Part shown: piece after piece, positions 1 through 32,693 of the stretch
Numbering within the stretch: the stretch's first letter is position 1
How the letters are laid out: each line of letters begins with the position of its first letter
Source of the DNA: Nocardioides sp.
Lineage (GTDB): Bacteria; Actinomycetota; Actinomycetes; Propionibacteriales; Nocardioidaceae
Assembly: GCA_025965125.1 (NCBI GenBank)
Contig: JAOPXM010000203.1
Location: 1 to 32,693, forward strand
Reading direction: 5' to 3'
DNA length: 32,693 nt
Translations under genes and position numbers: made by a program
The notes under the pieces: generated by a model
What the model saw: only the letters and a program-made list of their open reading frames with translations
Told to the model about the DNA's origin: nothing
Database searches by the model: none

Positions 1-1369
1 CCGGGTGGACGATGTCGACGCCCACGCCGAGATCGGTCAGGGAGCGGTGGATGGCATGGGCGCGGTCGAGGTAGGTGACGTCCGCACTGGGGTGGGAGTC
101 GAGCTCGCAGGCCCACCACGCCTGGTAGTCGAAGAGGAGGGCGACCTCGTTGTCGGGTGAGGTGCCCACGACCTCTCCGAGCCGGTCCAGCACCTCGCCC
201 AGCTCGACGACCTCGCGCCAGATGCGAGTGTCGGTCCCGGCATGCGGGAGCAGCGCGGAGTGGAACTTCTCGGCACCGGCCCGCGAGGCACGCCACTGGA
301 AGAACAACACGCCGTCGGCCCCGCGGGCGACGTGCTGCAGGCTGTTGCGCAGGAGCTCTCCGGGTCGTTTGGCGACGTTGCGCGGCTGCCAGTTGACGGC
401 GCTGACGGCCTGCTCCATGAGGATCCACGGTTGTCCACCGGCCAGGCCACGCACCAGATCAGCGCTGAAGGCCAGCTCGCGGTGCGCCTCCGGATCCGCA
501 GCGGTGACGTAGTGGTCGTTGGAGACGACGTCGACCTCTCGGGCCCAGGACCAGTAGTCCATGTCCCGCACGTGGCCCATCACCATGAAGTTCGTCGTGA
601 CCGGGACACCGGGGGAGAGCTCGTGCAGCACGTCGCGCTCCGCGACGAAGTTCGCGAGGAGCTGGTCGGAGGAGAAGCGACGGAAGTCCAGCTGCTGGGT
701 CGGGTTGGCGATCGCCGTGACGGCCCGGGGCGGCAGCACCTCGGCGAAGTCCCCGTACCGCTGGGACCAGAACGACGTGGCCCAGGCTTCGTTGAGCGCG
801 TCCACGTCCCGGTAGCGCTTCCCCAGCCAGGCCCGGAACGCGTCGGCGCTCACGTCGCAGAAGCAGTGGGCGTTGTGACAGCCGAGCTCGTTGCTCACGT
901 GCCACAGCCGAAGCGCCGGATGCTCGCCGTACCGCTCGGCCATCGCGCGGCACAGCGCCACGGCGTGTTCGCGGAACACCGGCGAGCTGGGGCAGTAACC
1001 CTGCCGTCCGCCGGGCCACAGCGTGACGCCCTCAGCGGTCCGAGGCAGCATCTCTGGGTGCAGGTGCGCGAGCCACGGCGGTGGCGAGGCGGTCCCGGTG
1101 GCCAGGTCCACCCCGATCCCGGCCGACCCCAGCCGGTCGAGGACCTGGTCCAGCCAGTCGAAGTGGTACTCGCCCGGCGCCGGCTCGAGCAGGGCCCACG
1201 AGAACACTCCAACGGTGACCATGCCGACGCCGGCCTGCTGCATCAGCCGGACGTCCTCGGCCTGTACCGAGGTGGGCCATTGTTCGGGGTTGTAGTCACC
1301 ACCGAACAAAATCCCCCGGGCGGACCACGGCGTACCGGGTCGGTTCACAGGCGCAGGACAGGCGCTCAA
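1..1369 (-). CDS. GH42 beta-galactosidase (3' end outside window)
   Basis: Glycoside hydrolase family 42 beta-galactosidase, which removes terminal beta-galactose from oligosaccharides. It is probably cytoplasmic, since no signal peptide is visible. The N-terminus carries the family signature GGDYNPEQWP, followed by VTVGVFSWALLEP. The acid/base region LWHVSNELG lies near residues 150-160, and further on come DYWSWAREVDVVSNDHY and a run around WILMEQAVSAVNWQPRN that contains the expected nucleophile Glu. About 456 codons are present, against roughly 650-700 in the family, so the C-terminal third is missing. I chose the TTG at 1369 because a GGGAG ribosome binding site lies 5 nt upstream. A GTG at 1348 in the same frame is the alternative. 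The gene is divergent from a sugar ABC transporter and belongs to a galactoside locus with galK and an alpha-galactosidase. Confidence 0.9.
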   Translation of the reverse strand, partial: MSACPAPVNRPGTPWSARGILFGGDYNPEQWPTSVQAEDVRLMQQAGVGMVTVGVFSWALLEPAPGEYHFDWLDQVLDRLGSAGIGVDLATGTASPPPWLAHLHPEMLPRTAEGVTLWPGGRQGYCPSSPVFREHAVALCRAMAERYGEHPALRLWHVSNELGCHNAHCFCDVSADAFRAWLGKRYRDVDALNEAWATSFWSQRYGDFAEVLPPRAVTAIANPTQQLDFRRFSSDQLLANFVAERDVLHELSPGVPVTTNFMVMGHVRDMDYWSWAREVDVVSNDHYVTAADPEAHRELAFSADLVRGLAGGQPWILMEQAVSAVNWQPRNVAKRPGELLRNSLQHVARGADGVLFFQWRASRAGAEKFHSALLPHAGTDTRIWREVVELGEVLDRLGEVVGTSPDNEVALLFDYQAWWACELDSHPSADVTYLDRAHAIHRSLTDLGVGVDIVHP

Positions 1370-1430
1370 CAGTTCTCCCAGCCATCGATGTGGATTTCTG
1401 TGGATCTGTGTCCAGATCCCGGGTTCAGGG

Positions 1431-1460
1431 TTGACATGTGACGATGATCATGTCGAGTAT
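1431..1460 (+). promoter_or_regulatory. Candidate promoter and operator before the sugar transporter
   Basis: TTGACA at 1431-1436 could be a -35 box, with GAGTAT at 1455-1460 as a weak -10 (18-nt spacer). An inverted repeat GACATG-N10-CATGTC (1433-1438 and 1449-1454) overlaps the -35 box, a position where a repressor would block transcription. The regulator is not known. The ROK protein encoded downstream is the natural candidate. Confidence 0.4.
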
Positions 1461-1502
1461 GCGTCCTATTATACAAAAGTGTTGACCAATTGGAGGTCCA
1501 CC

Positions 1503-2825
1503 GTGACACAGCACCACTCTTCGCTGCCGAACCTCAGCTCGGCCATCGCGACAGCGGGGTCCTCCAGGCGAGGGTTCCTGCGCGGGGCCATGCTGGGCGG
1601 GGCGCTGCTCAGCTCGTCCACGCTGCTGGACGCGTGCGGCGGTGGCGGCTCGGGATCCGCCACCGGGTCCGTGGCGTTCGGCATGAACGAGGCCGCCGGT
1701 TCGGGGCCCGCCTACGACCGGCTGAAGGCCATGGCCGATGCCTACGCCAAGAAGTCCGGGGTCTCGGTGAAGACCAACGCGGTCGACCACAACACGTTCC
1801 AGGACAACATCAACACCTACCTCCAGGGCAGCCCGGACGACGTGTTCACGTGGTTCGCGGGCTACCGCATGGACCAGTTCGCCCAGCAGGGCCTGATCAC
1901 CGACGTCAGCGACCTGTGGCCCATCGACGGGATGTCCGACAGCTTCAAGGCGGCCGCGACCGCCAGCGACGGCAAGCAGTACTTCGTGCCGAAGGACTAC
2001 TACCCCTGGGCGGTCTTCTACAAGAAGTCCGTCTTCCAGAAGTTCGGCTACGCCCCGCCGACCACCGAGGCCGACTTCACCTCCCTGATGAAGCAGATGC
2101 AGACCGACGGCCTGGTCCCGTTCGCCTTCGCCGACAAGGACGGCTGGCCGGCGATGGGTACGTTCGACATCCTCAACATGCGGATCAACGGCTACGACTA
2201 CCACATCAGCCTGATGGCCGGTGAGAAGGACTGGGACTCCACCGAGGTCAAGACCGTGTTCGACGCCTGGCGCGGCCTGCTCCCCTACCACCAGCCCGAT
2301 GCACTGGGCCGGACCTGGCAGGAGGCGGCGACCTCGCTGGGCAAGGAGGAGTGCGGCATGTACCTGCTCGGCACGTTCGTGGTCGACGGCATCCCGGACA
2401 TGGAGGACGACCTGGACTTCTTCACGTTCCCCGAGCTGGACTCGTCCATCGGTGCCGACGCCCTGGACGCCCCGATCGACGGCTTCTGCCTGGCCGCCGC
2501 CGGCCAGAACCAGACGGGCGGCAAGGAGATGCTGAAGTACCTCGGTACGGCGGCAGCGGCCGAGGCGGCCAACGCCAAGGCGACGCCGTTCATCGCCGCC
2601 AACTCGAACGCCGACACCAGCGGCTACTCCGCGTTGCAGAAGAAGTCCGTCGAGGTCGTGAGTGCCGCCACCCACATCGCCCAGTTCATGGACCGCGACA
2701 CCCGGGCGGACTTTGCGTCGACGGTGATGATCCCGTCGCTGCAACAGTTCCTGAACAGTCCCGACGACATCGACGGCATCACCTCGAGCATCCAGAAGCA
2801 GAAGGTCTCCATCTTCGGCAGCTGA
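1503..2825 (+). CDS. Sugar ABC transporter substrate-binding lipoprotein
   Basis: Extracellular binding protein of a CUT1-type carbohydrate importer (SBP_bac_1 fold), 440 residues. The N-terminus has a twin-arginine motif (SRRGFLRG, residues 21-28), a hydrophobic stretch, and a lipobox LLDAC with Cys45 as the lipidated residue. This indicates Tat export followed by lipoprotein anchoring. The mature part shows typical features such as YFVPKDYYPWAVFYKKSVFQ and the NTFQDNINTYLQG region. Start GTG 1503 is supported by TTGGAGG at 1490-1496; the reading frame is open further upstream but has no ribosome binding site there. It is the first gene of the transporter operon. The ligand is probably an alpha- or beta-galactoside, inferred only from the flanking galactosidases and galactokinase. 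Confidence 0.92.
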   Translation: MTQHHSSLPNLSSAIATAGSSRRGFLRGAMLGGALLSSSTLLDACGGGGSGSATGSVAFGMNEAAGSGPAYDRLKAMADAYAKKSGVSVKTNAVDHNTFQDNINTYLQGSPDDVFTWFAGYRMDQFAQQGLITDVSDLWPIDGMSDSFKAAATASDGKQYFVPKDYYPWAVFYKKSVFQKFGYAPPTTEADFTSLMKQMQTDGLVPFAFADKDGWPAMGTFDILNMRINGYDYHISLMAGEKDWDSTEVKTVFDAWRGLLPYHQPDALGRTWQEAATSLGKEECGMYLLGTFVVDGIPDMEDDLDFFTFPELDSSIGADALDAPIDGFCLAAAGQNQTGGKEMLKYLGTAAAAEAANAKATPFIAANSNADTSGYSALQKKSVEVVSAATHIAQFMDRDTRADFASTVMIPSLQQFLNSPDDIDGITSSIQKQKVSIFGS

Positions 2826-2862
2826 TCCGAGCACACCCGACCCCGTCCCGGAGAGCAGGAGC

Positions 2863-3798
2863 ATGACCTCGACGACCTCGACGACCGAAGCGCGCACGAG
2901 CAGCCGGGCCACCCGCCGGGGCAGTCGCAGGCGGCTGCCCTGGCGGGACCGGGTGGTCATCAGCGTCATGGTCGTGATCCCGACGCTCTTCGTGGTGTGC
3001 CTGGTCTGGGTGCCGGCGATGCTGTCGGTGGTCTTGTCCTTCAGCAACTGGAACGGGATCGGCAGCGTCGACTCGATCCAGTGGATCGGGTGGAAGAACT
3101 ACGACGACATCACCACGATCTATCCGCCCTTCTGGCCGGCGATCAAGCACAACCTGATCTGGTTGGGGTTCCTCTTCTTCGGGCCCACGCTGCTCGGGAT
3201 GCTGCTGGCCGTGGTGCTGGATCGCAAGATGGTCGGCAGCCGCTTCTACCAGACAGCCTTCTACATGCCGGTGGTGCTGTCGCTGGCACTGGTGGGCTTC
3301 ATCTGGCAGCTCTTCTACTCACGCGACCAGGGCCTGCTCAACCAGGTCCTCAACACCCAGATCGACTGGTACGGCGACTCCAGCGTCAACCTGTGGGCAG
3401 TGCTCGTTGCCACTGCCTGGCGTCACACCGGCTACATCATGCTGATCTACCTGGCCGGCCTGAAGGGCATCGACACGTCGCTGCGCGAGGCCGCGGCCGT
3501 CGACGGTGCCAACGAGCGACAGAGCTTCTTCCACGTCGTCTTCCCGCTGATGAGGCCGATCAACATGATCGTCATCGTGATCGTGGTGATCGAGTCGCTG
3601 CGCGCCTTCGACCTGGTGTGGATCGTCAACCGTGGGACGAACGGGCTGGAGATCATCGCGGCCCTGGTGTCGCAGAACGTCGTGGGCCAGGCCAGCCGTT
3701 ACGGGTTCGGCTCGGCGCTGGCGGTGATCATGATGCTGATCTCGTCGGTGTTCATCACGATCTACCTGCGGGTCGTCTTCAAGGAGGAACGTCGATGA
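2863..3798 (+). CDS. Sugar ABC transporter permease, MalF/UgpA-like
   Basis: Integral membrane permease of a CUT1 carbohydrate importer, 311 residues with about six transmembrane segments. The first runs at roughly residues 28-52 (VVISVMVVIPTLFVVCLVWV). The cytoplasmic EAA loop that docks the ATPase is clear (LREAAAVDGANERQSFFHVV, near residues 207-226). The start ATG 2863 is preceded by GGAGAGCAGGAG. The stop codon overlaps the start of the next permease (ATGA), implying translational coupling. A basic N-terminal tail (ATRRGSRRRLPWRDR) lies on the cytoplasmic side. No ATPase gene follows, so the pair probably relies on a shared ATPase encoded elsewhere. Confidence 0.93.
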   Translation: MTSTTSTTEARTSSRATRRGSRRRLPWRDRVVISVMVVIPTLFVVCLVWVPAMLSVVLSFSNWNGIGSVDSIQWIGWKNYDDITTIYPPFWPAIKHNLIWLGFLFFGPTLLGMLLAVVLDRKMVGSRFYQTAFYMPVVLSLALVGFIWQLFYSRDQGLLNQVLNTQIDWYGDSSVNLWAVLVATAWRHTGYIMLIYLAGLKGIDTSLREAAAVDGANERQSFFHVVFPLMRPINMIVIVIVVIESLRAFDLVWIVNRGTNGLEIIAALVSQNVVGQASRYGFGSALAVIMMLISSVFITIYLRVVFKEERR

Positions 3799-4703
3799 GC
3801 GGCGCCCGGGTCGCCGCGACCCCTCCTCGCCGTCGCGAGGGCGGCGTGATGAACAAACCTCGAGGTCGGGTCGCCGTGGCGATCATGCTGACGCTCTCGC
3901 TGTTGTGGCTCTTCCCGCTGCTGTGGGCGGTGCTCAACTCGTTCCGCAACTACGGCTACACCCAGGCCCACGGCTACCTGTCCTTCGGCGGCTGGACGCT
4001 CGGCAACTACCAGCACGTGTGGCAGGACGGACAGCTCGGGAAGTACTTCGTCAACTCGCTGATCATCACCGTGCCCGCGGTGATCCTGACGCTCCTGTTG
4101 TCCTCGATGGTGGCGTTCGTGCTGGCCCGCTTCCGTTTCCGCTTCGGCCTGCCCCTGCTGGCGATCTTCCTCGCGGCCAACCTGCTGCCGCCCCAGGCCC
4201 TGCTGATCCCGGTGTTCCGGATCTACCGCGAGATTCCCCTGCCGTTGGCGATGAGCGACACCGGGCACCTCCTCGGCAGCTACTGGGGGCTGATCGCGAT
4301 CAACGTGGCCTTCCAGCTGGGCTTCTGCACGTTCGTCCTCACCAACTACATGAAGACCCTGCCGCTGGAGATCTACGAGGCGGCCGAGGTCGACGGGGCC
4401 AGCGTGTGGCGCCAGTACTGGCAGATCACCATGCCGCTGGTCCGGCCGGCGCTCGCGGCGCTGGCGACCCTGGAGGTGACGTGGATCTACAACGAGTTCT
4501 TCTGGGCCACCGTCCTGCTCGGAGGCCAGGGCGACAAGTTCCCGATCACGAGCGCCCTCAACAACCTCAAGGGCCAGTACTTCACCGACTACAACCTCCT
4601 GTCGGCCGGGTCGGTCCTCGTCGCGCTCCCGGTGCTGGTCGTGTTCTTCGTCCTGCAGAAGCAGCTGGTGGCCGGCCTGACGTTGGGATCCACGAAGGGT
4701 TGA
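3795..4703 (+). CDS. Sugar ABC transporter permease, MalG-like
   Basis: Second transmembrane permease of the CUT1 sugar importer, 302 residues. It has about six membrane spans and an EAA motif (YEAAEVDGASVWRQYWQITM) in the second half. It partners the preceding permease to form the heterodimeric channel. The ATG at 3795 overlaps the upstream TGA by 4 nt, and AAGGAGGA at 3781-3788 sits at good spacing. An internal ATG at 3849 is a less likely alternative start. The gene ends 33 nt before the pyrophosphorylase gene, with only a ribosome binding site between them, so the sugar-activation genes are probably co-transcribed. Confidence 0.93.
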   Translation: MSGARVAATPPRRREGGVMNKPRGRVAVAIMLTLSLLWLFPLLWAVLNSFRNYGYTQAHGYLSFGGWTLGNYQHVWQDGQLGKYFVNSLIITVPAVILTLLLSSMVAFVLARFRFRFGLPLLAIFLAANLLPPQALLIPVFRIYREIPLPLAMSDTGHLLGSYWGLIAINVAFQLGFCTFVLTNYMKTLPLEIYEAAEVDGASVWRQYWQITMPLVRPALAALATLEVTWIYNEFFWATVLLGGQGDKFPITSALNNLKGQYFTDYNLLSAGSVLVALPVLVVFFVLQKQLVAGLTLGSTKG

Positions 4704-4736
4704 CGTCGGCATCGACGGCACCATCAAGGAGGGGAC

Positions 4737-6110
4737 ATGAACGGAACCGGGTTGTCCGCGGCCCTGGCCAAGATGCGCGAGGCGCGCGTCCCCGAGCCCG
4801 CCGTCAGGACGTTCGAGCGGAACTACCGCCGACTGGTGGCGGGGGAGACCGGACTGGTTCCCGAGTCCTCCATCGTGGCGAGCGACAGCGAACCGGTCGA
4901 CACCTCCACCCTCACGCCCGAGGCCGCGACCAGGGCGCTGGACAACACGGTCGTGATCAAGCTCAACGGTGGCCTCGGGACCTCGATGGGCATCAACAAG
5001 GCCAAGTCGCTGCTCACCGCCAAGGACGACTGGACCTTCCTCGACGTCATCGTCAGGCAGGTGCTGCAGCTGAGGCGTCGGCACGACGTCAGGCTGCCGC
5101 TGATGTTCATGAACTCCTTCCGCACCCGTGCCGACACGCTCGCCGCGCTGGCGGCCTACCCCGTTCGCCACGACGACCTCCCGCTCGACTTCCTCCAGAC
5201 GAGGGAGCCCCGGCTGCGCGCCGACGACCTGACGCCCCTCACCTGGGAGGCCGATCCGAGCCTCGAGTGGTGTCCGCCCGGTCACGGCGACTTCTACGGC
5301 GTGCTCCACGCCAGCGGGTTGCTGGAGCAGATGATCGGCCACGGCTTCGACCGCGTGTTCGTGTCGAACGCCGACAACCTCGGCGCCGTGCCCACCGCCA
5401 CCATGGCGGGGTGGTTCGCCGCCTCCGGGGCACCCTTCGCGATCGAGGCGGTACGCCGTACCGCCAGCGACCGCAAGGGTGGGCACTTCGCGCGTCGGAA
5501 GAGCGACGGACGGCTGGTGCTGCGCGAGACCGCACAGACCGCCCCGGAGGATCACCAGGCCCTGGCGGACCTCGATCGGCATCGGTTCGCGTCGACGAAC
5601 AACATCTGGATCGACCTGCGGGCGCTGAGGACCCTGCTCGACGAGGCGGACGGCGCCCTCCGCCTGCCGTTCATCTGCAACCGGAAGTCCGCCGACCCGG
5701 CAGACCCCTCGAGCCCGCGCGTCGTGCAGATCGAGAGCGCGATCGGCGCGGCCATCGAGAACTTCGAGGGCGCGCGGACCGTGGAGGTCTCGCGGTCGAG
5801 GTTCATCCCCGTGAAGACGACAGACGACCTCCTCGTCCTGAGGAGCGACTGCTACACGCTCACCGACGACTTCATCCTGGAGCCGGCCTTCGAGGCGCTC
5901 CCGTTCGTCGAGCTCGGGCCGGTGTACAAGCAGCCCTGGGAGCTCGACCGACGGTTCCCCTGGGGTGCCCCGGGACTCCGGCAGGCGACCGCGTTGCGTG
6001 TGGCCGGCGACTGGACGTTCGGGCGCGGCGTACGCATCGTCGGCGCCTGCACCTTGGACGAGGTCGGCGGAACGGTCCCCGACCGCGCGGTGCTCGGGAG
6101 TGCCCGATGA
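4737..6110 (+). CDS. UDP-sugar pyrophosphorylase (UDPGP family)
   Basis: UTP:sugar-1-phosphate uridylyltransferase of the eukaryotic-type UDPGP family (Pfam UDPGP), 457 residues. It makes UDP-glucose or UDP-galactose plus pyrophosphate. The nucleotide-binding signature VVIKLNGGLGTSMG is near residues 69-82. Later come FVSNADNLGAVP, a Rossmann-like uridine-binding region, and IPVKTTDDLLVLRSD, whose Lys contacts phosphate in the family. It lacks the GalU-type sequence. A strong GGAGGGG site precedes ATG 4737, and the stop overlaps the galK start (ATGA). The coupling to galK suggests it acts on galactose-1-phosphate, replacing or supporting GalT. This is inference; a glucose-1-phosphate preference is equally compatible with the sequence. 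Confidence 0.88.
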   Translation: MNGTGLSAALAKMREARVPEPAVRTFERNYRRLVAGETGLVPESSIVASDSEPVDTSTLTPEAATRALDNTVVIKLNGGLGTSMGINKAKSLLTAKDDWTFLDVIVRQVLQLRRRHDVRLPLMFMNSFRTRADTLAALAAYPVRHDDLPLDFLQTREPRLRADDLTPLTWEADPSLEWCPPGHGDFYGVLHASGLLEQMIGHGFDRVFVSNADNLGAVPTATMAGWFAASGAPFAIEAVRRTASDRKGGHFARRKSDGRLVLRETAQTAPEDHQALADLDRHRFASTNNIWIDLRALRTLLDEADGALRLPFICNRKSADPADPSSPRVVQIESAIGAAIENFEGARTVEVSRSRFIPVKTTDDLLVLRSDCYTLTDDFILEPAFEALPFVELGPVYKQPWELDRRFPWGAPGLRQATALRVAGDWTFGRGVRIVGACTLDEVGGTVPDRAVLGSAR

Positions 6111-7324
6111 CGACGACGTGGAGGCTCGACGAGCTGGGCGACGACCTCGATCCCGGCCGACCACGCGAGCTGTCGGCCGCCCTGGTGGCGACGTTCGAGC
6201 GCCTTCACGGTGTCCCACCCGCGGGGGTCTTCGCCGCGCCGGGACGGGTCAACCTGATGGGAGAGCACACCGACTACAACGGCGGCTGGTGCCTGCCCAT
6301 GGCCCTGCCGCACGCGACGTACGTCGCGGTCCGCAGACGCGACGACCGGCGACTGACCGTGACCAGCCTGCAACAGGTCGGGGCGTTCTCGATCGACCTC
6401 GATGGTCTCGATCCGGCAAGCCTTCGCGGGTGGTCGAGCTACCCCGCCGGCGTCGTCTGGTTGCTCGAGGCATCCGGGCTCCGGATGCCCGGCATGGATC
6501 TCGTCATCGACAGCCGGGTCCCGGTCGGCGCCGGTCTGTCGAGCTCGGCGGCCCTCGAGTGTGCGGTTGCCCTGGCCGCCTGTGCCATGGCCGAGGTCGC
6601 GGTGGACGCGCAGATGCGACGACGCCTCATCGACCTGTGCGTGCGTGCCGAGCGGGAGATCGTCGGCTCACCGACGGGCGGGATGGACCAGACCGCGGCG
6701 CTGCTCGCGCGACCCGGCGAGGCCTTGCTCCTGGACTGCCTCACCGGGCGAACCGAAGGGGTGTCCTGGTCCTTCCCGGAGGCAAGTCTCCTGATCGTCG
6801 ACACGCGCGCCCAGCACTCGCTGTCGGACGGGCAGTACGGCGACCGCAGGGCCGAGTGCGCCCGGGCTGCTGCGGCCCTCGGGCTCGACCTGCTGCGCGA
6901 GGCGCCCGACCTGGGGGTGGCGCTGAGGCGGCTCACCGACGACATCCTGCATCGCCGGGTCAGGCACGTCTTCAGCGAGAACCTGCGCGTAGGAGCCGCG
7001 GTGCGCGCGATCCGGGGCGGTGAGCACCGAGAGCTCGGTCGCCTCTTCACCGAGTCGCACGAGTCCCTGCGAGATGACTTCGAGGTCTCCTGCGCGGAGC
7101 TGGACCTCGTGGTCGACACAGCCCTGGTTGAGGGTGCGTACGGAGCCCGGATGACCGGCGGGGGTTTCGGCGGTTCGGCCATCGTGCTCGTCGCGGATGC
7201 GAAGCTGGCGCGGGTCCGGGCCGCGGTCACTTCTGCCTTCGCCGAACGGGGCTTCACGAGGCCGGCGTTCGTCGTGGCGACCGCTGCGGGTGCTGCAGCC
7301 GAGGTCGAGTCATTAACCCGCTAG
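6107..7324 (+). CDS. galK: Galactokinase
   Basis: ATP-dependent phosphorylation of galactose to galactose-1-phosphate, GHMP kinase superfamily, 405 residues, slightly longer than the usual 380-390. The galactokinase signature GRVNLMGEHTDYNGG is at residues 46-60. The ATP-binding GHMP motif PVGAGLSSSAALE follows around residue 140. The C-terminal GARMTGGGFGGSAIVL loop is intact. ATG 6107 overlaps the stop of the pyrophosphorylase gene by 4 nt. The product would be the direct substrate of that enzyme, or of a GalT encoded elsewhere. The gene ends 31 nt before the ROK regulator. Confidence 0.96.
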   Translation: MTTTWRLDELGDDLDPGRPRELSAALVATFERLHGVPPAGVFAAPGRVNLMGEHTDYNGGWCLPMALPHATYVAVRRRDDRRLTVTSLQQVGAFSIDLDGLDPASLRGWSSYPAGVVWLLEASGLRMPGMDLVIDSRVPVGAGLSSSAALECAVALAACAMAEVAVDAQMRRRLIDLCVRAEREIVGSPTGGMDQTAALLARPGEALLLDCLTGRTEGVSWSFPEASLLIVDTRAQHSLSDGQYGDRRAECARAAAALGLDLLREAPDLGVALRRLTDDILHRRVRHVFSENLRVGAAVRAIRGGEHRELGRLFTESHESLRDDFEVSCAELDLVVDTALVEGAYGARMTGGGFGGSAIVLVADAKLARVRAAVTSAFAERGFTRPAFVVATAAGAAAEVESLTR

Positions 7325-7336
7325 CGGCACACGGAC

Positions 7337-7354
7337 CCGTACTTGACAGTACGG
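7337..7354 (+). promoter_or_regulatory. Palindrome immediately before the ROK regulator
   Basis: A perfect inverted repeat, CCGTAC-TTGACA-GTACGG, with 6-nt arms and a 6-nt centre, ends 1 nt before the GTG at 7356. Its position at the 5' end of a repressor gene suggests autoregulation. The central TTGACA resembles a -35 box, but the corresponding -10 would fall inside the coding region, so this is more likely an operator than a promoter. Confidence 0.45.
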
Positions 7355-7355
7355 T

Positions 7356-8516
7356 GTGCGCGTGAACAGTCGGTCGGGTTGGTTGCCGTCGACCAGCCCC
7401 GGCGCGGTTGCGGTGATGTCGACCCTCGTGACCGAAGGTGCGATGTCGCGCGCAGACCTCTCGCGCCGGACGGGTCTGACGTCCGCGGCCGTGACGAAGG
7501 TGGTGACCCCGCTCGCCGATGCGGGATACCTCCAGGAGGTCGGGCGGTCCGTGAGCGGCAGCCTCGGCCGTCCCGCGAGCCTCGTCGAGGTGTGTGGCGA
7601 GGCCGCGTACTTCGTAGGCGTCAAGGTCACCGACGTCGAGATCCTCGGCGTCCTGGTCGACCTCTCCGGCCAGATCCGCGCCACCCAGTCCCGCAAGCTG
7701 GCCTCCCGCGACGTCGACGAGGTCGTCGAGAGCATCGGCGCGCTGACGGAGTCACTCCGGGAGAGCGCCGATCACCCGGATCGGCTCCGCTACGTGGCCA
7801 TCGGGATCTCCGGGGACGTCGACCGCGAGAGCGGGTTGGTGTCGTACTCGCCGTTCCTGCGATGGCATGGCGTCCGCCTCGCCCAACAGGTGCAGGCAAA
7901 GGTCGGGCTGCCGACCCTGGTCGAGAACGACGTTCGCGCGCTGACGGCGGGGGAGCACTGGTTCGGGGCGGGTGTCGGCAAGCCGTCGTTCGCCGTCGTG
8001 ACCGTCGGCGCGGGTATCGGGTGTGCGATGTCCGTGCGGGGGCAGGTGCTCGCCGGCGTCCACGGCGTCTCCGGTGAGCTCGGACACCTGCCGATCGCCG
8101 GCGACCGGGCCTGCTACTGCGGTGCCGTGGGCTGCCTGGAGACGGTGGCCGGCACGGCAGCGATCCTGCGCGACGTCTCGACCGCTGTCGGGAGCGAGGT
8201 CACGGACCTGGCCGCGGCCGTGGCCTGGGGCGAGCAGGACCCGCGCGCGGCGGCGGTGTTCCACGAGGTCGGACGGGTGCTGGGCCTCGGTATCGCCTCG
8301 GTCGTGAACCTCTTCGGGCCCCAGTCCGTCGTGCTCACCGGCGAGGGCCTGGTCGCGCTCGACCTCGTGCGCGAGCCGATGCGGGCCGCGTTCGTGGTCC
8401 AGGCGTACGGACAGGCGATCCACTCCGAGCTCATCGTGCGCCCCCTCACCTTCGAGGCGTGGGCCCGCGGAGCGGCGACCATGGCGCTCCAGGCGTTCAT
8501 CCGCGGCGCGGTCTGA
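7356..8516 (+). CDS. ROK-family transcriptional regulator
   Basis: Sugar-responsive repressor of the ROK family, 386 residues. An N-terminal winged helix-turn-helix (SRADLSRRTGLTSAAVTKVVTPLADAGYLQEVG, about residues 29-62, quoted only as boundaries SRADL to LQEVG) is followed by an actin-like sugar-binding domain. That domain contains GISGDVD, the ENDVRALTAGEHWFG loop, and the zinc-site pattern CYCGAVGCLE. Start GTG 7356 or GTG 7362; there is no clear ribosome binding site. It lies between galK and the alpha-galactosidase gene, so it is the likely local regulator. The inducer is probably galactose or a galactoside, by context only. Confidence 0.9.
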   Translation: MRVNSRSGWLPSTSPGAVAVMSTLVTEGAMSRADLSRRTGLTSAAVTKVVTPLADAGYLQEVGRSVSGSLGRPASLVEVCGEAAYFVGVKVTDVEILGVLVDLSGQIRATQSRKLASRDVDEVVESIGALTESLRESADHPDRLRYVAIGISGDVDRESGLVSYSPFLRWHGVRLAQQVQAKVGLPTLVENDVRALTAGEHWFGAGVGKPSFAVVTVGAGIGCAMSVRGQVLAGVHGVSGELGHLPIAGDRACYCGAVGCLETVAGTAAILRDVSTAVGSEVTDLAAAVAWGEQDPRAAAVFHEVGRVLGLGIASVVNLFGPQSVVLTGEGLVALDLVREPMRAAFVVQAYGQAIHSELIVRPLTFEAWARGAATMALQAFIRGAV

Positions 8517-8586
8517 CCCGCTGCCGGACCGGCTCCGCCCGCTGCGCACCCTCCAACATTTCTGCACAGAACGGCATTTTCTTCGA

Positions 8587-8624
8587 CTTACTTTCTTGAC
8601 GACGGAAACTAGGTCCCCTAGCGT
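8587..8624 (+). promoter_or_regulatory. Promoter with overlapping operator-like repeat for alpha-galactosidase
   Basis: TTGACG (8596-8601) and TAGCGT (8619-8624) are separated by 17 nt and make a good housekeeping-type promoter. An imperfect inverted repeat, CTTACTTTCT-N7-GGAAACTAGG (8587-8613, 7 of 10 arm positions paired), overlaps the -35 box. Its shape resembles operators described for XylR/ROK repressors, and a ROK gene ends 70 nt upstream. The surrounding 8555-8610 stretch is notably AT-richer than its neighbours. Confidence 0.55.
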
Positions 8625-8673
8625 GGCGTGCATCACATCTGCCTCGCCTGAGAGCACCCCGAGAGGATCCCGC

Positions 8674-11133
8674 ATGTCTAGGTCCCGTTCCCGTCGTCGC
8701 CTGTTCACGGCCGCGATCGGCGCCGCCGCCGGCGGCCTGATGGCAGCGATGCTGGCTGTCACCCCACCCGCGTCCGCCGTGACTCCCGACTACGACCCGT
8801 CCGCCGCCTGGGACGCCTCGACGGCGCCGTACCTGGGCTGGAGCAGCTGGAGCATGCAGGCCACCAAGGCCGCAGGCGCCAACCCCCAGGGCAGCTACAG
8901 CTGGCTGACCGAGCAGAACCTCCTCGCGCAGGCCGACTACATGGCCGCGCACCTCAAGCAGTACGGCTACGACTACATCAACATCGACGCCGGTTGGTGG
9001 CGGACCTGGAACTGGACGCCCGTCTACGACCAGCACGGTCGCCCGGCGGTCGAGACCAACCGGCTCCCCTCCGGCATGCAGTACATCGTCGACCACATCC
9101 ACAACCTGGGACTCAAGGTCGGCATCTACATGCCGGCCGGCATGGAGGCCGGCAACGAGGGTGACAACACGCAGCCGATCGACCTGACGCAGACGATCGA
9201 GGGCGCACCCGAGTGCACGCTCGCCGACGCGCTCTACCCCGTGGACCCGAACACCGGCCAGCCGCCGCGCACCAACTTCTGGCAGAGCTCGTACGCGCTG
9301 GACTTCGCGGACACCTCCGACAACTGCGCCCAGGCCTACATCAACTCGATGGTGGACCTCTTCCAGAGCTGGGGCGGGGTGGACCTGCTCAAGATCGACG
9401 GGGTGGCGCCGGGTTCGGGGCGCAGCGACATCGCCGGCGCCAACGCCCGCTACGACAACCGCATGGACGTCGAGGCCTACGACAAGGCCTTCCAGGCGAC
9501 CGGCCACCACACCGAGATCCAGGTCTCGTGGTCGATCGACCAGAGCTACATCTCCGACTTCCAACCCACGGCGGACTCGTGGCGGACCCAGTCCGACGTC
9601 GAGTGCTACTGCACGACGCTGACCAACTGGAACACCGCGTCGGGACGGCTGCCCAGCGCGCTGGACTGGGCCGAGCACGCCGGGCCCGACACCGGCTGGA
9701 CCAACCTCGACTCGCTCCTCGTCGGCCCCAACCCGCTCAGCGGTCTCACCCGGGTGGAGCGCAAGTCGGTGATGGGCATCTGGTCCGTCGCGTCGGCGCC
9801 GCTCTACCTGGGCGACGACCTGCGTGACCTCGACGCCTACGGTCTCTCGCTGATCACCAACCGCGATGTCCTGGCCGTGGACCAGGACCCGAAGGCTGCC
9901 ACCCTGTCCTCGGTGTCGCAGGCCGGCGGGGCGAACGTCGTGTCGCGTCAGCTCGCCGACGGTGACCTGGTGGTGGGCATGTTCAACCTCAGCAGCTCCA
10001 AGCAGCAGGTGGGCACGACCGTGGCCGCCGCCGCAGCGGCAGCGGGCCTGTCCCTGCCCAAGCGGAGGGCCTACATCGTCAAGGACCTCTGGTCCGGAGA
10101 CACCTTCCAGAGCACCGGTCGTCTCAGCGCCCAGGTCCCGGCCCACGGTTCGGTTCTCTACCGCATCTCCAGGGACTCCGGCGGGCTCAGCAAGAACGCC
10201 AGCGCCGTGATCGACCTGAAGGTCGCTGATGCCTCCCTGGCGCCGGGCCAGAAGACCACGGTCACCGCCAAGGTCACCAACACCTCAGGGATCCCGATCA
10301 CCGACGTGTCGGTGGCGCTGCAGGCCGACGGCTGGGTCGTCAAGCACGTCTCGGGCGGCGCGAAGAACACGCTGGCCTCGGGCTCGACGAAGAAGGTCAC
10401 CTTCACCGCAAAGGCGCCGAGCTCGACCGAGCCCATCTCCAGCGGCGAGCTCGTCGCGAGGACGACCTTCAAGGGCCACGGGACCAAGCGGATCGCCACC
10501 GCGGTCACCACGGTCCCGGTGATCTCTCCCGTGCAGGCACCGCGCCAGACGGCGAACACCACGGGAGCAGACGCCGTGTTCGGCCAGCTCGGCAGCAAGC
10601 TGGCGATCTCCTCGGCGGGCGCCAATGTCGGCCCCGCGCAGGGCGGAGGCGGCGGGACCACTCCGGCCGGCGACGCCTACGGGTCCATCTACCTGCCGGG
10701 AGCGCTGGCCGGTGAGGGGACGGTCAGCGCCACGGTGACCCAGCAGACGGGCGGCAGCTCGGCGAAGGCGGGCGTCATGGTGCGCAACGACATCGACGCC
10801 GACGGCACCCCGGTCGGCGTGGCCCTGTACGTCAGCAACGGCAAGGCCGCGATGGTCTACAGCAACGCCACCGGAGGCGGCACGTCGTACACGACGCGCG
10901 TCGGCGGCGGCGGACAGGGCGCCGGCACCCTCACCTACCCGGTGCAGCTGCGTCTGGCGCGCTCCGACACCAGCTATGTCGGGTCCTACTCCACCGACGG
11001 CGGCACCACCTGGACGACGGTCGGCACGGTGACCGCCAGTGGTCAGGCGACCACGCAGGATGCCGGTGTCTTCCAGTCCGCCGGCTCGGGCACCCCGGCT
11101 CTGGCGCAGTTCGACGGGTTCGGCGTCAGCTGA
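8674..11133 (+). CDS. Secreted multidomain GH27 alpha-galactosidase
   Basis: Extracellular glycoside hydrolase family 27 enzyme, 819 residues. A Sec signal peptide with an Arg-rich n-region ends at ASA (cleavage after about residue 35). The GH27 catalytic barrel spans roughly 45-400 (YLGWSSW, YINIDAGWW). The likely nucleophile is Asp242 in LLKIDG, and the acid/base is Asp308 in the R-x3-D motif (Arg304, as in WRTQSD). A beta-sandwich follows to about 497, then a NEW3-like domain (about 510-620) and a C-terminal concanavalin-like/DUF1349-type domain (about 625-819). ATG 8674 follows GAGAGGA. Reading from the TTG at 8596 would start inside the promoter and bury the signal peptide. GH27 also includes beta-L-arabinopyranosidases, so the exact substrate is open. 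Confidence 0.92.
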   Translation: MSRSRSRRRLFTAAIGAAAGGLMAAMLAVTPPASAVTPDYDPSAAWDASTAPYLGWSSWSMQATKAAGANPQGSYSWLTEQNLLAQADYMAAHLKQYGYDYINIDAGWWRTWNWTPVYDQHGRPAVETNRLPSGMQYIVDHIHNLGLKVGIYMPAGMEAGNEGDNTQPIDLTQTIEGAPECTLADALYPVDPNTGQPPRTNFWQSSYALDFADTSDNCAQAYINSMVDLFQSWGGVDLLKIDGVAPGSGRSDIAGANARYDNRMDVEAYDKAFQATGHHTEIQVSWSIDQSYISDFQPTADSWRTQSDVECYCTTLTNWNTASGRLPSALDWAEHAGPDTGWTNLDSLLVGPNPLSGLTRVERKSVMGIWSVASAPLYLGDDLRDLDAYGLSLITNRDVLAVDQDPKAATLSSVSQAGGANVVSRQLADGDLVVGMFNLSSSKQQVGTTVAAAAAAAGLSLPKRRAYIVKDLWSGDTFQSTGRLSAQVPAHGSVLYRISRDSGGLSKNASAVIDLKVADASLAPGQKTTVTAKVTNTSGIPITDVSVALQADGWVVKHVSGGAKNTLASGSTKKVTFTAKAPSSTEPISSGELVARTTFKGHGTKRIATAVTTVPVISPVQAPRQTANTTGADAVFGQLGSKLAISSAGANVGPAQGGGGGTTPAGDAYGSIYLPGALAGEGTVSATVTQQTGGSSAKAGVMVRNDIDADGTPVGVALYVSNGKAAMVYSNATGGGTSYTTRVGGGGQGAGTLTYPVQLRLARSDTSYVGSYSTDGGTTWTTVGTVTASGQATTQDAGVFQSAGSGTPALAQFDGFGVS

Positions 11134-11155
11134 CAGGTCCTCCGGCTCACCCGCA

Positions 11156-11189
11156 GTCGCCCTCGACGCCTTCCGGTGTCGGGGGCGAC
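11156..11189 (+). terminator. Terminator-like hairpin after alpha-galactosidase
   Basis: GTCGCCCTCGAC (11156-11167) pairs with GTCGGGGGCGAC (11178-11189) over 12 bp with one G-U pair, leaving a 10-nt loop. No T-tract follows, which is common in high-GC actinomycetes. It lies 22 nt after the alpha-galactosidase stop codon and marks the end of the galactoside locus. Confidence 0.7.
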
Positions 11190-11262
11190 CGTGGGTCTGA
11201 CGGCCCGTGACCGAGCCACCCCGCGACCTTGCGCACTCGGCCCCCGCGTCCCTCACCGATCG

Positions 11263-11291
11263 TCGGTGACGGCACGCCGTGGACCTAGAAT
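11263..11291 (+). promoter_or_regulatory. Possible promoter of the amidohydrolase gene
   Basis: TAGAAT at 11286-11291 is a good -10 hexamer. TCGGTG at 11263-11268, 17 nt upstream, is a poor -35. It lies between the terminator hairpin and the amidohydrolase start, which needs its own promoter. Confidence 0.35.
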
Positions 11292-11339
11292 TCACCAGAC
11301 GGCAGCGGCAGAGGTCGGCCTGGCAACCAAGGGGGAGAT

Positions 11340-12221
11340 GTGACGCTCGCACGCGTCGACGTCCACACGCACCTCGGCAAGCACGGCACCCACGTGCATG
11401 CCCCGCTCGCGAGCGACGAGGAGCGCGCCTGGGGGAGGGTGACCTGGGACGTCGAACCCGACGAGCTGTTCACCGAGTCCGACTCGGCGGGCACCTCCAT
11501 CGTGCTCGCCTTCGACGCGGAACCGGTAGGGGTCGTCGTCTCCAACGAGTACGTCGCCGAGACCATCGCCGGCCGCGACAACCTCATCGGGTTCGCCAGC
11601 GTGAACCCGACCCGGACAGACGCACCCGAGCGGCTGGCGAACGCGATCGAGGTCCTGGGGCTCCGCGGCCTGAAGCTCGGTCCGACGTACCAACACTTCC
11701 ACGCGCACGACAAGCAGTCGCTGGCCCTACTCGAGGTCGCCGACCACTATCGGGTGCCGGTGCTCTGGCACCAGGGCACCACGTTCACATCCGCCGCGAT
11801 CGGCGAGTTCGCGCGGCCTCTCGACCTCGACCTGGTGGCCCGTCGGTTCCCCGACCTGCCCATGTGGATCGCCCACTTCGGTCATCCCTGGATGGAAGAA
11901 GCGGTCAGCGTGGTGCGCCGCCACGAGCACATGTACATCGACACCTCGGCCCTCGACACCCGACCCTGGCAGTTCGCCCAGGGCCTTGCCTGTGCCCACG
12001 AGTACCGGGTCATGGATCGGGTGATCTTCGGCTCCGACTACCCCTTCTCGACGGTCGCAGGAACTGTGGCAGGACTCACCGCCGCAGTTGAGCTGTGCGC
12101 CCGGATGGGGATCGCGCCGCTCACGACCGAGACGGTGGACGAGATCCGCTTCCGGGACGCGCTGCCGCTGCTGGGCCTGGACCGCCCGTCCCCCGGCGCG
12201 GATGCCCCGCCCCCTGACTGA
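11340..12221 (+). CDS. Amidohydrolase family 2 (COG2159) metal-dependent hydrolase
   Basis: TIM-barrel metal-dependent hydrolase or decarboxylase of the amidohydrolase-related family (PF04909), 293 residues. Metal ligands expected for the family are visible: HTH in VDVHTHLG near residue 9, a His in VLWHQG, the His in WIAHFGHPW, and the Asp in IFGSDYPFS. Such enzymes hydrolyse or decarboxylate small carboxylated compounds, and the substrate cannot be read from sequence. The start is GTG 11340 after GGGGG; an ATG at 11338 is followed at once by TGA in its own frame. The gene converges with the aldehyde dehydrogenase gene, 38 nt away. It may act in the same catabolic programme as the IclR-flanking genes, but this is guesswork. 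Confidence 0.85.
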   Translation: MTLARVDVHTHLGKHGTHVHAPLASDEERAWGRVTWDVEPDELFTESDSAGTSIVLAFDAEPVGVVVSNEYVAETIAGRDNLIGFASVNPTRTDAPERLANAIEVLGLRGLKLGPTYQHFHAHDKQSLALLEVADHYRVPVLWHQGTTFTSAAIGEFARPLDLDLVARRFPDLPMWIAHFGHPWMEEAVSVVRRHEHMYIDTSALDTRPWQFAQGLACAHEYRVMDRVIFGSDYPFSTVAGTVAGLTAAVELCARMGIAPLTTETVDEIRFRDALPLLGLDRPSPGADAPPPD

Positions 12222-12259
12222 CCATCACCTGCCGCGCCACCACGGCCTCGTCCGATGGT

Positions 12260-13777
12260 TCAGGCCGGCGTGGGGACGACGACTCCGTCGACCCTGCGGG
12301 GTATCCCGCACGGCTCGTCTCGCAGCTCGACAGGGAGGAGCGCCGTCGGAGCGTCCTGCCAGGCTCGGGGGCGCAGGAACCGGCGCACCGCGGTCGCCCC
12401 GACCGACGTGTGCAGAGAGTTGGAAGCCGGCCAGGCACCACCATGATGCTGGGCCCACGAGACGGCCACCCCGGTGGGGAACCCGTTGTACACGATGCGC
12501 CCCGCCGCCTCTTCGAGGACCTCGCGGAGCGCACCGTCGACGGCTCCTTCGTCAGAGCCCGTGTGGAGGGTCGCCGTCAATGAGGGGGGCACCCGCGCGA
12601 GGACGGGCAGCAGGTCCGCGACGTCGTCGTAGCGCACCACCATCGAGACCGGGCCGAAGCACTCCTCGAACATCGAGTCGATGAGGTCCTGACTGGACAC
12701 CTCGAGGAGGTGCGCCCGGGCGGACCGCCCGTCCGCGTCCCGCTGAGGGGTGGCCGCGACCTCACGCACGCCCAGGCATGACTTCAGGGAGGCAAGTTGG
12801 CGCTGGAACGCCTCGCCGATCTGGGCGTTCAGCATCACCCGGGACTGACCGGCTTCGATGACCGCGGCGGCCGACGCCACAAGGACGTCGCCGTCCGGTC
12901 CGGACGGGACGAACGCCAGACCCGGCTTGGTGCAGAACTGCCCGACTCCCAGGGTGAACGAGGCGGCGAGACCCTGTCCGACCTCCTCGGCTCGTTCGGC
13001 GGCGGCCGCGGCGGTGACGACCACCGGGTTGAGGCTGCCGAGCTCGCCGTAGAAGGGGATCGGCGCCGGACGGGCTTCGGCCAGTCGCATCAACGCCCGT
13101 CCGCCGCTCGGAGAGCCGGTGAACCCGACGGCCGAGATCTCAGGGTGCTGCACGAGCTGAGCCCCGGCCGCTCGACCGAAGACGATGCCGATGGTTCCCT
13201 CGGGGGCTCCGACAGCTGTGGCGGCCTCCGTCATGAGCGCGGCGCAGAGAAGAGCTGTCGCAGGGTGCGATTCGTGCGCCTTCACGATGACGGGGTTCCC
13301 CGCAGCCAACGCCGAGGCCGTGTCGCCGCCGGGAACCGAGAAGGCCAGCGGAAAGTTGCTCGCCCCGAACACCGCGGTGGGGCCGACAGGCACCAACATC
13401 CGCCGCAGATCCGGGCGTGGCCCCATGTCGGTCGGCCCGGCGTGGTCGATGACCACTTCCAGGAATCCGCCGTCGTCGACCACGTCGGCGAACATCCGCA
13501 GCTGGAAGCAGGTGCGCGTCAGCTCACCATTCAACCGGTCCGTGCCGAGAGCGGTCTCGGCGTCGGCCGTGGTCACGACCAGCTCGCGTCCGGACTCGAG
13601 GACGTCCGCCATGGCGCGCAGCAGGCCCGCACGCCAGGCTCGCCCGAGCGTTCGGATCGTTCGGTGGGCGGCCCGGGCACGCACACAGATCTCGTGCACC
13701 TCGTGGGCCGTGGTCTCCGGACCCACGACGAGCCGGACCTCGCCGGTCCGGGGATCGACACTCTCGACGTCCGGCAT
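12260..13777 (-). CDS. 2,5-dioxovalerate-type aldehyde dehydrogenase
   Basis: NAD(P)+-dependent aldehyde dehydrogenase, 505 residues. It is most like the alpha-ketoglutarate semialdehyde (2,5-dioxovalerate) dehydrogenase group, which oxidises the semialdehyde to 2-oxoglutarate at the end of sugar-acid and hydroxyproline pathways. The catalytic Cys282 lies in GVGQFCTKPG, a motif typical of this group, and the general base Glu245 in YGELGSLNP. FGASNFPLAFSVPGGD and the GFTGS coenzyme loop are present. ATG 13777 begins 2 nt after the stop of the HIT-like gene, so it is the last gene of the IclR-AKR-HIT operon. The exact aldehyde is inferred from family resemblance, not proven. Confidence 0.87.
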   Translation of the reverse strand: MPDVESVDPRTGEVRLVVGPETTAHEVHEICVRARAAHRTIRTLGRAWRAGLLRAMADVLESGRELVVTTADAETALGTDRLNGELTRTCFQLRMFADVVDDGGFLEVVIDHAGPTDMGPRPDLRRMLVPVGPTAVFGASNFPLAFSVPGGDTASALAAGNPVIVKAHESHPATALLCAALMTEAATAVGAPEGTIGIVFGRAAGAQLVQHPEISAVGFTGSPSGGRALMRLAEARPAPIPFYGELGSLNPVVVTAAAAAERAEEVGQGLAASFTLGVGQFCTKPGLAFVPSGPDGDVLVASAAAVIEAGQSRVMLNAQIGEAFQRQLASLKSCLGVREVAATPQRDADGRSARAHLLEVSSQDLIDSMFEECFGPVSMVVRYDDVADLLPVLARVPPSLTATLHTGSDEGAVDGALREVLEEAAGRIVYNGFPTGVAVSWAQHHGGAWPASNSLHTSVGATAVRRFLRPRAWQDAPTALLPVELRDEPCGIPRRVDGVVVPTPA

Positions 13778-13779
13778 GG

Positions 13780-14223
13780 CTAGCGCAGGGCTGTTCGCAG
13801 CTCGTCGGCGATCCGCAACGCCTCGGGTACGTCGATCATGTCCTTGCACGCGTCCATGTACGCGAGGCCACGCCCTTCCGGAGGAACCCACTTGGGCCGG
13901 GCGAGAATCGGGAAGTGCCAGTGCGGCCAGCGTTCGGACATCGCGACCTGGTAAACCCGATCCGGTGCCATCAGGTCGTTGATCGCGCCCGAGACCCGCC
14001 GGATCATGCCACCGAGCGACTTGGCCTCGACATCGTTCAGGTTGAAGGGGCCTTCGACGTGCCGACGCACGGTCACGATCAGCCAGCCCGGCACCTCGAA
14101 TCCCGGAAGCACCCCTCCGAGCCAGTGCTCCTCCTCGAAGACCCAGCCCGACTCGGGGCCGTTCGACTCCACGAGCGAACACATCAAGCACTCCGGCAGC
14201 TCGTTTGCAGCTTTCTCGTCCAT
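13780..14223 (-). CDS. HIT-like protein with an altered histidine triad
   Basis: Small protein (147 residues) resembling HIT-fold nucleotide hydrolases and transferases. An N-terminal CxxC pair (Cys12, Cys15) and a beta-sheet region (FEVPGWLIVTVRRHVEGPF) lead to PHWHFPI at residues 100-106. In this motif the first two histidines (His101, His103) fit the H-x-H-x-H pattern, but the third is Pro105. The middle His, nucleophilic in HIT enzymes, is kept. Start ATG 14223 has AAAGG about 10 nt upstream. It sits 28 nt after the aldo-keto reductase gene and 2 nt before the aldehyde dehydrogenase gene, so it is clearly part of that operon. A role in a carbon-catabolic operon is unexplained. Confidence 0.75.
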   Translation of the reverse strand: MDEKAANELPECLMCSLVESNGPESGWVFEEEHWLGGVLPGFEVPGWLIVTVRRHVEGPFNLNDVEAKSLGGMIRRVSGAINDLMAPDRVYQVAMSERWPHWHFPILARPKWVPPEGRGLAYMDACKDMIDVPEALRIADELRTALR

Positions 14224-14251
14224 CCTTGTTGCACCTTTCTTGTCAGAATTG

Positions 14252-15229
14252 TCAGTACTGTCCCTCGACCGACCGCGGACGGTAGGGGCCCTCGAGGGCC
14301 GCCACCTCGTCGTCGGTGAGTGTCAAGGAGGTCGAGGCGACCGCCTCGGTGATGTGGTGCGGCTTGGTCGCGCCGATGACCGGAGCGGCCACCGAAGGCT
14401 TGGTGAACAGCCACGCGAGGGCCACCTGCGCACGACTCACGTCGTGGCGCGTCGCGAGGTCTCCGACGACGTCGAGGATCCCGTGCTCGACATCGTCGCG
14501 GTCATAGCGAGAGGCGATCGGGTCGGCCTGCCCGCGGTGGGTGTCGATCGACTCCGCGCGCGGCCGGGCGAGCCGACCGCGGGCCAGCGGGCTGTACGGG
14601 ATCACTCCGACGCCCATGTCCAGGCACTGGGGGAGCATCTCGCGCTCGTCCTCGCGATAGAGCAGGTTGTACTGGGGATGCATGGAGATGAACGGCGTCC
14701 AGTGGTTCTCGGCGGCGACGCGCTGGGCCTTGGCGAACTGCCAGGCGGCCATGCTGGAGGCCCCGAGGTAACGGACCTTGCCGGAGCGCACGCAGTCGTT
14801 CAACGCCTCCATCGTCTCCTCGATGGGAGTGTCGTTGTCCCACCGGTGGATCTGGTAGAGGTCGATGTGGTCCATTCCCAGCCGCCGAAGTGACGCGTCG
14901 ACGCCGTCCATGATGTGTGATCGGGACAGCCCGCCCTCGTTCGGTCCGCTGCCCATGGCGCCCTGGACCTTGGTGGCGAGGACGTAGTCGTCCCGCTTCG
15001 AGAAGACCTTCCGCAGCAGCTGCCCGGTGACCTGCTCGCTGACTCCCGTGGAGTAGACGTCGGCGGTGTCGAAGAACGTGATCCCGGCGTCCGCGGCCGC
15101 CCGGACGAACGGCTCGGCCTCGTCCTGCGGAAGCACCCAGTCGATCCAGGCCGGGTCGCCGTAGCTCATCATGCCCAGGCAGACCTGGGACACCTTCAAT
15201 CCACTCGCGCCGAGTCGGACGTACTTCAT
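14252..15229 (-). CDS. Aldo/keto reductase
   Basis: NADPH-dependent oxidoreductase of the aldo-keto reductase superfamily, 325 residues. It is closest in appearance to the AKR11/YajO-like branch that acts on aldehydes and sugars. The catalytic tetrad is present: Asp54 and Tyr59 in FFDTADVY, Lys87 in LATK, and His128 in DLYQIH. Near the C-terminus, APVIGATKPHH matches the cofactor phosphate-binding loop. ATG 15229 has a good GGAGGAAC site. The gene is 25 nt after the IclR gene on the same strand, so it is probably regulated by that protein. It may reduce an aldehyde or ketone intermediate of the pathway encoded around it. Confidence 0.93.
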   Translation of the reverse strand: MKYVRLGASGLKVSQVCLGMMSYGDPAWIDWVLPQDEAEPFVRAAADAGITFFDTADVYSTGVSEQVTGQLLRKVFSKRDDYVLATKVQGAMGSGPNEGGLSRSHIMDGVDASLRRLGMDHIDLYQIHRWDNDTPIEETMEALNDCVRSGKVRYLGASSMAAWQFAKAQRVAAENHWTPFISMHPQYNLLYREDEREMLPQCLDMGVGVIPYSPLARGRLARPRAESIDTHRGQADPIASRYDRDDVEHGILDVVGDLATRHDVSRAQVALAWLFTKPSVAAPVIGATKPHHITEAVASTSLTLTDDEVAALEGPYRPRSVEGQY

Positions 15230-15254
15230 TGTTCCTCCATGATCTGGTCGTGGG

Positions 15255-16085
15255 TCATCGCGTTTCCTGGCCGGTGAGTAGCTGCGTGATCTCGTCGGCG
15301 GCTGCCCGCACGGAACGTCCCAATGCCTCGATGTGCCGGGTGGCGCGGTCCTGCTTGATGCCCGTGGCGCTCACCGCGCCGACCGGCTCCGGCCCGAACC
15401 GATAGAACGCGGCGCCGAGGCAGAAGACCCCGGGATCGTCCTCTTCGTCGTCGACCGCGAACCCACGCTGCCGCGTGACCTCGAGGTCCGCGGTCAGGTC
15501 GGCGAGCGAGGTGATCGACTTCGCCGTGCGCGCTGGGAGGCCAGAGTCCTCGATGATCTGCTGCACGCGTTCGGCCGGCATGGACGCGAGCATCGCCTTG
15601 CCGGCGGAGCTGGTGTGCGGCAGCTCTCGAACCCCGAGCGGCGTGTGGAATCTGATCGCGCCGGGAGCGTCCACGCGGGCGATGAACATCGGATAGCCGT
15701 TGTCATTGACAGCCGCCCGGCTGGTCAGTCCGGTCTCCTGGCTCAGCTTCACCAGGACGGGACGACAGATGTCGCTCAACGGGATCGCACTCAGGGCGTG
15801 GTCGCCCAACCGGACCAGGGTCATCCCCAGCTGGTAGCGCGGTGGCTGCCCGACGCTCTGCAGGTAGCCGTGGTCGACCAAGGTGCGAGCCAACGCGTAG
15901 GTGGAGCTCTTCGAGAGGCCCATCGAGGCCGTCAGCTCGGCCAGCGACATGCCGGCTGGAGGTCCCGAGACGACATGGTCGATCAGGTGCAGGGCGTGCG
16001 CGACGCTGCCCACGGTGTACGAGCGCCCGGACGTCGTGTCCTTGGGCGCGGCCTTTGGTGAACCTGCCGGTTCCCTGTCAGCCAT
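15255..16085 (-). CDS. IclR-family transcriptional regulator
   Basis: Regulator of 276 residues. An N-terminal winged helix-turn-helix (about 25-85; MSLAELTASMGLSKSSTYAL is its core) follows a flexible tail. The C-terminal IclR effector-binding domain contains the usual LPHTSSAGKAMLA segment, the AVDDEEDDPGVFCLGAAF region and VGAVSATGI. IclR proteins generally sense small acids and control a neighbouring catabolic operon. The gene heads a minus-strand operon with an aldo-keto reductase, HIT-like protein and aldehyde dehydrogenase. It is divergent from the U32-like/ABC transporter operon across a 375-bp region carrying two copies of a 17-bp palindromic motif, which is its likely binding site. 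Confidence 0.93.
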   Translation of the reverse strand: MADREPAGSPKAAPKDTTSGRSYTVGSVAHALHLIDHVVSGPPAGMSLAELTASMGLSKSSTYALARTLVDHGYLQSVGQPPRYQLGMTLVRLGDHALSAIPLSDICRPVLVKLSQETGLTSRAAVNDNGYPMFIARVDAPGAIRFHTPLGVRELPHTSSAGKAMLASMPAERVQQIIEDSGLPARTAKSITSLADLTADLEVTRQRGFAVDDEEDDPGVFCLGAAFYRFGPEPVGAVSATGIKQDRATRHIEALGRSVRAAADEITQLLTGQETR

Positions 16086-16156
16086 GTGGCTCCCCTCGAG
16101 GCCCAGGCGTCCCCGCGGGACGCACGTGATGAGTGGATGCGGTAGAGCCGATGAGC

Positions 16157-16173
16157 GTTCTGTAATACCGATT
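16157..16173 (+). promoter_or_regulatory. Operator-like motif, copy 1
   Basis: The sequence matches GTTCNGTANTACNGAAC except for the last two positions, and shares 15 identical bases with copy 2. Its centre is 80 bp upstream of the IclR gene. It is enclosed by a separate perfect inverted repeat, CCGATGA (16148-16154) and TCATCGG (16173-16179). A site for autoregulation by the IclR protein is the simplest reading. Confidence 0.6.
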
Positions 16174-16351
16174 CATCGGATGAGCCCGGACTGTAGCCCA
16201 GGAGCGACGTCCTGCGCCAGTGGTTGCCTCAGAGGCCCTTGTTTCCGGGTGTTGCTGCGAAGTTTCGCCAAGATTTCCTGGGTAAATCCCGCGTCGTCGC
16301 CATTGACACGATCTTCGGCCAATGCTTGCATTATCGGAGTTAACGAACAGT

Positions 16352-16368
16352 GTTCTGTAATACCGAAC
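16352..16368 (+). promoter_or_regulatory. Operator-like motif, copy 2
   Basis: This 17-bp motif fits GTTCNGTANTACNGAAC exactly and is palindromic except at its three N positions. It lies about 100 bp before the first gene of the rightward operon and shares 15 identical bases with copy 1, 195 bp away. The spacing and symmetry suit binding of an IclR dimer. Confidence 0.65.
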
Positions 16369-16460
16369 AATCCGATTCGAGAAGTTGGCCTTCGACATGG
16401 CGAGGGCCGACGTGGATCTCGGAGGTGAATGCGTATGGAATGGCAGGGAGATGATCGGTT

Positions 16461-17369
16461 GTGAAGGCTGACGAGGTTCTTCGAGCGGCGCTGCTCGCTG
16501 AGGAGGCAATGCCCCCGGACAGCGCCCAGAGATTCCCGGACGGCGCCCACTTCCGGATCGAGATTCCCTCTGTCGAAGGTCCCGCTGTCTTCGCGAGCGT
16601 CCTCAGGGAGGCCGAGGTCCGTGGAGTCGTCGTCAACCGCGTCTCTCAGGGGAGCGGCGCGATGCTGCTCGAGGAAGCAGAGCTGCGCGAGATGGCGAAG
16701 ATCGGCGCCGATCTCGGCGTCGAGGTGTCGCTGTTCGTCGGGCCGCGCGAGGAGTGGGGCCTCTACTCGGGAGGCGCGGGAGCTGGCACCGGCGGGATTC
16801 GCGGGCTCCGGCAGCTGCGGTACGCCGTGGAGGACGTTCTCCGTGCCGTCGAGTGCGGCATCCGAGGGTTTCTGATCGCCGACCTGGGCCTGCTCAACGT
16901 GCTCCGGACCGGCCAGCAGGTCGGCCAGATCCCGGACGACGTGGTCTGGAAGATCTCGGTCGTGCTGGCGCCGGCCAACCCGGCCACGATGGCGGTGCTC
17001 GATCGCGCGGGAGCCGGAACAGTCAATGTCCCCGGCAATCTGACCCTGGCCGAGCTGGCCGACATGCGGGCTGTCACCGACCTCCCGATCGACCTCTACA
17101 TCGAGTCACCGGACAACATGGGTGGCGTCGTCCGCGGTGAGCAGTTCGCCGACATCGCGGCGGTGTGCGCGCCGCTCTACGCGAAGTTCGGCCTGCGAAA
17201 CTCCCGCGGCCTCTACCCGTCCGGGCTGCACACCAGGGCCGCGGCGGAGGAGATCGGACGGGAGAAGGTCCGTCGAGCTCAGCTCGCGCTCGAGTGGGCC
17301 AGCCGCGACGGACGCGAGCTCATCCAGTCCGACTGGGGCGCACCCGGACTGGCCGTCCCACAACCGTAG
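16461..17369 (+). CDS. U32-like TIM-barrel protein of unknown function
   Basis: Protein of 302 residues, resembling proteins often labelled peptidase U32 family. Visible features are RFPDGAHFRIEIPSVEGP near residues 22-40, then VNRVSQGSGAMLL, VEVSLFVGPREEW, FLIADLG, GTVNVPGNLTLAEL and DLYIESPDNMGG. The alternating strand and helix pattern suits a TIM barrel. There is no signal peptide or membrane segment. Genuine protease activity is doubtful; an aldolase- or lyase-like role would fit the operon, but no function is proven. The start is GTG 16461 with weak upstream GGGAG and no better in-frame choice. It is the first gene of the transporter operon and is divergent from the IclR gene. Confidence 0.7.
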   Translation: MKADEVLRAALLAEEAMPPDSAQRFPDGAHFRIEIPSVEGPAVFASVLREAEVRGVVVNRVSQGSGAMLLEEAELREMAKIGADLGVEVSLFVGPREEWGLYSGGAGAGTGGIRGLRQLRYAVEDVLRAVECGIRGFLIADLGLLNVLRTGQQVGQIPDDVVWKISVVLAPANPATMAVLDRAGAGTVNVPGNLTLAELADMRAVTDLPIDLYIESPDNMGGVVRGEQFADIAAVCAPLYAKFGLRNSRGLYPSGLHTRAAAEEIGREKVRRAQLALEWASRDGRELIQSDWGAPGLAVPQP

Positions 17370-17413
17370 GCGACCGACCATGCACACGCAGCACACCCAC
17401 CGACCAGGGATTG

Positions 17414-17435
17414 CCCGCGCCAGTACTGGAGCGGG
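17414..17435. promoter_or_regulatory. Palindrome before the peptide-type binding protein gene
   Basis: CCCGC, CCAG, TA, CTGG and GCGGG form an almost perfect 22-bp palindrome, broken only by G17419 facing A17430. It lies 40 nt before the binding-protein start. It may be an mRNA hairpin or a regulator site; the sequence cannot decide. No T-tract follows. Confidence 0.45.
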
Positions 17436-17475
17436 AACCGGGATGTACACACCTCACAACTAGGAAGGCGATGCC

Positions 17476-19053
17476 ATGAGGGCTCACCACAGGATCAGTC
17501 ACCGGCTGAAGATCGGCATTGGCATCGTCGTGCTCGGCCTCATCAGTCTGGCCATCGCGGGATGTTCGAGCAGCCCATCCGGCAGCGGCGGCTCCGCCAG
17601 CAAGCTGGTGGTCGCCATTGCTGCGGATCCGCCCACGCTCGACGTGATGACCAGTACCCAGAACGTCACGCAACAGATCGGTTACAACATCTTCGAGGGT
17701 CTGTTTGCTCCGGACGCCAACTTCAAGCCGTCGCCGATGCTCGTGGACACCTACCACTACGACGAGGCGAGCAAGACCTACACGTTCAAGCTCCGCTCGG
17801 GTGTTCCGTTCCACAACGGTCACATCCTGGACTCCGCCGACGTCGTCGCTTCGCTCAACCGCTGGCTGAAGCTGTCGACGTACGCCCAGAGCATCGCCGG
17901 CGATGTCGTCAGCGTCACCGCGGCCGACAAGCTGACTGTCGAGATGAAGCTGAAGGAGGACTCGGCGCTCGTGCTGACGGCGCTGACCTTCCCGAACCAG
18001 CAGGCGGCGATCTACCCCGCTTCGGTGATCAAGGCCGCCGGCGACCAGCCCGTCACCCAGTTCATCGGCACCGGACCGTTCAAGTTCGACAGCCAGCAGG
18101 TGGGCGTGGGGACCAAGCTGTCGAGCTTCGCCGACTACAAGGCGCGCGACGACGCGCCGTCGGGGATGGCGGGCAAGCGCGTGGCCGACGTCGACCAGCT
18201 GGAGTTCAAGTCGATCCCCGAGGCGTCAGTGCGCCTGGACAACCTCACGACCGGCGCCGTCCAGATCGCTGACTCGCTGGACAGCGACATGTACGACCAG
18301 ATCAAGTCCAACCCGGACATCGTGCCCACCATCATCAAGCCGTACCAGTGGCCCACCGCCGTCTTCAACAAGGCACAGCCGCCGTTCGACGACGTGAGGG
18401 TGCGGCAAGCCTTCCTTGCCTCCCTCGACATGGGTCAGATCATGCAGGGCGCGTTCAGCTCCGACCAGTTCTACCGGCTCGACCCCAGCATCATGGCTGT
18501 CGAGTTCAAGCAATGGTGGTCGGACGCGGGCTCCCAGTACTACAACCACCCGGATCCCGAGCACGCCAAGCAGCTCCTTGCCGAGTCCGGGTACAACAAC
18601 GAGCCCATCGTGTGGCTGACCACACGGGACTACCCCTACATGTACACGATCGCCGAGACCGCGGCCCAGCAGCTCAAGGCCGTCGGGTTCAACATCAAGC
18701 TCGAGGTCGTGGACTTCGCGACCATCGGCACCCGACGCGCGGTCAAGACGGGCTGGAACATCTACAGCACGGCGCTCGGGGACACCGACCCGGGAAACTT
18801 CGCCTACTTGAGTGCCGCGGCTCCCGGCTGGTGGGTCGATCCGCACAAGGACGACCTGGTCCACCAGCTGAACACGACCATCGATCCGGCGGCCCGCAAG
18901 AAGATCTGGGACGAGATCCAGCTGTACTTCTGGCAGCAGGTGCCCCTGATCAAGTTCGCTGACGTCTTCTCGCTGGCCGCCACGGACAAGAGCGTGAGCG
19001 GGTACGTCCCGGCCCTGTTCCCGGTCTATTGGGGCGTGAGCGTCAACGGCTGA
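17476..19053 (+). CDS. Peptide/opine-type ABC transporter substrate-binding lipoprotein
   Basis: Extracellular solute-binding protein of family 5 (SBP_bac_5, as DppA/OppA), 525 residues. A signal peptide with a long hydrophobic stretch ends in a lipobox, LAIAGC, with Cys30 lipidated. It is followed by a Ser/Gly-rich linker. Family features include PPTLDVMTSTQNV, FKLRSGVPFHNGHILDSADV, and VRQAFLASLD in the second half. ATG 17476 has AGGAAGG upstream. The family binds peptides, opines, nickel and also sugars. Two permeases and a fused ATPase follow in the same direction. The ligand is likely the substrate of the hydrolases encoded downstream. Confidence 0.95.
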   Translation: MRAHHRISHRLKIGIGIVVLGLISLAIAGCSSSPSGSGGSASKLVVAIAADPPTLDVMTSTQNVTQQIGYNIFEGLFAPDANFKPSPMLVDTYHYDEASKTYTFKLRSGVPFHNGHILDSADVVASLNRWLKLSTYAQSIAGDVVSVTAADKLTVEMKLKEDSALVLTALTFPNQQAAIYPASVIKAAGDQPVTQFIGTGPFKFDSQQVGVGTKLSSFADYKARDDAPSGMAGKRVADVDQLEFKSIPEASVRLDNLTTGAVQIADSLDSDMYDQIKSNPDIVPTIIKPYQWPTAVFNKAQPPFDDVRVRQAFLASLDMGQIMQGAFSSDQFYRLDPSIMAVEFKQWWSDAGSQYYNHPDPEHAKQLLAESGYNNEPIVWLTTRDYPYMYTIAETAAQQLKAVGFNIKLEVVDFATIGTRRAVKTGWNIYSTALGDTDPGNFAYLSAAAPGWWVDPHKDDLVHQLNTTIDPAARKKIWDEIQLYFWQQVPLIKFADVFSLAATDKSVSGYVPALFPVYWGVSVNG

Positions 19054-19072
19054 GCGTCAACAGCTGATCCGA

Positions 19073-19112
19073 CGTCGGGGCCTCTCACGAGCCTTTGGGG
19101 GAGGCCCCGACG
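19073..19112 (+). other. Strong hairpin between binding-protein and permease genes
   Basis: CGTCGGGGCCTC (19073-19084) pairs perfectly with GAGGCCCCGACG (19101-19112), giving a 12-bp GC-rich stem and a 16-nt loop. No T-tract follows. It is placed 20 nt after the binding-protein stop and 34 nt before the permease start. Such hairpins within transporter operons often stabilise the upstream transcript or partly terminate, giving more binding protein than permease. Confidence 0.7.
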
Positions 19113-19146
19113 AACGGCTGGAGAAGTGGAACTGGGAGAGGAAACT

Positions 19147-20040
19147 ATGTCCGGGGAACTCGAGAGCGGCGTGGCATTCGAGCCGCTGTCCGATCCGGTG
19201 CTGGTCGGTCGACGAAGGCTGCGGCACGTCATCGCCGATCACCCGTCGATGATTGTCGCGGGACTGGCGCTGCTGATCATCGTCGCGGTCACCATCCTGG
19301 CACCGCTGCTCGCGCACGCCGCGCCGGACCAGATCGTCGTCACAGACCGCCTGAAGGGCCCGAGTGGGGCCCACCTGTTCGGCACCGACAACCTCGGCCG
19401 CGACATCCTGGCCCGCACCCTGTACGGCGGGCGAACCTCCCTGAAGATCGGCCTCGTCGTGGCCCTGCTCTCGGTCGGTGGCGGCACCGTGATCGGACTG
19501 CTCGTGGGCTTCTACGAGATCGTGGACATGATCGTGATGCGGCTCGTGGACGGGCTGATGGCGTTGCCCGCGCTGATCCTTGCCATCTCGATGATCGGCG
19601 TCCTCGGAGCCGGTATCACCACAGTCGTCATCTGCCTGAGCATCGTGTACGTCCCCCGCGTCGTCCGCGTCATCCGAGGCTCGGTGCTGATCATCCGCAA
19701 GTCGACCTTCGTCGACGACGAACGCGCGCTCGGCCAGTCCGAGCCGTACATCCTGTTCCGACATGTGCTCCCGCACTGCATGTCGCCCGTGATCGTGCAG
19801 GCGTCGTTCATCTTCTCCTACGCGATCCTGGCCGAGGCGGGCCTGAGCTTCCTGGGCGTCGGAATCCCGGTCGACGTGCCGAGCTGGGGCAACATCCTGA
19901 CCGACTCGCGCTCCTACCTGACGACGGCCTGGTGGATGTCAATCTTTCCCGGCCTGGCCATCGCCCTGACGGTGTTGAGCCTCAACGTGTTCGGGGACGG
20001 CCTGCGTGACCTTCTCGACCCAAGGTTGCAGGAGCGCTGA
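19147..20040 (+). CDS. ABC transporter permease, DppC-like
   Basis: Membrane permease of a peptide/opine importer, 297 residues. It has an N-terminal hydrophobic segment (SMIVAGLALLIIVAVTILAP) and the typical LFGTDNLGRDILARTLYGGRTSL motif of the DppC/OppC family, given by its ends LFGTD and GRTSL. About five further spans follow. The ATPase-docking EAA-type loop reads DDERALGQSEPYILFRHVLP. Near the C-terminus are AEAGLSFLGVGIP and PSWGNILTDSR. I preferred ATG 19147, preceded by GGGAGAGGA, to an upstream in-frame GTG at 19126. It is encoded before its DppB partner, the reverse of the common order. Confidence 0.94.
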   Translation: MSGELESGVAFEPLSDPVLVGRRRLRHVIADHPSMIVAGLALLIIVAVTILAPLLAHAAPDQIVVTDRLKGPSGAHLFGTDNLGRDILARTLYGGRTSLKIGLVVALLSVGGGTVIGLLVGFYEIVDMIVMRLVDGLMALPALILAISMIGVLGAGITTVVICLSIVYVPRVVRVIRGSVLIIRKSTFVDDERALGQSEPYILFRHVLPHCMSPVIVQASFIFSYAILAEAGLSFLGVGIPVDVPSWGNILTDSRSYLTTAWWMSIFPGLAIALTVLSLNVFGDGLRDLLDPRLQER

Positions 20041-20041
20041 C

Positions 20042-20986
20042 ATGGGCCACTACATGCTCAAGCGGCTGCTCCTGGTGCTGCCCACCCTGGTCGTCCCCGT
20101 CGTCCTGATCTTCACGCTGCTGAGGCTCGCTCCCGGTGATCCCGCTGTGGTGATGCTCGGCAACCAGGCGACCGCCGACCAGGTCGCCAAGCTGCGCGAG
20201 AGTCTTGGACTGGACCAGCCGATCTACGCCCAGTTCGGCGACTGGCTGGGAAGGCTGCTGCACCTGGACCTCGGCCACTCGATCTTCTTCCCGGAGCCCG
20301 TGCTGTCGACGATCTCCGACCACGGGACCGTGACGCTCCAGCTGACGCTCCTGTCGTTCGCGCTGGCCGTCGTGCTGGGAGTGGGCGGTGGCATGCTGGC
20401 CGCGCTGTACCGCAACCGGGCCGTGGACCGGATCGTCATGGTCCTCGCCATCGTCGGGGTGTCCCTGCCCGAGTTCTGGTTCGGTTTGAACCTGATCCTG
20501 ATCTTCGCGGTGCGCTTGCAGTGGTTCCCGGTGAGTGGCTACGTGCCGCTTTCCGAGGGGTTGCTGCCGTCAATGCGTTCGCTGGTGCTGCCCGCTGTGT
20601 GCCTGGGCATGATCCAGGCAGCCTTCATCGCCCGGCTGACCCGTTCGACTGTGCTTGACGTGCTGTCGGAGCCGTTCGTCACGACAGCTCGCTCCAAGGG
20701 GCTGCCGGAGCGGATCGTGGTTTTCAAGCACATCGCGCGCGGTGTGCTGGTGTCGATCCTGAGCACCATGGGCGTGATCCTCGGTCTGCTGCTCAGTGGC
20801 GCGATCGCCGTCGAGGTGGTCTTCGCGCTCCCCGGGCTCGGTCGGCTGCTGGTCGACTCGGTGGGGCGACGCGACTACCCCGTGATCCAGGGCGTCGTGC
20901 TGATCACGTCCCTGACGTTCGTCGCGGTCAACCTGCTCGTGGACTTCCTGTACGCGTTCGTCGACCCGAGGGTGCGGTACGAGTGA
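20042..20986 (+). CDS. ABC transporter permease, DppB-like
   Basis: Second membrane permease of the peptide/opine-type importer, 314 residues. The N-terminal membrane span ends in the family motif RLAPGDPAVVMLG. A typical DppB stretch, RNRAVDRIVMVLAIVGVSLPEFWFG (from RNRAV to EFWFG), follows near residue 125. The EAA-type loop TTARSKGLPERIVVFKHIAR and the FALPGLGRLLVDSV segment are intact. The start ATG 20042 lies 1 nt after the preceding stop, with CAGGAGC upstream; ATG 20054 is an alternative. The stop overlaps the ATPase start, so translation is coupled. Confidence 0.94.
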   Translation: MGHYMLKRLLLVLPTLVVPVVLIFTLLRLAPGDPAVVMLGNQATADQVAKLRESLGLDQPIYAQFGDWLGRLLHLDLGHSIFFPEPVLSTISDHGTVTLQLTLLSFALAVVLGVGGGMLAALYRNRAVDRIVMVLAIVGVSLPEFWFGLNLILIFAVRLQWFPVSGYVPLSEGLLPSMRSLVLPAVCLGMIQAAFIARLTRSTVLDVLSEPFVTTARSKGLPERIVVFKHIARGVLVSILSTMGVILGLLLSGAIAVEVVFALPGLGRLLVDSVGRRDYPVIQGVVLITSLTFVAVNLLVDFLYAFVDPRVRYE

Positions 20987-22836
20987 TGGGCGAGACAGTG
21001 GGATCCGAGACGACCGAGTCCGTGCTGGATGTCGAGAACCTGACGGTGACATTTCCGCGGCGCCGGGGAGACCTGACGGCGCTGACCGACGTGTCCTTCC
21101 ACGTCCGGCCGGGCGAGGCCGTCGGGCTGGTCGGCGAGTCCGGCTGCGGCAAGAGCCTGACCGCGTTGTCGGTCGCGGGCCTGTTGCCGTCGGACTGCCG
21201 GGTGGACGGATCGATCCGGCTTCGCGGCACCGAGCTCACCGCGCTCTCGAGGACCGAGCGCCGAGCCCTGGGTGGCAAGGAGATCGGCATGGTCTTCCAG
21301 GATCCGCTGTCCGCGCTGCACCCGGTGCTGTCCATCGGCGACCAGCTCACCGAGGGGCCGCGTCGGCACCTCGGGCTGTCCCGTCGGGCCGCACGCGACC
21401 GCGCTAGGGACATGCTCGACCGCGTGGGGATTCCCAGAACTCGAAACCTCCTCGACGAGTACGCGCACCAGCTCTCGGGTGGCATGCGCCAACGGGTGAT
21501 GCTGGCCATGGCGTTGATCTGCGAGCCACAGCTGGTGATCGCCGACGAGCCGACCACCGCGCTGGACGTCACCCTCCAGGCGCAGATCCTCGAGCTGCTG
21601 CGCACGACCACCATGGACGTCGGCGCCTCGCTCGTGCTGATCACGCACGACCTCGGGGTCGTCTCGCAGGCCTGCGACCGGATGGTGGTGATGTACGCCG
21701 GGCACGTGGTCGAGGCCGGCCGTGCCCGCACGGTGATCACCGAGCCCCGGCACCACTACACGGCAGGCCTGATGGGTGCCGTCCCGTTGCCCGGCGAACG
21801 TCGGCGACGGCTGCAGACCATCGCCGGGACGGTGCCCCAGCTCGACCGGATGCCGACCGGATGCAGGTTCGCCCCGCGCTGTGGATCCGCCGACGAGGCG
21901 TGCCGGACCGAGCCGAGGCTCGAGCCCACGGACGAGGCGACGCTGGTCAAGTGCTGGCATCCGCTGCCGCGAGGTCGAGCGGTGGCCGCGGTGCTCGCGG
22001 CCGAGGAGCGCCCCGCCGAGGGCGTGTCGGACGCCGTCCCCTCGGAGGGGCCACTGCTGTCGGTGCGGGGCCTGCGCCGCGAGTTCACGTCGGGACCGGC
22101 GCTGCGGCGCAAGGTCGTCGCGGCGGTCAAGGGCGTCGACTTCGACATCCAGCCCGGTGAGACGTTCGGCCTCGTGGGTGAGAGCGGCTCGGGGAAGTCG
22201 ACGGTCGCGCGCATGGTGTTGCGGCTGATCGGGGCCACCGATGGCCAGATCACCTTCGACGGCGGAGACCTGACGGCCCTGCGGGGACGGGCCCTGCGCC
22301 GGAAGCGCCGCGACTTCCAGATGGTCTCCCAGGACCCCTATGGAGCGCTCAACCCGCGGATGACCATCGGCCATCTCATGCTCGAGCCGTTCCGACTCCA
22401 CGAGCTCGGACCGGCCTCCACCTGGCGGGACCAGAGCGTCACCATGCTGGAGGAGGTGGGGCTCAACGCGAGCATGCTGCGGAGGTATCCGCACCAGCTC
22501 TCCGGCGGCCAACGTCAACGAGTCGCGATCGCCCGGGCCCTCGCCCCGAAGCCGAAGCTGATCGTCGCTGACGAGGCGGTCTCGGCGCTCGACGTGTCGG
22601 TCCAGGCGCAGGTGCTGAACATGATGAAGGACCTCCAGGACCGGTTCCAGGTGGCGTATCTCTTCATCTCGCACGACCTCAGCGTCATCGAGTTCATGAG
22701 TCACCAGATCGGCGTCATGCGTCATGGCGAGCTGGTCGAGGTCGGTTCCCCGACGGACATCTACCAGAACGCGCAGCATCAGTACACGCAGGAGCTGTTG
22801 TCCGCGATTCCCCCCGTTCCCTGGGCAACGCGCTAG
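20983..22836 (+). CDS. Fused double ATPase of the peptide-type ABC transporter
   Basis: One polypeptide of 617 residues joins DppD- and DppF-like ATPases that energise the import. The first half has Walker A GESGCGKS, signature LSGGMRQR and Walker B LVIADEPTTALD. It ends with the oligopeptide-transporter C-terminal extension containing Cys residues (CRFAPRCGSADEAC). A linker of about 40 residues leads to the second half with Walker A GESGSGKST, signature LSGGQRQR and Walker B LIVADEAVSALD. Both halves look catalytically complete. The start is GTG 20983, overlapping the permease stop, or ATG 20986 one codon later. Such fusions are known in this family. It completes the transporter. Confidence 0.95.
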   Translation: MMGETVGSETTESVLDVENLTVTFPRRRGDLTALTDVSFHVRPGEAVGLVGESGCGKSLTALSVAGLLPSDCRVDGSIRLRGTELTALSRTERRALGGKEIGMVFQDPLSALHPVLSIGDQLTEGPRRHLGLSRRAARDRARDMLDRVGIPRTRNLLDEYAHQLSGGMRQRVMLAMALICEPQLVIADEPTTALDVTLQAQILELLRTTTMDVGASLVLITHDLGVVSQACDRMVVMYAGHVVEAGRARTVITEPRHHYTAGLMGAVPLPGERRRRLQTIAGTVPQLDRMPTGCRFAPRCGSADEACRTEPRLEPTDEATLVKCWHPLPRGRAVAAVLAAEERPAEGVSDAVPSEGPLLSVRGLRREFTSGPALRRKVVAAVKGVDFDIQPGETFGLVGESGSGKSTVARMVLRLIGATDGQITFDGGDLTALRGRALRRKRRDFQMVSQDPYGALNPRMTIGHLMLEPFRLHELGPASTWRDQSVTMLEEVGLNASMLRRYPHQLSGGQRQRVAIARALAPKPKLIVADEAVSALDVSVQAQVLNMMKDLQDRFQVAYLFISHDLSVIEFMSHQIGVMRHGELVEVGSPTDIYQNAQHQYTQELLSAIPPVPWATR

Positions 22837-22872
22837 CCGCTCGGACCCCAACTAGGCAGGGAGTGTCAGGTC

Positions 22873-23883
22873 ATGGATGGAAGACAGGTCGTCACCGTTC
22901 TCGGACCCGTCGAGCCGGCGGATCTGGGGATCACGTTGTCGCACGACCACTTGTTGAGCGACATCTGGCCGATGACCCACGACTACGGGACCATCGTCGA
23001 CGACGAGGAGCTCGCGGGCGAGGAACTTCAGCTGTACGCCGATGCCGGAGGCGGCACCATCTGCGATCCGACGTGTGTCGGGCTCCGGAGGGACCCCGAG
23101 GCGCTGCAGCGGATCAGCACCCGGACCGGCGTCAAGGTCGTCATGGGCAGCGGCTGGTACCGCGAGGCGGTGTACCCGCCCGAGGTTGCCGAGCTCTCGG
23201 TTCGCGCGTTGGCGGCCCGCCTCGTCGTGGAGCTGACAACGGGTGTCGGCGACACCGGAATCCGGGCGGGCTTCATCGGTGAGATCGGAACCGAGCGGGA
23301 CGCGATCTCACCGGCCCAGGAGCGGGTCTTCAGGGCGGCCGCCCGGGCGCACCTGGTGACCGGCTGTCCGATCCTCACCCACACCACCCACTTCGGCGAG
23401 CTCGCCCTGGAGCAGCTGGAGCTCCTGGCTGAAGAAGGCGTGCACCCCTCGGACGTGATCGTGTCGCACCTCGGCGACCGCTACCGCGACACCGTGGTCG
23501 CCGCGGTCGCCCGGGCCGGTGCCTGGCTGAGCATCGACAACCTCGGATTCGTCGCGGGCTACGCACCCCTCGACGTTCGGGCGGACAACGTGCTCCAGCT
23601 GTGGCGAGACGGCTTCGGCGAACGGATCCTGCTGAGCAACGACATCTGCAACGTGGACCAGCTCGCGCGCTACGGCGGCCCCGGCTACGCCAACGTCATC
23701 GAGAGGTTCGTGCCCCTCCTGCGCGAGCGCGGCCTCGACGACGGCGAGATCGACCAGATGCTGCGCGCCAACCCTGCCACCGCGTTCGCCTACCCCGCCG
23801 CCGCGGCCGCTCGCCACGTTGCCTCAGTCGGTGTCGAGGAAGCGATCGCCCGCGTCAGCCTGCCCCGCAGCAAATTCATCTGA
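22873..23883 (+). CDS. Phosphotriesterase-related metallohydrolase
   Basis: Binuclear metal hydrolase of the phosphotriesterase family (amidohydrolase superfamily), 336 residues. Metal ligands occur in the family order: His24 and His26 in LSHDHLL, a bridging residue at Glu137 in IGEIGTE, His170 in ILTHTTH, His199 in VSHLGD, and Asp257 in LLSNDI. Glu at the bridging position, in place of carboxylated Lys, is the pattern of phosphotriesterase-homology proteins such as E. coli Php/YhfV. Lactonase or esterase activity is more likely than organophosphate hydrolysis. ATG 22873 has AGGGAG about 13 nt upstream. It lies in an operon with a SelA-like enzyme and a deacetylase, suggesting that it opens a lactone or ester of the imported substrate. 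Confidence 0.88.
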   Translation: MDGRQVVTVLGPVEPADLGITLSHDHLLSDIWPMTHDYGTIVDDEELAGEELQLYADAGGGTICDPTCVGLRRDPEALQRISTRTGVKVVMGSGWYREAVYPPEVAELSVRALAARLVVELTTGVGDTGIRAGFIGEIGTERDAISPAQERVFRAAARAHLVTGCPILTHTTHFGELALEQLELLAEEGVHPSDVIVSHLGDRYRDTVVAAVARAGAWLSIDNLGFVAGYAPLDVRADNVLQLWRDGFGERILLSNDICNVDQLARYGGPGYANVIERFVPLLRERGLDDGEIDQMLRANPATAFAYPAAAAARHVASVGVEEAIARVSLPRSKFI

Positions 23884-23898
23884 GCAACGAAGGACACC

Positions 23899-25089
23899 AT
23901 GACCCCCGAAGAGCTTCACGAACGCTACGACCTCGACCACGTCGTCAATGCGGTCGGCTACAACACCCGGCTCGGCAACGGCCGACTGCGCCCCGAGGTC
24001 CTCGATGCCATGAGCGCGGCGGCCCGCACCTATGTGCGCATGGACCAGCTCCAGGCGCGCGCGGGGGCGCGGATCGCCGAGCTGACCAACGCAGAAGCGG
24101 CGTACGTCGTCAACGGTGCGGCCGGTGGACTGGCACTGTCCGCGGCCGCGTGCCTCGCGGGGCTCGACCCGGTCCGCATGAACGCGCTCCCGCAGATTCT
24201 CGATGGCGGCAAGTCCACCATCGTGATCCACCGAGCCCACCGCTACGACTACGACCACGCACTGCGCCAGGCCGGCGCGACGCTGGTGGAGGTTGGCTTT
24301 CCCGACCTGACGTTCCCCTACGAGCTCGACGCCGCGATCGACGAGCGGACGGCCGCGGTGATGTTCCGGGCCGACGGCTCCGGGAACGTCCTCCCCCTGG
24401 CCGAGGTGATCGCGATCGCCCACGGCAAGGGTGTTCCCGTGATCGTCGACGCCGCGATGACGGTCCCGCCGGTCACCAACCTCACCACGTTCACCGACGC
24501 CGGTGCCGACCTGGTGATCTTCAGCGGTGGGAAGGCCATCGGCGGTCCCCCCGCGACCGGTTTCGTCGCCGGCCGGAGCGCCCTGGTCACCTCGATCGCG
24601 CTGCAGCACCAGGACATGGACGTCCGCAGCGACACGTGGCCGCAACGGGACCTCGTCGAGAGCGGTCTCGTCGTGGGCCCGCCCTACCAGGGCATCGGAC
24701 GGGCGATGAAGGTCGGCAAGGAGCAGGTCGCCGGCCTCCTCGCCGCCCTGGACTCCTACGTCGCCCGTGACCACGAGGCCGACCTCCGCACCTGGCTGGA
24801 ACGCGTCCACCGGATCCGCCAGGGGCTCGCGGAGAGCTGTCCTGGCGTGAGGACGACGGTCGATCCGGGTGGCACGGCGTCGAGCTACGTCCCGACCCTC
24901 AAGATCGAGTTCGGCAGCCGCGACCGCGCGGCCGCCGTGATGCGCGCGCTGCACGACGAGCGGCCGGCGGTGTTCATCGGCGAGCAGGAGCTGTGGCGCG
25001 GGAGCCTGGTCGTCGCCCCCACCAACCTGGAGGACGCCGAAGAGGGACAGCTGGTCGCGGCGCTGGCCAGGGTCGTGACCAGGGGGTGA
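23899..25089 (+). CDS. SelA-like PLP-dependent enzyme (D-glucosaminate-type ammonia-lyase family)
   Basis: Fold-type I PLP enzyme of the SelA-like/DgaE group, 396 residues. The PLP lysine is Lys212 in FSGGKAIGGPPATG, closely matching the SelA motif. VDAAMTVPP provides the cofactor-binding Asp, and YVVNGAAGGLALSAAACLAG the phosphate-binding loop. It lacks the tRNA-binding N-terminal extension of true selenocysteine synthase, and the window has no selD or selB. Characterised relatives remove ammonia from 2-amino sugar acids through beta-elimination. The start ATG 23899 has GAAGGA upstream, and the stop overlaps the deacetylase start by 4 nt. With RidA encoded two genes later, an enamine-producing lyase is likely; the substrate is unknown. 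Confidence 0.85.
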   Translation: MTPEELHERYDLDHVVNAVGYNTRLGNGRLRPEVLDAMSAAARTYVRMDQLQARAGARIAELTNAEAAYVVNGAAGGLALSAAACLAGLDPVRMNALPQILDGGKSTIVIHRAHRYDYDHALRQAGATLVEVGFPDLTFPYELDAAIDERTAAVMFRADGSGNVLPLAEVIAIAHGKGVPVIVDAAMTVPPVTNLTTFTDAGADLVIFSGGKAIGGPPATGFVAGRSALVTSIALQHQDMDVRSDTWPQRDLVESGLVVGPPYQGIGRAMKVGKEQVAGLLAALDSYVARDHEADLRTWLERVHRIRQGLAESCPGVRTTVDPGGTASSYVPTLKIEFGSRDRAAAVMRALHDERPAVFIGEQELWRGSLVVAPTNLEDAEEGQLVAALARVVTRG

Positions 25090-26264
25090 GCACGCAGGGC
25101 AGGACCCTGGTGTTCGGCGGGCTGGTCTACGACCCCGACGCCGGGAGTCGCAGGAACGCCGACATCGAGATCGCCGACGGGCGGATCGTGCGCGTCCAGC
25201 CGCGGCTGTCCCGTGAGGGGTACGACGCGCGCGTCGACGCAACCGGTCTCACCGTGTCCCCCGGGCTCGTCGACTTCCACACGCACGTCTTCGCCGGGCA
25301 GGACCTCGGCGTCGACCCGGATCTCTGGGGACCACAGAACGCGACGACGACGTTCGTCGACGCGGGCAGCGCGGGCGCCCACCTGTTCGGTGCCTTCCGA
25401 CGAGGAGTGATCGACTCGTCGGCGTCGCGGGTCGTCGCGTTCCTCAACATCTCCTCGATCGGGACGACGAGCATCCTGTTGAGCGGCGAGCTCCGGACGC
25501 TCGCCTACAGCGACGAGGACGCGTGTGTCGACTGTGTCGAGGCCAACCGCGACCGGATCGTGGGCATCAAGGTCCGCGCGTCCGGCGACGTGGCCGGCGA
25601 CAACGGAGCCACGGCGCTGCGGCGGGCCAGACGGGTCGCCGACCGGGTCGGACTGCCGTTGATGGTGCACGTCGGTCCGAAGCTGCCCGAGGTCGACGAC
25701 ATCCTCGGCGAGCTGCGCGCGGGCGACATCATGACGCACTGCTGCACGGGGCTGGGTGACAACGGGTTGGCGCTGAACGGCGCGTTGCGACCCAGCGCCC
25801 TGGACGCCCAGCAGCGCGGCGTTCACTTCGACGTCGGACACGGGATGGGCGGGTTCGACGTGACGGTGGCTCGATCGATGCTCGCCGCCGGCATCGTCCC
25901 GAGCACGATCAGCACCGACATCCACGCCTACTCGACGCACACGGTGCTGAGCCTTCCGAGCATCCTTTCGAAGTTCCTGGCGCTGGGTCTTTCGCTCGAG
26001 GACGTGCTGCACCGCGCGACCCTCGGCCCCGCACGGCTCGTCGGCCTCGACCGGGAGGGCATCGGCACCCTCCGCCCGGGAGCGCCAGGGGATCTGGCCC
26101 TCCTCCGATCGATCTCGGCACCGACGAACTTCGTCGACACCCGCGGACACGACTTCACAGGGACCGAGCGGCTGGAGACCGCCATGACCCTGCGGGCCGG
26201 TGCCGTGGTCTACAACGCTCAACCAGCAAGCCCGAACCCCACGACAGATGGAGCAACCCCATGA
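25086..26264 (+). CDS. COG3964-type amidohydrolase/deacetylase
   Basis: Metal-dependent amidohydrolase, 392 residues, of the group often misannotated as dihydroorotase or adenine deaminase. The metal site is complete: His65 and His67 in VDFHTHVF, bridging Lys162 in GIKVRASG, a His in LMVHVGP, a His in IMTHCCTG, and Asp278 in STDIHAYSTH. Some family members hydrolyse acetyl esters of 2-hydroxy acids. They are commonly encoded next to SelA-like enzymes, as here. GTG 25086 overlaps the previous stop, with AGGGG just upstream; a frame extending back to 24993 lies inside the SelA-like gene and is not needed. ATGA overlap couples it to ridA. Confidence 0.88.
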   Translation: MSTQGRTLVFGGLVYDPDAGSRRNADIEIADGRIVRVQPRLSREGYDARVDATGLTVSPGLVDFHTHVFAGQDLGVDPDLWGPQNATTTFVDAGSAGAHLFGAFRRGVIDSSASRVVAFLNISSIGTTSILLSGELRTLAYSDEDACVDCVEANRDRIVGIKVRASGDVAGDNGATALRRARRVADRVGLPLMVHVGPKLPEVDDILGELRAGDIMTHCCTGLGDNGLALNGALRPSALDAQQRGVHFDVGHGMGGFDVTVARSMLAAGIVPSTISTDIHAYSTHTVLSLPSILSKFLALGLSLEDVLHRATLGPARLVGLDREGIGTLRPGAPGDLALLRSISAPTNFVDTRGHDFTGTERLETAMTLRAGAVVYNAQPASPNPTTDGATP

Positions 26265-26644
26265 CCCGCACCGCCATCACCTCGCCCAACGCACCCGAGC
26301 CGGCTGGCCCCTACTCGCACGGGGTGGTCGCTGCGGGGATCGTCGCGGTGGCCGGTCAGGTAGGTATCGACCCCACCACCGGCAAGCTGGTCGGTGACGA
26401 CGTCACCAGCCAGACCCGGCAGGCGATCAAGAACCTCGAGGCCGTGCTGCTGGCCGCGGGATCCAGCCTCGACGACGTGATCCGGATCGGTGTCTTCCTC
26501 ACCGAGGTCGATGACTTCGCCGCGATGAACGAGGTGTACGCGCAGGCCGTTCCGGCCCCGCATCCCGCCCGCACGACCGTGTACGTCGGGCTGCCGCCGG
26601 GCTACGTCGTCGAGGTCGACGCGCTGGCGGTCGTCGCGCCCTGA
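26261..26644 (+). CDS. RidA-family enamine/imine deaminase
   Basis: Small trimeric YjgF/YER057c/UK114 protein, 127 residues. It hydrolyses reactive enamines and imines released by PLP enzymes to the corresponding keto acids. The conserved substrate-carboxylate Arg104 lies in HPARTTVYVG, followed by VEVDALAVV. The N-terminal GPYSHGV segment and VFLTEVDDFAAMNEVY are also family marks. Its ATG overlaps the deacetylase stop by 4 nt. As the last gene of the operon, it probably processes the product of the SelA-like enzyme. This supports a lyase rather than a transferase chemistry for that enzyme. Confidence 0.95.
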   Translation: MTRTAITSPNAPEPAGPYSHGVVAAGIVAVAGQVGIDPTTGKLVGDDVTSQTRQAIKNLEAVLLAAGSSLDDVIRIGVFLTEVDDFAAMNEVYAQAVPAPHPARTTVYVGLPPGYVVEVDALAVVAP

Positions 26645-26668
26645 GCTGCCGCAGCGTCGGCCAATTGC

Positions 26669-26706
26669 CGCGCGGGGGGTGGCGGTCGCGAGCCGCCTCC
26701 CGCGCG
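26669..26706 (+). terminator. Terminator-like hairpin after ridA
   Basis: CGCGCGGG (26669-26676) pairs with CCCGCGCG (26699-26706), and GGCGG inside pairs with CCGCC, with a small bulge on the left arm. It begins 24 nt after the ridA stop and marks the end of the long catabolic operon. Confidence 0.65.
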
Positions 26707-26758
26707 TTCCAGCAAGAACGGTCGGGCGTACGTCGCACCCGCAGGCCAGACTGGTCCC

Positions 26759-27706
26759 ATGGACGTGACCGGCAGGGACCGCCTGCGTGAGCTGCTCGAC
26801 GCCGTGCTCGACGAGGACAACCGCACCCTGGACGACATGGCCGGCGACGCTTACTCCTCGCCGTACCACTTCAACCGCCAGCTCTCCCGCGGGGCCGGAG
26901 AGCCGCCGGTCTCGATGCGCCGGCGGGTGATGCTGGAGCGCGCCGCGTGGCAGCTGCGCCGTAGTGCCTCGGTGACCGACGTGGCCTTCGCGGCCGGCTA
27001 CGAGTCGGTCGAGGGGTTCAGCCGCGCGTTCTCCCGAGGCTTCGGGCACCCACCGAGCACCGTGCAGGCCGGCAAGGGAGGTACGAGCCACTGGTTGCCG
27101 GCTCCGAACGGGATCCACTTCCACCCGCCGACCTCGCTGTGGATCGACAGCCGGGCCGAGGGCACCGGGCAGCCGACGAGCGAGGTGACCGCGCTGCTGG
27201 TGCACCATGACATCGACGACACCCGTGAGCTCCTTGAGCTGGCGGCCAAGCTGACCGACGAGGACTACCGGCGCGTCCAGCTGCCCGGCAACGTCGTGCT
27301 CTCCTGGGACGGTCCGGAGGAGTCGCTGGCGGCTGTCCTCGAGCATCTCGTGTGGACCCTGGAGGTGTGGGTGGCCTCGATCGAGGGCGCCGACACCCCC
27401 GCACGCGCTTCCGACGGCACGGGTGACGACCCGGCCGCCCTGTTGACCCGGCACGACGAGGCCGCGCCACGGTGGCTGGCGATCGTGCGCGACATCGAAC
27501 GACGCGGCGCCTGGAACGACCGCATCGTCGACGCGCTCTGCGAGCCGCCGGAGAGCTTCGTGCTGAGCAGTGTCGTCGCCCACGTCCTGACGTTCTCGGC
27601 CCACCGCCGCCAGCTGGTCCGCCAGTTGCTGCGTGCTCAGGGTCACGAGGTCGACCACGGTGACCCGATCGACTGGCTTCGACGACGGACCGGAGGCATC
27701 GGGTGA
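26759..27706 (+). CDS. AraC-type HTH fused to a DinB-like domain
   Basis: Protein of 315 residues with an N-terminal AraC/XylS double helix-turn-helix (about 5-105; YSSPYHFNRQLSRGAG and VAFAAGYESVEGFSRAFSRGFG are its two recognition regions). A C-terminal four-helix DinB/YfiT-like region (about 145-305) follows, with VLEHLVWTLEVW and VVAHVLTFSAHRRQLV. DinB-like bundles can bind a metal or thiol cofactor, and the His in AHVLTFSAHRR fits. The ATG 26759 lacks a ribosome binding site, while CAGACT lies 10 nt upstream, so the transcript may be leaderless. Its stop overlaps the start of the reductase-like gene, which it may regulate. Confidence 0.87.
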   Translation: MDVTGRDRLRELLDAVLDEDNRTLDDMAGDAYSSPYHFNRQLSRGAGEPPVSMRRRVMLERAAWQLRRSASVTDVAFAAGYESVEGFSRAFSRGFGHPPSTVQAGKGGTSHWLPAPNGIHFHPPTSLWIDSRAEGTGQPTSEVTALLVHHDIDDTRELLELAAKLTDEDYRRVQLPGNVVLSWDGPEESLAAVLEHLVWTLEVWVASIEGADTPARASDGTGDDPAALLTRHDEAAPRWLAIVRDIERRGAWNDRIVDALCEPPESFVLSSVVAHVLTFSAHRRQLVRQLLRAQGHEVDHGDPIDWLRRRTGGIG

Positions 27707-28245
27707 CCCGCACGATCTTCTACACGGCGACCACGCTGGACGGCTTCCTGGCCGACGAGCACGACTCGCTCGACTGGCTGTTCACCCAGGAGCAGGACAA
27801 GGACGGCCCGCTGAACTACGAGGAGTTCATTGCGACGATCGGCGCGATGGCGATGGGAGCGACGACGTACCAGTGGATCGGCGAGCACCTGGCCAGGACC
27901 GGCGAGCCCTGGACCTACGACGTGCCGTGCTGGGTCTTCACGCACCGCGAGTTCGAGCCGTTGGGTGACACCGTCCGGTTCACCTCGGCTCCGGTCCCGG
28001 AGGTGCATGCCGCGCTGGTCGAGGCCGCGGGGGACCGGGACATCTGGATGGTCGGCGGCGGCGACCTCGCCGCCCAGTTCGCCGAGGCCGGCCTGCTCGA
28101 CGAGCTGATGCTGTCGATCGCACCGGTGACGCTCGGCGCCGGGCGCCCCCTGTTCCCCCGGAAGTTCGACCTGGCCCTCACCGAGCTCGCCCGAAACGGT
28201 GCCTTCCTGTGTGCGAGGTACGACGTGGTGGGCCCGCGGATCTAG
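27703..28245 (+). CDS. RibD C-terminal/dihydrofolate reductase-like protein
   Basis: Small reductase-fold protein (180 residues) of the RibD_C family, related to dihydrofolate reductase and the riboflavin reductase domain. Recognisable parts are IFYTATTLDGFLAD at the N-terminus, MAMGATTYQWIG, DIWMVGGGDLAAQFAEAGLLDELMLSIAP (from DIWMV to LSIAP) and a final LGAGRPLFP. It probably binds NADPH, but its substrate is not known; it is not a true folate reductase on this evidence. GTG 27703 overlaps the upstream stop (GTGA), with GGAGG at 27692-27696. Pairing with a DinB-HTH fusion suggests a stress-response or drug-sensing unit. Confidence 0.9.
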   Translation: MTRTIFYTATTLDGFLADEHDSLDWLFTQEQDKDGPLNYEEFIATIGAMAMGATTYQWIGEHLARTGEPWTYDVPCWVFTHREFEPLGDTVRFTSAPVPEVHAALVEAAGDRDIWMVGGGDLAAQFAEAGLLDELMLSIAPVTLGAGRPLFPRKFDLALTELARNGAFLCARYDVVGPRI

Positions 28246-28293
28246 AGGTGGTCAGCCAGTTCCTTGGCCTGCAAAAGCACCTACTCTCCGGGG

Positions 28294-29103
28294 ATGAGCC
28301 TTCCCAAGCCCGGACCCGACCGCACCGCCGTCGTCACGGGAGCCTCCTCCGGCATCGGCACCGAGATCGCGCGCGACCTCGCCGGCCGCGGGCACCAGGT
28401 CACGCTCGTCGCCCGTTCGGCCGACAAGCTCGCGCAGCTGGCCGACGAGATCACCTCCGCGGGTGGGCGCGCCGATGTCCTGTCCGCAGACCTCTCCGAC
28501 CGCTCCGCGCGGGCCGGCCTGCTCGACCGGATCAGCGAGCTCGGACTGGTCCCCGACATCCTCATCAACAACGCCGGACTGTCGACGATGGGCCCGGTGT
28601 GCCGCGCCGACCCCGAGGCCGAGCTGAACATGATCGAGGTCGACGTCGTCGCCGTGGCCGACCTGTGCACGAGGTTCCTGCCGGGGATGGTCGAACGCGG
28701 CCGCGGCGCGATCCTCAACGTCGCCTCGACCGCCGCGTTCCAGCCGCTGCCGGGCCAGGCGGCGTACGGCGGGAGCAAGGCGTTCGTGCTGTCCTACACC
28801 CAGAGCCTCGCCGGCGAGCTGCGCGGCACCGGCGTCAGCGCCACGACGCTGTGTCCCGGACCCGTGGACACCGGCTTCGGTGAGCGCGCCGGCTTCACCA
28901 AGGAAGAGGCCGAGGCCGCCCTCCCGGCGATCATGTGGTTGAGCGCCAAGGAGGTTGCGAAGGTCGGCGTCGACGCCCTCGACCACGGTCGGCTCGTGGC
29001 CGTCCCCGGTGTCGTCAACAAGGTGGGCGCCGCGTTCGCGCAGGTCACCCCCCGCAGCCTGCTGCTGCCGTTCCTGACCAGGGGCCACCCCGGCCTGAGG
29101 TGA
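28294..29103 (+). CDS. Short-chain dehydrogenase/reductase
   Basis: Classical SDR oxidoreductase of 269 residues. The cofactor motif TGASSGIG is near residues 14-21, NNAG near residues 92-95, and the catalytic Tyr-Lys pair in AYGGSKAF. CPGPVDTGF follows, and the C-terminus is basic. The ATG at 28294 has no ribosome binding site, but a TACTCT hexamer ends 6 nt before it, so it may be leaderless. An upstream in-frame TTG at 28264 is less likely. The gene is not tightly coupled to its neighbours and is followed by a terminator hairpin. Confidence 0.92.
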   Translation: MSLPKPGPDRTAVVTGASSGIGTEIARDLAGRGHQVTLVARSADKLAQLADEITSAGGRADVLSADLSDRSARAGLLDRISELGLVPDILINNAGLSTMGPVCRADPEAELNMIEVDVVAVADLCTRFLPGMVERGRGAILNVASTAAFQPLPGQAAYGGSKAFVLSYTQSLAGELRGTGVSATTLCPGPVDTGFGERAGFTKEEAEAALPAIMWLSAKEVAKVGVDALDHGRLVAVPGVVNKVGAAFAQVTPRSLLLPFLTRGHPGLR

Positions 29104-29112
29104 CGCCTTCTG

Positions 29113-29159
29113 CGGGTCGGGTGCCGGAGGCCGCCCGGCGTTCTGAGGCACCCGACTCG
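29113..29159 (+). terminator. Terminator-like hairpin after the SDR gene
   Basis: GTCGGGTGCC (29116-29125) pairs perfectly with GGCACCCGAC (29147-29156), extended by three further pairs including one G-T. The loop is about 21 nt. It begins 10 nt after the SDR stop. Confidence 0.7.
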
Positions 29160-29221
29160 ACATATCGGCAGCGCCCGAGGCAAGGTGGATGGCGTCAGCT
29201 GCTCCGCCTCGGGAGGTAGGC

Positions 29222-31087
29222 ATGCACCGTCTGCGCGCGTCCGCAAAGCTCGTCGTCCTGGCCCTGATCGGGTCTTCCTTCGCATTCGCCAACGGCCCGG
29301 CCGACGCCCGGAGCGAGGGCGTGCTAACCGCGCCCGCGGCGTACCAAGCGACCTCGCCGCCGAAGCACGCCACGCGGATCGGGTACGGCGGGGCCGTCAC
29401 GTCGGTGGACCCCGACGCCACCCGGATCGGGCTGCGGGTGCTCCGACAGGGCGGCAACGCGACAGACGCGGCGATCGCGACCGCGGCCGCGCTCGGTGTC
29501 ACCGAGCCCTACAGCTCCGGCCTCGGGGGTGGCGGCTACTTCGTGCACTACGACGCGAAGACCGGGAAGGTGCAGACCATCGACGGTCGGGAGACGGCCC
29601 CGCGGGCGATGCCCCGGGACGCGTTCATCGACCCGAAGACCGGCAAGCCCTACCCGTTCACCCCGGACCTGGTCACCAGCGGCGTCTCCGTCGGCGTCCC
29701 CGGCACGCCCGCGACCTGGCAGCGCGCGCTGGACCGCTGGGGCACCCGCTCCCTGAAGGCCTCCCTCGCGCCGGCGACCAGGCTCGCCCGCCACGGGTTC
29801 GTCGTCGACAAGACCTTCCACGGCCAGACCGTGGACAACAAGGAGCGCTTCAAGGCGTTCACCTCCACGCGGCGGCTGTTCTGGAAGGGCGGCCACGCCC
29901 CGCGCGTCGGCAGCACGTTCCGCAACCCCGACCTCGCGGACACCTACGACCTGCTGGCCCGGCACGGGTTGGGCCCGTTCTACCGGGGCGCGCTGGGCAA
30001 CCAGATCGTCCACGCCGTACGCCGCCCGCCCACGACGAGGACCACCAAGCTGCCGGTGCCGCCGGGCTTCATGCGCGCGGGAGACCTGGCGCGCTACCGG
30101 GCGATCAACCGTCGGCCGACCAGCGTCGGCTACCGCGGCTACCGGGTGCTCGGGATGCCGCCGTCGTCGAGCGGCGGCAGCACCGTCGGCGAGGCCCTGA
30201 ACATCCTCGAGCGTTACGACCTGGCCGGCATGGACGACGCCGCCGCGCTGCACCACTACCTCGAGGCGAGTGCACTGGCCTTCGCTGACCGTGCCGAGTA
30301 CGTCGGCGACCCGGCGTACGTCGACGTCCCCCTCGCCGACCTGCTGTCGCCCGGGTTCGCCCGCGAGCGGGCCTGCCGGATCCACGAGAACCACGCCCTG
30401 AAGAAGCCGACCAGGCCCGGAAACGTGGCCACCTACGACGGCAGGTGCGGGCCTGCCCGGGGCGTGAGCGAGCCGGCCCCGGACACCGAGAACATCAACA
30501 CCACCAACCTGACCGTGGCCGACAGGTGGGGCAACGTCGTCGAGTACACCCTGACCATCGAGCAGACCGGTGGCTCCGGCATCGTCGTGCCGGGCCGGGG
30601 GTTCCTGCTCAACAACGAGCTGACCGACTTCAGCACGGAGTTCGTGAAGGGTGACCCCAACCGCATCCAGCCCGGCAAGCGGCCGCGCAGCTCGATGTCG
30701 CCCACGATCGTGCTGAGGAACGGCAAGCCCTTCCTGGCACTGGGGTCACCCGGAGGTTCGACGATCATCACGACCGTCCTGCAGATCCTGTTCGACCGGA
30801 TCGACCGGGGGATGAGCATCCAGCAGGCGATCGCCGCACCCCGGGCCTCCCAGCGGAACACGCCGACCTCGCTCGCCGAGCCCGCGTTCGTCGCTGCCTA
30901 CGGCCCAGCGCTCGCTGCCTACGGCCAGGACCTCGCGGTGTCCGGCGACACGTACACGGGCGCGACGGAGATCGGAGCTGCCACCGCGATCGAGTTCGGG
31001 CCGGCCCGGCTGATGACCGCGGTGGCCGAGCCGACCCGGCGAGGCGGGGGAGCGGCCGGCGTCGTCCGGCCACGGGGGGCGGGCTAG
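29222..31087 (+). CDS. ggt: Secreted gamma-glutamyltransferase
   Basis: Gamma-glutamyltranspeptidase precursor, 621 residues. It cleaves and transfers the gamma-glutamyl group of glutathione and related peptides outside the membrane. A signal peptide covers about the first 30 residues (ALIGSSFAFANGPADA). Autoprocessing should occur before Thr427 in NINTTNL, the N-terminal nucleophile of the small subunit. Substrate-binding elements DGRETAP, the GSGIVVPGRGFLLNNEL loop and SPGGSTIITTVLQ are present. ATG 29222 follows GGGAGGTAG; an in-frame ATG at 29189 is less likely because it would precede this strong site. There is no obvious link to neighbouring genes. Confidence 0.95.
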   Translation: MHRLRASAKLVVLALIGSSFAFANGPADARSEGVLTAPAAYQATSPPKHATRIGYGGAVTSVDPDATRIGLRVLRQGGNATDAAIATAAALGVTEPYSSGLGGGGYFVHYDAKTGKVQTIDGRETAPRAMPRDAFIDPKTGKPYPFTPDLVTSGVSVGVPGTPATWQRALDRWGTRSLKASLAPATRLARHGFVVDKTFHGQTVDNKERFKAFTSTRRLFWKGGHAPRVGSTFRNPDLADTYDLLARHGLGPFYRGALGNQIVHAVRRPPTTRTTKLPVPPGFMRAGDLARYRAINRRPTSVGYRGYRVLGMPPSSSGGSTVGEALNILERYDLAGMDDAAALHHYLEASALAFADRAEYVGDPAYVDVPLADLLSPGFARERACRIHENHALKKPTRPGNVATYDGRCGPARGVSEPAPDTENINTTNLTVADRWGNVVEYTLTIEQTGGSGIVVPGRGFLLNNELTDFSTEFVKGDPNRIQPGKRPRSSMSPTIVLRNGKPFLALGSPGGSTIITTVLQILFDRIDRGMSIQQAIAAPRASQRNTPTSLAEPAFVAAYGPALAAYGQDLAVSGDTYTGATEIGAATAIEFGPARLMTAVAEPTRRGGGAAGVVRPRGAG

Positions 31088-31090
31088 ATC

Positions 31091-31129
31091 GTCCCGGGGC
31101 CGCGGATCCCTCCCCCGCGACCTCGGGAC
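31091..31129 (+). terminator. Terminator-like hairpin after gamma-glutamyltransferase gene
   Basis: The 15-nt arms at 31091-31105 and 31115-31129 pair at 13 positions plus one G-T, with one C-A mismatch and a 9-nt loop. It begins 3 nt after the stop codon. Confidence 0.65.
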
Positions 31130-31190
31130 CCGCACCTCGCCGCGCGTGTCTCGTCGCTCTCACCGGCGAGAATGCGGATGACGTACGGCG

Positions 31191-31202
31191 TACCTTTGTC
31201 GC
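31191..31202 (+). promoter_or_regulatory. Possible leaderless promoter of the PPOX gene
   Basis: TACCTT at 31191-31196 lies 6 nt before the GTG start and there is no ribosome binding site, which fits a leaderless transcript. No clear -35 box is seen. A near-palindrome GTACGGCGTAC overlaps the hexamer. Confidence 0.35.
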
Positions 31203-31844
31203 GTGCCCACCACCCCCACCTGGACCGAGATCAGCACGGTCGACCAGCTCGTCGACCTGCTCGGCGAGCCCCACCCCCGCGCCCGCGACAAGGCCCGGGT
31301 GGCGCTGCTCCCCGTCGATCGCGACTGGCTGGCGGCCACGCCGTTCTGCGTGCTGGCCACGTCGTCGGTGTCCGGTGCCTGCGACGCCTCCCCGAAGGGC
31401 GACCCGGCCGGCCAGCTCGTCCAGGTCATCGACGAGCACACCATCGCGCTGGCCGAGCGCCCCGGCAACAAGAGGGCCGACGGTTACAAGAACATCCTCG
31501 AGAACCCCCACGTGGGCCTGAACTTCTTCATCCCCGGCCGTGGCGACACCCTGCGGATCAACGGCCGGGCCCGACTGGTCAGCGACGCGCCGTTCTTCGA
31601 CGAGATGCTGGTCAAGGGGCACCGCCCGCTGCTGGCCGTCGTGGTCGACATCGAGGAGCTGTTCTTCCACTGCGCGAAGGCGTTCCTGCGCTCGGGGCTC
31701 TGGGATCCGCAGACCTGGGACCCGGAGGCCGTGGTGCCACGACGTGCCGTCATCGCCAGCAACGTGGAGCCGAGCGGGATGAGTATCGAGCAGCTCGATG
31801 ACTACTACCGGCCCGAGAACTACAGCAGGGGCCTCTATGGCTGA
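31203..31844 (+). CDS. PPOX-type FMN-binding flavoprotein (MSMEG_1061-like)
   Basis: Protein of 213 residues in the pyridoxamine 5'-phosphate oxidase-like split-barrel superfamily. CVLATSSVSGACDASPKGDPAG is the typical flavin-binding N-terminal part (CVLAT to DPAG). Then come RPGNKRADGYKNILENPHVGLNFFIPG (RPGNK to FFIPG), DTLRINGRARLVSD and the LFFHCAKAFLRSGLW region. It probably binds FMN or F420 and acts as an oxidoreductase; the substrate is unknown. GTG 31203 is the chosen start. The last 8 nt overlap the start of the dapF gene in another frame, implying translational coupling. Confidence 0.9.
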   Translation: MPTTPTWTEISTVDQLVDLLGEPHPRARDKARVALLPVDRDWLAATPFCVLATSSVSGACDASPKGDPAGQLVQVIDEHTIALAERPGNKRADGYKNILENPHVGLNFFIPGRGDTLRINGRARLVSDAPFFDEMLVKGHRPLLAVVVDIEELFFHCAKAFLRSGLWDPQTWDPEAVVPRRAVIASNVEPSGMSIEQLDDYYRPENYSRGLYG

Positions 31845-32693
31845 GGCCTACGAGTTCCTCAAGGGTCACGGCACCGAGAACGACTTCGTGCTGCTGCCGG
31901 ACCACGACGGCACCGTGCACGGCGAGCTCGACGCGGCGCGCGTGCGGGCCCTGTGCGACCGACGTGCCGGCATCGGCGGCGACGGCGTGCTGCGCGTGAT
32001 CCGGACCGCTGCGTACGACACCCTCGACTGCGCGGAGGGCTCGCGCGGCCAGGCGCTGCTGGATCCCGGGGCGGAGTGGTTCATGGACTACCGCAACTCC
32101 GACGGCTCGCTCTCGGAGATGTGCGGCAACGGCATCCGGCTGTTCGCCCGCCACCTGGTCGACTCGGGACTGGCCTCCGCCGCCGCTCCGATCCCGGTCG
32201 GCACCCGCGACGGCGTCAAGCTCCTGACCGTCGACGGCGACGTGATCACCGCCGACCTGGGCAGCCCGAAGGTGCTCGGCGAGACGACGGTCGGAGTGGG
32301 TGACACCACCTGGACCGCTCGCCATGTCGACATGGGCAACCCGCACGCGGTCGCGTTCGTCGACTCACTGGACCCAACAGGTCCGGTGGGGCCGCTGCTC
32401 ACGCCTCCGTCGTACGACGAAGGTGTCTACCCGGACGGCGTGAACGTGGAGTTCGTCGTACGCCGCGGCGTTCGGCACGTCGCGATGCGCGTCCACGAGC
32501 GGGGTTCTGGCGAGACCCGCTCCTGCGGCACCGGCGCCGGTGCGGTGCTGGTCGCCTCGGCGCTGGCCGACGGCCTGACGGGGCCCGGCCCGGAGGACGT
32601 GGCCTACCGGGTCGACGTGCCGGGCGGCACGCTGACGCTCACCTGGACGGCGGACGACCGGGTACTGCTGACCGGTCCTGCCGTCGTGGTCGC
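31837..32693 (+). CDS. dapF: Diaminopimelate epimerase (3' end outside window)
   Basis: Converts LL-diaminopimelate to the meso form for lysine and peptidoglycan synthesis. About 285 codons are present. The two catalytic cysteines are visible: Cys96 in SEMCGNGIR and Cys230 in RSCGTGAGA. The N-terminus FLKGHGTENDFV and the substrate-contact region MDMGNPHAVAF-like (HVDMGNPHAVAF) are typical. An insertion around residues 50-80 (YDTLDCAEGSRGQALLD) is often present in actinomycete enzymes. ATG 31837 overlaps the end of the flavoprotein gene by 8 nt. The C-terminal residues and stop lie beyond the window. Confidence 0.97.
   Translation, partial: MAEAYEFLKGHGTENDFVLLPDHDGTVHGELDAARVRALCDRRAGIGGDGVLRVIRTAAYDTLDCAEGSRGQALLDPGAEWFMDYRNSDGSLSEMCGNGIRLFARHLVDSGLASAAAPIPVGTRDGVKLLTVDGDVITADLGSPKVLGETTVGVGDTTWTARHVDMGNPHAVAFVDSLDPTGPVGPLLTPPSYDEGVYPDGVNVEFVVRRGVRHVAMRVHERGSGETRSCGTGAGAVLVASALADGLTGPGPEDVAYRVDVPGGTLTLTWTADDRVLLTGPAVVV

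Follow-up and report, generated by a model that had tools for sequence, protein, structure and literature searches.

Amino sugars are plentiful sources of carbon that also supply nitrogen, and D-glucosaminate dehydratase activity (EC 4.2.1.26) has long been known, yet we know of no agreed gene for it. Among the described systems nearest in kind to the locus considered here is the ong pathway of Pseudoalteromonas prydzensis, which is concerned with oxidised chitin and comprises OngB, OngC, OngD and KdgK (PMC9537276, PMC12017989); in the available portions of these reports, experiments show that growth on an aldonic acid derived from GlcNAc is served jointly by a deacetylase, a PLP-dependent deaminase and a protein of the RidA family. 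The chitinase clusters of strain AArcht7 were read by their describers, in the accessible part of the report, as encoding deacetylation, oxidation and a DgaE-like lyase (PMC12343721).

The present locus lies in a window, the whole 32,693-nucleotide stretch of Nocardioides sp. DNA that was analysed. Open-reading-frame calls together with Pfam and NCBIfam matches place two divergent gene groups at 12260-26644, nine genes rightward (a U32-like protein, a family-5 binding protein, two permeases, a fused ATPase, a PTE-family hydrolase, a SelA-like enzyme, a COG3964-type amidohydrolase and RidA, in this order) and four leftward (an IclR regulator, an aldo-keto reductase, a 147-aa protein and an aldehyde dehydrogenase), which confirms the layout of two operons around IclR given by the first-pass annotation (Table 1). 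The sole label in that layout to fail was that of the 147-aa protein as HIT-like, since nothing in Pfam matches it, even at E ≤ 5; it carries one HWH. The tight start–stop overlaps described at the rightward end are indeed seen, with 4 bases shared at both the SelA-like/COG3964 and the COG3964/RidA junctions, while gaps of 36 and 15 bases separate the fused ATPase from PTE and PTE from the SelA-like gene, respectively. The shared regulatory region contains a single 9-nt direct repeat pair (TAACGAACA/TACCGAACA), and neither an inverted repeat nor a match to a sigma-70 promoter was found within it. The tetranucleotide make-up of the cluster fits its own assembly, with a mean correlation of 0.915 to the contigs of the latter, for which contigs longer than 9 kb give 0.909-0.938 and the parts of the window outside the cluster a lower 0.876-0.894; two related actinobacterial stretches reach values as high as that of the cluster (0.917 and 0.925), so that the fit is not specific to this assembly.

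Table 1. Positions of the features of the locus in the window and the basis of each assignment.
Feature	Position	Strand	Basis
Aldehyde dehydrogenase, candidate alpha-ketoglutaric-semialdehyde (2,5-dioxovalerate) dehydrogenase	12260-13783	-	PF00171 (longer ORF)
147-aa protein of unknown family	13780-14223	-	no Pfam match, E ≤ 5
Aldo-keto reductase, candidate sugar C1 oxidoreductase	14252-15229	-	PF00248, 248 bits
IclR-family regulator	15255-16085	-	PF01614 + PF09339
Shared divergent regulatory region	16086-16460		gene positions
U32-like protein, candidate enzyme for the gap at the 2-keto-3-deoxy-sugar-acid step	16461-17369	+	PF01136, 19.6 bits
Family-5 solute-binding protein	17476-19053	+	PF00496, 210 bits
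ABC permease 1	19126-20040	+	PF00528
ABC permease 2	20006-20986	+	PF00528 + PF19300
Fused double ABC ATPase, 617 aa	20983-22836	+	two ABC_tran stretches
PTE-family hydrolase, candidate sugar lactonase	22873-23883	+	PF02126, 214.4 bits (cut-off 22.4)
SelA/DgaE-like PLP lyase, candidate ammonia-lyase for an unphosphorylated 2-amino-3-hydroxy sugar acid	23899-25089	+	PF03841
COG3964-type amidohydrolase/deacetylase	25086-26264	+	in-frame GTG at 25086 taken as start
RidA enamine/imine deaminase	26261-26644	+	TIGR00004, 122.3 bits (above cut-off 106.25)

With a probability of roughly 0.55, we read the locus as a catabolic system, inducible and non-phosphorylative, for an amino sugar carrying an N-acetyl or other N-acyl group, or for its lactone, aldonic or aldaric acid. 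The analysis establishes which genes are present and in what order, that catalytic positions are conserved, that parts of the core recur in other genomes and that the lyase lacks the residues with which DGL binds phosphate; the substrate, all of the reactions, the roles of the reductase and of the U32-like protein, the regulation and the end product are what we infer. IclR would control both divergent operons, and the substrate would enter through the family-5 ABC importer. A sugar not already oxidised would be converted at C1 to a lactone by the aldo-keto reductase, the lactone would be opened by the PTE-family enzyme and the N-acyl group removed by the COG3964 amidohydrolase. The SelA-like PLP enzyme would then eliminate water from a 2-amino-3-hydroxy acid, and RidA would turn the released enamine or imine into ammonia and a 2-keto-3-deoxy sugar acid, which the U32-like protein may cleave or dehydrate; the resulting aldehyde would be oxidised by the aldehyde dehydrogenase, possibly from 2,5-dioxovalerate to 2-oxoglutarate. 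The order of import, hydrolysis or deacylation, PLP-dependent elimination and RidA action suggested previously is reasonable, and of the substrates put forward with it the amino-sugar acids are favoured by neighbouring genes; the suggested end in 2-oxoglutarate is plausible from the relatives of the dehydrogenase. No PTS or kinase gene was recognised in the operon, and it counts against our reading that glycoside hydrolases and sugar kinases are absent from the operon itself.

The lyase is SelA-like and DgaE-related in the broad sense (PF03841, 46.0 versus a cut-off of 22.8 bits, with the PLP lysine present), and lies below the DgaE cut-offs of NCBIfam with 168.9 and 200.1 bits (TIGR01437, 200 versus 385). 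Comparison with the characterised DGL (PDB 7lc0) gives a profile E of 6.2e-91 and a common PLP lysine, but the two fall in separate clades. The His162/His163 pair, the role of which has been described for DGL (PMC9529869), is absent from the window lyase, which has Gly/Ser instead; also absent is the phosphate triad Arg301/332/346, with roles resting on manual docking (PMC9529869), in place of which stand Thr, Gly and Thr, in a weakly conserved C-terminal part where single columns are less sure. The idea that RidA compensates for the lost His163 failed, as a Rid gene lies near five of seven lyases with the pair versus 21 of 98 without it. In the PTE-family hydrolase, aligned with 3k2g, the positions HxH, E, H, H and D, which we take to be metal ligands, are all present, and the score for phospho-furanose lactonase stays under the curated cut-off (NF045706, 101.7 bits against 630). 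The COG3964 protein, whose longest ORF starts at 24993, lies just under the NF006689 cut-off when read from there (359 versus 371 bits) and retains HxH, Lys, His, His and Asp on alignment with 2ogj, presumably its metal ligands.

The gene set stands above chance, since sets of the same function recur in other phyla. The co-occurrence in other genomes expected beforehand was found for SelA-like, COG3964 and RidA genes with an importer and IclR, by annotation, as one block with a divergent IclR on plasmids of the alphaproteobacteria Phyllobacterium T1293, Martelella AD-3 and Sagittula MA-2. The Phyllobacterium module has nagA- and nagB-type annotated genes alongside and is related to the window in its fused ATPase (616 aa, 43% identity), binding protein (36%), COG3964 (35%) and SelA (32%); its RidA (29%, E 0.008) and IclR (21%) are not close to those of the window and its SelA sits in the DGL-side clade, so that the two operons cannot simply be equated. 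The expected association of PTE, SelA-like and COG3964 genes occurs in two genomes, those of a Dactylosporangium (PTE 63%, a Gfo/Idh oxidoreductase, COG3964 53%, SelA 44% and IclR) and of an acidobacterium, in which PTE (51%) overlaps SelA (44%) and COG3964 (38%) follows about 5 kb on. Haloarchaeal SelA relatives have as neighbours an ABC importer, a PIG-L deacetylase, glucose 1-dehydrogenase and RidA, or a D-aminoacylase and GH20, or heparinase II/III-type genes; that of the chitin specialist AArcht7 (locus L144) is accompanied by PIG-L, IclR, RidA and glucose-dehydrogenase relatives. A locus from the same class as the window combines MR/MLE, SelA, COG3964, GH4, BadF-type genes and IclR (L253). 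Among the 80 lyase loci nearest to that of the window, several of them on short contigs, COG3964 accompanies 14, a Rid gene 11, a window-type binding protein five and PTE three. Conservation in many actinomycetes, named beforehand as an outcome that would lend support, was not borne out: COG3964 relatives at E ≤ 1e-40 occur in 20 of 384 genomes of the class, that of the window among them, and in no member of the same genus among the 18 listed, and the close PTE subfamily (E ≤ 1e-70) in one of 241, that of the window. Parts of the core are shared with other bacteria and with archaea, one of them a chitin eater, and no second copy of the whole set was found in any genome searched, in agreement with the earlier remark that the exact set was not recognised.

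The locus might instead catabolise non-sugar, N-acyl or peptide-derived 2-amino-3-hydroxy acids of the D-serine or beta-hydroxy-amino-acid type, through peptide import, COG3964 deacylation, SelA-like elimination and finally RidA, which we regard as unlikely. By Pfam, the importer is complete for the peptide/nickel type (SBP_bac_5, two BPD permeases and two ATPase domains); family-5 importers are mostly peptide carriers, although their binding proteins also take opines and nickel, and SelA-fold enzymes use serine-type substrates. Moreover, a Mesorhizobium relative adjoins a dipeptide epimerase and an M81 peptidase. However, the informative neighbourhoods examined mostly contain sugar-acid or amino-sugar genes, and such a route offers no obvious place for PTE, the aldo-keto reductase or the sugar-acid-linked aldehyde dehydrogenase and U32-like protein.

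The families of these last two belong to sugar-acid loci. The U32-like protein of the window is under the PF01136 cut-off (19.6 versus 22.4 bits), whereas the 20 members aligned from its family all match at E ≤ 1 (best 2.2e-9); no Cys occupies the invariant or nearly invariant columns of these 20 sequences. Conserved cysteines hold Fe-S in UbiU and UbiV of the Peptidase U32 family. Since no 2-keto-3-deoxy-acid enzyme can be recognised in the operon, the U32-like protein is a candidate for this step. Sugar-acid genes neighbour it in two scanned loci. The aldehyde dehydrogenase, with a start chosen inside a longer ORF, is a PF00171 member, but the 2,5-dioxovalerate type stated previously lies far below curated level (82.3 and 80.2 bits against cut-offs of 770 and 750 for NF042993 and NF052305); among known structures it comes closest to 1eyy and 3v4c, and a relative adjoins an FAH-family gene (L070). 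The best NCBIfam match of IclR is BhcR (167.7 bits, under the cut-off of 350). It is distinctly unlikely, in our view, that the locus is a mosaic in which the importer, PTE, SelA, COG3964 and RidA cooperate while the U32-like protein and the leftward reductase, 147-aa protein and dehydrogenase serve a different sugar acid. The U32-like family, put forward for the co-occurrence search, is near SelA in none of the 80 loci, and 11 of 40 U32-like loci combine it with this dehydrogenase without SelA, PTE or RidA; its nearest relative (G265) is accompanied instead by IclR (57%), IlvD, an SBP_bac_1 importer and a zinc-dependent dehydrogenase. Against this, the U32-like gene heads the same-direction run, the dehydrogenase shares the divergent operon with IclR, and COG3964 neighbours a U32-like gene in one other genome (L085, one of 40 loci). 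The proposal of one catabolic system is partly supported, upheld by the recurring parts of the core and weakened by the U32-like gene unlinked to SelA and by most of the 80 lyase loci, which lack the partners. Catabolism of an opine- or Amadori-type sugar–amino-acid conjugate, for instance agropinic-acid-like, by PTE/COG3964 lactam or lactone opening and then elimination would suit the lactone- and lactam-type hydrolases and the presence of AgaA (6hlx, whose ligand we take to be an opine) among the PDB relatives of the binding protein, but is very improbable given that 8vdx and 5u4o match better, leaving AgaA third, that no deglycase, opine oxidase or Amadori enzyme was recognised in the operon and that the COG3964/RidA/SelA module adjoins the nag-type genes in Phyllobacterium.

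A bolder form of the amino-sugar reading is unlikely: a complete and hitherto undescribed route that would lead, without phosphorylation, from an amino-uronate or amino-hexose in N-acetylated form to 2-oxoglutarate. In it the U32-like family, annotated as a peptidase and free of conserved cysteines, would supply a dehydratase or aldolase of a new class for 2-keto-3-deoxy sugar acids, while the SelA-like enzyme would be an ammonia-lyase for unphosphorylated amino-sugar acids, a candidate sequence for D-glucosaminate dehydratase. A module of importer, deacylase, SelA-like enzyme and RidA that occurs in several phyla and belongs to no named pathway marks a gap in carbon and nitrogen cycling that can be tested, and offers a route to function for two misleadingly named families, the 'selenocysteine synthase-like' lyases and the Cys-free 'U32 peptidases'.

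The plasmid module shares the importer, COG3964, RidA, divergent IclR and SelA-like genes with the window and has no name that we found in the related literature; no PTE or U32-like gene is annotated in its block, its lyase bears the His pair, and RidA and IclR differ in the one comparison made, with Phyllobacterium. Weimberg-type sugar-acid pathways, in the part of their description available (PMC9795676), resemble the window in that the relatives of its aldehyde dehydrogenase and U32-like protein sit with IlvD/EDD and FAH-family enzymes; they differ in that the window operons yielded no recognisable IlvD, FAH or DHDPS-type dehydratase by Pfam. The predicted GlcNAc route of Natrarchaeobius, as far as the accessible text describes it (PMC12343721), likewise clusters a DgaE-like lyase, a deacetylase, a sugar dehydrogenase, IclR and a RutC-family gene, and its cluster is probably the L144 locus (SelA 45%); it differs in having chitinases and, in place of COG3964, PTE and the reductase, a CE14-type deacetylase and glucose dehydrogenase, and was predicted only, with a phosphorylated substrate assumed. 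In the portions of its reports considered, the ong pathway resembles the window in clustering a deacetylase, a PLP-dependent deaminase and a RidA-family protein for an N-acetyl amino-sugar acid that is not phosphorylated beforehand. On the other hand, OngB is a D-aminoacylase-like subtype V amidohydrolase, to which the COG3964-type deacetylase does not conform, OngC is annotated as a D-amino acid deaminase rather than being SelA-like, an SSS symporter and a kinase stand against the family-5 ABC importer, PTE, U32-like protein and aldehyde dehydrogenase, and the regulator is MurR/RpiR instead of IclR.

The two divergent operons are best explained by the non-phosphorylative catabolism of an N-acylated amino sugar or its acid. 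Open-reading-frame and family calls confirmed both gene runs on this contig (C20 of a 257-contig assembly, 92% complete). The gene set of the first-pass annotation is real and its order of steps is sensible. Overlaps of four bases join the SelA-like lyase gene to the COG3964 gene, the latter to the RidA gene and the second permease gene to the ATPase gene; another, at start positions chosen by the analyst, joins the aldehyde dehydrogenase (ALDH) gene to that of the 147-aa protein in the leftward run. The `HIT-like' label proposed for the 147-aa protein is unconfirmed, as the protein matched no Pfam family at E ≤ 5. The PF01136 match of the U32-like protein scores under the Pfam cut-off. Promoter and terminator scans gave no matches, and the only repeat recovered in a search for an IclR operator was one 9-nt direct repeat pair. 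An importer specific for nickel or staphylopine can be dismissed, since the binding protein scored 104 bits against the NikA model (NF045468; cut-off 600) and 61 bits against CntA (cut-off 800). The Amidohydro_2 gene beside the leftward operon, which no evidence ties to the system, is possibly another of its hydrolases.

Gene content and coordinates of the operons, of other genes in the window and of selected related loci
Feature	Sequence	Position	Strand	Details
Carbohydrate locus	Window	1431-11133		Separate locus; SBP_bac_8 binding protein, permease, UDP-glucose pyrophosphorylase, ROK regulator; 845-aa ORF with alpha-galactosidase (Melibiase_2) and NPCBM-associated domains
Amidohydro_2 gene	Window	11340-12221		Convergent with leftward operon
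Leftward run	Window		-	IclR, aldo-keto reductase, 147-aa protein, aldehyde dehydrogenase
Aldehyde dehydrogenase	Window	12260-13783	-	
Rightward run	Window		+	U32-like, family-5 binding protein, two permeases, fused 617-aa double ATPase, PTE-family hydrolase
Rightward run, end	Window		+	SelA/DgaE-like lyase, COG3964-type amidohydrolase, RidA
U32-like protein	Window	16461-17369	+	
PTE-family hydrolase	Window	22873-23883	+	
SelA-like lyase	Window	23899-25089	+	
COG3964 amidohydrolase	Window	25086-26264	+	
Genes directly after operon	Window	26759-28245		AraC-type HTH fused to DinB_2 domain, then RibD_C gene
Genes up to contig end	Window	29189-32691		Gamma-glutamyltranspeptidase (67% to its top-scoring same-genus match); cut diaminopimelate epimerase at the contig end
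U32-like and COG3964 relatives	L085	14211-15763		Direct neighbours; second actinobacterial genome
ORF of 378-390 aa	L049	12665-13801		No Pfam match; between IclR and U32-like gene
ORF of 378-390 aa	L050	4088-5260		No Pfam match; between IclR and U32-like gene
U32-like relative	L226, Enterobacter plasmid	7914-8852		Distant (25%); neighbours aminotransferase, NAD(P) oxidoreductase, M14 peptidase, iron redox enzyme, MFS genes

Parts of an importer/deacylase/lyase/RidA core recur across phyla. A scan of named genome contigs with a seven-member SelA alignment confirmed 527 stretches, and among the top-scoring 80 COG3964 was present in 14 (E ≤ 1e-10), a Rid (RidA-family) gene in 11 (five Rid queries, E ≤ 1e-5), window-type permeases in ten, the binding protein in five, the PTE-family hydrolase in three and the U32-like protein in none. 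The COG3964 count was lowered from 15 by removal of the AHS row of locus L179 (48 bits), because its gene was assigned to the D-aminoacylase query. A survey of COG3964 in class genomes, covering 12 of 20 non-window places, found SelA nearby in four and RidA in three; locus L253 also carries an SBP_bac_1 importer, MR/MLE, GH4, two BadF-type genes and IclR. The best single match was Dactylosporangium sucinum, with the order PTE (63% identity), Gfo/Idh oxidoreductase, COG3964 (53%), SelA (44%), a metallo-beta-lactamase-fold gene and IclR. In an acidobacterium, the PTE (51%) and SelA (44%) genes overlap by 4 bases and COG3964 (38%) lies some 5 kb away, and an Actibacterium locus combines COG3964 (35%) and SelA (47%) with a complete importer of the family-5 type, whose binding protein is 32% identical. 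The exact gene combination, which the first-pass annotation did not recognize, was found nowhere else in the collections searched. The window lyase pairs with that of Dactylosporangium in the SelA tree (SH-aLRT 91), which is moderate evidence since both are long branches.

Similar blocks are found on plasmids of Alphaproteobacteria. In 13 SelA regions, hand-picked rather than drawn at random from 256 matched plasmid records, annotation placed an ABC importer (permeases, ATPases) beside SelA in nine, most with a binding protein, a Rid-family gene in nine and a COG3964-type gene in three. Importer, COG3964, RidA, divergent IclR and SelA form one block in Phyllobacterium T1293, Martelella AD-3 and Sagittula MA-2, the last two likened to the window by annotation only. 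The Phyllobacterium proteins resemble those of the window for the binding protein (36%, 309 bits), ATPase (43%), COG3964 (35%) and SelA (32%), while RidA (29%, E 0.008) and IclR (21%) are not close; near this block lie an annotated N-acetylglucosamine-6-phosphate deacetylase, a glucosamine-6-phosphate deaminase and a ROK regulator. The lyases of the three blocks group with the characterized DgaE-type relative DGL (PDB 7lc0), apart from the window lyase (branch support 99). Comparable gene sets therefore appear to have been assembled repeatedly, and this would lend weight to a functional link between their members. Two of 139 Rhizobium lyase-match records were read (plasmid loci L282 and L284, including pRL11 of strain 3841); they carry a binding protein, permeases, Rid, a SelA-like lyase and one long gene for the ATPase, with no COG3964 in the stretch.

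The U32-like protein behaves differently from this core. It had been expected to co-occur with the other families, but in neighbourhoods from 40 of the 55 non-window genomes with a match it was never accompanied by SelA, PTE, RidA or a family-5 binding protein and only once by COG3964, and its use to trace the complete system is thus rejected; against the 14 of 80 SelA loci with COG3964 this gives a Fisher p of 0.019, a rough yardstick and indicative only, as taxa and thresholds differ and many contigs are short. The family is conserved (20 aligned members, mean column identity 61%), with Lys164 and Lys242 invariant and no conserved Cys; no solved relative was found in the PDB by sequence or profile search and no relatives were found in viral contigs. 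A single-sequence AlphaFold model had a mean pLDDT of 36. Neighbours were scanned in three loci: IlvD/EDD, a zinc-dependent dehydrogenase and an SBP_bac_1 protein in L049; a galactarate/altronate-dehydratase-type gene, a FAH-family gene and a lactate-racemase-like gene (below cut-off) in L070; and a Peripla_BP_4 protein, an SDR and a GntR regulator in L052. The two nearest U32-like loci, L049 and L050, each have an ORF at a position where the window has no gene. Eleven of the 40 loci contain a relative of the window ALDH at 44% identity or more, and the one in L070 overlaps the FAH-family gene. Weimberg-type pathways have this pairing: according to excerpts of one report, the product of a FAH- or DHDPS-family dehydratase there passes to ketoglutarate-semialdehyde dehydrogenase (PMC9795676). 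These observations suggest sugar-acid pathways as the source of the U32-like/ALDH part. Since no FAH, DHDPS-type or KDG-kinase gene is present among the window genes scanned, the U32-like protein is, by a pathway-hole argument, the candidate enzyme for the reaction that follows that of the lyase.

The lyase itself bears on whether the substrate is phosphorylated. Excerpts of the DGL study place the docked phosphate near Arg301, Arg332 and Arg346 and describe His162/His163 as strictly conserved (PMC9529869). The window lyase has Thr, Gly and Thr at the three arginine positions and Gly and Ser at the histidines, and keeps the PLP lysine; no kinase or PTS gene was recognized in the operon. The absence of the Arg triad would be good, though not decisive, evidence for an unphosphorylated substrate, the C-terminal alignment being weak, and many other aligned lyases likewise lack these Arg/His residues. 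Among 105 aligned sequences, the window included and at least two pairs identical, both histidines are kept in seven (L133, L205, L280, L281, L282, L284 and L286); the lyase of L169, an actinobacterial locus, is identical to that of genome G206, which belongs to the phylum of the window, Actinomycetota. Compensation by RidA for a lost His163 was rejected, a Rid gene lying near five of the seven His-pair lyases versus 21 of 98 others. The window lyase also has some two dozen extra residues (about 241-264) after the PLP-lysine region, an insertion that is absent from six aligned relatives.

Parts of the system were not found in the same-genus genomes searched. The U32-like protein has no match among 36 of these; with the window counted, 17 of 58 relatives and 40 of 396 genomes of the phylum have it; the same 36 genomes contain no close SelA relative, their best match (E 3.4e-9) reflecting general PLP-fold similarity. 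COG3964 relatives (E ≤ 1e-40) occur, the window again counted, in three of 396 genomes of the phylum and 20 of 384 of the class, and the close PTE subfamily (E ≤ 1e-70) in one of 241 class genomes, the window alone. The contig may reflect horizontal acquisition or be mis-binned from a related actinobacterium. The mean tetranucleotide correlation of the cluster with its own contigs (0.915) fits their mutual range (0.909-0.938, contigs >9 kb), that of the window flanks is lower (0.876-0.894), and stretches of a same-genus (0.925) and a same-order genome (0.917) score as high, so that these overlapping values do not separate the two origins. The flanking gamma-glutamyltranspeptidase (57-70%) and UDP-glucose pyrophosphorylase (58-61%) show only moderate identity to same-genus matches in 30 genomes, and a second pyrophosphorylase gene is present in the genome, on contig C112. 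Either origin leaves the gene identities unchanged.

Neighbourhoods of related lyases point to the substrate, which is likely to be an amino-sugar acid, with a probability of slightly more than one half. In Halorussus and Haladaptatus salinisoli, SelA occurs with an ABC importer, MR/MLE, a PIG-L deacetylase, glucose 1-dehydrogenase and Rid; in Natrononativus with GH20, Gfo/Idh, D-aminoacylase and FAH; and in Natronococcus with an ABC importer and two heparinase II/III-annotated genes, one of which was scanned (Hepar_II_III_C, E 5.3e-7). The locus of strain AArcht7 carries a SelA relative (45%) and relatives of PIG-L, IclR, Rid and glucose dehydrogenase; excerpts of its description state that the strain grows only on chitin and GlcNAc, and interpret chitinase clusters of the genus as holding a deacetylase, glucose dehydrogenase, DgaE-like lyase, IclR and a RutC-family gene (PMC12343721). 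A Mesorhizobium locus with peptide-type neighbours is a counter-example, and two Rhizobium regions are uninformative on sugars.

The core module is partly foreshadowed in print, the ong pathway of oxidized-chitin catabolism in Pseudoalteromonas prydzensis and the Natrarchaeobius work being the sole close prior art among the matches listed. According to excerpts of the ong report, N-acetyl-glucosaminate is deacetylated by OngB, KDG is formed by OngC with OngB, and OngD, of the RidA family, is required for growth (PMC9537276). As far as these excerpts describe it, the ong pathway shows the proposed chemistry with enzyme families other than those of the window operon.
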